In this document: piece after piece, positions 1-64,000 of the stretch | Numbering within the stretch: the stretch's first letter is position 1 | How the letters are laid out: every line of letters starts with the position of its first letter | Origin: Rufibacter immobilis | GTDB lineage: Bacteria; Bacteroidota; Bacteroidia; Cytophagales; Hymenobacteraceae | DNA length: 64,000 bases | Assembly (NCBI RefSeq): GCF_003721565.1 | Contig: NZ_RJJE01000017.1 | Location: forward strand, 1,414,636-1,478,635 | Direction: 5' to 3' | Notes under the pieces: model-generated | Databases searched by the model: none | What the model was told of the DNA's origin: nothing | The model's input: the letters and a program-made list of their open reading frames with translations, nothing else | Program-made: the position numbers and the translations under genes

Positions 1-1705
1 ATCCCCGGCCTTCGGAGCTTTGCACCGTCACCGTTCCTCCCTGCCCTTCCGCCAGGGCTTTGACAATGCTCAGGCCCAGTCCCGTGCCGCCGCGGGTGCG
101 CACCACGGTGGCATCGGCTTGCTCAAAGGACTGGAAGATGGTGTCCAACTTATGCGCCGGAATGCCCACGCCGGTATCACTTACCTCAAACACCAAGCCC
201 GCCGCCTCGGCATCTGCTTCAGGGAAAACCCTGAGGGTGACACCTCCGGCATCTGTGAACTTGATGGCGTTGCCAAGCAGGTTGTAGAGCATCTGGCGCA
301 GCCGAAACGGATCGCCCAGGTACTGCGGGTTTCCTTCCAGGGCACACGCCAGTTTCAGGGACAGAAGCTTCTGATCAGCAGACAGCTGCATGGCCTCCAG
401 TACCTCCGTCACCAGAGACTTCACCGCAAACGGACGCTGCTCAAAGGAGAATTTACCGGAGACAATGCGGCTGTAGTCCAGCACCTCGTTCACAATGTGC
501 AGCAGGTGCTCAGAGGATTGGTAGATGGCGTCAATGGCCTTGCGCGAGGGCCGCTGCTGGCTTCTGATCTGCTCAGAAAAGCCCAGAATGGTTTGCAGCG
601 GCGTTCTGATATCGTGGCTCATGTTGGCCAGAAAGCGCTGTTTCACCTGCCCCAGCTGTTCAGCTTCCTCTTTGGCGGCAATGAGCTGTTTGCGGTATTT
701 GTTGCTGCGCGAGATGTCCAGAAATATCAGGAACACCAGGAGCACCGTGCCCAGCGAGAACAGCACCATGATGTGGTCTATGCGCCCAATGCTGCCGTTC
801 ACCACGCCTTTGGCGGCCTGTTGGTTTTGGTGCATGGCGGCCAGTTCCTCTTCCTCAAACGTGCGCAGAATCAGGAGCAGTTGGTTGTGCAGCTGGCTGT
901 TGGCGGTAATCCACTGCATTTCTCGGTTCAGGAGCTGGGTGGAGCGCTGGTGGTGCTCCTGCTCCACGCGCCGCATCATTTTCTCCACTTTCCAGAGGGC
1001 GCTGTCTTGTCGGGCCACCGAAAGCGTGTCTATCTGCACCTGCAGTTCCTCCTCCACTTGCTTGAGGGCCGGGGGCAGGTTTTCCTCCTTGCGTCCACCA
1101 AAGATTCGGCTGAAAAAAGAGGGCTTCTGTTTTCCGGCCGGGGCCGATGCGCTCTCCTCCGAGGGCAGAATGGTAGTGGTGGTGATTTTCTTGCTGGCTG
1201 TGACCACCGTACTGTCTACGTGGGGTTTGCTGCTAGCCAATACTCGGGAGATGGAGGCAATGCGGCGCGAAAGGGCCTCGTTGTGGATCATGGCACCGCG
1301 CAGGCTCAGGTATTCGGCGAAAAGTTTCTCGCGTTTCAGCAGTTTAGTTTCCATGGAGTCCAGCAGCTGCAATTGCTGGGTATTGCCGGCGCTGTAGTGC
1401 CTGAGGGTGTCCAAAGTACTCTGGAGCGAGTCTATTTCCTTTTTGAAGAGGTGCCGCTGCTGCGAACCACGGTTGGCGTGCGCCCGCTGCAATTGGTCTA
1501 ACTGGGTAAGCCGCTGGAAAAGAACGTTCACCGTACGCAGTTTCTCATTGGGCGCCGACACCTGGTCTACCGTCTGTAAGATGTCTTTGAACCCCTTCTG
1601 GGTGATGGACCAGGACATGGCCACCGCCAGCGCACCTAACAGAACCGCGGCAATGATCTTGCCCCTGATGGAATGCAGGGAGAATGTATTTTTGACTTGG
1701 GGCAT
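1..1705 (-). CDS. Membrane sensor histidine kinase, 3' end outside the window
   Basis: The minus strand is open from an ATG at 1705 to the window edge, giving at least 568 codons. The N-terminus has one hydrophobic segment (about residues 12-30). A long periplasmic or coiled-coil region with Gln/Leu/Glu-rich stretches follows, then a second membrane segment (about residues 300-320). The dimerisation box LANMSHDIRTPLQTI comes next, then an HATPase domain with N box (NLLGNAIKFTD), G1 box (DTGVGIP) and G2 box (GGTGLGLSIVKA). The family autophosphorylates the H-box His and passes phosphate to a response regulator. This G2 style is common in hybrid kinases, so a receiver domain may follow beyond the window; this cannot be seen. 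The input signal is unknown. Confidence 0.9.
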   Translation of the reverse strand, partial: MPQVKNTFSLHSIRGKIIAAVLLGALAVAMSWSITQKGFKDILQTVDQVSAPNEKLRTVNVLFQRLTQLDQLQRAHANRGSQQRHLFKKEIDSLQSTLDTLRHYSAGNTQQLQLLDSMETKLLKREKLFAEYLSLRGAMIHNEALSRRIASISRVLASSKPHVDSTVVTASKKITTTTILPSEESASAPAGKQKPSFFSRIFGGRKEENLPPALKQVEEELQVQIDTLSVARQDSALWKVEKMMRRVEQEHHQRSTQLLNREMQWITANSQLHNQLLLILRTFEEEELAAMHQNQQAAKGVVNGSIGRIDHIMVLFSLGTVLLVFLIFLDISRSNKYRKQLIAAKEEAEQLGQVKQRFLANMSHDIRTPLQTILGFSEQIRSQQRPSRKAIDAIYQSSEHLLHIVNEVLDYSRIVSGKFSFEQRPFAVKSLVTEVLEAMQLSADQKLLSLKLACALEGNPQYLGDPFRLRQMLYNLLGNAIKFTDAGGVTLRVFPEADAEAAGLVFEVSDTGVGIPAHKLDTIFQSFEQADATVVRTRGGTGLGLSIVKALAEGQGGTVTVQSSEGRG

Positions 1706-1791
1706 GCTTTTGTCTGTTTAGTGAAACCAGCCTCAGCTGCGAGCCTTACGTAAAGATAGGCATAATCTATGAACTGGCGCGGAACTCCGAT

Positions 1792-3918
1792 TCAGCGCAC
1801 TTTGGGAACGTTGCCGCTGAGTTGCCAGGCTCCGTTTTCTTCCAGCACGTGCACCTGGTACCCCGCCGCCGCCAACTCCCGCGCCTTGCGTTGGGTGTAC
1901 CCTCTGGAATTGGTTTGGTCCAGGATAACGTACCCGCACCTGAAAGAGTGCCGCAAACGGTCTGGAGTAGCCCATACGTTCCCCTGCAACACCAAAACAT
2001 CTACCTCCACGGGCTGCGCCAAAGGCCTGGGCAAACGTTTGAGCCAGAGAAAGCTACGCCCCTTCCAAACCAGCAGACGGTTTCCTTCCGGCGTCACGTA
2101 ATACGGCACTTCCTGGTTTGACCCTGTTTCCGGAAAAAGAGCCCCTAAACGCACTTGCGTCCGCACGCCCTTGGCCCTCCAATACGGCTGCACCTGGTAA
2201 GAAAAAAGCTGGGGTTGGGCGTAAAAAGAAGAGTCGGCGAGGAGGGTTACTTTGCGGCCATTCAGCAGGCTAACAGCACTGCTGCGGCGTACGCTGTGCA
2301 TGACCAGCTCCTGGTTTCGGCGCTGCCGATGGGCCTCCGCCAGCTCAGTGCCAGAGAGGAAGGCCACGCAGAGCAACGCCGCCGCCAGCCAGGGCAGTTG
2401 CTTCCGGAGCAGAAACAAGCTGACCGCCAGGATGAACAGGTACAGCGCCAGCACCTGCCCGGGCGTGACCACAAACCCTTCCAGCACGGCGTACGGCCAA
2501 TGCTCCAGCCACAACAGCACCTCATTGAGAAGCCAGAGCGTCCACTCCAGAAGTTTGCCAATCCACCCGTTCAGGACGGGCACCCAGAACAACAGCATGA
2601 ACGCCACCCCTATGTACAACCCGAGGGACGTAAACGGCACCGCCACCAGATTGGCCAGCCAGAAATACACCGGAAACTGATGGAAATAGTACAGGCTCAG
2701 TGGAAACGTGGCCAACTGCGCCGCCACGGAAATAGCCAACAGTTCCCAGAAGAACCGCACCACCCGGTTGCCAGGGTGCCAGAGCCGAAGGAACACCGGT
2801 TGCAGCAGCACAATACCCGCCACCGCCAGAAACGACAGCTGAAACCCCACATCCAGCAGAAAATTGGGTTCATAAATCAGCAACCCTACCGCCACCACGG
2901 CCAGCGTGTTAAGAATGGAGGATTTCCGGCTCATCAACCGCCCCAGTTCCATTAAGGAAAACATGCACACAGACCGCAGAATAGAAGCCGACAAACCCGT
3001 CACGAAGGCGTAGAACCAGACCACCCCCAGAATGATCAGAAACACCAGCAAGCGGCTGGTGTTATCGCGCCGAAGGGGCTTTAGGAAAAACAGCAACACG
3101 CCGTACAGCAACCCCACGTGCAGCCCGCTTACCGCCAGCACGTGCATGGTGCCGGTGCGGGCATAGGCATTGCGGAGCGCGGCATCCAGCTCATCCTGCA
3201 CGCCCAGCACCAAGGCGTTGGCAATGGTTTGCTCCCGTTTGGCTTGCAGGTGCTGCTTAAAAGCGGTTTCCAGCTTCTTCCGGACGAACAAACTCAGGGC
3301 CATCACGGTACTTGGCGGGTCATACCCAACCCTGATCCAAGAACTTTCTGGCAGATACGCCTGCCACTGAATATGCTTCAGGGAAAGATAGCGCCGGTAG
3401 TCGAACTGGAACGGGTTGGCGGGTTTGGCGGGGGCGGCCAGAGTTCCCTTCACCACCAGTTGGTGCCCATAGCGCAGCGAATCGGCTGGCGCCGAACGCG
3501 GGAAGAAGACGGCCACCTGCCCCTGCGCCGGGTGCCATTTCCCGTTGGCGCGCACCGCCTCCACCCTACCCACCGTACTGGCCGAAGTTGGTTTCAACGC
3601 CACCGCTTTGCTTAAAGTAATGCGGTAGTGGGTAATCTGCTGGCTGGACACGGGCAGCGTTTTAGGACTGTTTTTCAAAAAAGCGCCCCAAAACGCCAAA
3701 GCCGTCACGGCCGCCATTCCGGCCAGGCCGGCCCATCGCCGCCGGCGGGCCAACGGACGCTTTAGCGCCAGCACCCCCAGTACCAGAAAAAGCACCACAA
3801 AAAAAGCCGCCACCTCTCCCGCTAAAGAGAAGTGGCGGCCCATGCCATGGTACAGAATAATTCCTGCCAAAAAACTGCCCACCAGGCGCCAGGTGCCGGT
3901 GAGGGCCGCTTTAGCCAT
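1792..3918 (-). CDS. comEC: ComEC/Rec2-family DNA-uptake channel protein
   Basis: A 708-residue polytopic membrane protein. Residues 1-70 hold two or three membrane spans, followed by a DUF4131-like soluble segment (about 95-200). The Competence core (about 230-510) includes the typical stretch 'HVLAVSGLHVGLLYG' and many hydrophobic helices. The C-terminal 190 residues resemble a degenerate metallo-beta-lactamase domain in which I see no HxHxDH zinc motif. ComEC carries single-strand DNA across the inner membrane during transformation; no other competence gene is visible here. The start overlaps the end of the upstream GNAT gene by 8 bp, so the two are probably co-transcribed. Confidence 0.9.
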   Translation of the reverse strand: MAKAALTGTWRLVGSFLAGIILYHGMGRHFSLAGEVAAFFVVLFLVLGVLALKRPLARRRRWAGLAGMAAVTALAFWGAFLKNSPKTLPVSSQQITHYRITLSKAVALKPTSASTVGRVEAVRANGKWHPAQGQVAVFFPRSAPADSLRYGHQLVVKGTLAAPAKPANPFQFDYRRYLSLKHIQWQAYLPESSWIRVGYDPPSTVMALSLFVRKKLETAFKQHLQAKREQTIANALVLGVQDELDAALRNAYARTGTMHVLAVSGLHVGLLYGVLLFFLKPLRRDNTSRLLVFLIILGVVWFYAFVTGLSASILRSVCMFSLMELGRLMSRKSSILNTLAVVAVGLLIYEPNFLLDVGFQLSFLAVAGIVLLQPVFLRLWHPGNRVVRFFWELLAISVAAQLATFPLSLYYFHQFPVYFWLANLVAVPFTSLGLYIGVAFMLLFWVPVLNGWIGKLLEWTLWLLNEVLLWLEHWPYAVLEGFVVTPGQVLALYLFILAVSLFLLRKQLPWLAAALLCVAFLSGTELAEAHRQRRNQELVMHSVRRSSAVSLLNGRKVTLLADSSFYAQPQLFSYQVQPYWRAKGVRTQVRLGALFPETGSNQEVPYYVTPEGNRLLVWKGRSFLWLKRLPRPLAQPVEVDVLVLQGNVWATPDRLRHSFRCGYVILDQTNSRGYTQRKARELAAAGYQVHVLEENGAWQLSGNVPKVR

Positions 3919-4345
3919 TCAGGACCATTTGGTAATGTTCAATGTCACACTCGGTGAAAAGGTCGCCCACGGTGCTGAAGTTGTGGCGGGCATAAAACGG
4001 AACGGCGTGCAACTGGGCGTGCATGTAGACCTGCTGCCCCGGCGCCAGCGCCTCCTGTATATCTTCCATGATCTTCTTCAGGAGCACGCTGCCAATCTGC
4101 TGGTTCCGGTAAGAAGCCAGCACCGCGAAACGCTCCAGTTTGATGCCTTTCTCGGTTTGGCGCCAGCGGGCGGTGCCGCAGGGAATGCCATCTTTGGTGA
4201 CCAGATAATGGGTGGCGGTGTCTTCGTACTGGTCATATTCGGCGTCGGCGGGTACGTTCTGCTCCTGCACAAACACGTTCTCCCTGATGCGCAACGCCGC
4301 CTCCATCTCCTGCTGATTCTCTATTTTTTTAACGGTAACAGACAT
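3911..4345 (-). CDS. GNAT-family N-acetyltransferase (ElaA-like)
   Basis: 144 residues, a single GNAT fold. The N-terminal 'ALRIRENVFVQEQNVP' stretch and the acetyl-CoA-binding beta-4/alpha-3 region ('RFAVLASYRNQQIGSVLLKK', with a modified Q/RxxGxG/A loop) match the family. The C-terminal 'AVPFYARHNFSTVGDLFTE' is typical of ElaA/YjcF-type acyltransferases. The substrate is unknown. Translation appears coupled to the ComEC-like gene, because its stop lies inside the ComEC start region. Confidence 0.85.
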   Translation of the reverse strand: MSVTVKKIENQQEMEAALRIRENVFVQEQNVPADAEYDQYEDTATHYLVTKDGIPCGTARWRQTEKGIKLERFAVLASYRNQQIGSVLLKKIMEDIQEALAPGQQVYMHAQLHAVPFYARHNFSTVGDLFTECDIEHYQMVLNG

Positions 4346-4497
4346 AGTTCTGGTAAAATGAAACGCTGCAAAAGTACGGCTCCTTCGGCAATTTTCGGTC
4401 TAGAGAAGATACGGCAACGGCAGATTTGGGATGTGGCCCGGCCCAAGGGAGCCGTATCCTATTCTATCTGAATCACATAAACCCAACAAAAGCCGAA

Positions 4498-4541
4498 GGG
4501 CGTTTAGGGGCCGTTTTTCCAAAAACAGCTCCTAAACGCCC
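4498..4541. repeat. Interspersed palindrome copy (GTTTAGGGGC type)
   Basis: Hairpin in the gap between the PhoH stop and the GNAT start. The core arms GTTTAGGGGCCGTTTTT / AAAAACAGCTCCTAAAC are extended by flanking GGGC / GCCC that also pair. Confidence 0.8.
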
Positions 4542-4572
4542 TCAAGTAAATAGCAGGAAATCCGGCTACAGA

Positions 4573-5616
4573 TTAATCTTCATAGCGGCGGAAATTCTGG
4601 CGACGGCGCGGTGCATCCTGGTTATCATACTCACCGTTCTTTTCGCGTTCCTCGCGTTCCTTCTGGCGCTTGTCGTCAAACTTGGTGTAGGCTTCCACAA
4701 TGCTCTTTACCAGGCGGTGACGCACCACGTCCTCGGCCTGCATTTCCACAAAGCCAATGCCTTTGATGTCTTTGAGCACGGTCATGGCTTCAATAAGGCC
4801 AGAACGCTGGTTGCGCGGCAAGTCAATCTGGGTGCGGTCGCCGTTGATCATCACTTTAGACGTTGGTCCCATACGCGTCATGAACATCTTGATCTGCATG
4901 GGCGTGGTGTTCTGCGCCTCATCCAGCAGCACGAAGGCGTTGTTCAAGGTACGGCCGCGCATATAGGCCAGGGGAGCAATCTCTATGATTTTGTTCTCAT
5001 AGTAGTACTTGAGTTTCTCCACCGGAATCATCTCCTCCAGCGCATCATAGATAGGCCGCAGGTACGGATCTACCTTGTCTTTCATGTCGCCGGGCAGGAA
5101 ACCGAGGCTTTCGCCGGCTTCCACCACGGGGCGCGAGATGATGATCTTCTTCACCTCTTTGTTCTTGAGCGCCCGCACGGCCATGGCCACGGAGATAAAG
5201 GTTTTACCGGTACCGGCTGGCCCCAGGGCAAACACCAGATCATTCTTGGCCACGGCCTCCACCAGTTTATGCTGGCTGGGGGTTTTGGCTTTGATCACGC
5301 CGCCCTTGCTGCCGTACACAATCACGTCTGGGCTGGTGATGACCACATCTTCCTCAAAGTCGTTGTCGGCGGTGAGGAATTTGTGCACGCTCTTGTCCGT
5401 GATTTTCCCGTACTGGTGGTAATGCTCAATAAGGGAAGAAAGGATGTCGTGAATTCTGGTGATCTCGGGGGTTTGCCCCTGTATCTTTATCTCGTTGCCG
5501 CGGGAGATGATCTTGCTGCTTGGGAAAGCGGCGGCCAGTTGTTTAATGTTTTGATTCTCGAGGCCCAGGAAATCTAACAAAGAGATATTCTCTAGGGTTA
5601 TTGTTTTTTCTACCAA
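4573..5616 (-). CDS. phoH: PhoH-family ATPase
   Basis: 347 residues. An N-terminal KH-like/PhoH-N segment (about 1-110) precedes the P-loop domain. Walker A is GPAGTGKT (about 132-139), the catalytic strand is FVLLDEAQN (about 232-240), and the Arg-rich 'GDRTQIDLPRNQRSGL' stretch matches the family. The C-terminus is a charged tail rich in Arg/Glu/Asp. The PhoH/YbeZ family is linked to RNA handling and ribosome maturation together with YbeY; no ybeY is seen in the window. Monocistronic by spacing: divergent from the next gene and with a hairpin repeat downstream. Confidence 0.92.
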   Translation of the reverse strand: MVEKTITLENISLLDFLGLENQNIKQLAAAFPSSKIISRGNEIKIQGQTPEITRIHDILSSLIEHYHQYGKITDKSVHKFLTADNDFEEDVVITSPDVIVYGSKGGVIKAKTPSQHKLVEAVAKNDLVFALGPAGTGKTFISVAMAVRALKNKEVKKIIISRPVVEAGESLGFLPGDMKDKVDPYLRPIYDALEEMIPVEKLKYYYENKIIEIAPLAYMRGRTLNNAFVLLDEAQNTTPMQIKMFMTRMGPTSKVMINGDRTQIDLPRNQRSGLIEAMTVLKDIKGIGFVEMQAEDVVRHRLVKSIVEAYTKFDDKRQKEREEREKNGEYDNQDAPRRRQNFRRYED

Positions 5617-5669
5617 AGGCTAACTTTATTTATAAATGAGGTTATAAAACCAATCTACTGAAAATATAG

Positions 5670-5677
5670 TAGATTTG
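5670..5677 (+). promoter_or_regulatory. Candidate Bacteroidota -7 promoter box (TAnnTTTG)
   Basis: TAGATTTG lies 50 bp before the start codon at 5727 and matches the housekeeping -7 consensus of this phylum. No clear -33 TTG is seen at the expected distance, so this is tentative. Confidence 0.4.
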
Positions 5678-5726
5678 TTATAAGACAAACATAGAAATAT
5701 TTAAGTTCTTCTGACTAACCGTTCCC

Positions 5727-6503
5727 ATGGGAATTCTGACCTTTCTGTCTGACTTTGGCACCATTGACCATTACGTGGCCTCCGTCAAAGCTAAGATTCT
5801 GACGCTCAACCCGGCGCAAGTGATTGTAGACATCTCTCACCACGTAGATCCGTTCAACATTGCCCACGGCTACCACGTGATTAACTCCGTGTATCAGGAC
5901 TTCCCCAGGGGTACGGTTCACCTTATTGCCGTAGACACCCACGGCTCCCGCAGCGGCCGCTACCAAGTGGCCCGGCATAACGGCCATTATTTTGTCTGCG
6001 CCGATAACGGCCTGCTGTCGCTGCTCACCGAGGGCGACCCCGAGCAGTTAGTAGACCTGCCGCTGCAACCAGATTCCTCCTCGCCCGCCCGCGACATTAT
6101 GGCCCCCGCCGCCGTGACTTTGGTGCAGGGCGGTTCCATGGCTGAAGTAGGCGAACTCGCCGATGGCATGGTGCAGCTCATCAACCGCCAGCTCAGGCTC
6201 AACGACCATTCCATCATGGGCCACGTGGTGCACGTAGACCACTACGGTAACCTCATCACCGACATCAGCAAAGACAGCGTAGACGCCATCGGCCACGGCC
6301 GCCGGTTCTCCATTCACCTGAACCGCGAGGTGATTGACCGCCTGAGCACCCGCTACAACCAGGTAAACGAAGGCGACAGCGTGGCCTTGTTTAACCGCCA
6401 GGGCCACCTTACCATTGGCATCAACAAAGGGCACGCCTCAGAACTGCTCGGCATGTACTTTGACTCTCCGGTAGAAATCCGTTTCACCCCAGACCCCGCT
6501 TAA
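5727..6503 (+). CDS. SAM hydroxide adenosyltransferase (DUF62 / chlorinase-fluorinase fold)
   Basis: 258 residues. The family signature is visible: 'LTFLSDFGTIDHYVASVK' at the N-terminus, 'VIVDISHHVDPFNIAHG' (about 34-50) and 'HVVHVDHYGNLITDIS' in the C-terminal domain. Members without the halogenase insertion hydrolyse S-adenosylmethionine to adenosine and methionine. I see no sign of the 23-residue fluorinase loop, so I prefer hydrolysis over halogenation. It stands alone, divergent from phoH. Confidence 0.9.
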   Translation: MGILTFLSDFGTIDHYVASVKAKILTLNPAQVIVDISHHVDPFNIAHGYHVINSVYQDFPRGTVHLIAVDTHGSRSGRYQVARHNGHYFVCADNGLLSLLTEGDPEQLVDLPLQPDSSSPARDIMAPAAVTLVQGGSMAEVGELADGMVQLINRQLRLNDHSIMGHVVHVDHYGNLITDISKDSVDAIGHGRRFSIHLNREVIDRLSTRYNQVNEGDSVALFNRQGHLTIGINKGHASELLGMYFDSPVEIRFTPDPA

Positions 6504-6540
6504 GTAATTGTGAAATGGGAATTAGGAATGGGGAATTCCT

Positions 6541-6584
6541 TTGCGTTTAGGGGCCGTTTTTGGAAAAACGGCCCCTAAACGCAA
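6541..6584. repeat. Interspersed palindrome copy (GTTTAGGGGC type)
   Basis: Near-perfect hairpin 38 bp after the DUF62 stop codon. The arms end in outward-pairing TTGC / GCAA. Confidence 0.85.
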
Positions 6585-6605
6585 AGAAGCTCTACGTCTA
6601 GCGGC

Positions 6606-6677
6606 TTCCTAATTCCTAATTCCTAATTCCTAATTCCTAATTCCTAATTCCTAATTCCTAATTCCTAATTCCTAATT
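6606..6677. repeat. Heptamer tandem repeat (TTCCTAA)n
   Basis: About ten head-to-tail copies of TTCCTAA fill 72 bp directly before the ABM gene. A short inverted match (GGAATTAGGAAT at 6518-6529) lies on the other side of the hairpin at 6541-6584, so hairpin and heptamers form one composite block. Confidence 0.9.
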
Positions 6678-6688
6678 AAAAAAAGCTG

Positions 6689-6979
6689 ATGTTGATACGA
6701 GTAGTGCGGATGACCTTTAAGGAAGAGCACGTGGCGGCGTTTTTGGAAATATTTAAGGCGTCTAGGGAACAGATTGCGTTGTTCCCCGGGTGCCGAAGCG
6801 TAGAATTGTTACAAGACTACCACCTCCCCCACGTGTACAGCACCTACAGCCTCTGGGACTCTGACGAGGCCCTGGACAACTACCGCAAATCAGAATTCTT
6901 CGGCACCGTCTGGAAACCTACCAAGGCTTTGTTCTCAGAACCGGCCCAGGCTTTTTCCTTTAAACCGGCTGAGCTTTAG
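6689..6979 (+). CDS. Antibiotic biosynthesis monooxygenase (ABM) domain protein
   Basis: 96 residues, a single dimeric ferredoxin-like ABM domain. The pattern 'MLIRVVRMTFKEEHVAAFLEIF', 'FPGCRSVELLQD' and 'YSLWDSDEALDNYRKSEFF' is typical. Family members include heme-degrading IsdG-like and YgiN-like quinol oxygenases, but the sequence does not say which. The start codon lies only about 11 bp after the TTCCTAA tract, which makes the tract part of its 5' leader. Confidence 0.85.
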   Translation: MLIRVVRMTFKEEHVAAFLEIFKASREQIALFPGCRSVELLQDYHLPHVYSTYSLWDSDEALDNYRKSEFFGTVWKPTKALFSEPAQAFSFKPAEL

Positions 6980-7129
6980 TTAATTCTTTTGAAATAAAAT
7001 TTTCTAATAATGTTGCTTTCCGGCTTGTAAAGCCCAATTTTCCTCTCTCTAATCATTCTCTAATCTCGCTCTAATGAGCCTATAATACGGGTACTCTAGT
7101 TTTGGGCATTCTTCCAAAAAGAATTACCC

Positions 7130-8440
7130 ATGAGAGTATCTTTTTACCTTTTTGCGCTTGTTTTGCTCAAGTGCCTGCTCCAGCCTCTCCCGGCGCGGCC
7201 TTCTGCACTGCCTGCCGTTCCCGTCACCACCGCTGCTGATTCTTTGCATCTTACCCTGGCGCAGGCAGAACAGCTGTTTCTGGAGAAAAACCTGCCGCTG
7301 TTGGCGCAGAAGTCTGCCATTGAGGCTTCCAAGGCGGCTATTCTGCAGGCTAAGCTGTTTGAGAACCCCGTCCTTTCCCTTGACCAGAGTCTGTACAACC
7401 CGGAGAACGGCCGCTACTTTGACGTAAGCCGCAACGGACAAACCTTCGTGCAACTGGAGCAACTGGTGTTTCTGGCGGGCAAACGCAACAAGCGCGTGCA
7501 GGTGGAAACCCTTAACAGCCAACTGACGGAGCAGGCGTTTTTTGACTTGTTGCGCACGCTGCGTTTCGCGCTGCGCAGCAACATGGTGGAGCTGTACTAC
7601 AAACAGCAGGGCTACGCGGTGCTGCGGGAGAAAACCCAGTCGGTGCAGCAGCTGGTGACGGCGCTGGAGGGGCAGTACCGCAAAGGAAACATCGCGTTGA
7701 AGGAAATCACCCGACTCAAAGCCCTGCTTTTTCAACTGGGCAACCAACAGCTGAGCCTGCTGAACGAAATCCAGGAAAGGCAGTCGGAACTGAGACTGCT
7801 CACGCATACTCCGGCCTCCACCGTTCTGGTGCCGGCATTAGATGAAACTGCCTTGAACGACGTGACCGGCGACCAATTCACGTTCGGGCAATTGCTGGAG
7901 ACCGCCCAGGAGAACCGCTATGACCTGAAATCGGCCCAAACCCAGGTTCAAGTACAGGAAGCCAACCTGAAACTGCAGAAAGCCCTGGCGGTGCCAGACC
8001 TTACCCTCAGCGCCAACTATGACCGCCAGAGCAACTTCATCCGGAACTACACCGGCTTGGGCGTTTCCCTGCCCCTGCCCCTCTGGAACCGCAACCAGGG
8101 CAACATCAATATGGCGCGGCACCAGGTGCAGCAAAGCCAGCACCTGCTGGAGCAACAGCAGTTGGAGGTAGAGACCCAGGTGATGCAGGCGTACCGCAAA
8201 GCGCAGGAAGCCCAGCAGTTCTACAACTCCTTTGACCCAAATTTCCGGAAGGATTTTGACCGCCTGCTGGAGGGCATCACCTCCAGTTTCATGCGCCGCA
8301 ACATCAGCCTCATTGAGTTCCTAGACTACTATGAGACCTACACCGACAGCATGACCCAACTGCTGGAATTGAGCACCACCCGCCTGCGCGCCCTGGAAGA
8401 AATCAATTTTGTGGTAGGCAAACCTGTCATCAGCTATTAA
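7130..8440 (+). CDS. czcC: TolC-family outer membrane efflux channel (CzcC-like)
   Basis: 436 residues. A hydrophobic signal peptide (about 1-25) is followed by two OEP repeats of long amphipathic helices ('LTLAQAEQLFLEKNLPLL...' and 'LLETAQENRYDLKSAQTQV'). It forms the outer-membrane exit duct of a tripartite pump. The next two genes encode the periplasmic adaptor (15-bp gap) and the RND pump, so this is the first gene of a metal efflux operon. Assignment to CzcC rather than a drug TolC rests on the heavy-metal RND partner. Confidence 0.88.
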   Translation: MRVSFYLFALVLLKCLLQPLPARPSALPAVPVTTAADSLHLTLAQAEQLFLEKNLPLLAQKSAIEASKAAILQAKLFENPVLSLDQSLYNPENGRYFDVSRNGQTFVQLEQLVFLAGKRNKRVQVETLNSQLTEQAFFDLLRTLRFALRSNMVELYYKQQGYAVLREKTQSVQQLVTALEGQYRKGNIALKEITRLKALLFQLGNQQLSLLNEIQERQSELRLLTHTPASTVLVPALDETALNDVTGDQFTFGQLLETAQENRYDLKSAQTQVQVQEANLKLQKALAVPDLTLSANYDRQSNFIRNYTGLGVSLPLPLWNRNQGNINMARHQVQQSQHLLEQQQLEVETQVMQAYRKAQEAQQFYNSFDPNFRKDFDRLLEGITSSFMRRNISLIEFLDYYETYTDSMTQLLELSTTRLRALEEINFVVGKPVISY

Positions 8441-8455
8441 CCTCACTCCTTTTGT

Positions 8456-9571
8456 ATGAAGATGAAAAAGAACTTCCTCCTTCCGTTTTTCTCTCTGGTA
8501 GCGGCCAGCTCGCTTGTGGCAGCCTGTTCAGAAGATAAAAAAACCGCAGCACAAACGCCTCTGGCGGCGCAGGAACTGTGCCTCACCGATACCCTTTCCC
8601 AACTCATCACCTTAGACACCGCCCGGCTACAAACCGTGACCCACCAACTGCAACTGGTGGGCAAAGTGGCCTTAGACGAGAAGAAGGTGTTCAAAATTTT
8701 CCCGCTGGTGGGCGGCCACGTGCAAACCGTGAAAGTGGAGCTGGGCGACTATGTGCAGAAAGGCCAGGTTCTGGCGGTGATCAGGAGCAGTGAAGTGGCT
8801 GAATTTGAGCAGCAGCGCATTGCCGCCACCTCGGCGTTGCAGATGGCCCAGAAAAACCTGCAAGTGGCCCAGGACATGCTGCAGGCGGGGCTTCTCTCTG
8901 AACAGGATTTCCTGGCCGCGCAACGGGAGAAGAACATCGCGCAGGCCGAGGTGCAGCGCATGAAGCAGATTTTCAGCATTTACAGCGTGGGCAAAGGCTC
9001 TGAATATGTAGTGAAAGCGCCCGCCGCGGGCTTTGTGGTAGAGAAGAACGTGAACGCCGACATGCAGATACGCTCAGACAATGACGCCACGCTGTTCACC
9101 ATCTCCAGCCTCAACGAGATCTGGGTCATGGCCAACGTCTTTGAGTCTGACATTGCCAAAGTGAAGGAAGGCTACACCGCCCAGGTAACCACCCTCAGCT
9201 ACCCAGACAAAGTCCTTTACGGCAAGATTGACAAAATCTTTAACGTGTTGGACCCCGAAACCCGCACCATGAAAGTAAGGGTTCGGCTAGACAACCCCGA
9301 TTTCTCGCTCAAGCCCGAGATGTTCGCCAACATAAAGATTGAGTACCCCGAGGACCGCAAGCTTCTGGCCATACCCGCCCACGCCCTGGTGTTTGACCAG
9401 ACCAAAAACTACGTGATGGTCTATCGCAAACGCTGTGACGTGGAGCAGCGCGAGGTGACCCTGTACCAGACGGTGGGCAAGACGGCTTACCTGCAAAGCG
9501 GCCTCAAGGCCGGCGAAACGGTGGTGAGCAAATATCCGCTGCTGGTGTACAACGCCTCCAAATCAAGATAA
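8456..9571 (+). CDS. czcB: Periplasmic adaptor subunit of a heavy-metal RND pump (CzcB-like lipoprotein)
   Basis: 371 residues. The signal ends in a lipobox-like 'SSLVAACSED', so the protein is probably a lipoprotein anchored at Cys24. A biotinyl-lipoyl half-motif ('GGHVQTVKVELGDYVQKGQVLAVI'), a helical hairpin (about 110-170), a beta-barrel segment and the 'PEMFANIKIEYPE' membrane-proximal strand follow in the usual MFP order. It bridges the TolC-like channel and the RND pump. It lacks obvious Met-rich copper sites of CusB, which fits a divalent-cation system. Confidence 0.9.
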   Translation: MKMKKNFLLPFFSLVAASSLVAACSEDKKTAAQTPLAAQELCLTDTLSQLITLDTARLQTVTHQLQLVGKVALDEKKVFKIFPLVGGHVQTVKVELGDYVQKGQVLAVIRSSEVAEFEQQRIAATSALQMAQKNLQVAQDMLQAGLLSEQDFLAAQREKNIAQAEVQRMKQIFSIYSVGKGSEYVVKAPAAGFVVEKNVNADMQIRSDNDATLFTISSLNEIWVMANVFESDIAKVKEGYTAQVTTLSYPDKVLYGKIDKIFNVLDPETRTMKVRVRLDNPDFSLKPEMFANIKIEYPEDRKLLAIPAHALVFDQTKNYVMVYRKRCDVEQREVTLYQTVGKTAYLQSGLKAGETVVSKYPLLVYNASKSR

Positions 9572-9608
9572 AGGGCTCGAGAGTTGGCCGAGAGCGGGTG
9601 AAGTCATT

Positions 9609-9654
9609 TTTCCGTTTTGGGGTTGTTTTCAGAAAAAGAGCCTCTAAACGGAAA
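9609..9654. repeat. Interspersed palindrome copy inside the czc operon
   Basis: Imperfect hairpin in the 160-bp gap between adaptor and pump genes. The outermost bases TTTCCG / CGGAAA pair. Confidence 0.7.
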
Positions 9655-9731
9655 TCAGGCAAAACATACCAGATACTACTCCTTCGCCGCCGGCGAATGC
9701 CCTTTTCATTCTATAAAAGCAAGATTCCTTT

Positions 9732-12700
9732 ATGAGTTCTTTTATCAAAAGTATCATCGCCTTTTCGCTTAAGAACCGGTTTCTGGTGTTTTTCATCACG
9801 GCCGGTATTGTAGTGGCGGGGGTATTCAGCTTTCTGCATACGCCCATTGAGGCCTTCCCAGACGTAACCAACACGCGGGTGCAGATCATCACGCAGTGGC
9901 CGGGCCGCAGCGCCGAGGAGGTGGAAAAGTTTGTGACCATTCCCATTGAGGTGGAGATGAACGTGGTGCCGCGCAAAACCAGCCTCCGGTCCATCTCGCT
10001 CTTCGGGTTGTCTGTGGTGACCATGATTTTTGAGGACGAGGTAGATGATTTCCATGCCCGCCAGCTGGTGGCCAACCAATTGGCCACCGTGAACCTGCCC
10101 GACGGCGTGGATGCCGAGATGCAGCCTTCGGCGGGGCCAACCGGCGAAATCTTCCGCTACACCTTGCAGAGCAAAACCAAGGACGTGCGCGAACTGAAAA
10201 CCATTCAGGACTGGGTAATCGACCGTAAACTGAAAGGCGTGCCTGGCATTGCCGACGTAGTAAGTTTTGGGGGTGAGGTCAAAACCTACGAGGTGAGCGT
10301 AGATCCTAGCCTGATTGGCAAATACAACATCACCGCCCCAGACGTGTACGAGGCCATTGCCAAGAGCAACCTCAACGTGGGCGGCGATGTGATTGAGAAA
10401 AACGGCCAGGCCTACGTGGTGCGCGGCATTGGGCAACTCAACAACATTAATGAGATTGAGAACGTGATGGTGACCGAGCGCCAGGGCGTACCCGTACTCA
10501 TCAGAAACGTGGCCACCGTCACAGAATCCCATTTGCCCAACTTGGGCTACGTGGGCCGCGACGAGCAGACTAATCTGGTGGAAGGCATTGTGGTGATGCG
10601 CAAAAACGAAAATCCCAGCGAAGTCCTGGATGCCCTGAAAAGCAAAATCATCGAACTGAACGAGCAGGTCTTACCCGATGATGTGAAGATTGTGCCGTTC
10701 TATGACCGCTCAGACCTCATCGGATTCACCACCAAGACCGTGACCCACAACCTGCTGGAAGGCATTGTGCTGGTAACCCTCATCGTGTTCCTCTTCATGG
10801 CCGATTGGCGCACCACCCTTACCGTGGCCATCATCATTCCGCTGGCCTTGCTCTTCGCGTTTGTGTGCATGCGGCTCAAAGGCATGTCGGCTAACCTGCT
10901 TTCCATGGGTGCCATTGACTTCGGGATTATCATTGACGGGGCCGTGGTGATGGTGGAAGGGCTGTTTGTGGTGCTGGACAAGAAAGCGCATGAACTGGGA
11001 ATGCCGCGCTTCAACGCCCTCTCCAAACGGGGCATCATCAAGAAAACCGCCGTTGATTTGGGCAAATCCATCTTCTTCTCCAAGCTGATCATCATCACGG
11101 CCCTGCTGCCCATCTTCGCGTTCCAGAAGGTAGAGGGTAAAATGTTCTCGCCGCTGGCCTATACATTGGGTTTCGCTTTACTGGGGGCGCTTTTCTTCAC
11201 GCTTACGCTGGTGCCGGTGCTGAGCAGCATGCTCCTGAACAAGAACGTGCGGGAGAAACACAATCCCTTTGTGAACTTCATCAACAAACACGTGTACCGG
11301 GGCTTTTCTTTCACCTATAGGCACAAGAAAGCGAGTATGGCGGTGGCCTTGATGGTACTGGTAGCAGGACTGTACCTGTTCAGGTTCCTGGGTTCCGAGT
11401 TTCTGCCGCAGCTGAACGAGGGGGCGGTGTACGTTAGGGCCAACATGCCCATGAGCACCTCGCTGCAACAGTCGGTGGAGATGACGGAGAAGATACGTAA
11501 AACCATTGGTGCTTTTGACGAAGTAAAACAGGTCATGTCCCAGACCGGCAGACCCAACGACGGCACCGATCCTACCGGCTTCTTCAACATTGAACTGCAC
11601 GTGGATCTCAAACCCAAAGATGACTGGGAACGCAAGATCAGCAAGGAGGAGCTTATTCAGGAGATGCAGAACAAACTGGCCGCTTACCAAGGCATCAGTT
11701 TCAACTTCTCCCAACCCATCATGGACAACGTGGAGGAAGCCGTTTCTGGGGTCAAAGGCTCTATGGCGGTCAAGGTGTTCGGCGATGACCTGCAACGGCT
11801 GGAAGTGCTGGGCGACAGTGTGCACAGCGTTCTAAGGAAAATCGAAGGCATTGATGATCTGGGTGTGATCCGGCTCATTGGGCAGCCCGAAATGCGGGTA
11901 GAGCTGGACCAGCAGCGTATGGCCTCGTACGGTGTCTCCCCGGCAGATGCCCAGGCGGTGATTGAGATGGCCATTGGCGGCAAAGGCGTGAGCAGCCTGT
12001 ATGAAGGCGAACGGAAGTTTGACATCCGGCTCCGGTACCAGCAGGAGTTCCGGAACAATGAGGAACAGTTGGCCAATCTGCGGGTGCCCACCAGCCACGG
12101 CGGCAACATCTCCTTACAGGAAATCGCCAAAATCAGTGCCGTCACGGGACCCGCTTTTGTGTACCGCGAAGACAACGCCCGCTTCATTGCCGTGAAATTC
12201 TCGGTGCGGGGCCGTGACCTGGGCAGCACCATTCAGGAAGCGCAGGAAAAAGTGAACCAGGCCGTGAAACTAGACAAAGGCATGCATTTGGAGTGGAAAG
12301 GCGAATTTGAGAATCAAATACGCGCCACCGACCGCCTCATGCAAGTAGTACCAGTAAGTTTGGTGCTGGTATTTCTGATTTTGTTTGCCCTCTTCGGCAA
12401 TGGCCGTGATGCCGCCCTGGTGATTCTGAATGTGCCGTTTGCGTTGATAGGCGGTATTCTGGCGCTCTTGCTCACCCACACCAATTTCAGTATCTCGGCG
12501 GGAGTTGGGTTCATTGCCCTGTTGGGGATCTGCGTGCAGAACGGGGTGATCCTGATCTCGGTGTTCAAGAAGAACCTGGAGGAGAACCTGCCGTTGGCTC
12601 AGGCCATTAAAGAAGGCGTGGCCGAACGCACCCGCCCCGTGGTCATGACCGCCCTCATGGCCGCCATTGGGTTATTGCCCGCCGCCCTCTCTACCGGCAT

Positions 12701-12875
12701 TGGCTCTGAGACGCAGAAACCCCTGGCCATTGTGGTCATTGGCGGGCTCATTAGTGCCACTATTCTCACGCTGCTTATTTTCCCGCTGCTCTTTGACAGC
12801 GTGTACAAGAGAACACTCAAGAAGAAACGGAACCGTTCTACCGTGGCCCGGACTGCCCACGCAGTGCCCGCCTAG
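9732..12875 (+). CDS. czcA: CzcA-family heavy-metal efflux RND pump
   Basis: 1047 residues, the full length of the HME-RND family, with twelve membrane helices in two sets of six separated by large periplasmic loops. The TM4 proton-relay stretch reads 'DFGIIIDGAVVMVEG' (about residues 396-410), with both acidic residues of the CzcA-type motif; copper/silver CusA pumps differ here. This supports export of divalent cations such as Co, Zn or Cd, although the exact metal cannot be read. Driven by proton influx, it works with the adaptor and channel encoded just upstream. Confidence 0.93.
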   Translation: MSSFIKSIIAFSLKNRFLVFFITAGIVVAGVFSFLHTPIEAFPDVTNTRVQIITQWPGRSAEEVEKFVTIPIEVEMNVVPRKTSLRSISLFGLSVVTMIFEDEVDDFHARQLVANQLATVNLPDGVDAEMQPSAGPTGEIFRYTLQSKTKDVRELKTIQDWVIDRKLKGVPGIADVVSFGGEVKTYEVSVDPSLIGKYNITAPDVYEAIAKSNLNVGGDVIEKNGQAYVVRGIGQLNNINEIENVMVTERQGVPVLIRNVATVTESHLPNLGYVGRDEQTNLVEGIVVMRKNENPSEVLDALKSKIIELNEQVLPDDVKIVPFYDRSDLIGFTTKTVTHNLLEGIVLVTLIVFLFMADWRTTLTVAIIIPLALLFAFVCMRLKGMSANLLSMGAIDFGIIIDGAVVMVEGLFVVLDKKAHELGMPRFNALSKRGIIKKTAVDLGKSIFFSKLIIITALLPIFAFQKVEGKMFSPLAYTLGFALLGALFFTLTLVPVLSSMLLNKNVREKHNPFVNFINKHVYRGFSFTYRHKKASMAVALMVLVAGLYLFRFLGSEFLPQLNEGAVYVRANMPMSTSLQQSVEMTEKIRKTIGAFDEVKQVMSQTGRPNDGTDPTGFFNIELHVDLKPKDDWERKISKEELIQEMQNKLAAYQGISFNFSQPIMDNVEEAVSGVKGSMAVKVFGDDLQRLEVLGDSVHSVLRKIEGIDDLGVIRLIGQPEMRVELDQQRMASYGVSPADAQAVIEMAIGGKGVSSLYEGERKFDIRLRYQQEFRNNEEQLANLRVPTSHGGNISLQEIAKISAVTGPAFVYREDNARFIAVKFSVRGRDLGSTIQEAQEKVNQAVKLDKGMHLEWKGEFENQIRATDRLMQVVPVSLVLVFLILFALFGNGRDAALVILNVPFALIGGILALLLTHTNFSISAGVGFIALLGICVQNGVILISVFKKNLEENLPLAQAIKEGVAERTRPVVMTALMAAIGLLPAALSTGIGSETQKPLAIVVIGGLISATILTLLIFPLLFDSVYKRTLKKKRNRSTVARTAHAVPA

Positions 12876-12930
12876 CGAAGTTTAGATAGGTTAAGTTCTT
12901 TGTGTTGGTTCCGTTCTTACTTGAGCCAAA

Positions 12931-12960
12931 AGAGGTGGTCACTGGCCACCTCTTTTTTTT
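12931..12960 (+). terminator. Rho-independent terminator after czcA
   Basis: AGAGGTGG / CCACCTCT stem with a 7-nt loop followed by eight T. It sits between convergent genes and has A/T tracts on both sides, so it may serve both strands. Confidence 0.85.
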
Positions 12961-12970
12961 AGGCAAACCT

Positions 12971-13006
12971 AGTTTGGGCCTGTTTTAGGAAAAAGAGCCC
13001 CTAAAC
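12971..13006. repeat. Interspersed palindrome copy (imperfect)
   Basis: GTTTGGGCCTGTTTT / AAAAGAGCCCCTAAAC in the convergent gap between czcA and the histidine kinase. Confidence 0.65.
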
Positions 13007-13100
13007 GGAAAAACGATTGATTTTTAACCGGCTGTTAAGTAGAGAAGACTTTAGCAGATCGTACGTAGTAAAACCTACCCTTTGAAACTAAAGGGGGGCA

Positions 13101-14471
13101 TTAACTTGTCACCAAAGGCAGTACCATTGTGACCGTGGTGCCCTGGGTTTGGGAGGAAGTGAGTTCTATGCGGCCGCCGTGCAACCGGAGAATCTTTTCG
13201 GCCATGGTGAGGCCAATACCGGTTCCTTTTCTGGAACGGGCATTATGGGCGCGGTAGAAGGGCTCCATCACCCTGCCAATTTCCTCCTCGGGTATCCCAA
13301 TTCCCTGATCTTGCACCCGTACCTGCACCTGCTGCTCCTGCCAATAAAGCGACACCTGCACCGGCTGATGGTCAGAGAACTTGGAGGCATTCTCCAGCAC
13401 GTTCTTGAACGCCACCTGTAAAAAGCTTCTATTGCCCAGCACGGTCAGTTGCTCCGGGTTGGGTGGCAGAGAGGAAAGGTCCAGCAGAATCTGGTTTTGC
13501 GGCAAGGCATGGTTCAGTTCGGCTTTCACCTCCAGCAGCACTTCGTCTATGCGCACGCGTTCCTGCCGCACTTCCTGCTCGTCAAAACCCGTCTGGGCCA
13601 ACATAATCAGATCAGTAGTCAGTTTTTCCAGCCGGTTGGTTTCTTTCTGGAGGGCTTGCAGCGAGGCTTTGTAGTCGGCAGGGCTGCGGTCTTGCATAAG
13701 GGTTACCTCCAATTCACCGCTCAGGGCCGTGATGGGGTTTCTGAGTTCATGCGAGGCATTGGCAATAAAGCTTTTCTGCATGTAGAAGGAAGTCTCCAGG
13801 CGTTCCAGCATTTGGTTAAACGTGTTCACCAGTTCGGCTATTTCGTCTTGGGTGTCACGCTCCTGCACGCGCAAATGCAGGTTGGCCGCCCGTATTTTAT
13901 TTACTTCCTGCACAATGGCCACAATGGGCTGCAACACTTTACGGGCGAAGAAACGCCCCGCCAGCGCCATGACCACACAACCCAGCACCACACTAATAAT
14001 GATGATCTGTTTGAGGTTGAGCAGCTTCTCACTGCCCGTCAGGTCTTTGGCCATGACAATGACGTAAAAATCGCCCTCATTGTCTTCGTACCAGATGCCT
14101 ATGCCCTGCTTGCCATGCAGCCAGAACTCCACTTCGCCGTGTTTGTCTATGAGGTGGAAAATCTTGTCTGGGATGGTGTAGCCCAGTGAATCTGACACCA
14201 CATGGGGTTGGCGCTCCTGGTCAAAGATAGCCAGGGTTTCTTCAGAGAGGCTTTGGAAGAATTTGCGTTGCGTCTTCTGCATGCGCTGCGAGGTGAACTC
14301 ATCCTGCTCCAGGTACATCTGCGCCGAGACTACTCCCCGGTCAATCAGGCGTTGAAAATACTGGCGCCTGGTAAACTGCTCAGACACCAGATAGATAATG
14401 AGCCCCGTGATGACGAGTACCGCCGTAGTTAACCCAGTGAACGTAAGGGTGAGCTGTTTCCTGAAATTCAT
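13101..14471 (-). CDS. Sensor histidine kinase, probable metal-responsive (CusS/CzcS-like)
   Basis: 456 residues. TM1 is at about 8-30, a periplasmic domain spans 35-150, TM2 about 157-178, then HAMP. The HisKA box reads FIANASHELRNPITAL (about 237-252) and the HATPase has 'NVLENASKFS', 'DQGIGIPEEE' and 'GTGIGLTMAEKIL'. The gene overlaps the upstream response regulator by 4 bp, so the pair is co-translated. Facing the czcCBA operon tail-to-tail, it is the natural candidate for sensing the exported metal, but that is inference from position and architecture. Confidence 0.92.
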   Translation of the reverse strand: MNFRKQLTLTFTGLTTAVLVITGLIIYLVSEQFTRRQYFQRLIDRGVVSAQMYLEQDEFTSQRMQKTQRKFFQSLSEETLAIFDQERQPHVVSDSLGYTIPDKIFHLIDKHGEVEFWLHGKQGIGIWYEDNEGDFYVIVMAKDLTGSEKLLNLKQIIIISVVLGCVVMALAGRFFARKVLQPIVAIVQEVNKIRAANLHLRVQERDTQDEIAELVNTFNQMLERLETSFYMQKSFIANASHELRNPITALSGELEVTLMQDRSPADYKASLQALQKETNRLEKLTTDLIMLAQTGFDEQEVRQERVRIDEVLLEVKAELNHALPQNQILLDLSSLPPNPEQLTVLGNRSFLQVAFKNVLENASKFSDHQPVQVSLYWQEQQVQVRVQDQGIGIPEEEIGRVMEPFYRAHNARSRKGTGIGLTMAEKILRLHGGRIELTSSQTQGTTVTMVLPLVTS

Positions 14472-15151
14472 GCCGATTCTGGTTCTCTAAGCATGTACCC
14501 CATTCCTACCACCGTATGCAGCAGCTTCACCGGGAAGTCTTTATCTATCTTGTTCCGAAGGTAATTGACATACACGTCCACCACGTTGGAACCCAGGTCA
14601 AAGTTGAGGTCCCAGACATTTTCCAGCAGGTCAACGCGGGAGAGCACCTTGCCCTGCTTTTTCAGGAAGTACTCTAACAAGGCGAATTCGCGGGCGGTGA
14701 GGTTGATATCTTTGCTGGCTCTGGTTACTTCTTTGGTGTCTAGGTTCATGGTGAGGTCGCTCAGGCGCAATAGGTTGCCCGCTGGCTGGGGTTCTGCCCG
14801 CCGCGCCAGTGCCCGCACCCGCGCCACCAGCTCCCTGAACTTAAAGGGCTTAGGTAAATAATCATCGGCCCCGGCTTCCAGACCGTCCACTACGTCATCT
14901 GTGGTGCCCAACGCCGTGAGCAGCAAAATGGGCGTGCGTAACTGTTCCTGGCGCAGCTGCCGGCACAGGTCCAGCCCGCTGAGGTGGGGCAAGATCACGT
15001 CCATGACAATGACCTGGTATTCGTTCTGTAGCGCTAATTTCTTACCCATATTGCCGTCATAGGCCACCTCTACCTCATACGTCTGCTCCTGTAAGCCTCG
15101 CTTGATAAATGCGGCCACGTTAGGCTCATCTTCAATGACCAGTATCTTCAT
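14468..15151 (-). CDS. OmpR-family response regulator (CusR/CzcR-like)
   Basis: 227 residues. The receiver domain has acidic pocket 'VIEDEPN' and phospho-acceptor Asp in 'VIVMDVILPHLSGLDL' (about D51), with Lys in 'YLPKPF'. A C-terminal winged helix (Trans_reg_C) contains 'LTAREFALLEYFLKKQGKVLSR' type sequence and 'VDVYVNYLRNKID'. First gene of the two-gene regulator operon. The 670 bp upstream hold repeats only. Confidence 0.93.
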   Translation of the reverse strand: MKILVIEDEPNVAAFIKRGLQEQTYEVEVAYDGNMGKKLALQNEYQVIVMDVILPHLSGLDLCRQLRQEQLRTPILLLTALGTTDDVVDGLEAGADDYLPKPFKFRELVARVRALARRAEPQPAGNLLRLSDLTMNLDTKEVTRASKDINLTAREFALLEYFLKKQGKVLSRVDLLENVWDLNFDLGSNVVDVYVNYLRNKIDKDFPVKLLHTVVGMGYMLREPESA

Positions 15152-15383
15152 TCTTTCTGATACGCTTGTTGTTTCTCCCTTACCTCACTCCCATGCAAAC
15201 CTGTAGCAAGCCCAAGGTAAAATTACGCAAATTAAGAGAGCAAACTGCTGCCAGTGATGGTTCTGCACTCCTTCTTCCAAATAAACGGCTCTCTTAATAT
15301 ATCTCAACCGCAGGGCACTTGAAGGGCAATTCTAACTTTCTGCCACAGCAGATGTAGGAGCAACGCGTTCTCACCTACACTCT

Positions 15384-15421
15384 GGTTTTTGCCTAATTTC
15401 AGAAAAACGGCCCCTAAACGG
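15384..15421. repeat. Interspersed palindrome copy (imperfect)
   Basis: GTTTTTGCCTAATTT / AAAAACGGCCCCTAAAC in the long gap between the response regulator and the catalase gene. Confidence 0.6.
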
Positions 15422-15515
15422 CACCACAAGTGAACACTTGCATCATAGAAGTCTTTTAAGGTTGATAGGGCGAGGACTTATAACTGCGCGTTATTAAAGC
15501 AGTTGCCACATTACC

Positions 15516-15580
15516 TACCCCTCCAAGGAGGGGAATCATCTGCAAAGTTGGCAGGAGAAAGTCCCCTCCTTGGAGGGGTA
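15516..15580. repeat. C/G-rich inverted repeat (TACCCCTCC type)
   Basis: Perfect 19-bp arms (15516-15534 and 15562-15580) around a 27-bp spacer. Each arm itself contains the palindrome CCCTCCAAGGAGGG. It resembles the elements at 51767-51878 and 53106-53362. Apart from this and the hairpin at 15384, nothing else is recognisable in 15152-15823. Confidence 0.85.
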
Positions 15581-15823
15581 GTGGTGGGTATCACAGTAGG
15601 GCCGTAAACACTGCAACTTGACCAGTTGTATAATCTTTTAAAAACACTACCCCCCTTCTCCTCTACAAGTTTTTTAGCCCAACAGAGGTTCTGCATCTAT
15701 AAAGTAAAGAACTAATTAAAGCACCTCATCACTTTAATCTATCATATCATCTTTATTATCGATTTGAACAATAAAGCCCAACCTAGCAACTTTGGTGCAT
15801 TGATCTATTTTACTAAACCCAAA

Positions 15824-17344
15824 ATGCTAAAAAAATCCTTACTCTTATTAACCTTCCTGGCTGGTAGCCAGCTGGTTTTTGCGCAGAAACCCCTTACTAC
15901 CAATACCGGCGCTCCGGTGGGGAACAACCAGAACTCCAGAACGGCCGGTGAGAACGGTCCGGTGCTGTTGGACGATGTGCACCTGATTGAAAAACTGGCT
16001 TCTTTTGACCGCGAGCGAATTCCCGAGCGCGTAGTACATGCCCGCGGGGCCGGGGCCTTCGGGGAATTTGAGAATTACGCCGATAACTCTGCGTTCACCA
16101 AAGCTTCTTTGTTCAATTCGCCGGGGAAGAAAACACCAGTGTTTGTACGCTTCTCCACAGTAGTACACGAGGCCGGTTCACCAGAGACTCTGCGCGACCC
16201 ACGGGGTTTCGCCGTTAAGTTCTACACCGACCAAGGCAACTATGACCTGGTGGGCAACAACCTGCCAGTGTTCTTCATCCGGGACGCCATCAAGTTCCCA
16301 GACATGGTGCACTCGTTCAAGCCGTCGCCTATCTACAACCGCCAGGACAACCACCGCGTGTTCGACTTCCTGTCTAACCAGCCCGAAAGCACCAACATGC
16401 TCACCTACCTGTACCAGGATTTGGGTATTCCGGCCAACTTCCGGCAGATGGATGGTTTTGGGGTACACGCCTTCAAATGGGTGAACGCCAAAGGCGAAGT
16501 GACCTACGTGAAATACAAGTGGACCTCTCAGCAAGGCGTAAAAACCCTGACTTCGGCGCAAGCCGCCCAGGTGCAAGCCACTAACCACAGCCATGCCACC
16601 CAAGACCTGTACGCTGAGATCAACAAAGGCAATTTCCCAGCCTGGGAGCTGTCGGTGCAGATGATCAAGCCTGAGGACCTGGACAAGTTTGACTTCAACC
16701 CGCTGGACCCTACCAAAATCTGGCCAGAGATCATTGCGCCGAGCAAAAAGATTGGCAAGATGACCCTGAACAAAGTGCCCGACAATTTCTTTGAATCGGT
16801 GGAGCAGGCCGCGTTTGCGCCCGGTACCCTGGTACCCGGCATTGAGCCCTCAGAAGACCGTCTGTTGCAGGGCCGCGTGTTCTCGTATTTTGACACCCAG
16901 CGTTATCGTTTGGGCGGCAACTTCCAGCGCATTCCGGTAAACGCCCCTAAAGTAGAGGTGAACAGCTACAACCAGAACGGCGTGTTGAGCAACCGCACCA
17001 CGGCATCAGACGTGAACTACCAGCCCAGCACGGCCAATCCGTCTTTCACAGACAATGCCCAGTTCCACTACTCTACCCAGAAGATAGACGCCGAGACCAT
17101 GCAGCGCGCCATCAGCAAGCAGAATAACTTCCAGCAAGCTGGTGACCTGTACCGTTCCCTGTCTAAAACAGAGAAAGAGCACCTCATCAGCAACCTGGCT
17201 GGCGACATGAGCCAGATCAGAAGCAAAGAAGTGCTGAACAAAATGGTGAGCTATTTCTACCAAGCCGATGCCGATTACGGCACGCGCCTCATCAAGGCCC
17301 TGAAACTGGACAAAACCCAGGTACAGGCGCTTACTTCCAAATAA
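15824..17344 (+). CDS. katA: Exported heme catalase
   Basis: I start at the ATG at 15824 because it begins a clean signal peptide ('MLKKSLLLLTFLAGSQLVFA', cleavage before Q). An ATG-independent upstream extension to 15764 would bury that signal. The mature enzyme shows the distal His in 'RVVHARG', the Asn in 'DLVGNNLPVFFIRD' and the proximal heme Tyr in 'RVFSYFDTQRYRLG'. The roughly 480-residue mature chain indicates a small-subunit monofunctional catalase. It converts hydrogen peroxide to water and oxygen, here probably in the periplasm. Heme synthesis genes follow directly, as does an exported ankyrin protein. Confidence 0.93.
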   Translation: MLKKSLLLLTFLAGSQLVFAQKPLTTNTGAPVGNNQNSRTAGENGPVLLDDVHLIEKLASFDRERIPERVVHARGAGAFGEFENYADNSAFTKASLFNSPGKKTPVFVRFSTVVHEAGSPETLRDPRGFAVKFYTDQGNYDLVGNNLPVFFIRDAIKFPDMVHSFKPSPIYNRQDNHRVFDFLSNQPESTNMLTYLYQDLGIPANFRQMDGFGVHAFKWVNAKGEVTYVKYKWTSQQGVKTLTSAQAAQVQATNHSHATQDLYAEINKGNFPAWELSVQMIKPEDLDKFDFNPLDPTKIWPEIIAPSKKIGKMTLNKVPDNFFESVEQAAFAPGTLVPGIEPSEDRLLQGRVFSYFDTQRYRLGGNFQRIPVNAPKVEVNSYNQNGVLSNRTTASDVNYQPSTANPSFTDNAQFHYSTQKIDAETMQRAISKQNNFQQAGDLYRSLSKTEKEHLISNLAGDMSQIRSKEVLNKMVSYFYQADADYGTRLIKALKLDKTQVQALTSK

Positions 17345-17360
17345 TCTACTTTACCATACA

Positions 17361-17393
17361 GAACAAGCCGGGTGGTCTCTGCCCGGCCTGTTC
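17361..17393 (+). terminator. Hairpin between catalase and hemA
   Basis: GAACAAGCCGGG / CCCGGCCTGTTC stem with one mismatch and a 9-nt loop, 17 bp after the catalase stop. There is no clean T run, so it may be an attenuator or mRNA-stabilising hairpin rather than a full terminator. Confidence 0.5.
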
Positions 17394-17421
17394 CACCCTT
17401 TTCACCTAAGATGCAACACAC

Positions 17422-18660
17422 GTGAACACACTGCAGGCCCTTTCCCTTTCGCACCAGACCGCCGCTGTCCAGTACAGAGAGGCGCTCCAGTTTACTGACG
17501 CAGAAGCGGCTGCCTTTCTGCAAAGCCTACAGGAAAAATCGTTGGTGGCGGGAGCTGTCCTGGTAACTACCTGCAACCGCACCGAGGTTTATTTTGAGGC
17601 GGAAGGCCCCTCTACCGCACAGGTGTTGGAGGAACTGCTCGCGTTTAAAAACATTGGCAAGCCAGAAGTTTATCTATCCCTGTTCCAGCACTTCACCCAA
17701 AGCCAGGAGGCGTTCCGGTACCTGCTGGAAGTGGGCATAGGTTTGCGCTCGCAGGTACTAGGCGACCGCCAGATCATTGGCCAGCTCAAAGAAAGCTACG
17801 GGCGAGCCAATGAACTGAAGGCCACTAGTCCCTTGCTGCACCATGCTTTCCAGTCGCTGTTCAAAACGCACAAGCGCGTGCATAATGAAACGTCTTTCAG
17901 AGCGGGTGCTTCCTCGGTGGGCTACGCGGCCCTGGAACGGGTCACCGATTTCTTCCCGCGGCAGAGCCTTGCCCAGAAGAACCTGCTTATCATAGGCACC
18001 GGCCAGTTGGGCACCGATGTAGCCAAATATGCCGCCTCCTTCGGGTTTACCCACATCACACTCACCAACCGCAGTATAGAGAAAGCCGAGGCTCTGGCCT
18101 CAACCGTAAATGGACAGGTGCTCCCTTTTACCGACATGGAGGGACAGCTAGAACGGTTCGATGTGATGATCTCCTGCGTGAGCGGCGGCCAGGTGATTTC
18201 CCTGCCTACGCTGCAAAACCTTCCGCAGAAAAAACGCGTGCTGCTGGATTTGGCCGTGCCGCTCAGCATTCCCGCCGAAGCGGAACTGATCTCCGGCATC
18301 TCCCTGGTGAACATGGACGACATCACCAGCCGAACCCAAGCCGTGCAGAAACTGCGCGAAACCTCCATTGCCGATGTGCAGCGCATCATAGAAGAAGAGG
18401 CGCAGGAATTTGAAGCCTGGCTGCAGGATTTACCCGTGGCCCATACCCTGCAGGAGCTGAAACGCCTGTTGGCCCACGTGGTGGAAACCGAAGTGCAGCA
18501 CCGAATCAACAGCTCAGGCGACAAAACTCCTTCCCCTGCGCTGGCGAACACCACTTTGAACCAGTTGCTCCGCAGACCTGCCGGAATCCTGAAGAACACC
18601 CAAGGCTCTGACAGAAAATTGCTGCTGGAATCTTTGCAAACCTTGTTTCAACTCTCTTAA
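17422..18660 (+). CDS. hemA: Glutamyl-tRNA reductase
   Basis: 412 residues with a GTG start at 17422. The next upstream ATG (17411) runs into a stop after four codons, and family alignment ('NTLQALSLSHQTAAVQYRE') begins here. The catalytic Cys lies in 'VTTCNRTEVYFEAEG' (about residue 50), the NADPH-binding fold in 'LLIIGTGQLGTDVAKYA' (about 190), and the C-terminal dimerisation helix in 'LPVAHTLQELKRLL'. It reduces Glu-tRNA to glutamate-1-semialdehyde, the first committed step of C5 heme synthesis. Ferrochelatase follows after 13 bp. Confidence 0.95.
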   Translation: MNTLQALSLSHQTAAVQYREALQFTDAEAAAFLQSLQEKSLVAGAVLVTTCNRTEVYFEAEGPSTAQVLEELLAFKNIGKPEVYLSLFQHFTQSQEAFRYLLEVGIGLRSQVLGDRQIIGQLKESYGRANELKATSPLLHHAFQSLFKTHKRVHNETSFRAGASSVGYAALERVTDFFPRQSLAQKNLLIIGTGQLGTDVAKYAASFGFTHITLTNRSIEKAEALASTVNGQVLPFTDMEGQLERFDVMISCVSGGQVISLPTLQNLPQKKRVLLDLAVPLSIPAEAELISGISLVNMDDITSRTQAVQKLRETSIADVQRIIEEEAQEFEAWLQDLPVAHTLQELKRLLAHVVETEVQHRINSSGDKTPSPALANTTLNQLLRRPAGILKNTQGSDRKLLLESLQTLFQLS

Positions 18661-18673
18661 CGCTGCACCTTCC

Positions 18674-19726
18674 ATGAATGTGTCCAATAAAATTGGGGTC
18701 CTGCTCGTAAACCAGGGCACCCCAGACAGCCCGTCTGTGCCCCATGTGCGCAAATACCTGCGTGAGTTTCTGATGGACGAGCGGGTGATAGACCTTCCGT
18801 TTCTGAAGCGCTGGCCGCTGGTAAACCTGCTCATCGCTCCGTTTCGGGCTCCTAAATCAGCGAAGTTGTACCAGCAGGTCTGGACTAACGAAGGCTCACC
18901 GTTGAAAGTGTACGGCTACCGCTCCGCCCAACTGCTGCAGGATTCTTTAGGAAAGGATTACGTGGTGAAGCTAGCCATGCGCTACCAGAACCCATCTGTG
19001 GCGCAGGCCTTGGCAGAGCTGAAAAAGGCGGGCGTGACGGAACTGGTCATTGTGCCGCTGTACCCACAGTACGCCTCGGCCACTACCGGTTCTGTGTACC
19101 AGAAGTTCATGGAACTGCTGCAAGACTGGCCCGTGGTCCCGCCTCTTCGGCTGGTGCCGCAGTTCTGGGAGCACCCGCAGTTTGTGCAGGCTTTTGCGAA
19201 AATTGGGCGAAAGCACCTTCAGCAACAGAACTATGACCACGTAGTCTTCACCTACCACGGTCTGCCGGAGCGCCAGTTGCATAAAGACGAGCCTTTCAAA
19301 AGCTGTACCGAAGCCAATTGCCAGCACACGCTCCACGCCGGAAACCAGAACTGTTACCGCGCCCAATGCTACGCCACCAGCCGGGCCATAGCCCTCCAAT
19401 TAGGCATAGCTGAGGAAAATTACACTGTCTGCTTCCAGTCCAGATTAGGGAAAGAGCCCTGGCTCCAACCATACACCGAGGACGTGGTGCAGCAACTTGC
19501 GGCCCGGGGCATCAAAAACGTATTGGCCTTCGCCCCATCCTTCGTGGCCGACTGCTTGGAAACCACCATAGAGGTGGGCGTGGAATACAAAGAGTTGTTT
19601 GAGGAACACGGCGGCGAGCACTGGCAACTGGCGGAAAGCCTGAACGATGATGCTACCTGGATTTCCTGCCTGCACGCGCTGGTACAACCCCATCCCTCAA
19701 CCGCTGACGCCCTGAAGGCTGCCTGA
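18674..19726 (+). CDS. hemH: Ferrochelatase
   Basis: 350 residues. The catalytic His lies in 'VVFTYHGLPERQL' (about 195) and the Glu in 'FVADCLETTIEVGVEYK'. The N-terminal 'IGVLLVNQGTPDSPSV' is the family start signature. It inserts Fe2+ into protoporphyrin, the last step of heme synthesis. Between residues about 212 and 240 it has a cluster of four cysteines ('SCTEANCQH...NCYRAQCYATS'), which could ligate a metal or Fe-S cluster. Encoded with hemA in what looks like one operon downstream of the catalase. Confidence 0.95.
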   Translation: MNVSNKIGVLLVNQGTPDSPSVPHVRKYLREFLMDERVIDLPFLKRWPLVNLLIAPFRAPKSAKLYQQVWTNEGSPLKVYGYRSAQLLQDSLGKDYVVKLAMRYQNPSVAQALAELKKAGVTELVIVPLYPQYASATTGSVYQKFMELLQDWPVVPPLRLVPQFWEHPQFVQAFAKIGRKHLQQQNYDHVVFTYHGLPERQLHKDEPFKSCTEANCQHTLHAGNQNCYRAQCYATSRAIALQLGIAEENYTVCFQSRLGKEPWLQPYTEDVVQQLAARGIKNVLAFAPSFVADCLETTIEVGVEYKELFEEHGGEHWQLAESLNDDATWISCLHALVQPHPSTADALKAA

Positions 19727-19783
19727 ATTTAACCCGATCAGAATACATAAACCCTGTTTTTAACCCGATTTTCGAAAAACACC

Positions 19784-20305
19784 ATGAAAACGCTCTTACT
19801 AAAACTTTGCTTCTTCTTATTACCCGCGGCCGTCTTCGCCCAGGGCACTGATCTGATTTCCGTAGCCAGAACCGGCGACGTAGCAGCTATTCAGAAACTG
19901 CTCCAGAGCAAAGCCGATGTGAACGCCACCGACCAGAAAGGTTTTTCGCCTTTGATTATTGCCGTCTATAACGGCCATGCCGAGGCCGCCGCTGCGCTGC
20001 TCAAAGCCGGGGCTAACGTCAACCACCAGGATCTGACCGGCAACACCGCCTTGATGGGGGCCGCTTTCAAAGGTGAACTGGCCATTGCCCAACTCTTACT
20101 GGAGCACAAGGCTAACCTGAACCTGCAGAACGGCAACGGCGGCACGGCCCTTATGTTTGCCACCATGTTCGGGCGCAATGAGTTGGTAAAGCTGTTCCTA
20201 CAAAATGGTGCCGATGCTTCGCTTAAAGATCAGCGCGGCTTGACAGCACTGGCCCTGGCCGAACAGCAAGGTAACGTTGAGGCCGTAGCTTTACTGAAAA
20301 AGTAA
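19784..20305 (+). CDS. Exported ankyrin-repeat protein
   Basis: 173 residues. A signal peptide (about 1-19, 'LCFFLLPAAVFAQG') precedes four ankyrin repeats: 'AIQKLLQSKADVNATDQKG', 'AAAALLKAGANVNHQDLTG', 'IAQLLLEHKANLNLQNGNG' and 'LVKLFLQNGADASLKDQRG'. Periplasmic ankyrin proteins next to catalase genes (AnkB with KatB in Pseudomonas) are known to support catalase activity. Here the two are separated by hemA and hemH but lie on the same strand with small gaps, so a similar role is a reasonable guess. A terminator follows at once. Confidence 0.85.
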   Translation: MKTLLLKLCFFLLPAAVFAQGTDLISVARTGDVAAIQKLLQSKADVNATDQKGFSPLIIAVYNGHAEAAAALLKAGANVNHQDLTGNTALMGAAFKGELAIAQLLLEHKANLNLQNGNGGTALMFATMFGRNELVKLFLQNGADASLKDQRGLTALALAEQQGNVEAVALLKK

Positions 20306-20334
20306 ATTCCAGAGTTTATTCCTTCAACCTCACT

Positions 20335-20364
20335 AAATGCCGTGGCCTTGCCCGGCATTTTTTT
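20335..20364 (+). terminator. Rho-independent terminator after the ankyrin gene
   Basis: AAATGCCG / CGGCATTT stem, 10-nt loop, then a T run. Confidence 0.85.
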
Positions 20365-20392
20365 GTCACGCATCACTGGTTAACTCAAAAAG

Positions 20393-20432
20393 CCGTTTAG
20401 CGGCCGTTTTTCCGGAATCAGGCCAAAACTGG
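20393..20432. repeat. Interspersed palindrome copy (degenerate)
   Basis: CGTTTAGCGGCCGTTTTT with a weakly matching right arm containing AGGCCAAAAC. It lies between the terminator and hscB. Confidence 0.55.
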
Positions 20433-20518
20433 AACAAATTAGCGGGAATGGAGTAATTTTACCCGGTGCTGCCTTGGTAGCGCGTCTCTTCCCAACCTGT
20501 ACTATAACCAAGTAGCCC

Positions 20519-21058
20519 ATGAACTACTTCCAATTCTATGACCTCCCGGAGAGCTTTCTGCCCGATGAGAAAGCCATCCAGACCAAATACTACGCCCTAA
20601 GCCGCGAATATCACCCCGACTTCTATACCCTGGAACCGCAGGAAAAGCAGCAGGAGACTCTGGAGAAGTCCACGCTCAACACCAATGCCTATAAGACGCT
20701 GTCCAACTTTGACCGCCGCATGCAGTACATTCTGGAGCAACATGGCCTGCTGGAAGAAGGCGGGCAGAATGACTTGCCACAGGATTTCCTGATGGAGGTA
20801 ATGGAGCTGAACGAGCAGTTGATGGAACTGGAAATGGACTACGATAGCGTGCAGTTCAAGATTGTCTCAGACCAAACCGCCGAAATAGAGGGTTTCCTGA
20901 AGGCTTCTATCTGGCCGGTGCTGGAATCCTATGAAAAATTACCGCCTGACACTCAGGAAGAAGCCCTGAAACAGGTAAAAAATTACTACCTAAAGCAGCG
21001 CTACCTCTTGCGTATAAAGGAATCATTGAATAAGTTTGCATCCTCTTCTGACAGATAA
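20519..21058 (+). CDS. hscB: Fe-S cluster co-chaperone HscB (J-domain protein)
   Basis: 179 residues. An N-terminal J domain carries the HPD loop in 'SREYHPDFYTLEPQE' (about residues 34-38), and the C-terminal three-helix bundle ('FLMEVMELNEQLMELEMD...') is the IscU-binding part of HscB. The J protein stimulates the Hsp70 HscA to release Fe-S clusters from IscU. No hscA, iscU or fdx is visible, which is usual for scattered loci in this phylum. A tRNA gene follows after 46 bp. Confidence 0.88.
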   Translation: MNYFQFYDLPESFLPDEKAIQTKYYALSREYHPDFYTLEPQEKQQETLEKSTLNTNAYKTLSNFDRRMQYILEQHGLLEEGGQNDLPQDFLMEVMELNEQLMELEMDYDSVQFKIVSDQTAEIEGFLKASIWPVLESYEKLPPDTQEEALKQVKNYYLKQRYLLRIKESLNKFASSSDR

Positions 21059-21104
21059 AGCGTTTAGCGCCTCATTTTTCAGAATCTACCGAAAAGGAGC
21101 AAAT

Positions 21105-21188
21105 GCCCAGGTGGCGGAATCGGTAGACGCGTTGGTCTCAAACACCAATATCTTCACGGATGTGCCGGTTCGACTCCGGCCCTGGGTA
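21105..21188 (+). tRNA. tRNA-Leu (anticodon CAA)
   Basis: 84 nt with acceptor stem GCCCAGG / CCTGGGT (first pair G-U), a D arm with GGCGGAATCGGTAGACGC typical of Leu class II tRNA, anticodon loop CTCAAAC (anticodon CAA), a long variable arm and T loop TTCGACTC. No CCA is encoded. The last 12 nt are duplicated at 46131, marking the gene as the target of an integrated island. Confidence 0.93.
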
Positions 21189-21190
21189 CT
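21177..21190 (+). repeat. attL-like core of the island (tRNA 3' end)
   Basis: CGGCCCTGGGTACT, covering the tRNA 3' end plus two bases, is exactly repeated at 46131-46144. Confidence 0.7.
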
Positions 21191-21204
21191 TTTAACAACT
21201 AAAA

Positions 21205-21230
21205 CCCGCTGATTATCAGCGGGTTTTTTG
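21205..21230 (+). terminator. Rho-independent terminator after tRNA-Leu
   Basis: Perfect CCCGCTGA / TCAGCGGG stem, TTA loop, six T. By the island model this terminator came with the element. Confidence 0.9.
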
Positions 21231-21237
21231 TTTTAAA

Positions 21238-21259
21238 GGTGGCAGAATTGGTGGCAAAA
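21238..21259 (+). repeat. Island-end direct repeat, left copy
   Basis: GGTGGCAG...GGTGGCAAAA unit matching 46001-46022 at 20 of 22 positions in the same orientation. It has an internal duplicated GGTGGCA and is a candidate arm-type integrase site. Confidence 0.65.
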
Positions 21260-21318
21260 CATGAGCAGAAGTAAATAAGACTGTTTTTGTTTAACTTGTG
21301 GTTCTTGGCCAAAGCATT

Positions 21319-21392
21319 TGGGCAGACGTAGCATTACCTGGCAATGCAAAAGGCCTGAACAGCCAAGATGTGGTTCGAGTCCACCCTGCCCA
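21319..21392 (+). pseudogene. Degenerate tRNA-like sequence
   Basis: A perfect 7-bp acceptor stem (TGGGCAG / CTGCCCA) encloses 74 nt. It contains a D-arm-like hairpin GCATT-ACCTGGC-AATGC, a loop CTGAACA on a 3-bp stem, and a canonical T loop GGTTCGAGTCC on a stem with one mismatch. The D-arm spacing, short variable region and weak anticodon stem argue against a working tRNA. Confidence 0.3.
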
Positions 21393-21400
21393 CAAAAAAG

Positions 21401-21456
21401 CGCGGCCTCCGTTTAGGGGCTGTTTTTTTAAAATTAACCCAAAAACGGAGACCGCG
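21401..21456. repeat. Interspersed palindrome copy with long paired flanks
   Basis: CGCGGCCTCCGTTTAGGGGC... pairs with ...AAAAACGGAGACCGCG. It lies 30 bp past the stop of the restriction-modification gene and may also end its transcript. Confidence 0.75.
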
Positions 21457-21485
21457 CCTACAATTGCCGCGTTGCCAGACAATGA

Positions 21486-24400
21486 CTAGACGTGAACGCC
21501 TTTTTTCTCGGGCTCTAACACCTCATCTATCTGTTCCATGACTTCTGCGGTTTTGTGCAGGGCCACAATCATGCGCTGGTAATGCAAAATATCATCAAAC
21601 TCTAGCGTACGGCCTTTGCGGTCTTTGAGCCATTTCTGGGCGGGTTGGTAGCCGCCAATGTAAAACTCCCAGGCCGTGAGCGGCACCTGTTGGAAGAACT
21701 GGGTCTCATTGATATACACGCGGCCCATGGGGTACACGGGGGTGACCATGCTCACCGCGCCGCCTTTGCCCAGCACCTCATAATTCTCTTCAAACCTGAT
21801 TTTGGTCACCACGTTGTCGCCGCCAATGGGGTATTGGGTGATGGGTTTCTGGACGGCGGGGTGCTCCAGCAGGTGCAGTTGGCGCAGTTCCTGGCCCAGG
21901 GCCACCAGTTGCCAGAATTGGTCTGTGTCTTGCGGGTAGGGCACGCGGGGGAAGTCTATTTTCAGGAATTCTTTGTAGCGGGCGCGGTAGCCGGGGCTGT
22001 GCAGCACGGCGTAGATGTAATCCAGCAGGTCTAGGGGCGCGAAGGTTTGCCGGAACTCAGCGCGTACTTCGGGGCTTTGCGCGAAGCAGGTTTCGCCTTC
22101 ACCTTCTTTCTCGGGCACGAAGGTGAGGCCCAGCCCCTCGGCAATTTTCTGCACGGTTTTGGGGTCCAGGTTGGGTGTTCGCGCCGACTGCAACCCGTCT
22201 AGTTGCTGTTGGTTCGTTTCGGGGTAGAGGTAGAGGGGGAGAACTGTTCCACCTCCTCTGTAATAAATATTTTGGTCAGAAATGCTGTTAGTTATAAAAA
22301 CGAGATTCCATTCCATAAGGCCAACTGCTTGACCTTGCCTTCCTGTAATGATTGCATAATTATCTCCTTGACGGAGATTTTTCATAATTCTGTTTTGGCT
22401 ATAAGCGAAGAACCCTTTTGGAGAACCGGTGAAATATGTCCATCTATTATCGAAGGGCCTATAAACGATAGATTTGAAGTTTTTCTCTGAATTGTTTGTT
22501 TGTAAATCCTTGATTGCCTTATCTAATACCCAATCGCGGCTATCAGATTTTAAGCCGTATTTGTTTTTTAATTCGGAAACAGGAAGATTTCTAAAATCAT
22601 TTATTCTGTCTTCTAAGTCTTTTTTATGAAAATCGATAGTAATGGAATCATTCTTAGAAAGTACACCTAATGAATTCTCTTTAAAAAGGTCGGTTAGACC
22701 GAATGAACCTTCAAGATTCTTATCTGCAATATTAAGCGGCGTAAAAAGATATTCAGGAGAGGATGATTCTATTTCAGAAAAATTCAATGATTTAAGACTG
22801 TTATCATTTAAGAAGTCATATTTCATTTCTCGTTTACCGAACAAACTGAAATGAAAAACTCTGCCTAATTCGCCTTGTTTCTTCTTCCCTGTTTTCACAA
22901 ACAAATTGATAGAAACGCCTTGTTGAATATCAAACACATTCACATCGGCGGAGCCGTCTGGGGCGGTTTCTTTTTTCTTGCTGTTGCCGTGTAAGTCAAG
23001 CGTGTAAATCTTGTCGTAGGTCTTGAGCAAGTTCCAGCGCATTCCTCTGAACGTGGGGTTATCCAGAAAGCCGTGCGGGTTGATGAAGGCCAGAATCCCC
23101 TCGCCATTTTGTTCAATGAAATGTTGCCCGAAGCGCAGGAACTTCACGTAATCATCGTTTATGAATTTGGAGTTTTTCTCTTTCAGTTTCTCCTTTCCGC
23201 CGGGCTCCTTTTTATAGTCCTCCATCAAGTCCATAATCCACTTGCCCTTGTTCTGGCTCTCACCAGAGTACGGCGGGTTCCCCAGCACCACCATTACGGG
23301 CGTTTCGCGTTTGACAGCGTTGGCTTGCATGGTCTCGTCTGAGAGCCACGAGGCGAAGAGACTGAGCTGGCTGGGCACGGCCTCTTCCAGGCTGTTGGTG
23401 AGGTACACCTTAAAGCGGCGCGGGTTCTGAGGCACGTAGCCGGTCTCCTGCAAGAGCAAATCCAGCTTGAGGTGGCACATGGCGTAGCTGGCCATGAGTA
23501 TCTCAAACCCGTTGAGGCGCGGCAGCAGGTGCTTTTCTACGTACTGGCTCCAGATGCCTTCCTGCCCCTCAAAGCGCTGGTACACGTGCTTCACCACCTC
23601 AGCCAGGAACGTGCCCGTGCCCGTGGCGGGGTCCAGCACCTGCACCTTGTGCACGGTCTGCTTGCCTTTCTTTACATTGTCTTTCGTGCGTTTGTCAATG
23701 AGCTGGGTGGCAACTTCAATCTCGGTGGTTTCTGTAGAGGCCAGTCCGTCTTTGAGGTGGAACTCGGTTTTAAGAATGTCATCTACGGCGCACACAATAA
23801 AATTCACCACCGGTTCTGGCGTGTACCAAACGCCGCGGCTCTTGCGCAGGGCGGGGTCATACTCGGCTAAGAACGTCTCATAGAAATGGATGATTGGGTC
23901 ATGCGTTTGGGTGCTCTTCCCGAAGTTCTTGAGAATCGCCTTGATATCTGTGGCTCTAAAAACATCTGCCAGCGCGTCTACAATCCATTTGATGCGGTCG
24001 TCAATGTCCGGACCCGCAATATACCCGAACAGCTTGCGCAGGAACGGATTGGTTTTGGGAATGAGCTCGGCGGCCTCTTGCCGTGAGAACGTGGGCAGCG
24101 TGGGGTCATGCAGCCGCGCCGCGAACATGCCGTAAGCCACGGTCTGGGCATAAATGTCTGAGAACTCCTTGGCCGTGATGTCATGCAGCAGAATCTCTTT
24201 GAACGCCTGCAACTGCTCCTGCAAGGTCTGGTTTTCATACGTATCGCCTTCCGCGCTGAGCGCCCGCTCAATAATTTGGGCCAGGAACTTGGCCTTGTCG
24301 GCCATCATGGTGGCCAGCTTGCTAGGCGATTTCAAGGTAACGCCCGTGAACTGGCAGAAGTCAATGATGAAGGCCTCAAACAGCTTGAAGTTCTCCGGCA

Positions 24401-24782
24401 GCGGCGTTACCTGCCCATCCTTGATTTCGGCAATCTTGAGCGTGGTCACCAGTTCGCCTTCCTTGAACAGCCAGAAATCCAGATAATCAGTGATGATGAG
24501 GTTGCTCAAACTGGCTTTGTAGCGGTCAAACTGCTCTTTGTAGTCCTTGCTGTTCAGCGGCCTGCCCAAATCCTTCGCCTCAATGTAGCCCACCGGAATA
24601 TCTTTGCGCGTGATGATGTAGTCTGGCGCGCCGCAGGCCACCCGGGCCGGCTCATTGGTCACCAACACGTCATCAACAATACTTTCCAACAGCGTCTGCA
24701 AGTCGCCCCTATAGCTGTGCTCTCTGGAAATGCCGGTCTGATAGCGGGTATTGATGCGGTCTAGGTATTCTGCGATGGTCAT
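21486..24782 (-). CDS. Single-chain restriction-modification enzyme (type ISP-like, helicase-less)
   Basis: 1098 residues. The N-terminal Mrr/PD-(D/E)xK-like nuclease has 'GAPDYII' and 'GYIEAKD' (about 52-72). A helical coupler (about 150-310) follows, then an N6-adenine methyltransferase with motif I 'VLDPATGTGTFLAEV' (about 375) and motif IV 'GNPPYSGES' (about 504). The C-terminal specificity domain holds 'LLDYIYAVLHSPGYRARYKEFL', as in LlaBIII-type ISP enzymes. Those are near 1600 residues with an SF2 motor between nuclease and methylase; none is visible here, so cleavage may be type IIG-like. Codons for about residues 590-850 (22240-23000) are much more AT-rich than the rest. No separate S or M gene is present. 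Confidence 0.85.
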   Translation of the reverse strand: MTIAEYLDRINTRYQTGISREHSYRGDLQTLLESIVDDVLVTNEPARVACGAPDYIITRKDIPVGYIEAKDLGRPLNSKDYKEQFDRYKASLSNLIITDYLDFWLFKEGELVTTLKIAEIKDGQVTPLPENFKLFEAFIIDFCQFTGVTLKSPSKLATMMADKAKFLAQIIERALSAEGDTYENQTLQEQLQAFKEILLHDITAKEFSDIYAQTVAYGMFAARLHDPTLPTFSRQEAAELIPKTNPFLRKLFGYIAGPDIDDRIKWIVDALADVFRATDIKAILKNFGKSTQTHDPIIHFYETFLAEYDPALRKSRGVWYTPEPVVNFIVCAVDDILKTEFHLKDGLASTETTEIEVATQLIDKRTKDNVKKGKQTVHKVQVLDPATGTGTFLAEVVKHVYQRFEGQEGIWSQYVEKHLLPRLNGFEILMASYAMCHLKLDLLLQETGYVPQNPRRFKVYLTNSLEEAVPSQLSLFASWLSDETMQANAVKRETPVMVVLGNPPYSGESQNKGKWIMDLMEDYKKEPGGKEKLKEKNSKFINDDYVKFLRFGQHFIEQNGEGILAFINPHGFLDNPTFRGMRWNLLKTYDKIYTLDLHGNSKKKETAPDGSADVNVFDIQQGVSINLFVKTGKKKQGELGRVFHFSLFGKREMKYDFLNDNSLKSLNFSEIESSSPEYLFTPLNIADKNLEGSFGLTDLFKENSLGVLSKNDSITIDFHKKDLEDRINDFRNLPVSELKNKYGLKSDSRDWVLDKAIKDLQTNNSEKNFKSIVYRPFDNRWTYFTGSPKGFFAYSQNRIMKNLRQGDNYAIITGRQGQAVGLMEWNLVFITNSISDQNIYYRGGGTVLPLYLYPETNQQQLDGLQSARTPNLDPKTVQKIAEGLGLTFVPEKEGEGETCFAQSPEVRAEFRQTFAPLDLLDYIYAVLHSPGYRARYKEFLKIDFPRVPYPQDTDQFWQLVALGQELRQLHLLEHPAVQKPITQYPIGGDNVVTKIRFEENYEVLGKGGAVSMVTPVYPMGRVYINETQFFQQVPLTAWEFYIGGYQPAQKWLKDRKGRTLEFDDILHYQRMIVALHKTAEVMEQIDEVLEPEKKGVHV

Positions 24783-24964
24783 GTTGCAACAGATTGTTGA
24801 GCGGTAGGTAAAGATAGAATATTATGCCAGTACAGTCCTAAGCACCAACTCTATATTCTGACAATGTTATTATTCATACCAATCCTAGGAAAAGAGTATG
24901 ATATTAGACCTTGAGGAGAAACTAATTGCAAACTAAAAACAATAACTTATTCTGCATCTACAAT

Positions 24965-25024
24965 AAAACATTAAGCAACAGTAACGTTGCAACATGTTGC
25001 AACGTTACTGTTGCTTAATGTTTT
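24965..25024. repeat. Perfect 60-bp palindrome
   Basis: Two 30-bp halves without spacer, reading AAAACATTAAGCAACAGTAA... and its exact reverse complement; the centre is GTTGCAACATGTTGCAAC. It lies in the 600-bp gene-free stretch 24783-25388, upstream of the restriction-modification gene and downstream of the helicase gene. Confidence 0.95.
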
Positions 25025-25196
25025 CAATATGTTGCAACAAAAGAAGCAAAGTGTAAAAACTACATTAAACCATTAAAACACTAAACCATATAGCCAGAAG
25101 AATTAGAACGAGAAACTGTGTATGTAGCTAAGCTCCTCAAATATTAAAATATCAGGACAAGAGAAGTATGCAGTTTCAAATAGAATCTAAAATTTC

Positions 25197-25293
25197 TGTT
25201 GAAGTGTTGACATCGACTCAATTCACTAAATATAAGGCTATTACTTATTATACTTCTATAATTAAGATTGTTGATCTATGTTGAAGTGTTGAC
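25197..25293. repeat. Two exact 15-bp direct repeats (iteron-like)
   Basis: TGTTGAAGTGTTGAC occurs at 25197-25211 and 25279-25293, with further GTTGA(C/T) motifs at 25300-25317, all in AT-rich DNA next to the helicase gene. Nothing else is recognised in 24783-25388. Confidence 0.6.
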
Positions 25294-25388
25294 TGAGAGT
25301 TGATTAATAGTTGACAAGCGCCAATTTCACAACCTTCTATGGACCAAGCAATTAAAAATTATATCAGGAGTTATTCAACTAATAGTTA

Positions 25389-26756
25389 CTAAGGCTCTAG
25401 CTTTTCAAGAGGAATCAAATAGAACCTTCCTTTCTTAGCGTTTACAGACAAGGTCATTTTAGTATTAGCGTTTCCATCTGGAACCTCAACCCACTTGTAC
25501 ACTTTATAAGAACTATTCACAGGTTGCAAACCCCACTTTTCACAGATGACCTTCCTGATCTCGCTTATCCCATAAATCGCTTTTCTACCATTTGCCAAGG
25601 TTACCAGTTCAGCAATCTCGTTTAGTGTCAGCTTTAACCATGGGTCTGTATCTCCTCTGCTTATGATCTCGTCATTGAATTCATAGTAGTAGTCTTTGAT
25701 AGTATCAACAAGCAATTTCTCCATATTGCTTTTACAGCCCCGAATGGTCACCTCCAAGTCAGGAGTCCATATATCTTCTACTCTATGCCACATCCTAGTC
25801 ATAGGTGTAGGAGTATGCATTTTTCTGTCTATCAAAAACCTTAAGAATGCAGGAATTTCCTTTTCAAGTTCCTCTATGAAGTTAACATTGTCATGCTTTA
25901 ACGGCTTGATATACCTTACCCAATACCTGATTTCCTCCTCTTCAATTGGCAAGAAGTCCTTTACATTATTTGACGCAAAAACGAACTTGCCAAAGAATTC
26001 TGTTTCTATCTTATCCTTTTGCTTTGCCTCTGTTTTAAATACTGTAGTAGTTGATAGGTTCTTAATCCGTTCTGCGGCTTTCTTGCTATCTATGAATGTC
26101 TCATCAATTCCAATTATCAACTTTGATGTCCAGTCACTGTTAAACTTACCCTCTATATCCTCACTATTTATTCGAGTGAGATTTTTCCCGAATATCAGAT
26201 TTAACCAATTCAGGAATGTGGTTTTCCCAGTATTCCTTAAATCAGATACAAGGCATAGTATATACAGTTTTTGTAATGGCTTAGTATAGAGGAGTTTCAG
26301 GTAATCTAATCCTATCTCTAGCTGTTCCCCGAAAATATGGCCTAGAAAGTTTAAAGTATTGGGTATTGGAGATGACACTAACGAAGGACAAAACTTTAGC
26401 GGTTCGTATAGGTTATAACAGCCCTCTATATCTCTCTCATACTTTAAATGCTCAGGCCTGATTACAAACGCTTTATACTTTTCCATCTTGTGGAGAATAA
26501 TTTTGGATTCCTTACTATCATAATCTTCCATGATAGTAATCCTTTTCCATGGATCAAGTCTTTCTCCGAGATACTTTCCTGGTGTCGCCGCTGGAACAAT
26601 AATTTTTCTGAAATAATTAGTACCAACCTTAATGTACTCTTCATGAGGCTCCATAAAAGCTCTCCCCTCCACTGGTGGTTTTCTTTCAATTTTCATTAAT
26701 CTATTGCTGTGATTATTATGGGCCGTTTCCTTAATAATTTGATTACCTATTTCCAT
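25389..26756 (-). CDS. SF3-type primase/helicase-like protein (DUF5906 class)
   Basis: 455 residues. The central ATPase core has a slightly degenerate Walker A 'SDLRNTGKTTFLNWL' (about 172-186; D replaces the usual A/G), Walker B 'KLIIGIDET' (about 214) and a motif C-like 'GKFVFASNN' (about 252). The arrangement matches viral/plasmid superfamily-3 helicases and DUF5906 proteins of mobile elements. A wHTH-like segment follows ('LNEIAELVTLANGRKAIYGIS'). The N-terminus lacks a complete primase domain. Likely role: replication of the excised island. The start overlaps the stop of the upstream small gene by one base. Confidence 0.8.
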   Translation of the reverse strand: MEIGNQIIKETAHNNHSNRLMKIERKPPVEGRAFMEPHEEYIKVGTNYFRKIIVPAATPGKYLGERLDPWKRITIMEDYDSKESKIILHKMEKYKAFVIRPEHLKYERDIEGCYNLYEPLKFCPSLVSSPIPNTLNFLGHIFGEQLEIGLDYLKLLYTKPLQKLYILCLVSDLRNTGKTTFLNWLNLIFGKNLTRINSEDIEGKFNSDWTSKLIIGIDETFIDSKKAAERIKNLSTTTVFKTEAKQKDKIETEFFGKFVFASNNVKDFLPIEEEEIRYWVRYIKPLKHDNVNFIEELEKEIPAFLRFLIDRKMHTPTPMTRMWHRVEDIWTPDLEVTIRGCKSNMEKLLVDTIKDYYYEFNDEIISRGDTDPWLKLTLNEIAELVTLANGRKAIYGISEIRKVICEKWGLQPVNSSYKVYKWVEVPDGNANTKMTLSVNAKKGRFYLIPLEKLEP

Positions 26757-27220
26757 CAGGCGACTTCCTTTCCATTAATACTTAAAACTGCATCATCTGT
26801 ATACCCCAGCTTACTTAAATCATTCATTAATTCAGCCTGAGCCATATTGCAGAGTCTATCCACCTCCTGCTTCGTTCTGATTTTAACAAGCTCATCAATT
26901 TCAATTCTCTTACATATCGTCATTATCTTTAAATAAGAGTTCAAAGTTCTTACTTCTCTTTTTAGGTCTTCAATTTTACGTAAACAGATTACTCTCTCAT
27001 GATCTATCATGATCGCCCTAGCAATAAGAAAATGTAGATTTTCATAAGCTTTTAGGTAAGCATTTATCTTATCAGCCCACTTTAGCTCTATATTTTCTTT
27101 TTTGTAAATAGAGGACTTGTATCTGTCTAAGTCTTGCTTATCTGCCTTGATTACTTTATTAAACTGGAATAAAGATTTCCTAAGGGCTTCTTCTATTTCA
27201 AAAATGTATGCGTTATCCAT
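26756..27220 (-). CDS. Unknown coiled-coil protein of the island core
   Basis: 154 residues from the ATG at 27220; a GTG extension to 27256 is possible but less likely. It is highly charged and helical, rich in Lys, Glu and Ile, with probable coiled coil at about 20-130 and no motif I recognise. Sits between the excisionase-like gene and the helicase gene with stop/start overlap, so it is probably part of the same transcript and may act in replication or its control. Confidence 0.65.
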   Translation of the reverse strand: MDNAYIFEIEEALRKSLFQFNKVIKADKQDLDRYKSSIYKKENIELKWADKINAYLKAYENLHFLIARAIMIDHERVICLRKIEDLKREVRTLNSYLKIMTICKRIEIDELVKIRTKQEVDRLCNMAQAELMNDLSKLGYTDDAVLSINGKEVA

Positions 27221-27293
27221 TTTTAAATTCGGTTTTTTAAATCGCCATTGATACACATTGTTCTATATGTATAAGACTAATCTATCACTAGAA

Positions 27294-27578
27294 CTATTTG
27301 AGCAATTCTGGTGTCACCTGAGCTATTTTTAGAAGTTCAGATTTATAATAGAAAACAGTTCTGCCTACTTTGTTAAAAGGTATAATTCCTTTCTTCTGCC
27401 ACCTAATGATTGTAACTGTTGTTACACCAAATAGTGCTGCAGCTTGTTTCTGGCTTAGTTTTTCACCTTTCTCTTCTTTTGAATACAAAGGTTTAGCTCT
27501 AAGATATTTATCAATGTAATCGTCTAAATCCCGCTTGGTCATTGAAATGACTAAAATTTGGTCGTTCTCAGTTTTCAT
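27294..27578 (-). CDS. Helix-turn-helix excisionase-like protein
   Basis: 94 residues with an AlpA/MerR-type HTH: 'LSQKQAAALFGVTTVTIIRW' (about 42-61) followed by 'KKGIIPFNKVGRTVFYYKSE', the wing typical of excisionases. Proteins like this sit next to tyrosine integrases in Bacteroidota conjugative and mobilisable elements, where they steer excision or control gene expression. Confidence 0.8.
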   Translation of the reverse strand: MKTENDQILVISMTKRDLDDYIDKYLRAKPLYSKEEKGEKLSQKQAAALFGVTTVTIIRWQKKGIIPFNKVGRTVFYYKSELLKIAQVTPELLK

Positions 27579-27635
27579 ATTTTGTTAACTTTTTTATTTT
27601 TATGTAAACATTTTATTTAAAAAAAAAGCAGCTAA

Positions 27636-28409
27636 CTATCCGCTAAGCTCTTCTATTTCAGTTATAACTGAATGATACATTGCTTCAAATATTTCCTCCA
27701 TCGCAGGAAGTTGTTCCATTGTCATAACATTCTTCTTCTTAAGAAATGAAATAAATTCCTGAGTATGATTATCCCTAAACCAGTAAAAAGTTAAATTCCC
27801 TCTATAGGCTTTAAACCTATCATCATAGTCAAAATTGAGATGTAAAAACTCAACAATATTTTCATGTGCGATCGTAAAGCATTGTATATATTTATTTTCA
27901 AGCACAGATGCTACAAATAATTGGTTTTGTTCCCCAAGCTCTGTCAAACCGCCTATCAATTCATAATAAGGCTTTTCCCAATCAATTATGTAAAAAGGCT
28001 GGGGATAGAATTCTCTCATCATTTCTCTAAGCAAGTCCCTACCCTTCTGAGCAATAAACTCAAGCATATCTTCAGTACATACTTCATAAATAGGGGTAAA
28101 AGCCTTAAGTGTAAAGTCATTTCTCTCAAAAGGTCTTAAGAAAGTTATGATATCGTGGATGATATTATGTTCCAGGGCTAGTGCTTTACCAAGCCCAAGG
28201 TCGTCCCCTCCTGTCAATGAGTTATCAAGATCTTGCTGTGATACCTGTAACTCAATGTCAGTTACCCATGCTATCTTATTAGCCCGACTTCGCATTCTGT
28301 TCACCTGCCTCTTAACAGTCACTTGAACATAAATATAGTGGCGGTCACTCCTGTTTTCCTTATTTGATAAACTTTTATTCAAATAATGCTTAACGGTTAT
28401 CTTACCCAT
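27636..28409 (-). CDS. Unknown protein with integrase-like N-terminal arm-binding segment
   Basis: 257 residues. The first 60 residues ('KITVKHYLNKSLS', 'HYIYVQVTVKRQVNRMRS') resemble the arm-site DNA-binding domain at the N-terminus of Bacteroidota tyrosine recombinases, but no catalytic domain follows. The rest is acidic/aromatic and not recognised. It overlaps the integrase stop by 8 bp, so the two are translationally coupled. A role as recombination accessory factor or competitor for arm sites is my inference. Confidence 0.65.
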   Translation of the reverse strand: MGKITVKHYLNKSLSNKENRSDRHYIYVQVTVKRQVNRMRSRANKIAWVTDIELQVSQQDLDNSLTGGDDLGLGKALALEHNIIHDIITFLRPFERNDFTLKAFTPIYEVCTEDMLEFIAQKGRDLLREMMREFYPQPFYIIDWEKPYYELIGGLTELGEQNQLFVASVLENKYIQCFTIAHENIVEFLHLNFDYDDRFKAYRGNLTFYWFRDNHTQEFISFLKKKNVMTMEQLPAMEEIFEAMYHSVITEIEELSG

Positions 28410-29685
28410 TCATTTTCTGCTTTTGTTCGCGCGCTTTCTTATTCCAAGTCCGGTTCAATTCACTTACCTGGAACGAATCAGTAATATTGATGTACTTATT
28501 GAAATTAGCATCTTTCTTGTGTCCAGTCATACTCTTCAACGCCTTTAAGTTTACATTATCCTCTATGGAAAGGGTTGTAAAGGTTTTTCTTGCAGTATGT
28601 GAGGTTATAAGTTCATATTTGGGCAAAGTTATTTCAATTGCCTTGCCCCCGGAGTACTTTGTTATTGTTTGAAGTTCCTTTATACCAACTTCTTTACAGC
28701 AGTCTTTAATCATTTTATTAAATTTAGGCTCAGGCACCTTAGGCAAAGGATAGTAAGGAGAACCCTCGTACTTTTTTAGAATGTCTAAAGCAAAGTCATT
28801 TAGATAAATCTTCATCTTCTCCTTAGTTTTTACAATAGTCTTCACAATTGCATTATCCTTAATATGACCTATACTTAGTGTCTTTAAGTCAGAGTATCTT
28901 AATCCAGTAAAGCACCCGAAACAATAGATATCCCTCACACGGCTCGATCTTTCATCTTCAAACTCATAATTATTGAGAATCATCAGCTCCTCAAACGTTA
29001 AATATATAATATCTATGTCCCTTTCAGAGGCCTTGAACTTCTTATAGACATCGAACCTGTTCAGCCCCCTTTCTTGCGCCCAAGAAAGAAAAGTCTTCAA
29101 AGATGCAACAAGTGCAGCAAAGTAATTATCAGAACAAGCCTTTTTCCCGTTTTCTACCCTACCTATGAATGCATACTTCTGCAGTTTATCATAGAATTCT
29201 AAATTTATACTGTCAAACCTCAATTCATATTTTTTAAAACTCTCAAACTCTTTGTAGAAGTTAAGGGCTGTGTAATGCTTTTTATAAGTCCTTTCTGCTT
29301 TTGAGGACTTATACATTTCTGTGAACTCAGCAAAAACCTCGAAGAAGGATCTATTTCTTACAAGCGACAAAAATTTTTCGTTTAACTGATTGTCAACATA
29401 CTCCTTAGTCAACCTGATATCATTCAAAAGAGCATCGTTGAAGATATCCTGCACCTTCTTTCTGTACTTGTCAAGCGTTGCATTATACACTTCATGGTTG
29501 TTCTCAGGTTCTCCTTTCAGCGGAGGCTTCACCTTGCTTTTCACAGTGCTCCAGTGATTTGGCTTTGTTTTGATCTTTAGTTGCCTCCTGATTCTTACCC
29601 CATCAAAGGTTAATATCATCATAACAGGACATTCTCCTCTCTTGTCTTTTTTACTCTTGAGGAGGTTGAAGCTGAGATTTGCCAT
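28402..29685 (-). CDS. int: Tyrosine site-specific integrase
   Basis: 427 residues. The N-terminal arm-binding domain ('LLKSKKDKRGECPVMMILTFDGVRIRRQLKI') is followed by a SAM-like core-binding domain (about 95-215) and the catalytic domain. Visible catalytic residues: Arg in 'FTGLRYSDLKTL', Lys in 'VKTKEKMKIYL', HxxR in 'TSHTARKTFTTL', His in 'MTGHKKDANF' and Tyr in 'NKYINITD'. This is the Bacteroidota family that integrates elements, often into tRNA 3' ends. Likely acts on the direct repeats at 21177 and 46131. Confidence 0.92.
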   Translation of the reverse strand: MANLSFNLLKSKKDKRGECPVMMILTFDGVRIRRQLKIKTKPNHWSTVKSKVKPPLKGEPENNHEVYNATLDKYRKKVQDIFNDALLNDIRLTKEYVDNQLNEKFLSLVRNRSFFEVFAEFTEMYKSSKAERTYKKHYTALNFYKEFESFKKYELRFDSINLEFYDKLQKYAFIGRVENGKKACSDNYFAALVASLKTFLSWAQERGLNRFDVYKKFKASERDIDIIYLTFEELMILNNYEFEDERSSRVRDIYCFGCFTGLRYSDLKTLSIGHIKDNAIVKTIVKTKEKMKIYLNDFALDILKKYEGSPYYPLPKVPEPKFNKMIKDCCKEVGIKELQTITKYSGGKAIEITLPKYELITSHTARKTFTTLSIEDNVNLKALKSMTGHKKDANFNKYINITDSFQVSELNRTWNKKAREQKQKMNG

Positions 29686-30225
29686 AAAAACTTTTTACCT
29701 AAGAGTTTGTGTTTGTTAATAATGTTTACAAATATAAAAGAATGTAAACACCATTAGCAAGTCTTGTTACATTAATATTTTCTAAGCTTATCAGATGTTG
29801 ATTGCTAAGCCTTGCAACTTTGGGCATTCACAACTGGTAACCTTAAATAGTAATGGCTGCTCCTTACTCAATCCTGATTTTAGTATAATGACTGTTTCAT
29901 CGAAAGCATTGCTCCCTGTTGCTGTTCACATTGCTATCTGCTGCCAGTCCTCGTTTCTAGAACGGTACAGGCTTAAACCCAATTCAAATTGATCCAGCAG
30001 ACCATTTTGATGACAATCGAAAAAGTATACCTAAGAAAGAGTGGCAGGTTTCTGAGACTGAATGTTAAAGTTTACCGATAAGGCTATCTTTAGCTAATGC
30101 CTCACATTGCATAAACTGGTGAAATACCTGAACTAACGTTGAAGCTCGTATAATAGATGTATAACTCGATTCACAAATCAGCTGGTTGAAATTGGATGTA
30201 AGAAAATCCTATAAAGTTCAGAGAA

Positions 30226-30308
30226 CAACTAGATGCAATCCTCAGCAACGTTGAAGGCAATGTTATAATTTCGTTGCCTTCAACGTTGCTGAGGATTGCA
30301 TCTAGTTG
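30226..30308. repeat. Perfect 35-bp inverted repeat with 13-nt loop
   Basis: Arms 30226-30260 and 30274-30308 are exact reverse complements and include GCAACGTTGAAGGCAA. It lies in the 1.4-kb gene-free region upstream of the integrase. Confidence 0.95.
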
Positions 30309-30470
30309 GGAAATGATAAAATACAAACTTTTCTACTTCACTAATTGCAGGTCTGTTTCTACTAAGTTGAAAGAATCTTGTAAACAGGAACTGACTAATG
30401 TTCAACTATAAAAGCAAAAGACAATTTTTATATTCCTTCAACCGAAGATTTCTCCAAAGTTATACACTGA

Positions 30471-30540
30471 TCTGCTTTCAGTACGTTGCCAAACGTTGCA
30501 ACAATGTTGTTGCAACGTTTGGCAACGTACTGAAAGCAGA
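30471..30540. repeat. Perfect 34-bp inverted repeat with 2-nt loop
   Basis: Arms 30471-30504 and 30507-30540 pair without mismatch. They contain TACGTTGCC and AACGTTGCAACAA, sharing the AACGTTG core with the other two large repeats. Region 29686-31131 otherwise holds only the MITE below and AT-rich DNA. Confidence 0.95.
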
Positions 30541-30595
30541 CAATGCGTTAACTCTATCAGCAGGCTCAACTGCTTTAAATCCAAACTTAGTCATA

Positions 30596-30753
30596 CTAGG
30601 CTGTGTCTGAAAAATGGCGAGGCAGTGCCGTTTTGGAGCTACTTTTGGAAAAGTAGCTCCAAAACGGCGGCCTAAAATAAGCGGTAGCGGCAGAAACTAG
30701 CCCAGGGGAACCGGATAGAAAAACTCCAAAAGCATTTTTCAGACACAGCCTAG
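30596..30753. mobile_element. 158-bp MITE with CTAG target duplication
   Basis: Terminal inverted repeats begin GCTGTGTCTGAAAAATG and are exact for 21 bp, including the flanking CTAG that appears at both ends as a 4-bp direct repeat. There is no coding capacity. The ends and CTAG target resemble IS5-family elements. It carries an internal perfect hairpin (30627-30668). Confidence 0.85.
30627..30668. repeat. Interspersed-type palindrome inside the MITE
   Basis: Perfect 20-bp arms GCCGTTTTGGAGCTACTTTT with loop GG. Similar in design to the genome-wide hairpins but with a different middle. Confidence 0.8.
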
Positions 30754-31131
30754 TTCTATAATCATGTCTTAATGAAAAACATTACATTGGCACTTTCACC
30801 CACAAAAAAGAATACATATTTGTATAATTTATCTAACCCAGCTCCAGCCATTCGTATTCATAACCTTGATGAGTCTTTCTTCATCCTATTGTTTCATTAA
30901 ATTATTTAAATAATAAAGATTGGTTTTTATTAATCATACAGTTAATTGAGACAAAACCTGTGACAGTTAGTTATTATAACATATTATCTAGGCTTGTCTC
31001 ATAATATGACCATTTTTGAGACATAAAAAGAATAATATTCTAATAGCTAAAATTAAGTTTGCTAATTCCTTAACAAACTTATTGATAATTGTTTCAATGA
31101 GGTAACATATGCAAACAATCAGACAAAAGAT

Positions 31132-31617
31132 TCAAATTACTTTAACCCAATTATTTAACAAGGAGAGAAAATACTTAAACTGTGGTAAGGTTATATAGTG
31201 GGATGAAACTAATGGTGGCGGCAGATTATGATGAACTGCCGTGGATTCAAATTCCTCATATAAGATGTTAAAGAAGGTAAGGAGATTCTTATCCTCCTCC
31301 GATACGGGAGTAAACGTAAATGGGGAAAGACTCCGAACTACACTTTTAACTGTGGGGTTGGAGATACTGCAAACCAATAAATCTCTCTCAACCGTTAAGC
31401 ACTCTGTATTAACTGAAAGCCTTATACCAGGTTGTGCCCTTGTGATCTGCAGGTATTTTTCAAAAGCCTCCGGGGGGAGTATCCTCCTTTCCTCATCAAA
31501 CAAACCTTGGGCCATCTTCAGTATATCCTCGCTCAAATCATCATAACGCTCAGCCTCTACCTCAATCTCTGATGCCAGATTCCACAAGGCCTCATTCAAT
31601 TTCTTGAGCTTTTTCAT
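31132..31617 (-). CDS. Unknown small protein, diverged paralogue of the 42121-42570 gene
   Basis: 161 residues, no signal or membrane segment. The N-terminal amphipathic helix 'KKLKKLNEALWNLASEIEVEAE', the 'YLQITRAQPGIRLSV' strand and the C-terminal 'FKYFLSLL' recur in the same order in the protein encoded at 42121-42570. Predicted alpha/beta with a helical start. Function unknown. Both copies lie inside the island. Confidence 0.7.
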   Translation of the reverse strand: MKKLKKLNEALWNLASEIEVEAERYDDLSEDILKMAQGLFDEERRILPPEAFEKYLQITRAQPGIRLSVNTECLTVERDLLVCSISNPTVKSVVRSLSPFTFTPVSEEDKNLLTFFNILYEEFESTAVHHNLPPPLVSSHYITLPQFKYFLSLLNNWVKVI

Positions 31618-31853
31618 AGTTAATGCGCATGTATAGCCTGTATTACCAATAAAAACTTGGAGGGGTTTTCCGGAAATACAAGTTATTGAAAATACAGTAG
31701 AACTACGTACGCTGCCAGTTCTCGCCAGCTAGTTTAACGCTAATGCTTTAGCAAAGCACGTTTTGGCTCGGCCCATTTCATTTGGTTAGACATGAAAGAC
31801 AGAACTTACAACGCTTAATTCCAGTACTTAATTAAGTAAACAATTATCTGACA

Positions 31854-32093
31854 ATGGAGATTCTAAAGTTCAAAACGAATGTGGCAACCCAAGCAGATGT
31901 AACCAGTGTTACCCCAGCATTGGACCAATTGGAGAAAGTTGAGAATTGGAGGTTTGACACAGAAACAGAAAATAATATCCTAAGTGTTTCCGGCTCAGGG
32001 GTTGACCCACAGAAGGTGGAAAATGCTTTAAGCGAAGTAGGGTTCAATGCGGAACTAATCAGAGTGTTAGGCATAGGAGGAGAAGCACTTTAA
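31854..32093 (+). CDS. HMA-fold small protein lacking the CxxC metal site
   Basis: 79 residues. 'EILKFKTNVATQADVTSVTPALDQLEKVENWRFDTE' followed by 'SGSGVDPQKVENALSEVGFNAE' follows the beta-alpha-beta-beta-alpha-beta pattern of heavy-metal-associated domains. The metal-binding CxxC loop is replaced by 'VATQAD', so copper transport is unlikely. Stands alone on the plus strand. Confidence 0.7.
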   Translation: MEILKFKTNVATQADVTSVTPALDQLEKVENWRFDTETENNILSVSGSGVDPQKVENALSEVGFNAELIRVLGIGGEAL

Positions 32094-32192
32094 CGATTGA
32101 ACAAAACACTTATCTTAGAAAGCCACAATTTCTATCAGTTGGTGAACCAGATGATTTAAGATTGACCATTTAATTTCGAAATTAGAGTTGCT

Positions 32193-32235
32193 AAAAAAGC
32201 AGAAGGGACAACAGTTAAATCCTGTGGCCCTTCTG
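32193..32235 (-). terminator. Rho-independent terminator on the minus strand
   Basis: On the minus strand CAGAAGGG / CCCTTCTG with an inner near-paired CCACAG / CTGTTG, then CTTTTTT. It would end the transcript of the 32417-33427 gene. No gene is supported in 32094-32416. Confidence 0.7.
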
Positions 32236-32416
32236 TCTCCTTTCCGCTGATGTTAATAAAAAGCGTGGACACTGAAGAGGTTACGCGTTGAATTAATAGC
32301 AGGGTGTAATCTGTAGTTCTGATTAGTATTACAAAAAATGAAAATGCGTTTATACCTAATTGCTGATAAGTTGGGGTAAGGAATTGTAAATGGTTTGGCA
32401 TCCATCAGAATAAAAA

Positions 32417-33427
32417 TCAACTACCCCTCACACCAATAATTGGCACTTTAAAGATGTGGAACTCCAGTTCAGAGATGTCTCCCACAGCCTCATGAATACG
32501 CGAGGTGGTGAAGTAGAAATTATCCTGCTGATCAATGGTGAATGTGTCTGGCCATTTGATTTCAGCGCCCTGCACGAAAGTTATAAATTCACCTTCTGGT
32601 GTTCTCACCATGATGCTATTGCTCTCCAGGTCACCCAGATAAAGGTTACCGTGTCGGTCAAAGATCATCCCATCTGGGGCAGTGGTCATGCCCAAGTTTT
32701 CCACTTTCTCCGCCAGGGCAGATGCCTCCAGACCCTCATCGGTTAACGCCTGCGTGGGCACACGGTACAACGTGTAGCCGGTCAAGGCGTGGTAGTACAG
32801 GTATTTTCTGTCGTTGGATAGAGCAATTCCATCGGCGTGCATCTGGGGTTTTTCGCCGTCTTTTACCCATTTATCCCCTTCCACGGTGAGCCACACGTCT
32901 TCTGATTTGGTGGAAGGATGGTCATCTAATAATCGTCTGGGAACACCCGTTTTCAGGTCCAGCACAATGATGGCCCCCACGCCTGATTCAGTGATGTAAA
33001 TTTTCCCGGCATCACGGTCAATGCGCAGGTCGTTAAGGTAAGATTTCTCTGGGGCAATAGACTTGTCAAACGCCCATTGGTGCTTGAGCTCGTTGGTGAA
33101 CAGGTCAAACTCATACAGCATGGCATTACCCACCACGCCTTTCATCATAGGGCTGGCGGGATCTAGCACAAACAGCGAATCTCCGTGAGCCACTACACTC
33201 TGTACGCAGGTAAAGGTGTTTTCCTTCGGCTCTCCGTGCCAGGTGTTCCATGCCTCATTGGGATAGGGCCGGTACGCTCCGTCTGCCAAGACTTCTACCA
33301 CTGAGAACGGCAAGTTCTCATGCCACCGCGGAAAATTGGCGAACAGCCTGCCCTGCTGGCTGACGGTTACACCAGTGATTTGCACCCCTTGAAACGTGGC
33401 TACTTTGGTTATTGGGTTACCTTCCAT
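32417..33427 (-). CDS. Major royal jelly protein / SMP-30-like beta-propeller protein
   Basis: 336 residues from the ATG at 33427; a TTG two codons upstream is less likely. No signal peptide is visible. Motifs 'YLNDLRIDRDAGKIYITESGVGAIIVLDLKTG', 'HADGIALSNDRKYLYYHALTGYTLYRV' and 'APDGMIFDRHGNLYLGDLESNSI' are characteristic of the bacterial yellow/MRJP branch of six-bladed propellers. Substrate unknown; relatives include lactonases. First cargo gene of the island on the minus strand. Confidence 0.82.
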   Translation of the reverse strand: MEGNPITKVATFQGVQITGVTVSQQGRLFANFPRWHENLPFSVVEVLADGAYRPYPNEAWNTWHGEPKENTFTCVQSVVAHGDSLFVLDPASPMMKGVVGNAMLYEFDLFTNELKHQWAFDKSIAPEKSYLNDLRIDRDAGKIYITESGVGAIIVLDLKTGVPRRLLDDHPSTKSEDVWLTVEGDKWVKDGEKPQMHADGIALSNDRKYLYYHALTGYTLYRVPTQALTDEGLEASALAEKVENLGMTTAPDGMIFDRHGNLYLGDLESNSIMVRTPEGEFITFVQGAEIKWPDTFTIDQQDNFYFTTSRIHEAVGDISELEFHIFKVPIIGVRGS

Positions 33428-33968
33428 TTTCAATGTAAAATGATTTATTTCATTTACTTACTAGGAGAACAGAAAGTTGTTTTGCTTATTATTTTAGTTT
33501 ATAATCAATATTTAGGTTTTAACGGAGTAATAGCAACCTATCCAAAACTTTCTCTTTAGTCAACTGGAACTCTATACTCAACCAATAGGATAGTATAGGC
33601 CGCCGTCAGCAGGCCTAATAAAATGAATCCGAGGAACAGTTTCTTATTTCAATATTTTAAGCTTAATGATACTCTACAAAACTTCACGGGGAGTCTATTT
33701 AATTTCATTAAATCCTATAGACCGATACCGTGTAAGGTTTGGACCATGCTTATTTGGAAGAAATCAACCAAATACCCAACTAAGAATTGTACGCCAGGGT
33801 ATTCTAGGTTTCACATAAGGTATGGGACTTCAATTAGAACTGTGTTTAAAGGCAGCCTACAGAGTCCGCCTTTAAACAATTCCAGAGCTATTAGGTATTA
33901 AAAGTTAGTACCTGGATTACAAAGCGCCCTTTCGGCGTTAATACAGAAAAGTATTTTTTGTTTCTCCC

Positions 33969-34271
33969 ATGGATTCAAACGACAAACGTATAATTAGGCT
34001 CATCAGGGTAAGTGATGAATTGGGGATTTTGGCGCAAAACCAAGAATTTGTTTCAGAATACGCAGGTCTATCCATCGGGAATACCAAGAGGGCATTGCAG
34101 CAGTGTGAGGAACTAGCGCAAGAAAGAAACCTTACGAAGGAATTTGAATTCTGCCTGGATGAACTTGACCATTCTTCATATAAAGTCGGGAAGGGACTTT
34201 TTATAGAAGGCGCGGTGTACGCAAAGACAGTTATTTTCTATTTCATGACTCTGCTCTTCCGAAATGAATAA
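33969..34271 (+). CDS. Hypothetical protein, 100 aa
   Basis: A short open frame with an ATG start and plausible codon use; helical, acidic N-terminal half and a hydrophobic C-terminal stretch ('AVYAKTVIFYFMTLLF'). No family recognised. The 540 bp before it (33428-33968) contain no gene I can support. Confidence 0.45.
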   Translation: MDSNDKRIIRLIRVSDELGILAQNQEFVSEYAGLSIGNTKRALQQCEELAQERNLTKEFEFCLDELDHSSYKVGKGLFIEGAVYAKTVIFYFMTLLFRNE

Positions 34272-34357
34272 AAGGGGAATAAATTTTCCATCCGTATCAT
34301 GATAAGCTGCCGCAACACCATTTGCTGTATGTCAGTTGTGCCCTCCTGAGAAGCAAC

Positions 34358-34398
34358 AGGCTAAAACAAAAGGAGAAAATGCCATTTTGTTTTAGCCT
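34358..34398. terminator. Bidirectional hairpin between convergent genes
   Basis: Perfect 14-bp arms AGGCTAAAACAAAA / TTTTGTTTTAGCCT with a 13-nt loop, 26 bp past the SDR stop codon. Confidence 0.7.
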
Positions 34399-34424
34399 AT
34401 TCTAGTTACATCTGGATAAAACTA

Positions 34425-35288
34425 CTATTTACGGATAGCTGTATGCCCCTCCATTGAATGCTGCAGGTTTAATTCCCCTTCAGGTTCCTGTTTGAATGAT
34501 TTATCAGCCTCCTCGCCTGCTGGGCCTTTGGCGATAGTGATTCCACCGTCAACCATGTAAATGGCCCCTGTCACAAAAGAGGCTTCATCTGAGGCCAGGA
34601 ATAGGTACACGTTGGCAACTTCCTCGGGGGTGCCCCTCCTGCCAATTAAGTTAGCCTGCTTGTTCAGCTTTTCCATCTTAGCGTCCATAGGGCCCAGCTC
34701 TTTGTGGGTCCAGGCGGTATCAATGGGACCAGGGCCCACTACGTTGCAGCGCACGCCGTACGCCGCCTGTTCGGCTGCCAGGCCTTTGGTGAAAGCAATG
34801 ACAAACCCCTTGGTGCCGCCGTAGGGAGCATTCTGCGGAATACCCAAAACTCCCGCCTCAGAACCCGCCGAGACAATATTCCCTTTGGTTTTCTGTAGTT
34901 CCGGCAGGGCCGCCTTTGACATCATGAACGTGGTCTTGAGGTTGTTCTTTATCATGTAATCAAACGCTTCCTCTGAGTAATCAGTGAGGTAATTGGTCTC
35001 CACAAAGACTCCTGCGTTGTTGATGAGGATATCCAGTTTACCATATTGCTTCACCGCCAGTTGCACGCAATTCTGAGCCACCGCCCCCACAGATAGGTCG
35101 CCGGTGAAGTGAATAGCTGTTCCGCCGTCTTCTATAATCTCACGAGCCACTTGCTCTACCGGGTCTTCGGGCAGGCCGGCTACTACCACACTGGCACCTT
35201 CCTTGGCGAACTTCTTACAGATTGCCTCGCCAATCCCGGCCCCGCCGCCTGTCACAATGGCTACTTTTCCTTCTAGTCTATTTCCCAT
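34425..35288 (-). CDS. SDR-family oxidoreductase (3-oxoacyl reductase-like)
   Basis: 287 residues from the ATG at 35288; an upstream in-frame ATG at 35369 would add 27 non-homologous residues. The NAD(P) site is 'VAIVTGGGAGIGEAICKKF', with 'LINNAG' and catalytic Ser in 'NIVSAGSEAG' and Tyr-x3-Lys in 'APYGGTKGFVIAF'. The C-terminal 'YLFLASDEASFVTGAIYMVDGGITI' is classic SDR. A charged tail of about 30 residues follows. Substrate unknown. Divergent spacing gives it its own promoter. Confidence 0.88.
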   Translation of the reverse strand: MGNRLEGKVAIVTGGGAGIGEAICKKFAKEGASVVVAGLPEDPVEQVAREIIEDGGTAIHFTGDLSVGAVAQNCVQLAVKQYGKLDILINNAGVFVETNYLTDYSEEAFDYMIKNNLKTTFMMSKAALPELQKTKGNIVSAGSEAGVLGIPQNAPYGGTKGFVIAFTKGLAAEQAAYGVRCNVVGPGPIDTAWTHKELGPMDAKMEKLNKQANLIGRRGTPEEVANVYLFLASDEASFVTGAIYMVDGGITIAKGPAGEEADKSFKQEPEGELNLQHSMEGHTAIRK

Positions 35289-35578
35289 AATGAATTCAGT
35301 TTGTTGATTTGAGTTTGTTAATTCAAAAAATCCAGTTAAGCTTTCAATAAATGCTCTTTTAACTACCAAATGCTAGGAAATAGGACTTCCGTATTGGGCA
35401 TACCTTACTGAAACCATGGCATAAACAGCAAGTAAACCTCATCCAAGGATGCTACTTCTAGCAACATTGAATTGCTGTGGATACACCTCCTTGGAGTAAT
35501 TCCCTGATTTTCATTTACTAAAGGACTTATAGAGAAAAGGAAGTCATTTATTGAAAATATTCCAGTAGGTGAATCCGG

Positions 35579-36571
35579 CTATTGTTTCCTCACAGACTGG
35601 AAGGCGGCTTTTAATCCTGCAGCCGCTTCCTCTAGGGCTTCTTTGGCGGTAGGCACCACCCCCGAGAGGCTGAAGAACTCGTGCACCATGCCCGGGTAGC
35701 GAACCTGCTTGGTGATGACCCCGCTCTGCTGCAGTTTACGGGCGTACTCTTCTCCTTCATCGCGCAGCACATCCAGCTCAGCGGTGATGACCAGAGCTGG
35801 CGGCAAACCACTAACGTCAGCAGCCCGAAGCGGCGATACGTACGGCTCGCTCCCATCTTGCTCGTTCTCCAGATAATGTTTGAAGAACCATTTCATCATG
35901 TCAGCGTTGAGGGGTTTACTATTGGCATTCTCTAGGTAAGAAGGGGTGTCAAAGGCATAGTTGGTGATGGGGTACACCAGCAGCTGGAACACCGGAAGCG
36001 GCAGCCCCTTTTCCTTGCTCATGAGACAGGAGACCGTTGCCAAGTTACCACCTGCGCTTTCACCGCCCACAGCCACGCAACCGTCTATTCCGTTCAAGCC
36101 GGCTGTATTGTACATGACCCATTGGAGCGCCGCGAAGGCATCTTCAGCGGCGGCAGGGTACTTGTTCTCAGGGGCCTGCCGGTACGCCACTGATACCACT
36201 ACGCACTCAGCGGCATTACAAAGTGCGCGGCAAGAAGGCTCATATACATCCAGGTTGGCAATGACCCAGCCTCCGCCATGGAAGTACACCAGCACCGGGA
36301 ATGGCCCGTCCCCGTCAGGGGTGTACACTCTGGCCAAAAGGTCGCCGTCAGGGCCAGGTATCAATGTGTGCGTCACTTTCCCTACCGGCTCCGGCATTGG
36401 TTTAGCCAAGTTCATTACCCGATTTGCTACGTGCTCGGCATTCATCTCCTCCACAGCATTTTTTAGGGTAGGCGCGTTACGGGCGTTGGCTGGCGACATA
36501 TTCTCAATAGGCGGCACCTTGAAAGTGGCGTACTGGTCCAGAATTTTCTGCAAGGTTTCTTCTACCTTCAT
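35579..36571 (-). CDS. Alpha/beta hydrolase, hormone-sensitive lipase family
   Basis: 330 residues. The oxyanion motif HGGG lies in 'VYFHGGGWVIANLD' (about 94-106), the nucleophile Ser in 'VGGESAGGNLAT', Asp in 'ITAELDVLRDEGEEYARKL' and His in 'YPGMVHEFFSLSG'. The family (HSL/type IV) hydrolyses short acyl esters. No signal peptide, so cytoplasmic. Preceded by 520 bp of AT-rich DNA (36572-37091) in which I see no gene; that stretch must hold the divergent promoters. Confidence 0.9.
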   Translation of the reverse strand: MKVEETLQKILDQYATFKVPPIENMSPANARNAPTLKNAVEEMNAEHVANRVMNLAKPMPEPVGKVTHTLIPGPDGDLLARVYTPDGDGPFPVLVYFHGGGWVIANLDVYEPSCRALCNAAECVVVSVAYRQAPENKYPAAAEDAFAALQWVMYNTAGLNGIDGCVAVGGESAGGNLATVSCLMSKEKGLPLPVFQLLVYPITNYAFDTPSYLENANSKPLNADMMKWFFKHYLENEQDGSEPYVSPLRAADVSGLPPALVITAELDVLRDEGEEYARKLQQSGVITKQVRYPGMVHEFFSLSGVVPTAKEALEEAAAGLKAAFQSVRKQ

Positions 36572-37091
36572 AAAAGTTGAATTTGTTTCAACCTTTCTTA
36601 CGGAGGCATAAAAAGATAGATGCCACTCTTATCATTATCAACCTTATGTAGATTATTTATAGGCTCTAGCACACAATTAATTCAATGACCTACCTTATTA
36701 GAATTTATTTTATAACTAACATGTAAAGATTAATCTCCTTGGGCATTTATAAATAATCTTCAATAATTAGCTAAGTAGTTTTACTCTCAAAAATGGAGTA
36801 ATCGTATTCCATTTCTAAGAATTAGTATCAGAGCTTGAAAGTGGATGCTCTAGTAACCTGACATGGACTGTCCTTATTTGAATAAAAACGCCTAATTAAA
36901 TGATTCCTTCATTTAATATTTTGCCACCTACTTCTCTGATTTAGGACTCATTCATCACCATAATCTCTTAACAACCAATTCTTTTCTAAATAAAATAGCA
37001 TTATATTTTACACATAGACATTATAAAAACATTTCAGGAAGAAAAAATGTATCTTTAACCGAAGCGGCCCTCGGGATAAAAGCGTTTCTTA

Positions 37092-38186
37092 ATGCCCATG
37101 GACCCATTGCCCTCCTCGCTCCCTCTCTGCCACGCTCTGATTGAGCAAACCGGTCAGCCTTTCTTCATCTATGATATGGATACAGGCCAATTCCAGTACC
37201 TGAGCCCCAAGTTAAAGTCCTCTTTTGGACTGGAAGCTGGCCAGCTTTTGCCTGGTGACCTGCTAAGTTTTGTTCATCCGGAGGACCAGGAATTTGTAGC
37301 AAACAAATTTACTGAGTTACTCACCAGAGGCTTAGATAAACCAATTGAGTTCAGGGTGCAGTTCCCTGAAAAACAAGAGCAATGGGTGTGCCTCTCGCCT
37401 TCCTTGCAGGAGGAAATCAGCAGACAGCGGCTCCTCATTGGTCATGCCGCAGACATCACGGCTGAACGGCAAAACAATGACGTGCTCAAGAAATACTCTA
37501 ACAAGAAGAATTCCATCCTTAACATCCTGGCGCATGACCTAGCCGGTCCTTTGGGCATGATCAAAAGCTTGGCCAACTTGTTGACCGAGAAGATGCGGGA
37601 AACCGCCGAAGAGGAAAACTTGCATATTCTTAATCTCATAGAGCGCAACAGCAGCCATGGAGCAAATATTATCAGGCAATTTACTGACCAAGAGTTTTTG
37701 GAGTCCTCACAAGTGGAGCTTGTGACTCGGCGCGTAAACTTGGTGCAAAAACTGCGGGAAGGCTTGGAGGTATATCTTGGCCCTGAAGGTGAGCTCATCT
37801 CCAAACGGGTAGCTTTCAATCCCCAACGGGAAGTTATTTTCGTTGAAATAGATGACAATAAGTTTCTGCAGGCCATCAACAACCTCATTTCCAACGCCCT
37901 TAAGTTTACCCCCGACGGCAGTGACATCACAGTAAGTGTGGCTGAAGAGGCAGGGCATGTGTTGGTGACGGTGGCTGACACGGGCATCGGCATTCCCCAG
38001 AAATATCATGCTACTTTGTTTGAGAAATTCACCGACGCCCGCAGGCCGGGCCTGCAGGGTGAGCAGTCTGTGGGCTTGGGCATGTCCATTATCAAGAACA
38101 TTGTGGAATGGCACTGTGGCGAAATCTGGTTTGAGAGTGAGGAAGACAAAGGCACTACGTTTTTCATTAGGCTTCCGCAGGAGTAG
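37092..38186 (+). CDS. Soluble PAS-domain sensor histidine kinase
   Basis: 364 residues with no membrane segment. The PAS domain (about 15-120) includes 'QPFFIYDMDTGQFQYLSPKL' and 'VHPEDQEFV'. The HisKA-type box 'ILAHDLAGPLGMIKSL' (about 145) is followed by an HATPase with 'NNLISNALKFTPDG', 'DTGIGIP' and 'VGLGMSIIKNIV'. The signal is unknown. A disrupted BLUF photoreceptor gene lies just downstream in the opposite direction. Confidence 0.88.
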   Translation: MPMDPLPSSLPLCHALIEQTGQPFFIYDMDTGQFQYLSPKLKSSFGLEAGQLLPGDLLSFVHPEDQEFVANKFTELLTRGLDKPIEFRVQFPEKQEQWVCLSPSLQEEISRQRLLIGHAADITAERQNNDVLKKYSNKKNSILNILAHDLAGPLGMIKSLANLLTEKMRETAEEENLHILNLIERNSSHGANIIRQFTDQEFLESSQVELVTRRVNLVQKLREGLEVYLGPEGELISKRVAFNPQREVIFVEIDDNKFLQAINNLISNALKFTPDGSDITVSVAEEAGHVLVTVADTGIGIPQKYHATLFEKFTDARRPGLQGEQSVGLGMSIIKNIVEWHCGEIWFESEEDKGTTFFIRLPQE

Positions 38187-38317
38187 CCAGTGCTGACCTT
38201 AATGATAGTCTGCCCAGATATTGCAGCTACTACTATGCAAGGGTTCGGCTGACATATCCTGATTTTGCAAAGCCCCAAGTCATAATATGCCGATGAACTA
38301 TGAGTAGCTTATGTCAG

Positions 38318-38732
38318 CTAAGTTGTGCTGGACAAACTGCCGCAGTACCGCCACTGCAGACTCTTCGTCCCGTTTGGGAAGGGACTCCAGGATTCAGGTT
38401 GGGTGGGGTCAACATATCCTCTGAAGGACAACAGCGCCTCAGCAGCCACGGTCTTGAACCCCATGGTCCAGTCGCAGAACAGCCGTTGGCTGATGGGGCC
38501 ATCGGCTAGCTTGATGATGTTGGTATGGTGGCGGTCAATCAGGATTTTTGCGAAGAGTTGCTGCACGTTTTTTTCATTTCCCTCAATCTCCTGCACAAAA
38601 TGCTCGCCGCTGTACAGCAGCACCCTAAATGCCGTAAAATAGGTTGTTTTGGCGGTATTGTGCCAGCATCTGTTTCAACTCCTCTTCTGTCACTGGAACC
38701 GTGGCCGTACTGATGTACATAATATGATGCAT
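38318..38732 (-). pseudogene. BLUF blue-light photoreceptor gene, frameshifted
   Basis: From the ATG at 38732 the frame reads 'MHHIMYISTATVPVTEEELKQ...YRQNNLFYGI' and then hits a TAG near 38627. The adjacent frame continues as 'LLYSGEHFVQEIEGNEKNVQQLF...DWTMGF'. Together they form one BLUF domain with flavin-contacting Tyr (YIST), Asn (QNN), Gln (FVQ) and Trp/Met (DWTMGF). One base gained or two lost near 38625 explains the break. Could be a real pseudogene, a programmed shift or a sequencing error. Confidence 0.8.
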
Positions 38733-39058
38733 AAATCAATGAAAATGGTGGCAGTAAGCACTGTAATGGTTTTCTACTCAGTACGTTTTCCATTGATTTA
38801 AAGCTATTTAAGAAGATGGCACTTCTTTCCTCAAAGCTCCAGCAAATTCCATAACTATAAGAAAATGAAAGGTATACTCCTTTTCCATGGGGCAAGGCAA
38901 CCGCACATATTAAGTAGTTATAAGCTACAAGAATCAGGGTAAAGACTTACCAAACTGTGTATTTCCACATTAACCAATGTATGTTATTCCCGTTAGAAAA
39001 TTTAGCTGATTCAATCTTGCTAACCATATCTAATGTTTAAAATCATACCCCTGCTTTT

Positions 39059-40279
39059 ATGAATTTATGGCGAAAATCTACTTTGGCACTGGCCTTATGC
39101 TCGGCATTTTTGATGGGCTGCAGCGATGACGATGACGAATGGCAAAACAGCATTCCTGAAACCGACAAAGACCCTACCACCACCCACATCGATGGCTATA
39201 TCTTCCGTCCGGGTTTGGCTCCCGCCACGGAGCAGAACATGCGCAACCTAAGAGTACCAGCGGGTTTTGCCGTGAACAAGTTCGCCGAGAACCTGGGCAT
39301 GCCCCGCATTCTGGCGGTAACCCCTGAAGGCTACGTGTATTACTCAGACCGGCAGGCGGGCACGGTGACTCTGCTGCAAGACACTAACGGAGACGGCATG
39401 TCTGACCGCAAGCAGGTGGTGGCCAACATCAAGCAGGCGCACGGGCTGGCGGTAAGGCAAGGCAAGCTCTACATTGTGGCCGTGAAGGAGCTGTACGTAA
39501 CCAACATTGACATGGCCACGGGCTCCCTAAGCACGCCCCAGATGCTCATCAACGACCTGCCGGACGGCGGACAGCACCCCAACCGGACCATGGCCTTCGG
39601 GCCGGACGGCATGCTGTACCTTTCGGTAGGCAGCACCTGTAACTCCTGCCCGGAGCCTAACCCGGAGAACGCCACCATGCTGAAGGTAGATTTGTCTTCC
39701 ATGTCCCGGCAGGTGTTCGCCAAAGGGCTGCGCAACACCATCGGGTTTGGCTGGCACCCGCAGACCAATGTGTTCTGGGGCATGGACCACGGCATAGACT
39801 GGCTGGGCGACGACGAGCAGAAGGAGGAATTGAACAGAATTGAGCAGGGCAAACACTACGGCTGGCCGTACATTTTCGGGGAAGGCAAGTACAACCCCGG
39901 TGACCGCCCCGAGGGTGATACCACCTACGCCCAATATCTGGCTAAGACCACGCTCCCCACGCTCACCTACCAAGCCCACGCCGCCCCCATGGCCATAGTC
40001 TTCTACACGGGCTCTATGTTCCCCGCAGAGTACCAGAATAATGCCTTCGTGGCAATGCGCGGTTCCTGGAACCGCCGGGAACCCGTGGGCTACAAAGTAG
40101 TGCGGCTCCGGTTCCAAGATGGCCAACCCACCCAATTCGAGGATTTTCTCACCGGTTTCCTCATCAATAGCAACAGCTCCCACTTCGGGCGGCTGGTGGG
40201 GCTGGCGGTGAACCGTGACGGTTCCCTGCTGGTCTCTGATGATACCAACGGTGTAATTTACCGAGTGGCCAGGCAATAA
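39059..40279 (+). CDS. PQQ-dependent sugar dehydrogenase-like lipoprotein
   Basis: 406 residues. The N-terminal 'LALALCSAFLMGCSDDDD' is a lipoprotein signal with the acidic residues after Cys that are common in this phylum. A six-bladed propeller of the GSDH/sorbosone dehydrogenase family follows: 'PAGFAVNKFAENLGMPRILAV', 'NRTMAFGPDGMLYLSVGSTCNSC', 'LRNTIGFGWHP', 'GKHYGWPYIFGEGKYNPGDRP' and 'FVAMRGSWNRREPVGYKVV'. Acts outside the inner membrane on sugars or similar alcohols. No PQQ synthesis genes are present here. 38733-39058 before it holds nothing recognisable. Confidence 0.87.
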   Translation: MNLWRKSTLALALCSAFLMGCSDDDDEWQNSIPETDKDPTTTHIDGYIFRPGLAPATEQNMRNLRVPAGFAVNKFAENLGMPRILAVTPEGYVYYSDRQAGTVTLLQDTNGDGMSDRKQVVANIKQAHGLAVRQGKLYIVAVKELYVTNIDMATGSLSTPQMLINDLPDGGQHPNRTMAFGPDGMLYLSVGSTCNSCPEPNPENATMLKVDLSSMSRQVFAKGLRNTIGFGWHPQTNVFWGMDHGIDWLGDDEQKEELNRIEQGKHYGWPYIFGEGKYNPGDRPEGDTTYAQYLAKTTLPTLTYQAHAAPMAIVFYTGSMFPAEYQNNAFVAMRGSWNRREPVGYKVVRLRFQDGQPTQFEDFLTGFLINSNSSHFGRLVGLAVNRDGSLLVSDDTNGVIYRVARQ

Positions 40280-40298
40280 CTATTAATTCGGCAGCTCC

Positions 40299-40344
40299 CC
40301 CCTGTTTTTGGCCTGATTTCTGAAAAACAGACCAAAAACAGGGG
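40299..40344. repeat. Interspersed palindrome copy (GTTTTTGGCC type)
   Basis: CCCCTGTTTTTGG / CCAAAAACAGGGG with further pairing, 20 bp after the sugar dehydrogenase stop. Confidence 0.8.
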
Positions 40345-40439
40345 AAAGCTTTCCATACCCTGCCACAGAACAAAAGATTAATAATAGCCAATCTCAGCAG
40401 GATAAAAAACAAGAAGGCCAAAGGGTATAATTAATACTT

Positions 40440-40640
40440 GGGCCTATCTCATATGGTACGCTGTTGCAGAAGGAGCCGTATTGAGCGGGCTTTACCAGTT
40501 GGGGTGATATACAGCTGCGGCTCATGCAGGAAACTCATTTTCAGGAAACCGTTCCTCTTGAGGTCCTCTGAGAATGCCTCTATAGTTTGGCGTCAAAGGC
40601 AATTTATCCAAGGCAGACAGGAGTATCCTCAGGCTCGGGC
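40440..40640 (-). pseudogene. Possible gene remnant
   Basis: The minus strand around 40440-40590 reads a protein-like tail ('EAFSEDLKRNGFLKMSFLHE', then 'YITPTGKARSIRLLLQ') interrupted upstream by stops. No family recognised. The remaining intergenic DNA (40345-40842) is otherwise empty. Confidence 0.25.
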
Positions 40641-40842
40641 AGTCCTTCCACCTGCGCGTACAGGCAGAGCAAAAATAAGTCAATGGCAGTCATTCTATTC
40701 CTTGTCTATTTCCAACAACACGGCATATAAATAAGAATGTTATTTCAAATCCATTTTTTAAGTATTTACTCCAAAATCAAGTAGTAATTGCTAGACAAGT
40801 AGTGACCTTTGGATAAAAAAGAGAGTAGGTTGTAAATCGAAA

Positions 40843-42042
40843 ATGAGCAATTGGGGTTGCAACTTATTCCATAAACCACGTCATGGTAGTCTTTTTCAAC
40901 CCACCATGCGGTCATTTACGTTAAGGATATTAAGAAGCAAAGACCAGATGACAGGAAAAAACTATCTCTCACATGCCACTTATATAGCCATTTTCACAGT
41001 GCTGGCCGTGGTAATTCTCTATTATGCCCGCCTGTTCCTAATTCCCATCGGGTTTGCCATCCTACTGTCCATGCTCCTGCTGCCGGTAAGCAATTGGTTG
41101 GAGAATAAAGGGGTGGGTAGGATAGCGGCCACTTTGCTTTGCATTTTGTTAGTGATAGTTACCATTGCTCTCATTCTCTTGATCATTGCCGCACAGGCGG
41201 CTAACCTCTCTGAACAGTGGCCCCAGATACAGGGCAAACTACAGGAAATGGTCACACAAGTGCAGCAGTGGGTGCAGCAACAGTTTGGGGTAGCCCCGCA
41301 GGAGCAGATCAAATTTGTGCAGGAGCAGATACAGAAGTTTTCCCAGTCGGCTAACCAATTTGGCACTTCCCTGCTCAAAGGCTCCCTGGGTCTAATAACC
41401 TCTTTTGCCCTGGTGCTGCTCTACATGTTCTTCCTGCTCTGGAAGCGGGAGAAATACCATCAATTTTTCTTGAAACTATTCTCTGCGGAACATCAGGACA
41501 ACGTTAGGGTCGCCCTGCGGGAAATTACAGAAGTAGCAGGGCAATACCTGGCAGGGCGTTTGTTCTCCATCCTATTCATCACAGCTTTCTATGCCATTGG
41601 TTTCTCCATCATCGGGCTGGAAAATGCTTTGCTGGTAGCCCCTATCGCGGCGCTACCCATTTTGGTGCCGTACATTGGTGCGTTTGTGGGGAGTATATTC
41701 CCATTGGTGATGGCTTTGGTGAGCGGTTCCACTGGAATGGTTGTTCCTACTGTCGCCGTCATGTTGGTAGCCCAAGCCATTGACAACAACATCATAGAAC
41801 CGCTGGTCATGGGTGCCAAATTAAATCTCAGCCCATTCTTTACCATTGTGGCGGTGGTGTCGGGGGAGCTGGTCTGGGGCGTGGCAGGCATGATACTGTT
41901 TGAACCACTCTTCGCGGTCATCAGAATTGTGTGCGGTCACGTGCGTGGCCTGCATCCCTATGCTTATTTACTAGAAAATGAGGTAGCAGAGCCTAATTGG
42001 GTAAAGAAACTGAAAAACCTTTTCAGTAAAGGCACCAGTTAG
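40843..42042 (+). CDS. AI-2E family membrane transporter
   Basis: 399 residues; an internal ATG at 40948 (before 'TGKNYLSHATYIAIF') is an equally plausible start and removes a basic, poorly conserved leader. Eight predicted membrane helices. The family hallmarks are the paired N-terminal helices with 'LFLIPIGFAILLSMLLLPVSNWL', a long soluble segment (about 120-175), and the C-terminal 'IAALPILVPYIGAFVGSIFPL' and 'AQAIDNNIIEPLVMG'. The family includes TqsA-like exporters and Na+/H+ antiporters, so autoinducer export should not be assumed. Confidence 0.88.
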   Translation: MSNWGCNLFHKPRHGSLFQPTMRSFTLRILRSKDQMTGKNYLSHATYIAIFTVLAVVILYYARLFLIPIGFAILLSMLLLPVSNWLENKGVGRIAATLLCILLVIVTIALILLIIAAQAANLSEQWPQIQGKLQEMVTQVQQWVQQQFGVAPQEQIKFVQEQIQKFSQSANQFGTSLLKGSLGLITSFALVLLYMFFLLWKREKYHQFFLKLFSAEHQDNVRVALREITEVAGQYLAGRLFSILFITAFYAIGFSIIGLENALLVAPIAALPILVPYIGAFVGSIFPLVMALVSGSTGMVVPTVAVMLVAQAIDNNIIEPLVMGAKLNLSPFFTIVAVVSGELVWGVAGMILFEPLFAVIRIVCGHVRGLHPYAYLLENEVAEPNWVKKLKNLFSKGTS

Positions 42043-42120
42043 GACTTCTTTAGTATTAAAACTCGAAGAAAGTCTCTATAGAATTAGCATAAAGAAGCTT
42101 CCTTTCACAGTAAGTTCACT

Positions 42121-42570
42121 TTAGATTGATTTTTTTAAAAAGATCAGAAAATTTTTAAATTCCTCAAGTCCTAAAATCCCCCTCTCAAATGACAATGTGC
42201 TGCTTGCACCTTGCACCTCATTGTATTCCCTGTAAATATCCGAAAGGGACGCAACTACCTCTGCGTCTCTGGGACCATCCAATATAAATTGGATACAGGG
42301 AAACACCTTCACACTTAGATTCTTCTTACTTAGTGGATCATTGGCGACAAATTCGCATTCCACTACAACAGAATTCTCACAAATTTCAAGCAGTATGCGG
42401 GGGGTAATCTGAATTTTCTCAGGCAGGGCGCTCTCCGCACATTCCATCATCAGCAAGCTTTTTGCTTTCACCACTAACAGCTCGCTGGAAGACTCTAAAT
42501 TGACCCGCTCCATCTGCAGCTCTTCCGACAGGTTTACTAAAGCTCTATGGATTGCCCGTAATTTCCGCAT
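42121..42570 (-). CDS. Unknown small protein, paralogue of the 31132-31617 gene
   Basis: 149 residues. Shares layout with the other copy: 'MRKLRAIHRALVNLSEELQMER', an Ala/Leu-rich second helix ending 'SLLMMECAESALPEKIQIT', a beta-rich middle ('VVVECEFVANDP') and a final 'LEEFKNFLIFLKKS'. No signal peptide or known motif. The next upstream gene encodes a small membrane protein, 20 bp away, so they may form a unit. Confidence 0.7.
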   Translation of the reverse strand: MRKLRAIHRALVNLSEELQMERVNLESSSELLVVKAKSLLMMECAESALPEKIQITPRILLEICENSVVVECEFVANDPLSKKNLSVKVFPCIQFILDGPRDAEVVASLSDIYREYNEVQGASSTLSFERGILGLEEFKNFLIFLKKSI

Positions 42571-42589
42571 AGGTGGTTTGTGAACAGGT

Positions 42590-42898
42590 TCAGGAAAACA
42601 GGATGAACCAAGTGACCCACCCGAGGCTAATTGCCCGTGTTAATCTCTCGACCGGGGAGAGCCGAAGCTTGTTGGGAAGAAAGTAAAAAAACAGGCCTAA
42701 CGTGGTCCCTTTCAGGAAAAGCTCCAACAATAGATCAATACCTTGGCTCTTTCCAAGTGCGAACAGGGATAAGCCTGGGTACTTTGTCTCAAGGAACCTG
42801 TTGAAAATCAGCACTGGGTACATCAAGAAAACGCTGTACCACTTTAACCCATAATACTGGATGATTTCTTTCATTGTAGGCTGTAAATGAAATGACAA
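42590..42898 (-). CDS. Small membrane protein of unknown function
   Basis: 102 residues (or 94 from the inner ATG at 42874). Three hydrophobic stretches ('WYSVFLMYPVLIF', 'LLLELFLKGTTLGLFFYFL', 'AISLGWVTWFILF') suggest two or three membrane passes. No family recognised. Just upstream of the paralogous small gene on the same strand. Confidence 0.55.
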   Translation of the reverse strand: MSFHLQPTMKEIIQYYGLKWYSVFLMYPVLIFNRFLETKYPGLSLFALGKSQGIDLLLELFLKGTTLGLFFYFLPNKLRLSPVERLTRAISLGWVTWFILFS

Positions 42899-43127
42899 TT
42901 GCCACCCGGAAACAGTGGAGGCGATCAGTTGGATAGAATAATCTTTTTACTTGATCGCTTCGCCTAAAGTTTTCAGCTGAGTATAAACCCTTTTAAATCA
43001 GTATATATACCCATTTTAGGTGATGGCCCGTCTTGAAATAACCTTAAAAAGCGGTTCAGCCCCTTAAAGCCTCTGTCAGCAACAACCAATTCATGGTAAG
43101 AGGGTATATGTGGTAAAATTCTGGTCC

Positions 43128-43763
43128 ATGGCAGCAACTAAAGAAGAAATGATGGCGAGGCACCTGAAAGGGCGTGCAATTTCAGACCCGCAGGTGCTCC
43201 TAGCCATGTGGGAGGTGGATCGGGCGCTTTTTGTGCCGGTAGATATCCGAGAACAAGCCTATGAAGACACCGCCCTGCCCATCGGTATGGGCCAGACCAT
43301 CAGCCAGCCTTATATCGTTTCCTACATGGCGCAGGCGCTCCGCCTGAGGCCTGATGATGTGGTGCTGGAGGTGGGGACCGGCTGTGGATATAACGCGGCG
43401 GTTTTGTCCCGCCTTGTCGCCCGAGTCTATAGTGTAGAGGTGGTGGAGTGGCTAGCTCAGGTGGCAAACATGAACTTAGGGAAAGCCGGGGTACGTAACG
43501 TCACCTCCCGCCATGGGGACGGGTACAGGGGCTGGCCAGAGGCCGCCCCTTTTGACGCCATCATACTCACCGCCGCCCCGCCGTCCATCCCGGAGCCGCT
43601 GAAACAACAGTTGAAAATTGGCGGAAGGCTACTTGCCCCGGTAGGGACAAACCTCCAGAAACTAATTATGCTGGTCAGGGCTGGAGAAAACAATTTTATT
43701 GAGCGGGAACTTATACCCGTTCGGTTTGTGCCCATGACCGGCGAAGTGCAGAAAAGCCATTAA
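43128..43763 (+). CDS. pcm: Protein-L-isoaspartate O-methyltransferase
   Basis: 211 residues from the ATG at 43128; a GTG at 43110 would add six residues. Motifs: 'LALPIGMGQTISQPYIVSYMA'-type region (here 'TALPIGMGQTISQPYIV'), SAM-binding 'VLEVGTGCGYNAAVLSRL', 'DAIILTAAPPSIPEPL' and 'GGRLLAPVG'. It repairs isoaspartyl residues in aged proteins. The next gene on the same strand encodes a cyanophycinase, an enzyme that also acts on beta-aspartyl bonds. Confidence 0.9.
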   Translation: MAATKEEMMARHLKGRAISDPQVLLAMWEVDRALFVPVDIREQAYEDTALPIGMGQTISQPYIVSYMAQALRLRPDDVVLEVGTGCGYNAAVLSRLVARVYSVEVVEWLAQVANMNLGKAGVRNVTSRHGDGYRGWPEAAPFDAIILTAAPPSIPEPLKQQLKIGGRLLAPVGTNLQKLIMLVRAGENNFIERELIPVRFVPMTGEVQKSH

Positions 43764-43825
43764 ATTTTCCTGGCTAGCCAATATAGGAGCTGAAAGAGTT
43801 TATCCATACTAGAAATCTACCTGCT

Positions 43826-44719
43826 ATGACAAAAGAAAAAAGAGAAAGAATTCCCAACTCAGAGGCAACAAGGGTCATTCCAAAGGGAAGATTGTTGATT
43901 ATTGGGGGTAAGGAGGACAAAGGCGATAAGCCCTCGCGGCAACAGGAGCACAACATCAACTTCATCAGCGAGGAGATACTGAAACGTTTTGTAGATGAAC
44001 TGAAGGGAGAGAACCCCTTGGTTGTGGTCATCCCCACCGCCTCACGGCAGCCGGAGAAAACCGCCCGTGACTACGTGGAGATTTTCCACGGATTGGGTGC
44101 AAAGAATGTGCAGGTGGCAGATGTGCGCACCCGACCAGAAGCCAATAACCCGGAGTTGGTGGAATTGGTCAGAAATGCGGCAGGCATCATGTTCACAGGA
44201 GGGGACCAGCTGCGCCTGACCTCTATTTTCGGGGGCTCTGAAATGCTGGTAGCCATGAAGGAAACCTATGCCTTCAAAGATATCATCATTGCCGGTACTA
44301 GCGCCGGGGCTACCGCTATGTCAACCCCTATGATTTACGAAGGCAAGTCTGAGGGTGGCTATATCAAAGGCGACGTGCGCGTCACCACCGGTTTGGAGTT
44401 CCTGAAGAATGTGGCCGTTGACACCCATTTCCTGACCCGGGGGAGAATTGTACGTTTGACCCAGGCCATCTGTACCAACCCGGAGTGCATTGGCATTGGG
44501 CTGGAGGAGGACACTGCCATCCTGGTGACCCAGGGAGGGAATGTAGAGGTAGTAGGCAGCGGCTTGGTAACGGTGGTAGATGGGATGGGTATCACAGAGA
44601 CCAACATCTCCGAGATTGACAACGGGGAACCCTTCACCGCCAAAGGCCTACGCATGCACATGCTAGGAAGTGCCGAAAAATATGTAGTACCTTCCTACCT
44701 GAGATTTCAGTTGCAATAA
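43826..44719 (+). CDS. cphB: Cyanophycinase (peptidase S51 family)
   Basis: 297 residues, no signal peptide. The nucleophile Ser lies in 'IIAGTSAGATAMS' (about 152-164). The family strands 'GRLLIIGGKEDKGD', 'IMFTGGDQLRLTSIFGGS' and 'DTHFLTRGRIVRLTQAI' are all present. It cuts multi-L-arginyl-poly-aspartate (cyanophycin) to beta-Asp-Arg dipeptides; relatives in non-producers may process other beta-aspartyl peptides. No cyanophycin synthetase is visible in the window. Confidence 0.88.
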   Translation: MTKEKRERIPNSEATRVIPKGRLLIIGGKEDKGDKPSRQQEHNINFISEEILKRFVDELKGENPLVVVIPTASRQPEKTARDYVEIFHGLGAKNVQVADVRTRPEANNPELVELVRNAAGIMFTGGDQLRLTSIFGGSEMLVAMKETYAFKDIIIAGTSAGATAMSTPMIYEGKSEGGYIKGDVRVTTGLEFLKNVAVDTHFLTRGRIVRLTQAICTNPECIGIGLEEDTAILVTQGGNVEVVGSGLVTVVDGMGITETNISEIDNGEPFTAKGLRMHMLGSAEKYVVPSYLRFQLQ

Positions 44720-44723
44720 GCCA

Positions 44724-44769
44724 TTTCTGTTTTCGGTCTCATTTCTAAAAATGAGGCCGAAAACAGAAA
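44724..44769. repeat. Interspersed palindrome copy
   Basis: TTTCTGTTTTCGGTCTCATTT pairs with AAATGAGGCCGAAAACAGAAA with one mismatch, directly after the cyanophycinase stop and between convergent genes. The middle bases differ from other copies. Confidence 0.75.
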
Positions 44770-44818
44770 CCAACAAGACAGTAAATAATTCTCTCTTTTA
44801 CAGAAGGAGGAAATTACA

Positions 44819-45826
44819 TCAAGGATTTCCGCTTCCGCCAGATGCGCCGTAAATCTGACCAGTTGCGTAGCTGGCATCACTGGCGGCGAGCTGCACATAA
44901 ATGGAAGCCAGCTCAACTGGCTGACCCGGCCTACCTAAAGGCGTATCACCACCGAACTGCTTCAGCTTCTCCTGGGTCGCGCCTCCGCTCACCTGAAGCG
45001 GTGTCCAGATGGGGCCTGGTGCCACCCCGTTTACCCTGATGCCTTTCGGCCCGAGCTGCTTGGCCAGGGATTTCACATAGCTCATGTTGGCCGCTTTGGT
45101 CTGCGCGTAATCATGCAGCTCCGCAGAGGGGTCATAGGCCTGTTCTGAGGTGGTACAAATAATAGTGGAGCCTGCCTTCATATGCGGCAAGGCGGCCTTG
45201 GTTATCCAGAAAGGCGCGTACACATTGGTCTTCATAGTGCGGTCAAAATCCTCGGAGGAAATCTCCAGAATTGTAGGCCTTGTTTGCTGCCGGGCCGCGT
45301 TGTTGACCAGGATATCCAAGCCGCCCAGTCCTTTCACTGCCTCTTCTACCAGTCGTTTGCAAAAAGCTTCGGTCTGGATGTCACCGGGAATAGCGATGGC
45401 TTTTCTACCCTCGGCTTTGATGAGTGCAATAACTTCCTTGGCGTCCTCCTCCTCAGCGGGCAGGTAGTTGATGGCCACGTCTGCGCCTTCCCTGGCGTAG
45501 GCGATGGCGGCGGCCCGTCCCATTCCCGAGTCACCTCCGGTTATTAATGCTTTTCTGCCTCTCAGACGACCTGAACCTTTGTAGCTCTTCTCCCCGTGGT
45601 CCGGCCTCGGGTCCATTTTGCTGGCCAAGCCGGGCCATGGCTGCGATTGCCCTTTGAAGGGCGGCTTGGGGTATTTGCCCGTGGGGTCCTGCAATTCTAG
45701 TGGAGCGGAATTGGTTGGTTCTGCGGCTGCCTGTCCTGAGAAAATAGGACCAACGGCTGCCACCGCTAAGCCTGCGCCAATGCCGCCTAAGACTTTGCGC
45801 CTGTTCAATAGGTTTTTATCTTCCAT
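44819..45826 (-). CDS. SDR-family oxidoreductase with twin-arginine-like signal
   Basis: 335 residues. The N-terminus 'LLNRRKVLGGIGAGLAVAAV' is a Tat-like signal. The Pro-rich linker ('PTGKYPKPPFKGQSQPWPG', 'MDPRPDHGEKSYKG') is typical of the YdaD/YhxC stress-SDR group. The fold has 'ALITGGDSGMGRAAAIAYA', 'ILVNNAA', Tyr-x3-Lys in 'DYAQTKAANMSYV' and 'YATGQIYGASGG' near the end. Relatives are general-stress proteins in Bacillus. A Tat signal on an NAD(P)-dependent SDR suggests export after folding with cofactor; this is inferred. Confidence 0.87.
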   Translation of the reverse strand: MEDKNLLNRRKVLGGIGAGLAVAAVGPIFSGQAAAEPTNSAPLELQDPTGKYPKPPFKGQSQPWPGLASKMDPRPDHGEKSYKGSGRLRGRKALITGGDSGMGRAAAIAYAREGADVAINYLPAEEEDAKEVIALIKAEGRKAIAIPGDIQTEAFCKRLVEEAVKGLGGLDILVNNAARQQTRPTILEISSEDFDRTMKTNVYAPFWITKAALPHMKAGSTIICTTSEQAYDPSAELHDYAQTKAANMSYVKSLAKQLGPKGIRVNGVAPGPIWTPLQVSGGATQEKLKQFGGDTPLGRPGQPVELASIYVQLAASDASYATGQIYGASGGSGNP

Positions 45827-46000
45827 GCTATTCCAATCTTTTTACTTTATGGAACGAATGAAGAATGATTTGGTTAACAGGGCTAACTTTACTTATGGTA
45901 TTGCTACTGCTTAAGAGGTAGGGAGTAAATAAATATTCTTTGTAAAATCACCCATGCCTCTTTTCGACATAAGTTATCAGAATATTAATAATAAATCCTT

Positions 46001-46022
46001 GGTGGCAGATTAGGTGGCAAAA
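46001..46022 (+). repeat. Island-end direct repeat, right copy
   Basis: Same 22-bp GGTGGCAG...GGTGGCAAAA unit as at 21238-21259, two mismatches, about 110 bp inside the right boundary. Confidence 0.65.
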
Positions 46023-46130
46023 TAAAGGCTAAAAAATGTTTACATTTATTAATTTAAATAAACATAGCTCCTTGTGATCAGCCAACAATAAATAAATTTT
46101 GATTATATCCATCAAAAAGCCTCAGAAGAA

Positions 46131-46144
46131 CGGCCCTGGGTACT
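46131..46144 (+). repeat. attR-like core of the island
   Basis: CGGCCCTGGGTACT, identical to the 3' end of tRNA-Leu at 21177-21190, and immediately followed by a terminator. Confidence 0.7.
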
Positions 46145-46147
46145 CAG

Positions 46148-46182
46148 AAGCCTTGTAAACGAAAGTTTGCAAGGCTTTTTTG
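46148..46182 (+). terminator. Strong terminator, probably the original tRNA-Leu terminator
   Basis: GCCTTGTAAAC-GAAA-GTTTGCAAGGC, an 11-bp stem with GNRA loop and T run, 4 bp after the tRNA-end duplicate. No gene ends just before it, which makes sense if it once followed the tRNA. Confidence 0.85.
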
Positions 46183-46199
46183 TTTTCAGATGATTTGAT

Positions 46200-46356
46200 T
46201 GTAGCGTCGTTACCCTGTAACGACGTGGTTCTGGCAGCAGTAACCGGATCTGCCTCCTTAAACCGTGCCATACATTTTGCGCCTTTTTTGCTTTGGATTC
46301 CTGGATAACCGTTTTTGTTTCATGGAGACACGTCGTTACAGGGTAACGACGCTACA
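46200..46356. repeat. REP doublet 1 (REPIN-like)
   Basis: Two 28-bp copies, 46200-46227 and 46329-46356, in inverted orientation. Each contains the hairpin CGTCGTTAC-CCT-GTAACGACG. They abut the 3' end of the RAYT gene. Confidence 0.9.
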
Positions 46357-46364
46357 TTTCAGTT

Positions 46365-46937
46365 CTATTCAATTTTAGTTTTATAGAACTGGTCTTCCTG
46401 CCATTTAGCAGGGTTATTCAAAATATAATTTTCAATGAGAAGTAGCTCTCGTTGATTTCTAATGATGCGGTCATGAAAACGAGGCTGCCACCCGAACGGC
46501 TCGGTACTCACACTCCTGATCATTTTAGTGCAGGTGGATTTGTAAAAGCCTATAACATGGGATATAGAACCTGCTTTAGGTGCTAAGTTGGCCATAAACT
46601 CGTTTTTACCGGTAATACCATTATAAGGCAAGGCCTTGTTGTCCTCTAAGGTGGAACCATCACATAGAATTCCCTCTAGTCCCACTATTCCATGCACATG
46701 GTTTGGCATCACTACAAAATCGCCCAGAAATAGATGAGGCATATGCTTTTGCAGATCAAGCCAATAATCATGGGCAATCTGTCCCTCATCAGACAAAACC
46801 ATTTCCCCGTTTACTACTTCACCAAAATATGGATAACGGTCTTGCGTGCAAATCGTGATGAAATATAGTCCTTCCAACCGATAGTCATAGCCCTTTAAAC
46901 GGCGGGCGCTTTTGCTGAACATATCATATTTGGCCAT
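46365..46937 (-). CDS. tnpA_REP: REP-associated tyrosine transposase (RAYT, Y1/HUH)
   Basis: 190 residues. The N-terminal 'YFITICTQDRYPYFG' and the HUH metal site 'VVMPNHVHGIV' (about residues 76-86) are visible. The catalytic Tyr is likely in 'SHVIGFYKSTCTKMI'. The C-terminal 'WQPRFHDRIIRNQREL...IENYILNNPAKW' is diagnostic of the family. RAYTs are single-copy enzymes thought to spread REP sequences by single-strand nicking. Here REP doublets lie on both sides, 8 bp from the stop and about 70 bp from the start. Confidence 0.92.
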   Translation of the reverse strand: MAKYDMFSKSARRLKGYDYRLEGLYFITICTQDRYPYFGEVVNGEMVLSDEGQIAHDYWLDLQKHMPHLFLGDFVVMPNHVHGIVGLEGILCDGSTLEDNKALPYNGITGKNEFMANLAPKAGSISHVIGFYKSTCTKMIRSVSTEPFGWQPRFHDRIIRNQRELLLIENYILNNPAKWQEDQFYKTKIE

Positions 46938-46966
46938 AAATGCATAAACGAAAAGACTAAATAACC

Positions 46967-47002
46967 GTTTTCAGGCTCTTTTTCTAAAAGGAGCTCAAAA
47001 AC
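46967..47002. repeat. Interspersed palindrome copy (degenerate)
   Basis: GTTTTCAGGCTCTTTT / AAAAGGAGCTCAAAAAC between the RAYT start and REP doublet 2. Confidence 0.55.
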
Positions 47003-47008
47003 AAAAAT

Positions 47009-47175
47009 GTAGCGTCGTTACCCTGTAACGACGTGGTTCTACGCAGCGCTGACTGTTCTATCCTTCATTAACCATTCCATGCAAATGAATCCGCATTTTT
47101 GCCATAAAAAGCAATAGTCAAAGAGAGATGAGGTTGTTGTATGGAACCACGTCGTTACAGGGTAACGACGCTACA
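47009..47175. repeat. REP doublet 2 (REPIN-like)
   Basis: The same 28-bp unit as in doublet 1, at 47009-47036 and inverted at 47148-47175. The spacer sequence differs from doublet 1. Confidence 0.9.
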
Positions 47176-47260
47176 TTTCTGGGAAGGGTACTTGTAGTAT
47201 TATCATCCACATAGAATTTTGCCGTATATAGTTGAAAACATCAAAAGTATCCCACTTCCC

Positions 47261-47689
47261 ATGAAAGAGAACGGCTTGCAAAGATTCCTGAGCGCGCAGG
47301 ACAGAGACTATGAGGTGGCGCTTTCTGAGATAAGGAAAGGAAGAAAACAAAGCCACTGGATGTGGTATATCTTTCCGCAGATACAGGGGCTGGGCTTTAG
47401 CGAGACGTCCAGGTTCTACGCCATCAAAGACCTACCCGAAGCCGATGCATTTTTGCAGCACCCGGTTTTAGGCCGTCGGCTGGTGGAGATCTGCGAGGCC
47501 CTTCTAAAACTGGAAAGCAAAGACGCCCACCGCATCTTCGGGAGCCCAGATGACCTGAAACTCAAATCTTCCATGACCTTGTTCGCCTCTTTGCCTGCGA
47601 CTCCTCCTGTCTTTCAAGAAGTGTTGGAGAAGTTCTTCCACGGGACAAAAGACGAGAAAACGGTACAGATCCTTCGCTTGCAAGCGTAA
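47261..47689 (+). CDS. DUF1810 family protein
   Basis: 142 residues from the ATG at 47261; a TTG at 47219 would add 14 residues. The family signature is clear: 'LQRFLSAQDRDYEVALSEIRKGRKQSHWMWYIFPQIQGLG' region, 'FYAIKDLPEADAFLQHPVLG' and 'DDLKLKSSMTLFASL'. The biochemical role of DUF1810 is not established. It lies between the REP doublet and the Kdp-linked kinase, with no obvious partner. 47690-47868 has nothing recognisable. Confidence 0.85.
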   Translation: MKENGLQRFLSAQDRDYEVALSEIRKGRKQSHWMWYIFPQIQGLGFSETSRFYAIKDLPEADAFLQHPVLGRRLVEICEALLKLESKDAHRIFGSPDDLKLKSSMTLFASLPATPPVFQEVLEKFFHGTKDEKTVQILRLQA

Positions 47690-47868
47690 CCCATTACAAG
47701 AAATCCGCGACCACTACTTCTTAGCACAAGCCATTTCAGTGAAGCCGACAGTTACTACTATCGGGCTGACTGCGTATTTCACTAGCAAACAGTAAGGCCC
47801 ATCTTTCTAGAGAATTAGTGAGAACACCAGCAAAAGCGGCGGGCTTTATTCTTTCTGGTTGCAGCAGG

Positions 47869-49689
47869 TTACACCAGCACCGTGAACCCAAACGTACTCC
47901 CCTGCCCCACGGCACTCTCCACCCAAATGCGGCCGCCCTGCGTCTGGATGAACTCCCGTGAAATGGAGAGTCCCAAACCAGAACCACCTTTATAAGCCTC
48001 TTTTCCCGGAACCTGCACGAAGCGCTGGAAGATGCGCTCATGGTTCTGCGGCTCAATGCCGGGACCGTGATCTTTCACCCGCACCACCACCTCTCCTTTG
48101 CCTTCTCTGGCCGATAAAACAATGGTCTCATTCTGGGCCGAGTAGCGGATGGCGTTGCTCAGGAGGTTCAGTAGCACCCAGGAGGTTTTCTCCACATCGG
48201 CTTTCACCGGCGGTAACTGCGGCGGCAAGGAGATATCCAGGCGGATGTTCTTTTCGCGGAGCTGGAGCTGGATGGTGTTGGCCGCGAACTGCACAATATC
48301 GGCTACGTTGGCGGTGGCGATGTTGAGTTGGATGTTGCCGTTCTCCAGACGGGCTACGTCCAGCAGCTCGGTGACCATTTTCTGGAGGCGCTGGTTTTCG
48401 GTTTTGATGGTGGAGACCAAGTGCTGCTGCTCGTCATTCATTTCGCCAATGCGCTGGTTCTGCAACAGTTTGAGGGAATAGTTAATGGAGGCCAGCGGGG
48501 TTTTGAGCTCATGCGAGACGGTAGCCAAGAAGTTAGATTTCACTTGGTCCAGCTTCTTGAAATCGCTCACGTTGCGAAGCGAGAGAATGTAGCCCGCAAA
48601 CTCCTGTTTGCCTACGACCTCATTGTAGGCCAGCACCTGAAATACCGATTTCCGGTAGTACGCCTCTTCGCCCAGGTCGGTGATGGACAGAACCGCCTCC
48701 GGCGAGGCACTGCTTCCGGCTTCCATTCCTTTCAGCAGTTCCTTAAATAAATCGTTCTGTGCGGCCACGTCTTGGTTTTTTGCGCCAATCAGTTTTTCGG
48801 GGGGCAGGCCCAGCAGACGGCAGGCGACGGGGTTGGCGAGAATGATTTTCCCTTCGGCATCTAGTAAAATGATGGCCTCGTCCAGGTTAGTGATGATGGA
48901 CTGGATGCGGTTCTTTTCGGTGATGAGCTCAGACAGGGTTGATTTTTCGTATTCGCGCAGGCGGACCAGCATCTGGTTAAAGACCTTAGACACCGCTCCG
49001 AACTCGTCATTGCCTTTGATGGGCAGAGTTTGGGAGAAGTTCCGCTGGGCCACATATTCCAGCGAGGTGATGAGTTGCTGAATGGGCTGGGTCAGGGCCT
49101 CGGGCACGCTGAAACAGAACACCAGCGCAAACAAAACGCTACAGGCCAACAGGGCCAGCGTGTACTGCCACACCCGTTGCGAGGTTTCCTGCGCCTGCTG
49201 GTTTTTGAGTTGGAGGGCATCGGTGTTCAGGCTCACCATCTGGTGGATTTTGTCCTGCAGCAACTGGTACTTGGGCATCACGGTCACAAAGTAGGCCTCA
49301 GATGGCACTCCGGCCGAGGTGTGCAGCAAGCGCTTCAGCTCGGTGAAGGTCTGGCGCATAGACTCCACGGTTTCCCGTTCGCCCAGCTCCGTGATGTTTT
49401 CGCTCTCTTTTTGTAAACTGGCCTCAAAACGCCGAAGGTCGGCGCGGGTGCTTTCGGCAATCTCTGCGGAGTCGGCTTTCAGGAAAACCAGTTGCTGCTG
49501 CGTGACCAGCAGATGGCTCAGGGCGTTGTTCATCTCCTGCCCCAGCTGCACCGAGTACAGGTTGTCCTTGAGGATGTTCTGCGCGGCGCGGTCCAGGCGG
49601 TTCAGGTTGTAGAGGTTGTAACTGCCCAGGCCCAGCAGCAGGGCCAGCACCACCAGATACCCCAGCAGGATTTTGGTTTTAAGTTTCAT
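47869..49689 (-). CDS. Membrane histidine kinase of the Kdp cluster (HAMP-PAS-HisKA-HATPase)
   Basis: 606 residues. TM1 is at about 7-27, followed by a helical periplasmic bundle (about 30-170), TM2 about 175-195 with 'LALLACSVLFALVFC', HAMP, then PAS ('LDEAIILLDAEGKIILANPVAC'). The H box is 'FLATVSHELKTPLASINYSL' and the HATPase has 'NLLSNAIRYSAQ', 'DHGPGIEPQNHERIF' and 'GSGLGLSISREFI'. It is the last gene of the Kdp locus and can supply the kinase activity missing from the short KdpD. The sigma-54 regulator at the other end is its likely target; both points are inferred from gene content. Confidence 0.88.
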   Translation of the reverse strand: MKLKTKILLGYLVVLALLLGLGSYNLYNLNRLDRAAQNILKDNLYSVQLGQEMNNALSHLLVTQQQLVFLKADSAEIAESTRADLRRFEASLQKESENITELGERETVESMRQTFTELKRLLHTSAGVPSEAYFVTVMPKYQLLQDKIHQMVSLNTDALQLKNQQAQETSQRVWQYTLALLACSVLFALVFCFSVPEALTQPIQQLITSLEYVAQRNFSQTLPIKGNDEFGAVSKVFNQMLVRLREYEKSTLSELITEKNRIQSIITNLDEAIILLDAEGKIILANPVACRLLGLPPEKLIGAKNQDVAAQNDLFKELLKGMEAGSSASPEAVLSITDLGEEAYYRKSVFQVLAYNEVVGKQEFAGYILSLRNVSDFKKLDQVKSNFLATVSHELKTPLASINYSLKLLQNQRIGEMNDEQQHLVSTIKTENQRLQKMVTELLDVARLENGNIQLNIATANVADIVQFAANTIQLQLREKNIRLDISLPPQLPPVKADVEKTSWVLLNLLSNAIRYSAQNETIVLSAREGKGEVVVRVKDHGPGIEPQNHERIFQRFVQVPGKEAYKGGSGLGLSISREFIQTQGGRIWVESAVGQGSTFGFTVLV

Positions 49690-49792
49690 GTAGATTGTAA
49701 GGGGGTAATGTTATGTACCATGGAAGCTGTTCGGCGTTTTCTTTTCCGTCTTTGACACAAGACTCCGCTTGTGCCTTAAGACTTTAACTTTT

Positions 49793-49828
49793 GTTTAGGG
49801 GCTATTTTTGAAAAAATAGCCCCTAAAC
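49793..49828. repeat. Interspersed palindrome copy (perfect 17-bp arms)
   Basis: GTTTAGGGGCTATTTTT / AAAAATAGCCCCTAAAC with a 2-nt loop. The only recognisable item in 49690-50007. Confidence 0.85.
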
Positions 49829-50007
49829 GCGAGCACGCAAGGCACGCATGCACCAGCCAGAATCTGCTAAATGCAATACCCAAAACTTCGTCTCAAAAAG
49901 ATATTAGGGCAAGCGAAGGAAGGGTTCATTAGCTGTCACTACGTTTGCCGGTCTCTTGTAAACATAATGCAAAGACGTCGGTCATGTCATGATGATTACA
50001 CGTTGTT

Positions 50008-50454
50008 CTATGTAGTCTTGATTTCTTTTACCAATCCAACTAACTCTTCTGCTTCTAATTTATTTGTTTGGGGCCAGTTATATGGGTTATGTGGTTGGGC
50101 GATAAATTTTACAATAGCACGATAAATAGGCAATATCACCGATTTAAAGTCTCCATCTAATTCAAAGAATTCTTTTCTTTGGGTATTGTCTGAATCCTCA
50201 AAACTAATTTTGAATCTATATTTGTCACTGATTCTTTCAAATTCAAAATAGTAGCCTTCAGGCTCTAGATGCCACCAAACTTCTGTATTTATTCCTTTAA
50301 TCACATTTCTTAAAGAAGTAATCAATTGGTCAATTGGATTTGCTGGAACATCCGAAGCCTTAAATTGTAAATCAAAGTCTCCAAAAGTCAACTTCACAGG
50401 AAGCCACCCATATTCAGGTGCTCCTAATTCCATTTTCAGCTTCTCTATTTTCAT
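50008..50454 (-). CDS. Unknown AT-rich gene inside the Kdp locus
   Basis: 148 residues, acidic, no signal peptide. Aromatic-rich middle ('EVWWHLEPEGYYFEFERISDKYRFKISFED') and 'FFELDGDFKSVILPIYRAIVKFIAQ' look like a small alpha+beta domain of the kind found among immunity-like or uncharacterised proteins. No family recognised. Its DNA is far more AT-rich than kdpD and the kinase on either side, so it was probably inserted later. Confidence 0.65.
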   Translation of the reverse strand: MKIEKLKMELGAPEYGWLPVKLTFGDFDLQFKASDVPANPIDQLITSLRNVIKGINTEVWWHLEPEGYYFEFERISDKYRFKISFEDSDNTQRKEFFELDGDFKSVILPIYRAIVKFIAQPHNPYNWPQTNKLEAEELVGLVKEIKTT

Positions 50455-50525
50455 AGTTTAAATTACAAAGAACTCCATGATAGCACACAAGCTGGCAGGC
50501 CATGTTCTACCAAAACCGAATTTCA

Positions 50526-50562
50526 TTTAGCGGCTCTTTTCCTGAAAACAGGCCAAAAACGG
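50526..50562. repeat. Interspersed palindrome copy (mixed arms)
   Basis: TTTAGCGGCTCTTTT on the left, AAAACAGGCCAAAAAC on the right, so the arms belong to two subtypes. Lies just after the kdpD stop. Confidence 0.65.
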
Positions 50563-50598
50563 AAAGGTAGCCTTTTTCCGCTTGCTGAAAGTTTCCTT

Positions 50599-51735
50599 CT
50601 AATAATTCACCAAGTAAATATCCGTCTCGGTATTGGCCGCAGTAATGCGGGAAATAATTTCGCCGGTGATGCTTTTGCGCCACCAGCGTTGCCAGAAAGA
50701 ACCAGTGGTGATGCCCAGCGTCACCAGCGTGATTTGCCGCTCGTTCACCTCGCGCAGCACCTCCTCGGCCACGTCTTCGGCTTTCACTTTAAGCACCTGC
50801 GCCCCCAGTTCGGTGGCCAGTTGCAGATTGTTGAGGAGGTGCCGCTGGGTGGCCAAGTTGATGTTGAGGCTCGTCTCGCGGGAGGTCTGCACGTAGAGCA
50901 GATACCACTCGGCGTGGTACCTATCGGCCAGACGGGCCGATTTACGGATGATTTCCCGCGCGCCCTTGGCGTTGGTGCCTATGCAGGTGAGCAGCTTCTC
51001 CGTATGCCGTCGGTCTGGGGTGATGTGGGCGGTGTCAATCTGGCGTTCCAGCTGGTTGGCTACCTCTCGCAGCGCCAGTTCCCTCAGTTGCAGCAGGTGG
51101 TCTTGCTGGAAGAAATTCCTGAGCGCCGCCTCCACCTTGGCGGGGTCGTAGATTTTGCCCGCCTGCAACCGCTCCAGCAGCTCGGGAATAGTCAGGTCGA
51201 TGTTCACCACTTCATCGGCGAGGCGCAGCACGCTGTCGGGCACGCGCTCGGTCACCTCCACGCCGGTGATTTTCTCCACCTGCTGGTTCAGGCTTTCCAG
51301 GTGCTGAATGTTCACGGCACTGATCACATGGATGCCCGCCTCCAGCAGCTGCACCACGTCTTGCCAGCGCTTCTCGTGCGCCGAGCCGGGCACGTTGGTG
51401 TGCGCCAGCTCATCTACCACCACCATCTCGGGGCGGCGTTGCAGAATGGCGGGCACGTCCATCTCCTCCAGCGAACGGCCTTTGTAGAAAACGGCCTTGC
51501 GCGGAATGACCGGCAGCCCTTCCAGCTGCTGCACCGTCTCCTTGCGGTTGTGTGTCTCCACGTAGCCCACCACCACATCCACGCCCTGCGCCAGCAGCGC
51601 GTGCGCCTCCTGCAACATGCGGTACGTCTTGCCCACGCCCGCCGCCAGCCCGATGTAGATTTTGAACTTCCCCCGCCGCGCGTGCCTGATTAACTCCAGA
51701 AACTTCCCGTCCGCCGATTTTCCCCCTGAAACCAT
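50599..51735 (-). CDS. kdpD: KdpD sensor half without kinase domain
   Basis: 378 residues, corresponding to the first ~370 residues of the 894-residue E. coli KdpD. The KdpD domain has Walker A 'IGLAAGVGKTYRML' (about 28-41) and 'DVVVGYVETHNRKE', 'VVDELAHTNVPGS' and 'ISAVNIQHLESLN'. A universal-stress-protein-like domain follows (about 245-378, ending 'ETDIYLVNY'). Membrane helices, HisKA and HATPase are all absent; the stop is clean and no remnant follows. The separate kinase downstream probably replaces them. Cytosolic sensing of K+ and c-di-AMP is known for this region in other bacteria. Confidence 0.9.
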   Translation of the reverse strand: MVSGGKSADGKFLELIRHARRGKFKIYIGLAAGVGKTYRMLQEAHALLAQGVDVVVGYVETHNRKETVQQLEGLPVIPRKAVFYKGRSLEEMDVPAILQRRPEMVVVDELAHTNVPGSAHEKRWQDVVQLLEAGIHVISAVNIQHLESLNQQVEKITGVEVTERVPDSVLRLADEVVNIDLTIPELLERLQAGKIYDPAKVEAALRNFFQQDHLLQLRELALREVANQLERQIDTAHITPDRRHTEKLLTCIGTNAKGAREIIRKSARLADRYHAEWYLLYVQTSRETSLNINLATQRHLLNNLQLATELGAQVLKVKAEDVAEEVLREVNERQITLVTLGITTGSFWQRWWRKSITGEIISRITAANTETDIYLVNY

Positions 51736-51766
51736 TGATTTGAAGCCTTACTTTTGATGAAGTAGA

Positions 51767-51878
51767 ACCCACCCCTGCCCCTCCGAGGAGGGAAATTTTC
51801 TCCTTGCGTTCTTTAGGAGGTATCGCTTTAGAAAATCTCTTTTCACAAACTCCCCTCCTGTGAGGGGCAGGGGTGGGT
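51767..51878. repeat. C/G-rich inverted-repeat element
   Basis: ACCCACCCCTGCCCCTCC near 51767 pairs with the mirror GAGGGGCAGGGGTGGGT ending at 51878, around a 60-bp AT-richer spacer. It fills the gap between kdpD and the porin gene. Confidence 0.75.
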
Positions 51879-51907
51879 AAACACGGTTGCAATTCCCCTC
51901 GCCCCAG

Positions 51908-53056
51908 CTAGAAAGCAAAAGACAAAGACGTAGTCAGAGCGGTATTTTTATCTGTAGGGTTGCCATTTTCTTTCGTGAAGATGTTATCCTTGGAATCCAG
52001 CACCCGCGCCTCTACCCGCCAGAGCACCTGCGAAGTGGGCGCGAAATCCAGGTTCAGGGAATAGCCTGCCGTCTGAAAGCCGTTGGCCGTTTCAGTGCCG
52101 ATGATTACGCCGTTCTTGTCATGGTAGTATTCGCCGCGGGCCGCGATGCCTAACTGGGGCAAAACCTGATATTTCACCGCCAAAGTAGGGTTCCACCAGC
52201 GGTTGTAGCCGTCTTCATCGCCCGCTTTTTCCTCCAGCCCGTAATCAAAGGCGGCAATCAGGCTCCACTTATCGGCGGGCGAAACCGAGGCGTAGAAATT
52301 GTGGAAGTACCGCCGCTGTTTGGCATTGTCTGGCTTCTCATTCCCGAAGAACGTGCTGGAGTTGAGCACCACTTTGCTGGACGGTTTAAACGTAATCTGC
52401 GTGCCCAGCGCCTTGTTCTGGTTCCCGTCCGTTTCGCGGATGTTCTGCCAGCCATTGAGCACCAAGCCCGTGAGCGTCCATTTTTCCGAGACCTCAAACG
52501 TGATTTTCGCGCCTGCTTCATAATACGGCGTGTTCTCCGCGCTCAGTGAGCGGGTGAGTGTCAGGTTGTCCCTAGAAATAGCCGACTCCGCGCCAATGTG
52601 CGAAGGGAAAATACCCGCATCCAGCCAAACCTTGGGCAGTAGTTGTACGCCCACGTTGGCCTCGTACACGTGCCGCAGCAACTCCTGCTCGGCGGCTAGG
52701 TTGTATTGGGCGTAGGTACCCGCCATCAGCCCCAGGTTCCCGCGCACCTTGTCCTGCGCGTAGTTTACCCGCAGCAAAGCCAGGTTCACATTAAATTCAT
52801 TGTGCCGGTTGTGGTTGTACAGAAAGCCCGGCCGCAGATGGTTCTCCGGTTGATTGAAGTCATAGGCATAATACACATCCACAAAACCGCTCAGTTGCCA
52901 GGGTTTGGCCGACCCGTCCTCTGAAGTGGTCGAAGTTGAGGCAGCCACAGAGGTTGAATCTGAAACGGTTTGCGCCTGCGTAAGCACCGTCAGGCATAAA
53001 TAAAGGGCAATGGAAAGGGAGAACTTGGTTCTCATGGTGGTAGTTTTAGATTTCAT
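51908..53056 (-). CDS. Outer-membrane porin of the Kdp locus
   Basis: 382 residues (375 if started at the inner ATG at 53035). Signal peptide ending 'LCLTVLTQAQT', then a Thr/Ser linker and a long series of alternating beta strands ('WQLSGFVDVYYAYDFNQPEN', 'VRGNLGLMAGTYAQYNLA') ending in an aromatic C-terminal strand 'TSLSFAF', as in outer-membrane barrels. Probably lets cations reach the high-affinity K+ pump. Sits between kdpC and kdpD on the same strand. Confidence 0.82.
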   Translation of the reverse strand: MKSKTTTMRTKFSLSIALYLCLTVLTQAQTVSDSTSVAASTSTTSEDGSAKPWQLSGFVDVYYAYDFNQPENHLRPGFLYNHNRHNEFNVNLALLRVNYAQDKVRGNLGLMAGTYAQYNLAAEQELLRHVYEANVGVQLLPKVWLDAGIFPSHIGAESAISRDNLTLTRSLSAENTPYYEAGAKITFEVSEKWTLTGLVLNGWQNIRETDGNQNKALGTQITFKPSSKVVLNSSTFFGNEKPDNAKQRRYFHNFYASVSPADKWSLIAAFDYGLEEKAGDEDGYNRWWNPTLAVKYQVLPQLGIAARGEYYHDKNGVIIGTETANGFQTAGYSLNLDFAPTSQVLWRVEARVLDSKDNIFTKENGNPTDKNTALTTSLSFAF

Positions 53057-53105
53057 GATGATTGGAAGAGGCTACATTAAGCCTCAATTAGTACGTGTTT
53101 AGATT

Positions 53106-53362
53106 GTCCCCCTTTGAAGGGGGTAGGGGGATGACAAAGGCGCATCAAATTAGAACTGCTTTTCTTTTACTGCCTCTGCTGTTCGTGATTTTCAATCTGC
53201 CGCATTGCTGCTGCGTTGGCACTCTGGGATTACAAATCCCCTTTTTCCTTGCTTTCGGATTGCAAATCCGGAAGAGCGGCTTGGTAAAAGCTTTCTGATT
53301 TCTACGCTATTAAATATTTCTCAGCAAAAGTCATCATCCCCCTACCCCCTTCAAAGGGGGAC
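53106..53362. repeat. MITE-like element with perfect 29-bp C/G-rich ends
   Basis: Ends 53106-53134 and 53334-53362 are exact inverted copies (containing CCCCCTTTGAAGGGGGTAGG). The 199-bp inside has no gene but holds two small palindromes, GGGATTACAAATCCC and CGGATTGCAAATCCG. Inserted between the porin gene and kdpC. Confidence 0.85.
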
Positions 53363-53380
53363 GAAATGGGTGAATCTGTA

Positions 53381-53428
53381 CTTTCCGTTTTTGGCCTATT
53401 TTCTGAAAAACAGGCCAAAAACGGAAAG
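53381..53428. repeat. Interspersed palindrome copy (GTTTTTGGCC type)
   Basis: Perfect 17-bp outer arms CTTTCCGTTTTTGGCCT / AGGCCAAAAACGGAAAG, 11 bp after the kdpC stop. Confidence 0.85.
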
Positions 53429-53438
53429 CGGCTTTCAA

Positions 53439-54002
53439 TTACTTCACAGCATCCAACGCCAGATTCAGTTGCAGCACGTTCACTTTCTCAGGGCCTAAAA
53501 TACCTAAGAAGGGCGCTTCTACGTGTTGTTGCACCAGCGCCTGCACTTTCTGCTCGGGCAGATTTCTGGCTTGGGCTACGCGGGCTACTTGGAGGTAGGC
53601 GGCCTGGGGCGAAAGGTGCGGGTCCAGGCCGGAGCCGGAGGCGGTCACCAGTTCCGCAGGAATCTGGTCGCGGGTCACGCCGGGGTTGTGGGCCAGAAAG
53701 GTGTCAATGGGGGCTTGCACGGTGGCCAGGTAATCTGGGTTAGAGGGACCTTTGTTGGAGCCCGCGGAACCGGCCGCGTTGTAGTCCACCGCCGAGGGCC
53801 TTCCCTGGAAATACCCGTCTTGGGTAAAGGCTTGGCCCACGTTGGCAAAGCCTACCACCTTGCCGTTGCGGGAAACGGTTTCCCCACCTCCGCCACCCGG
53901 CGAAAGTTTACCGATGCCCGCCACCAGCGCGGGGTACACGCCCGACAGCAACACCAACAGCACTAAAGTCATTTTAATAGAGGCGATTAAATACGTTTTC
54001 AT
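53439..54002 (-). CDS. kdpC: Potassium-transporting ATPase C subunit
   Basis: 187 residues (E. coli 190). One N-terminal membrane helix ('KMTLVLLVLLSGVYPALVAGIG'), then the periplasmic domain with 'GFANVGQAFTQDGYFQGRPSAVDYNAAGSAGSNKGPSNPDYLA', 'VTASGSGLDPHLSPQAAYLQVARVA' and the C-terminal 'LGILGPEKVNVLQLNLALD'. Stabilises the KdpA-KdpB complex. Follows kdpB by 23 bp. Confidence 0.95.
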   Translation of the reverse strand: MKTYLIASIKMTLVLLVLLSGVYPALVAGIGKLSPGGGGGETVSRNGKVVGFANVGQAFTQDGYFQGRPSAVDYNAAGSAGSNKGPSNPDYLATVQAPIDTFLAHNPGVTRDQIPAELVTASGSGLDPHLSPQAAYLQVARVAQARNLPEQKVQALVQQHVEAPFLGILGPEKVNVLQLNLALDAVK

Positions 54003-54009
54003 GTGATTA

Positions 54010-54047
54010 CGTTTTTGAGCTGATTTTAGAAAAAGAGGCCTAAAACG
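54010..54047. repeat. Interspersed palindrome copy within the kdp operon
   Basis: CGTTTTTGAGCTGATTTT / AAAAGAGGCCTAAAACG, overlapping the last codons of kdpB and the kdpB-kdpC gap. Confidence 0.65.
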
Positions 54048-56083
54048 GCGTCTATGAGTTTAATACCAATGAACGGGGCCACCACGCCACCCACGCCGTA
54101 GAGCAGCAGGTTCCGGCGCAACAGCGCGCTGGCCCCGATGGGTTTGTAAGCCACGCCGCGCAAGGCCAGCGGAATGAGCAGCGGAATGATAATGGCGTTA
54201 AAAATCACTGCACTCAGAATGGCGCTCTCGGGGCTGTTGAGGCCCATAATGTTCAGTCCCTGCAAGGCAGGAATAGCCACGATGAAAAGCGCGGGCACAA
54301 TGGCGAAGTACTTGGCCACATCATTGGCGATGGAGAACGTGGTGAGCGTGCCGCGCGTGATAAGCAGCTGCTTGCCAATCTCCACAATCTCAATGAGCTT
54401 GGTGGGGTCGTTGTCCAGGTCCACCATGTTGCCCGCTTCTTTGGCCGCCTGCGTGCCCGAGTTCATGGCCACCCCCACATCGGCCTGGGCCAGGGCGGGC
54501 GCGTCATTGGTGCCGTCGCCCATCATGGCCACCAGCTTGCCCGCGGCCTGTTCTTTCTTGATGTAGTTGAGCTTGTCCTCGGGCGTGGCCTCGGCGATGA
54601 AATCATCTACGCCGGCTTTCTCGGCGATGAATTTGGCGGTCAACAGATTGTCGCCGGTCACCATTACGGTTTTCACGCCCATCTTCCTGAGGCGCTCAAA
54701 ACGTTCCTGAATGCCAGGTTTGATGATGTCTTCCAGCTGAATCACGCCTTGCACCTTCTCGTTCTCGGTGACCACTAGTGGCGTGCCTCCGTTGGCCGCA
54801 ATCTCGTTCACTTTCTCGGCCACGGCTTTGGGATAGGTGTTGCCCGCATTCTCAGTGAGGCGGCGCATGGAGTCAGAAGCGCCTTTCCGGATGCGCAAAC
54901 CGTTGGGTAAGTCCAAACCGCTGGAACGGGTCTCGGCGGAGAACTTGATGAACTGCACCTGGCTCAAATCAGGCATGGGCACTTCCACGCGCTGCTGCTG
55001 GGCCAGCTCCAGAATGGATTTCCCCTCGGGCGTATCATCAGAAATAGAACTGAGCACGGCTTTGGAAATGAACTCCCGCTCCTCCACGCCGGGCGCGGGC
55101 CAGAATTTGGTGGCCTTGCGGTTCCCGATGGTGATGGTGCCCGTTTTGTCCAGCAAGAGCGTGTCAATGTCGCCCGCAGTCTCTACGGCCTTGCCCGATT
55201 TGGTAATCACGTTCGCCCGCAGGGCCCGGTCCATACCCGCAATGCCGATGGCTGAAAGCAAGCCCCCGATGGTGGTGGGAATCAGGCACACGAACAGGGC
55301 AATCAGCGAGGCGATAGTAATGGGTGTGTTAGCGTACTCCGCGAAGGGCTGCAGGGTCACGCACACAATGATGAACACCAGCGTGAAGCCCGCCAGCAGA
55401 ATGGTAAGCGCAATCTCGTTGGGTGTTTTCTGGCGGCTCGCGCCTTCCACCAAGGCAATCATCTTGTCCAGGAACGATTCGCCGGGGGCAGTGGTCACGC
55501 GCACCACAATGCGGTCTGAGAGCACCTTGGTGCCGCCCGTCACCGACGATTTATCGCCGCCCGCTTCTCTAATCACCGGCGCAGATTCACCCGTAATCGC
55601 CGACTCGTCAATGGAAGCCAGGCCTTCAATGATTTCACCGTCGGTGGGAATGATGTCGCCGGGTTCGGCCAGGAAAACGTCACCTTTCTGAAGCGCGGCG
55701 GAGCTGACGGTTTCGATGACTTCTGACTGATTTCCGCCTCTTGTTGTGAGCTTTTTGGCGGGCGTGTCCTGACGCGTTTTCCGCAGCGATTCGGCTTGGG
55801 CCTTGCCCCGCGCCTCGGCAATGGCCTCAGCGAAATTGGCGAACAGCAGTGTGAGCAGCAGAATGAGGAACACCAGGAAGTTGTAGCCCAGGCTGCCCTG
55901 GTTCTGGCTGCCCAAGGCCACGCCTACCGTCACCAGCAGCATGATGACGGTGCCAATCTCCACAGTGAACATCACCGGGTTCTTGATGAGGTAGCGGGGA
56001 TTGAGTTTAATCACCGACTGCTTGAGCGCCTCGCGTACCAGCGGACCTTCCAGCAGCCCCATTTGTCTTTTTTGCACAGACAT
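54026..56083 (-). CDS. kdpB: Potassium-transporting P-type ATPase B subunit
   Basis: 685 residues (E. coli 682). The phosphorylation site is '[13 protein letters not shown]' (Asp near 310). The actuator loop '[22 protein letters not shown]', the KdpB-typical '[21 protein letters not shown]' selectivity helix and hinge '[44 protein letters not shown]' are intact. It hydrolyses ATP to drive K+ uptake through KdpA. The last codons contain part of an interspersed hairpin. Confidence 0.97.
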
Positions 56084-56126
56084 GTTTTCTAGGATTGAAT
56101 AAGTGAAGAGGATGCCCGCCCGGGCG

Positions 56127-56172
56127 TTTGCGTTTTTGGCCTGTTTTGGGAAAAAGAGCCGCTAAACGCAAA
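56127..56172. repeat. Interspersed palindrome copy between kdpA and kdpB (mixed arms)
   Basis: TTTGCGTTTTTGGCCTGTTTT on the left (GGCC subtype) and AGAGCCGCTAAACGCAAA on the right (other subtype); outermost TTTGCG / CGCAAA pair. Confidence 0.75.
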
Positions 56173-56195
56173 CCTCCGCCGGGGCACCGAAGGAT

Positions 56196-57911
56196 TTAGT
56201 AAATAGTGAAATATTCGGCCAGCGGCCCCAGCACCAGGGCGGGGAAGAACGCCAGCGCGGCGATGATGAGAATGACGGCCAAGGTCATGAACCCGAAGGT
56301 GGCGGTATCGGTGCGCAGCGTGCCCGCCGATTCCGGCACGTAGCGTTTGCGCGCCAGCAGACCCGCAATGGCCACCGGCCCGATGATGGGCAGAAAGCGC
56401 CCCAGCAGCAGCACAAAGCCCGTGCTCACGTTCCAGAACACGTTATTGTCGCCCAGGCCCTCAAAGCCGGAGCCGTTGTTGGCCGCCGAGGACGTGAATT
56501 CATACAGCATCTCAGAGAAGCCGTGGAAACCCGGGTTGTTGAGCCAGGCCGATGGTTTGACGGCCCAATCGGCCTCGGGGTAATTGGTGAGCGTGAAGCA
56601 GGCTAGCGCGGTGCCCGCCAGAATGAGCAGCGGGTGTAGCAGCGCAATAATGGTCGCGATTTTCATTTCGCGGGCCTCTACTTTCTTGCCCAGGAATTCG
56701 GGCGTACGTCCCACCATCAGCCCCGAGATGAATACGGCAATGATGAGGAAGATGAAGTAGTTGAGAATGCCCACGCCGCAGCCGCCGTAGAAACAGTTGA
56801 TGAACATGCCCAGCAGTTGCATGGCCCCGCTCAGTGGCATGGTGCTGTCATGCATGGCGTTTACCGAGCCCGTGGAGATGATGGTAGTGACCGTACTCCA
56901 GTACGCCGAGATGGCCGGCCCGAAACGCACTTCCTTGCCTTCCATGGCACCCGTGGGTTGCAACAGGTTCAGTTGGGCCAAGGTAGGACTTCCGCCGGTC
57001 TCGCTCAAGAGCATGGGCACCAGCAAAAGCAACATGCCCACTGTCATGACCCCGAAGATAGTCCAGGCCAGTTTCTTGCGGCGGATGTACACGCCAAAGG
57101 CGATGACCATGGCGATGGGAATGAGCACCTGCGCCACCAGTTCGGTCATGTTGGTGAGGTAGTTGGGGTTTTCCAGCGGGTGCGCCGAGTTCACTCCCAA
57201 CCAACCGCCGCCGTTGGTGCCCAAATGCTTGATGGCAATCATGCCCGCCGCCGGACCTCGGGACACTTGCACCGAGTCGCCTTGCAGCGTCACGATATCG
57301 GCTTTGCCGTCAAAACTGGTGGGCGTGCCGTTGAAGGCCAGAATAGCGGCAATGACCAAACAAATGGGCAGCAGAATGCGGGTGCAGCTCAAGACCAGGT
57401 ACCGGAAGAAGTTGCCCAGTTTCTCAGAGCTTTTCTCCTTGAAGGCGTTGAACAGCACCACCACGGCCGCCATACCCGTCGCCGCCGACACGAACTGCAG
57501 GAAGGTGATGACGGTGAGCTGGGAAAAGTACGTGAGGCCAGACTCGCCGGAGTAGTGCTGTAGGTTACAGTTCACCAGAAAGGAGATGGCGGTGTTGAAG
57601 GCCAAATCTGGGGACATGGAAGGATTGCCGTCGGGGTTGAGCGGCAGGCTGCCCTGGGTAAGCAGAATCACAAACGCCAGTACAAACCACACCAGGTTAA
57701 TGGTGAGCAAAGCCAGCAGGTGCTGTTTCCAGTTCATTTCGCGGTTGGGGTCAATGCCCGAGACGCGGTAGAGCCCGCGCTCTAGCGGCGCCAGAAAGTC
57801 CAGCAGGGTTTTCTGACCCTGGTACACGCGGGCAATGTATTTCCCCAGCGGAATGGCCAGCGCCAGGGTGAGCAGGTACGTCACCAGGACGCCTAGTAGT
57901 TCAGTTGACAT
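56196..57911 (-). CDS. kdpA: Potassium-transporting ATPase A subunit
   Basis: 571 residues (E. coli 557). Ten or so membrane helices with four selectivity-filter loops of the K+-channel type: 'FNTAISFLVNCNLQHYSGE', 'KHLGTNGGGWLGVNSAHPLENPN', 'STGSVNAMHDSTMPLSGAM' and 'SSAANNGSGFEGLGDNNVF'. Forms the K+-binding and entry path. Encoded 50 bp downstream of kdpF. Confidence 0.97.
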   Translation of the reverse strand: MSTELLGVLVTYLLTLALAIPLGKYIARVYQGQKTLLDFLAPLERGLYRVSGIDPNREMNWKQHLLALLTINLVWFVLAFVILLTQGSLPLNPDGNPSMSPDLAFNTAISFLVNCNLQHYSGESGLTYFSQLTVITFLQFVSAATGMAAVVVLFNAFKEKSSEKLGNFFRYLVLSCTRILLPICLVIAAILAFNGTPTSFDGKADIVTLQGDSVQVSRGPAAGMIAIKHLGTNGGGWLGVNSAHPLENPNYLTNMTELVAQVLIPIAMVIAFGVYIRRKKLAWTIFGVMTVGMLLLLVPMLLSETGGSPTLAQLNLLQPTGAMEGKEVRFGPAISAYWSTVTTIISTGSVNAMHDSTMPLSGAMQLLGMFINCFYGGCGVGILNYFIFLIIAVFISGLMVGRTPEFLGKKVEAREMKIATIIALLHPLLILAGTALACFTLTNYPEADWAVKPSAWLNNPGFHGFSEMLYEFTSSAANNGSGFEGLGDNNVFWNVSTGFVLLLGRFLPIIGPVAIAGLLARKRYVPESAGTLRTDTATFGFMTLAVILIIAALAFFPALVLGPLAEYFTIY

Positions 57912-57960
57912 GAATTGATTTGTCTTTTTATTTCAGTGGATAAGGAAAGGACCGGCACGG

Positions 57961-58041
57961 TTAGAATTTCTCTGGCCGCAGGAGCACGTAGCACAGATAC
58001 CCGAAGGTGGCCAGGCTCAAAAGGAAAAGAAGGAGCATCAT
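57961..58041 (-). CDS. kdpF: KdpF small membrane subunit, 26 aa
   Basis: Minus-strand ORF beginning with two ATG codons: MMLLLFLLSLATFGYLCYVL, then LRPEKF and a TAA at 57961-57963. One membrane helix with the short basic/Pro tail seen in KdpF ('LLRPEKF'). KdpF lies on KdpA and stabilises the pump. Position directly upstream of kdpA is the usual one. Confidence 0.9.
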   Translation of the reverse strand: MMLLLFLLSLATFGYLCYVLLRPEKF

Positions 58042-58068
58042 AGCGTTGAATTAAATAGCTAGAAATGG

Positions 58069-58422
58069 TTAAGGCAGCTGGGCATAGGTGAGCTGCTGGG
58101 CACAACGTGTTAAGGCCGGCCCCAGCAGAATCCTGAGCTGCATGGAAAGTTGGGAGTTCTGGTACAGGTGCAGCGCATAGAGATAGCTGTTCTGCAGGGC
58201 CGCCTGCACGCGCTGGTCGACGTGTTGCCACAGGTGGTTGGCATGCTGAAAACACCGCCGCACCTGCGCCAGGTCCTGTTGGTCAATAAACCGGTTGGTG
58301 AACCGCGCGAAGCAGGACAGTTGCCGGTACATGTTGCGTTTGCACTCGGTGTCTTCCAGCTCCGGCGTGAGCTCGGGGAACTCCCGCTCCAGCTCGGCCA
58401 GTACTTGGTAATGCTCAATCAT
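58069..58422 (-). CDS. Small cytosolic protein of the Kdp operon (DUF7674-like)
   Basis: 117 residues from the ATG at 58422; a start at 58455 would overlap the preceding small gene. All-helical, with 'IEHYQVLAELEREFPELTPELE', 'RQLSCFARFTNRFIDQQDLAQVRRCFQHANHLW' and a basic/Gln-rich tail. I believe it matches an uncharacterised family seen in kdp clusters of this phylum, but I cannot confirm. Its place between two tiny membrane peptides and kdpA suggests a role in pump assembly or control. Confidence 0.7.
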   Translation of the reverse strand: MIEHYQVLAELEREFPELTPELEDTECKRNMYRQLSCFARFTNRFIDQQDLAQVRRCFQHANHLWQHVDQRVQAALQNSYLYALHLYQNSQLSMQLRILLGPALTRCAQQLTYAQLP

Positions 58423-58432
58423 GGCCGCCGGA

Positions 58433-58528
58433 TTAGACGTGGTCAAAGAAATCAACCGCCCTGAAGAAGAGCCAGAAGCACAGCAGCCCGGAGGCCAGCA
58501 AAAGAGAGATAAGCAGTAAAGGGTCCAT
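58433..58528 (-). CDS. 31-aa single-pass membrane peptide, first gene of the kdp operon
   Basis: ATG at 58528, TAA at 58435-58433: MDPLLLISLLLASGLLCFWL then FFRAVDFFDHV. One membrane helix and an aromatic-acidic tail ('FFRAVDFFDHV'), recalling the tiny 'FF(K/R)xxxFFEKI'-ended peptides I associate with kdp loci of Bacteroidota. Its end is 11 bp before the next start. The candidate sigma-54 promoter ends about 30 bp upstream. Confidence 0.75.
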   Translation of the reverse strand: MDPLLLISLLLASGLLCFWLFFRAVDFFDHV

Positions 58529-58558
58529 AGAAATTTTTAAATGGTTCTGCTCCCCTAT

Positions 58559-58575
58559 TGCCAAGCCGTGTGCCA
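58559..58575 (-). promoter_or_regulatory. Candidate sigma-54 (-24/-12) promoter of the kdp operon
   Basis: TGGCACACGGCTTGGCA on the minus strand: a perfect TGGCAC -24 element, the correct 5-bp gap, then TTG. The invariant -12 GC reads GG with the C one base late. It would start transcription about 20 nt before the 58528 ATG. The locus encodes a sigma-54-dependent regulator, which strengthens the call. Confidence 0.55.
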
Positions 58576-58601
58576 AAACCAACTGTTGCTTAGGTGTTCT
58601 A

Positions 58602-58620
58602 TGTAAACCCTTGATTTACA
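58602..58620. promoter_or_regulatory. Candidate activator-binding palindrome upstream of the kdp promoter
   Basis: TGTAAACCCTTGATTTACA, with 6-bp inverted arms and a 7-bp gap, lying 27 bp upstream of the -24 element. Possible enhancer site for the sigma-54 regulator. Half-turn geometry fits a dimeric Fis-type HTH. Confidence 0.35.
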
Positions 58621-58622
58621 GT

Positions 58623-58662
58623 CGTGTTTTTAGCCTGATTTCCAAAAAGGAGCCGCAAAACG
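58623..58662. repeat. Interspersed palindrome copy (imperfect)
   Basis: CGTGTTTTTAGCCTGATTT / AAAAAGGAGCCGCAAAACGG, overlapping the stronger hairpin at 58656. Confidence 0.6.
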
Positions 58663-58706
58663 GCAAGGGCACCCTACCAAAATGGTAGGGTGCCCTTGCC
58701 GTTTTG
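58656..58706. repeat. Perfect 24-bp inverted repeat, AAA loop
   Basis: CAAAACGGCAAGGGCACCCT... pairs exactly with its mirror at 58683-58706. No T run, so its role is unclear. It sits between the kdp promoter region and the small-RNA candidate. Remaining DNA in 58707-58950 holds weak C-rich repeats only. Confidence 0.85.
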
Positions 58707-58971
58707 AAAAGAAGTTTGTGCTAAGTGAGTTAGATTTCAGGTGGTAATTGGATGCAGTGAAACCTACCCCTACCCCCCCAAGAGAGGAATTATCAGCTAG
58801 AGAAGGGATAACGTTGAGCATCCCTTTAAAGGAATCCCTACATCTTTTTGCCCGCATTCGGTCCCCCTTTGCAGCTACTATTTGCATCTTGGGATAAGAG
58901 AACCATCTTATACAGTAACTTTCAACCAGTATAAATGTGGATAACTTTATAACAATTGTGGATTATTTTCG

Positions 58972-59055
58972 TATATTTGCATGTGACCTACTTAGAGCCT
59001 GTGCTCTTTGTCGGGCCACGAAAAGTCCTCGGTTTGAAACCGGGGCATTTTTTTT
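58972..59055 (+). ncRNA. Candidate small RNA with its own promoter box and terminator
   Basis: A -7 box TATATTTG (58972-58979) is followed by about 70 nt with a small hairpin AGAGC-CTGT-GCTCT and a strong terminator CCTCGGTT/AACCGGGG (59027-59045) with eight T. No ORF of note. Faces the end of the DUF3800 gene. No Rfam family recognised. Confidence 0.45.
59027..59055 (+). terminator. Rho-independent terminator of the small-RNA candidate
   Basis: 8-bp stem with one G-T pair, TGA loop, T8. Overlaps the stop codon of the opposite gene. Confidence 0.8.
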
Positions 59056-59806
59056 AACGGCGTACAATTCCTAATGGATCGGCGGTACTGGCCTGTTTAA
59101 GTAAGATAGGTTCCAATAGATTAAAAGCCCTATCTAACCCGTACTTCTTTAGACTACCCTTTGGATATTCCTTTCTATAGAGGGTATGAGCCACGAAATC
59201 TGCAGCCTGTATTATGTGGGAATGAGCAGAATCCCTATAAAATACGTCTTCAATTATGTTGTCGATTACTGGGTTATGGTAAGAAGCATTGAAGTGAGAT
59301 GCTACGGGATTGTACACTCTCATTTTCCTTAAAAGACTTCTTATAATCGCCTCTCCAGTATCATCACTAATAATTATTCCTTTGCTATTATCTGCCTTTT
59401 TAAGATACGTGTCATATCTCTGTATCAGCCTAGACCAAGCTAATGTTTGAAAGTCGGTGCAGTGTGGAAGTGCTTCTTTTCTTAGGCAAATGTTAAGGAT
59501 TTTCCCTTTGGAGAACAAAGCCGGCATTTCTCCTACGAAAGATGTAATTAAGGCAAGCCTAGTAAATTTGGGGATTGCCTTGTACTCTTCTATCTTTTGA
59601 ATCCTGATTAACTCAGAGCAATGTAGTTCCACCCTAGTTTGCAAACCTACGGTATCACGTAACATTTTTCTATACTTAATAATCCTTTCTAAGGAATCCT
59701 TCCAATCATCTACATGGATGATGATACCACTGAGTATATAGTGAGGGGAGTTATTGCCTGTAAAAACTCCAGCGTCCCCACTTTCATCCACATACATTAA
59801 ATACAT
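59054..59806 (-). CDS. DUF3800 domain protein
   Basis: 250 residues. DUF3800 features: 'MYVDESGDAGVF' at the N-terminus, 'GIIISDDTGEA' in the middle and 'HIIQAADFVAHTLYRKE' near the end, giving conserved acidic residues in an RNase-H-like layout. Members often lie near defence genes or mobile elements; function unproven. The gene is AT-richer than neighbours and splits the sigma-54 regulator from the kdp operon, so it looks inserted. Confidence 0.82.
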   Translation of the reverse strand: MYLMYVDESGDAGVFTGNNSPHYILSGIIIHVDDWKDSLERIIKYRKMLRDTVGLQTRVELHCSELIRIQKIEEYKAIPKFTRLALITSFVGEMPALFSKGKILNICLRKEALPHCTDFQTLAWSRLIQRYDTYLKKADNSKGIIISDDTGEAIIRSLLRKMRVYNPVASHFNASYHNPVIDNIIEDVFYRDSAHSHIIQAADFVAHTLYRKEYPKGSLKKYGLDRAFNLLEPILLKQASTADPLGIVRR

Positions 59807-59972
59807 ACTAATATTTTATAGCATTTTTTTTAGTGCAATGTACTTTTTTGTATGCGCATAGACAAGTAACTCCACTTAGAGGAAACAATCAGATCCAGCG
59901 TCTTTGATTGTTGTATTTCCTTTAAAGATGAAAGTGTTTGAAAACTCTTCACTTGAGGATAAGAAGTCAAAG

Positions 59973-60012
59973 CTGTTTTTGGCTTGATTTCAGAAAAACA
60001 GCCGCTAAACGG
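59973..60012. repeat. Interspersed palindrome copy (mixed arms)
   Basis: GTTTTTGGCTTGATTT / AAAAACAGCCGCTAAAC, between the DUF3800 gene and the regulator gene. Confidence 0.65.
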
Positions 60013-60053
60013 AAGCCCCAACAGATACTAGCGCCAAAAACATCAAGCAAGTT

Positions 60054-61427
60054 TTAGTGAACATCTCCCAAGCCGTATTCCTGAATCTTGCGGTACAGCG
60101 TGGTCAAGCCGATGTGGAGCAGGCGGGCGGTTTCGGTTTTGTTGCCGCCGGTCTGCGCCAGAATCTTGCGGATGTGGTTTTTCTCTACCGTGCTCAGGGC
60201 AGTATCGCTTTCCACGGCTCCCGCCGATGAGTTCAACGACCAGAACTCGGCGGGCAGGAAATCTGGGGTAAGGGTAAGGGTATCGCCCTCGGCGAGGATG
60301 ACGGCGCGCTCCAACACATTCTTCAGCTCCCGGATGTTTCCTTTCCAGGGGTAGGCCTGCAGTTTCTGCACGAACTCGGGGCTGAGGTGCTGTAGCCGGG
60401 GGTTGAGCTTGGCGGCGAAAACTTGTAGGAAATGTTTGGCCAGCGTGGGAATGTCCTCTTTGCGTTCGCGCAGCGTGGGCACCCGCACCTTGAACACCGA
60501 GAGGCGGTAGTACAAATCCGGGCGGAAATGCCCGGCCTCGGCCTCAGCGGCCATGTCGCGGTTGGTGGCGGCCACCAGCCGGAAGTTCACCTGGATGGGT
60601 TTGGTGTCGCCTAGCTTGGTGAAGGCCTGGGTTTCCAGCACGCGCAGGAATTTGGCCTGCAGCTCGGCGGGCATCTCGCCTACCTCGTCCAGAAACAGGG
60701 TGCCGGTGTGGGCTTCCTCCAGCAGGCCTTTTTTATCTGTCATGGCTCCCGTGAAAGCGCCTTTCCTGTACCCGAATAGCTCCGACTCCAGCAAATCTTT
60801 GGGGAAGGCGCTGCAGTTAAGGGCCATAAACGGTTTGCCGCGCCGGCGGCTGGCCTGGTGAATAGCCTGCGCGAAGAGTTCCTTGCCCGTGCCCGTCTCC
60901 CCTTCCAGCAGCACCGTGGAATCAGTAGGCGCGACTTTGGCGGTGAGGTCCTTGGCTTGCCGCAACGCGGGCGAGGTACCCAAAATGCTGTCCAGGCTGT
61001 ACGTCACGCCCACCTGTTTCTCCAGCTCCTGGATGCGCCGCTGCAAACTGGCTTTCTCCATGGCCCGTTCCACCACCACCAGCAGTTGGTCGTCTGAGTC
61101 GCCTTTGGTGAGGTAGTCAAACGCGCCCATCTTCATGGCCGTGACCCCGTCCTGAATGGTGCCGTAGGCGGTCATGAGAATCACCTCGGCCTGTGGGTAT
61201 TTCTGCTTTACTTTTTGCAGGATGTTCAGGCCGTGGTCATCGGGAAGCTTCACATCAGAGAGCACCACCCACACGTCTTGCGCGTGCTGTTGCAGCATTT
61301 CCAGCCCCGCGTGCGCCGTGGCGGCCTGCCGCACGTGGTAGCCTTCCAGTTCCAACACCCGCCCCAGCACGTGGCGCAGGCGCTCTTCATCGTCAATCAG
61401 CAGTAGTTCTCCCGGGTATTTAGCCAT
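60054..61427 (-). CDS. Sigma-54-dependent response regulator (NtrC family), likely kdp activator
   Basis: 457 residues. The receiver has 'LLIDDEERLRHVLG' and phospho-acceptor Asp58 in 'VVLSDVKLPDDHGL', with Lys108. The AAA+ domain carries Walker A GETGTGKE (176-183), the sigma-54 contact GAFTGA (223-228) and Walker B 'GTLFLDEVGEMP'. The C-terminal Fis HTH is 'VEKNHIRKILAQTGGNKTETARLLHIGLTTLYRKI'-type. No cognate kinase gene adjoins it; the Kdp-end HAMP kinase is the nearest candidate. E. coli uses an OmpR-type KdpE instead, so this is a different control design. Confidence 0.93.
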   Translation of the reverse strand: MAKYPGELLLIDDEERLRHVLGRVLELEGYHVRQAATAHAGLEMLQQHAQDVWVVLSDVKLPDDHGLNILQKVKQKYPQAEVILMTAYGTIQDGVTAMKMGAFDYLTKGDSDDQLLVVVERAMEKASLQRRIQELEKQVGVTYSLDSILGTSPALRQAKDLTAKVAPTDSTVLLEGETGTGKELFAQAIHQASRRRGKPFMALNCSAFPKDLLESELFGYRKGAFTGAMTDKKGLLEEAHTGTLFLDEVGEMPAELQAKFLRVLETQAFTKLGDTKPIQVNFRLVAATNRDMAAEAEAGHFRPDLYYRLSVFKVRVPTLRERKEDIPTLAKHFLQVFAAKLNPRLQHLSPEFVQKLQAYPWKGNIRELKNVLERAVILAEGDTLTLTPDFLPAEFWSLNSSAGAVESDTALSTVEKNHIRKILAQTGGNKTETARLLHIGLTTLYRKIQEYGLGDVH

Positions 61428-61701
61428 GTGTGGTGGTTTGTGGCTGCGAAGCTATGAGTAATTTCCATAAATGATTCACTGTGCCTGACACTAAAAGGTT
61501 CTGGAGGACGTGATTCTATCACTTCTATGGAAAATGGATTAGGCCTGCATCTAGGAGATATGAGAAAGCTATACACCCTCTTCCACCTCTCTTTCTACCC
61601 GGCACTTCGTGCCGCAACCGCATTATAAGTTGGACTCCCTTATGAACCTGAGCTTTGAGTAGGGCCGCTTTCACAGCCTCCTAATAGGTATAACATAAAA
61701 A

Positions 61702-61745
61702 ATCCGTTTTTGGCCTGTTTTTAAGAAAACAGGCCAAAAACGGAT
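61702..61745. repeat. Interspersed palindrome copy (perfect 20-bp arms)
   Basis: ATCCGTTTTTGGCCTGTTTT / AAAACAGGCCAAAAACGGAT, loop TAAG. The clearest member of the GGCC subtype. Only recognised item in 61428-61785. Confidence 0.9.
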
Positions 61746-61785
61746 CTCCTCCAATATATGAGTTACACGCCCTCACCTTAAGTGC

Positions 61786-63177
61786 TCAGCAGGGTTCATG
61801 AGCAAACATGGCCTTGTTCAGGGCGATGATAGCCTGTCTGTAGTGGGGGCGGGCGACGACGAACTGCAGGTTCACCTTCCGCAGGGAGACACCGGCGGCC
61901 ATGATGTTGATGCCCTTCTGGGCCAGAGCCTGGGCTGCTTTCCCCAGCACCCCAGGCTGGTCCAGATTGGACCCGATGGTGCACACCATGGCCGCCGGCT
62001 CCGCCCGCACCTCCTGGAACCGGAGCTGGAGTTCCCGGCTCAGCGGCTCTTTGTAGTCCTTCTCCCAGAGAACGAGCGTAATGCTGTTCGCGCTGCTGGT
62101 CTTCAGGATATAGCTGACGGCATGTTTCTCCAGCACCTGCATGAGCCTCAGGTCGGCGCCCACCTCCCCCACCATCAGGCGGTCGAACACATCTACGGCC
62201 ACCACCCTGTCGGTTCCCGTGACCATCTCCACCTTCTTGCGGGGGCAGACATACTCCTTCGTGATCAGGGTACCCGGGTGGCGGGGCTCAAAGGTGTTCT
62301 TGATCCGCAGGTTGATGCGGTGCATCTCCAGCGGCTTGCTGGCCTTGGGGTGGATCGCCTCCATGCCCACGTCCGCCAGCTGGTCGGCCACCTCGTAGTT
62401 GGTGAACTCCACCGGCACGCAGTGCTCCACGCCCACCAGGGCCGGGTCGGCCGAGGAGAGGTGGTACTCTTTGTAGATGATGGCTTCCCGGGGCTTCAGG
62501 GCCACGGCGATCTTGCTGAAGGTGACCTCTGAATAGCCCCGGTCAAACTCGCGCATGATGCCCTCCACCCCCTTGGTGTAGCCCGTCACCACGCCTATGG
62601 TCTGGCCCAGATCAAGGTCCTTGAAGACATGCGCGATGCGTTCGTCTATGGTGTAGGGCTCATGGTCATGGAAACCGCTCAGATCAAGGAAGGTCGCCGC
62701 CATCCCGTTGCGCTGCAGCACGTTGGTGAAGACGAAGCCCGCGTGCGCCTCCCCTATGGAGGCCAGAATCTCGCGGGCGGCCAGCAGGATGCTCTCGGCG
62801 CTCACGTACCCGGAGGCCAGCACGTTGGCCAGGCTGGCCAGGAAGGCCTGGGCCTCCGCCACCCGCTGGGTCACGAACCCGTCCGCCGCGGCCAGGTCCA
62901 GCCCCAGGGGCTCGTATGCCTGGTGGATTTCCTTCAGCCGGGTAGCCACCCCATCCAATGGGGCCTGGAAGTCGTTGTATTGGGCGAAACGGTGGTACAC
63001 GCCGGGCTCCCCGGTCTTTTTGTTCTCCAGCAGCAAGTCCGTCACCCCGGCGAACGCCGAGACCACGAAGACCCGGTTATAGATCACCTCCCCGGACTTG
63101 GTGAAGAACTGGAAATCCCGCAGGATACGGTCCAGCGCGCGCATGCTGGTGCCGCCTATCTTCTCAAGGGTCAGCAT
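61786..63177 (-). CDS. ask: Aspartate kinase of the ectoine-associated (Ask_Ect) type
   Basis: 463 residues. N-terminal 'LTLEKIGGTSMRALDRIL' and 'VFVVSAFAGVTDLLLENKKTGEPGVYHRF' are hallmarks of Ask_Ect rather than of LysC/ThrA ('KFGGTS' start). Kinase core 'DERIAHVFKDLDLG', 'VVTGYTKGVEGIMREFDRGYSEVTFS' and 'VEHCVPVEFTNYEVADQLADVGMEAIHPKA' are intact. Two ACT domains follow (about 330-460, 'VVAVDVFDRLMVGEVGADL', 'CTIGSNLDQPGVLGKAAQALA'). It phosphorylates aspartate, feeding ectoine or Asp-family synthesis. No ectABC genes are present here. Its DNA is conspicuously GC-rich. Confidence 0.88.
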   Translation of the reverse strand: MLTLEKIGGTSMRALDRILRDFQFFTKSGEVIYNRVFVVSAFAGVTDLLLENKKTGEPGVYHRFAQYNDFQAPLDGVATRLKEIHQAYEPLGLDLAAADGFVTQRVAEAQAFLASLANVLASGYVSAESILLAAREILASIGEAHAGFVFTNVLQRNGMAATFLDLSGFHDHEPYTIDERIAHVFKDLDLGQTIGVVTGYTKGVEGIMREFDRGYSEVTFSKIAVALKPREAIIYKEYHLSSADPALVGVEHCVPVEFTNYEVADQLADVGMEAIHPKASKPLEMHRINLRIKNTFEPRHPGTLITKEYVCPRKKVEMVTGTDRVVAVDVFDRLMVGEVGADLRLMQVLEKHAVSYILKTSSANSITLVLWEKDYKEPLSRELQLRFQEVRAEPAAMVCTIGSNLDQPGVLGKAAQALAQKGINIMAAGVSLRKVNLQFVVARPHYRQAIIALNKAMFAHEPC

Positions 63178-63183
63178 ACCGGG

Positions 63184-63276
63184 CTAGGAAAGAAGGTTAA
63201 CGGTGCTGAGGATGATGCCGAAGCAGAGCAGCGAGAGGAGCAGGTTCAGCAGCTGTTGGTCTTGTTCTGTGCGCAT
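63184..63276 (-). CDS. 30-aa membrane peptide upstream of the aspartate kinase
   Basis: ATG at 63276, TAG at 63186-63184: MRTEQDQQLLNLLLSLLCFG then IILSTVNLLS. A charged N-terminus precedes one membrane helix. It ends six bases before the kinase start, so both are surely on one mRNA. Codon and GC character match the kinase. Could be a functional peptide or a leader for translational coupling. Confidence 0.55.
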   Translation of the reverse strand: MRTEQDQQLLNLLLSLLCFGIILSTVNLLS

Positions 63277-63691
63277 GGATGTTCGCGTTTAAAGGTTATG
63301 ATGACACCACCTGATGCCATTTCTGACCCTGTAGCCAAAAAAGGGCCAAGAAAACCCGCTGAACCATAAGCACCTGATTATAAAAACCGTATAGCCACTA
63401 CTTCATGTCTACAGGCTCTCGCATGAACGCTTCCTATTTCCTAAATGGAAAAAGACCTTACCATTATGATAGGCTCCCCCTATGTAAATACAGAAAATGA
63501 AGACGTTCATTCCACTGGAAGACGCATCTGGATAAAAGCTTCTCCAGTTGAGAATTCGTGTTCACGCCATATCTCCTTACCCTTCATACTCCCGGGATTG
63601 AATACCTTCTCCAAGGCCTCGAACAGGAATATTACCTTTCACACTTTCAGCTAAATACAAATGGCACAACTTTCATTTCAACCATACCTCT

Positions 63692-63728
63692 GTTTTAGCC
63701 CTGATTCTGGAAAAACAGCCCCTAAACG
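63692..63728. repeat. Interspersed palindrome copy (imperfect)
   Basis: GTTTTAGCCCTGATT / AAAAACAGCCCCTAAAC. Apart from this, 63277-64000 contains no gene or signal I can support. Confidence 0.6.
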
Positions 63729-64000
63729 CAATTTCCAAGACGCAAAACACCCGCTTTTAAGCAAATGATACAAATCAAGAGATTTCAGCCGTTGGCCTCC
63801 CTTTCTGCATGTGATTTTTCACAGAAATTATCAAAAAAAACAGATTCACTTCTTATCTTCACCCAAGCTTAAAGGAAAGCTATTCTCTTCACTTAAGCGG
63901 CAAAACAACCTACTATACTTATATACTTATTTAATCTATCCCCCAAAATGCACCTGTCATCTTTACTATTACTATTCACATAGATTCTTTTCAAATACAT

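Follow-up and report, generated by a model that had tools for sequence, protein, structure and literature searches.

The segment from about 21190 to 46144 of the window (the whole 64,000-nucleotide stretch of Rufibacter immobilis DNA analysed here) is, with a probability of roughly 0.93, an integrated mobile genomic island at the gene for tRNA-Leu(CAA), whose original terminator was displaced to the far side of the island and replaced by a putative substitute carried on the island's own end. The basis for this reading is sequence comparison: the ends of the segment, empty sites and a sister island in relatives, the conservation of the terminator, and a variable right half.

The target gene, tRNA-Leu with anticodon CAA, is located on the plus strand at 21105-21189 (ARAGORN; Rfam tRNA, 56.5 bits). 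Its 3' end contains the 14-mer CGGCCCTGGGTACT (21177-21190, plus strand), which serves as the attL core and lies in the block of identity between the attB of the relative G001, attL and attR. The exact second copy claimed by the first-pass annotation is indeed present on the plus strand at 46131-46144 (the attR core), 24,954 bp from the first, so that a direct repeat of the tRNA 3' end, as expected of tRNA-integrated islands, is observed at both boundaries. By a simple composition estimate 0.00025 copies would be expected by chance in 64 kb, counting both strands. The 4.77-Mb genome holds exactly two copies and none of the reversed control; the many copies away from tRNA genes that had been named as a refutation do not exist.

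In two genomes of the same genus, G001 and G002 (the genus, Rufibacter, is inferred from G015, which is R. glacialis), the site is empty. The tRNA-Leu(CAA) directly joins the sequence that begins at position 46145 of the window, terminator included, as had been predicted for an island-free relative; the alignment shows 90% identity over 46131-47724 in G001 and 76% over 46131-47180 in G002. In G015, a sister island with the same ends occupies the same tRNA, its core copies 21,524 bp apart. Six proteins are collinear between the two islands at 58-81% identity, and the shared core includes the integrase, the HTH protein, the primase and the restriction enzyme. Empty sites and sister island together bear out the earlier suggestion of a tyrosine-integrase island at the 3' end of this tRNA. 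That the repeats arose by chance next to ordinary intergenic terminators, with the genes between them being conserved backbone, is contradicted by the empty sites, by the sister island and by the lack of any further copy of the 14-mer in the genome, and is almost certainly wrong, even though the terminator scans by themselves perform close to chance and are just modestly above shuffles (6 terminator-like sites in 20500-22500, where 2.3 are expected, and 7 in 45000-47500, where 2.9 are). Nor were the genes between 21.2 and 46.1 kb seen as backbone in the same order; those of the right half are located elsewhere in relatives, in a partly different order. Past about 47.85 kb, the right flank is found on contigs other than that of hscB in G001 and G010, and G000 lacks the backbone block that lies downstream in G001, indicating that the locus was further rearranged.

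The longest stems listed by the terminator scans are two hairpins on the plus strand, one behind each core copy. The one at 46146-46179 has 15 pairs and is found directly behind the tRNA in the empty sites of G001 and G002, which supports the proposal that it once served the tRNA and was pushed 25 kb away. It had been described as a strong terminator 4 bp after the right copy where no gene ends. It is present, and there is indeed no gene end on the plus strand immediately ahead of 46146, but the scan places the beginning of its stem 2 nt after the 14-mer. The neighbouring SDR gene (44819-45826) is read from the minus strand, with its start at 45826, and a RAYT-like gene, also on the minus strand, ends at 46365, but the hairpin has its T-run on the plus side. 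The second terminator, reported directly after the tRNA, corresponds to the hairpin at 21201-21227, which has 12 pairs and is located between the core and the left arm repeats. Across the terminators of eight relatives, all 96 of 96 cells of this stem are paired and 4 of the 12 pairs are changed on both sides, while the measure of further pair types was not above shuffles (401 of 500). As the hairpin lies between core and arms and is kept by compensatory changes, the tRNA would gain a replacement, and I infer that it acts as the terminator of this gene.

Just inside both ends, a 22-bp repeat occurs in the same orientation (21238-21259 and 46001-46022; 20/22 positions, 91%), as had been noticed before. 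It contains the pair GGTGGCA-N5-GGTGGCA, found only at these two sites of the window when either strand is searched; the integrase probably binds it as arm sites on both sides. The right end (45994-46143, plus strand) consists of the arm pair followed by about 110 nt up to the core, and is conserved: a profile matches it and four other ends over 150 nt, although the E value of 2.6e-34 in the window is not independent, as the window's own end is among the five from which the profile was built. A further motif, TGTTTACA/TGTAAACA, is found ahead of the integrase (29723, 29743), ahead of the HTH gene (27603) and within the right end (46037); corresponding copies stand at 10943, 8843 and 23211 of the joined pieces of G015. 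As each island contains one additional copy (30379 in the window, 13642 in G015), it remains a mere lead. In the preferred reading, the integrase recombined tRNA-Leu(CAA) with a short core that matches the 3' end of this tRNA exactly. Integration left an intact tRNA 3' end, the end copy at 46131 and the original terminator stranded behind this copy, and the left-end terminator would let the tRNA transcript stop again within about 40 nt.

The genes that the island has in common with its sister are all on the minus strand. They comprise a Type ISP / IIG restriction enzyme-methyltransferase of 1098 aa (21486-24782; Pfam Type_ISP_C, 288.7 bits; PADLOC REase_MTase_IIG, 1182.6 bits; 80.5% identity in G015) and a core of low GC content, 0.354 between 25.0 and 30.6 kb vs. 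0.53-0.54 in the flanks. This core consists of a primase/helicase-like protein (DUF5906, 25389-26756; Pfam, 69.2 bits; PHROG DNA primase, 50.1 bits; 78% in G015), a 166-aa protein without Pfam match (26756-27256; 58%), an HTH_17 protein (27294-27578; Pfam, 31.5 bits), a 257-aa protein, likewise without Pfam match (27636-28409; 60.5%), and the integrase, whose gene the latter overlaps by 8 bases. The HTH protein resembles excisionases and may take part in excision, judging by its sequence, although its 22.6 bits for TIGR01764 (excise) fall below the cut-off of 28.8; a PHROGs match of it to a terminase small subunit family covers just the HTH. The predicted model of the 257-aa protein is too poor for use (mean pLDDT 34.5). 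The tyrosine integrase (28402-29685, 427 aa; 80.6% in G015) shows arm-binding, SAM-like and catalytic domains (Pfam Arm-DNA-bind_5, SAM_5 and Phage_integrase, the last at 42.3 bits) and is located in the interior, as had been stated, about 7 kb from the tRNA and on the opposite strand.

An old integration that has since lost its mobility is conceivable, if rather doubtful. A MITE-like insertion with 22-nt perfect terminal inverted repeats is found at 30594-30755 (related copies in G002 and G015), no relaxase, secretion or other transfer gene and no virion gene was recognised by Pfam among the 18 island proteins (5 of them matchless), and related segments without visible integrase show decay or stripping of the island family. 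However, the integrase frame is open over its 427 aa, with what I take to be R, H-x-x-R, H and Y in the expected order, and core, arms and right end are intact. The window also contains long perfect palindromes at 24965, 30226 and 30471, to which nothing corresponds in G015 by the same scan.

The right half (31132-45826) is the variable part of the island. In the window it holds a stress/redox-like cluster (by Pfam SGL, SDR, Abhydrolase_3, histidine kinase, GSDH, AI-2E, PCMT, S51 and SDR). Homologous clusters occur at other places in the genomes of G009 (10 of 16 ORFs) and G004 (8 of 16), partly in different order; G015 has AVAST type I-like genes in its place. The interior position of the integrase had been read as a possible sign of two merged elements, a reading that loses its ground because the integrase is well inside both islands. 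A more specific version, in which an element with integrase (from 21.2 to about 30 kb) fused with a segment that was older, att-bounded and without integrase (about 31-46 kb) and the att at the junction was deleted, is unlikely. The GC content does shift from 0.354 to 0.476 (31.1-46.1 kb), and the G015 island is homologous up to 29738 and then again only at the right end. However, neither the left- and right-end profiles nor a mismatch scan revealed a convincing second att in the window, the best internal matches being one to the left-end profile at 42775-42812 (E 0.19) and a core with three mismatches at 42809 within a small ORF. Moreover, G015 has the same layout with different right-half genes, so that simple cargo exchange suffices. 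Visual inspection suggested a degenerate tRNA at 21319-21393 (acceptor-like stem of 7 bp, loop TTCGAGT), but it was rejected: Rfam gave no tRNA match with an E value of 1 or less, the fold has a z-score of -1.04, and ARAGORN reported none by default and only under relaxed thresholds one with a different anticodon. In this vicinity, just a brief stretch more to the right (about 21390-21460) had matches elsewhere in the genus, among those listed.

The relatives offer precedents for fusion. Att-bounded segments without visible integrase, which is what defines a cis-mobilizable element (CIME), are located at tRNA-Leu in G013, G006, G015 and G017; of these, the integrase search covered the segments of G013 and G006 and the second one of G015, with no match in any of them. 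In G015 one such segment, of 12.7 kb, directly follows the integrase island, and the G017 segment combines a left end of the GGGGAC type with a right end of the GGTGGCA type. Stacking occurs at this tRNA in G013, G015 and G017, and merging there is probable. The right-half genes of the window, however, are unlike those of the integrase-less segments in G006, G013 and the first 20 kb pieces of G015, and a single island with exchanged cargo remains the preferred reading.

Phage satellites of the PICI and P4 types combine a compact integrase, an excisionase-like HTH protein and a primase with defence genes as cargo. The island shows this combination, albeit with an HTH protein below the excisionase cut-off, and carries defence cargo. 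In contrast to these satellites, no packaging gene was recognised by PHROGs among the six core proteins, no virion gene by Pfam, and no integrase relative was among 25 pattern matches in IMG/VR. The primase showed only 26.6% identity over 41% to phage records, and neither integrase nor primase had a match among the PDB sequences. Mobilizable elements of the CTnDOT/NBU type in Bacteroides have integrases with arm-binding and SAM-like domains. The island shares these domains, and its integrase is 25-29% identical to those of Bacteroidales plasmid-collection records (8 matches listed), but it lacks a recognisable relaxase (Pfam, 18 proteins).

Precedents exist both for the displacement of terminators and for islands without integrase. 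When ICEKp1 integrates at tRNA-Asn of Klebsiella pneumoniae, the Rho-independent terminator of the tRNA ends up on the opposite side of the element, as here, while its integrase gene, 161 bp behind the tRNA and in the same direction, uses the tRNA promoter (PMC13023037). In the island, by contrast, the integrase is about 7 kb off, on the opposite strand, with a terminator-like hairpin between it and the tRNA. The ssrA islands of Dehalococcoides are tandem, bounded by 3'-end repeats of one RNA gene, and in many cases without integration module, and are discussed as possible cis-mobilizable elements (PMC3146451). The tRNA-Leu segments resemble them in being tandem, bounded by an RNA 3' end and partly without integrase, but differ in their tRNA-Leu target in Bacteroidota and the arm repeats and terminators at their ends. 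Among the open-access papers listed by literature searches, none evidently dealt with this island or with an attachment module that carries a replacement terminator.

The two end families, GGTGGCA and GGGGAC, appear to have a common layout of core, terminator and arms, with the hairpin kept by compensatory change. Tentatively, the attachment module may be an insulated docking unit of these three parts, such that each insertion would exchange the tRNA terminator and leave the promoter unhijacked, and integrase-less cargo could stack at no terminator cost and be moved by a resident integrase. I do not rate this proposal higher because the exact GGGGAC pair is present in only 3 of 8 loci of the second family. 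What little-studied environmental Bacteroidota provide here is a natural series at one tRNA, from the empty site to an integrase island, stacked integrase-less segments and a segment with mixed ends, and it raises the question whether a replacement terminator is typical of tRNA elements that do not use the tRNA promoter, in contrast to the ICEKp1 type.

The island of the R. immobilis genome (4.77 Mb in 17 contigs; G000) is located at the 3' end of a tRNA-Leu(CAA) gene at 21105-21189, the target proposed by the first-pass annotation. The exact 14-mer of the tRNA 3' end is present at 21177 and 46131 and nowhere else, the genome total being exactly two, while many copies away from tRNA genes had been named as evidence against an island. 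The 20/22 repeat inside both ends is confirmed at 21238 and 46001, as are terminator-like hairpins at 21201-21227 and 46146-46179. A sister lacking the island was expected to join the tRNA straight to the sequence at 46145, and this is observed in the congeneric genomes G001 (90% identity over window 46131-47724) and G002 (76% over 46131-47180). The proposal that the right terminator (46146-46179) originally served the tRNA and was displaced by the island is thus borne out. A RAYT-like gene beside the island (46365-46937; REP_Tyr_transpos 52.3 bits, under the cut-off of 80) is accompanied by 28-nt inverted repeats at 46200-46227 and 46329-46356 (whole feature 46200-47033), and gene and repeats also occur 3' of the empty tRNA in G001 and G002.

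I found a match to hscB in 34 of 59 genomes, and in all 30 loci obtained, including the window's own, a tRNA-Leu(CAA)-like sequence follows 3' of hscB (motif search). Among the 16 genus genomes, window included, site status was assigned in 11, with G014, G003, G004, G011 and G005 remaining. Two sites are empty (G001, G002), five genomes have an att copy 3' of the tRNA within the fetched DNA (G000, R. glacialis MDT1-10-3 or G015, G013, G006, G007), G009 has a left and a right end on separate contigs and a degenerate core, and G010, G008 and G012 have a GGGGAC-like left end, with no right copy found within the fetched DNA. The tRNA lies 1,046 to 102,832 bp from a shared backbone block in the 8 genomes for which this was computed; G000 and G008 gave no match to the block, and the remaining six genomes gave matches that are weak or located elsewhere. 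Contig breaks limit G009, G001 and G010, and several comparison genomes are drafts. The right flank past ~47.85 kb lies on contigs other than that of hscB in G001 and G010, and the G001 backbone block 3' of the site has no G000 match, which points to a rearrangement or deletion adjoining the hotspot, within 47850-64000.

The att core matches the local tRNA: GGCCCTGGGTAC in G000, GGCTCTGGGTAC in G015 and G013, and CCCAAGGTAC in tRNA and copy alike in G017, from another genus (spacing 3,371 bp). Exceptions are the G006 copy, one base off (GGGTGC), and the degenerate G009 copy and sixth G015 end; these variant cores escape the exact pattern AGAACGGCYCTGGGTAC, which occurs in 3 of 204 family genomes. 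A right-end profile built from five ends (G000, G015, two of G013, G006) recovers these by construction, and in addition the degenerate sixth in G015 (E 6.9e-14). At a right end in G009 (L112, G009:C10), the flanking terminator resembles, by eye, that directly 3' of the G005 tRNA-Leu. The motifs TGTTTACA/TGTAAACA are located at 27603 (before the HTH gene), 29723 and 29743 (before the integrase gene) and 46037 (right end), and at the same three places in G015, each island having one extra copy.

The G015 island, with core copies 21,524 bp apart versus 24,954 bp in the window, has the same gene order for six core proteins: restriction enzyme (80.5% protein identity), primase (78%), a 166-aa protein (58%), HTH protein (79%), a 257-aa protein (60.5%) and integrase (28402-29685, minus strand; 80.6%). 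Right of the integrase, G015 encodes an MBL protein (PADLOC best match Avs1a, 374.6 bits; LmuA 332.2), a 1941-aa protein matching Avs1b (943.4 bits), Avs1a and Avs1b being the pair of AVAST type I, and a 700-aa protein with no hit in PADLOC. The window has genes for SGL, SDR, Abhydrolase_3, histidine kinase, GSDH, AI-2E, PCMT, S51 and SDR there. From this right half (31132-45826), 10 of 16 queried ORFs have matches inside 20 kb of G009 and 8 of 16 inside 20 kb of G004 (one over 86 aa only), in partly different order, and these stretches have no tRNA and no arm pair. Together with the G015 comparison, this shows that the right half is variable cargo. The interior position of the integrase, earlier taken as a possible sign of two merged elements, is a trait of both islands.

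Shorter att-bounded segments also occur at this tRNA: two in tandem in G013 (4.9 and 2.7 kb), one in G006 (7.7 kb) and one in G017 (3.4 kb; left end GGGGAC-like, right end GGTGGCA). Their ORF lists, in which names were assigned partly by eye and to two proteins each from G013 and G006 by Pfam, show no integrase. The search with the window integrase covered G013 and G006 but not G017, and hit nothing within the segments of those two genomes. Immediately 3' of the G015 integrase island lies a 12.7-kb segment that terminates in the degenerate sixth right end; it matches the G006 segment over 3.4 kb (83.5% identity) and over 3.2 kb (85.8%). The pattern resembles that of Dehalococcoides ssrA islands, 15 of which are without integration modules according to PMC3146451. 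Fusion of the integrase element with an older segment of this kind, the junction since lost, could have produced the window's right half, which I consider unlikely. G007 has a different integrase element between copies 6,435 bp apart, with a 33% identical integrase and a G2P-type replication protein. This second family at the same tRNA (L078:4974-8648; L076:9549-10010, both comparison loci) comprises integrase, 312-aa protein, HTH and G2P-like replication protein, and a similar replication-protein fragment is seen by eye 3' of the G010 tRNA.

Smaller features are present within the island. A MITE-like 160-bp sequence (30594-30755) with perfect 22-nt terminal inverted repeats has, among the matches listed, at least 11 relatives in G002 and at least 2 in G015. 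Long perfect palindromes at 24965-25024, 30226-30308 and 30471-30540 (arms 30, 35 and 34 nt) have GCAACGTT in or near the arms and flank a low-GC core on both sides; the same scan found none in G015. The short hairpin-like repeat at 21408-21449 has numerous related copies: a query containing it has 68 matches in its own genome, most of them, among the matches listed, on that repeat. A tRNA-like sequence noted by eye at 21319-21393 was rejected, having no Rfam or default ARAGORN support.

In GTDB genomes, the integrase search gave R. glacialis at 81% and five further loci at 26-37%, six in all, the next best within the genus after G015 being 33-34% identical, so the close family with this integrase is so far known from two Rufibacter genomes. 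The ends of the family have a wider distribution than its integrase. No relaxase, secretion or virion genes were recognised by Pfam among the 18 island proteins, five of which lack any match.

The left end of the island family probably has its own terminator between core and arms. In eight terminators (at the left ends of G000, G015, G009, G013 and G006, at the middle junction of G013, and in the right flank of each of G013 and G006), 96 of 96 cells are paired, against at most 54.2% with the partner slid as control. Both-side changes occur at 4 of 12 pairs, a count reached by 9 of 500 shuffles; none of the 500 reaches the covariation score, and 401 of them reach the measure of further pair types. 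A second group of eight loci (G010, G008, G007, G012, G034, G022, G017, G026) has 97.5% of cells paired and both-side changes at 5 of 15 pairs; an exact GGGGAC pair then follows in three (G008, G007, G034), and GGGGAC variants or a single copy in the others. The native G001 and G002 terminators resemble those of this GGGGAC group. A hairpin scan of the 110 nt 3' of the tRNA scores at least 25 in 25 of 30 loci, with two weak and three without a hit (loops longer by eye), and the control scan 400 nt farther finds something in 6 of 30 (scores 14-19). Displacement of the tRNA terminator is shared with ICEKp1, which, according to PMC13023037, then drives its integrase from the tRNA promoter. The end layout of the window's island would prevent integrase expression from the tRNA promoter.
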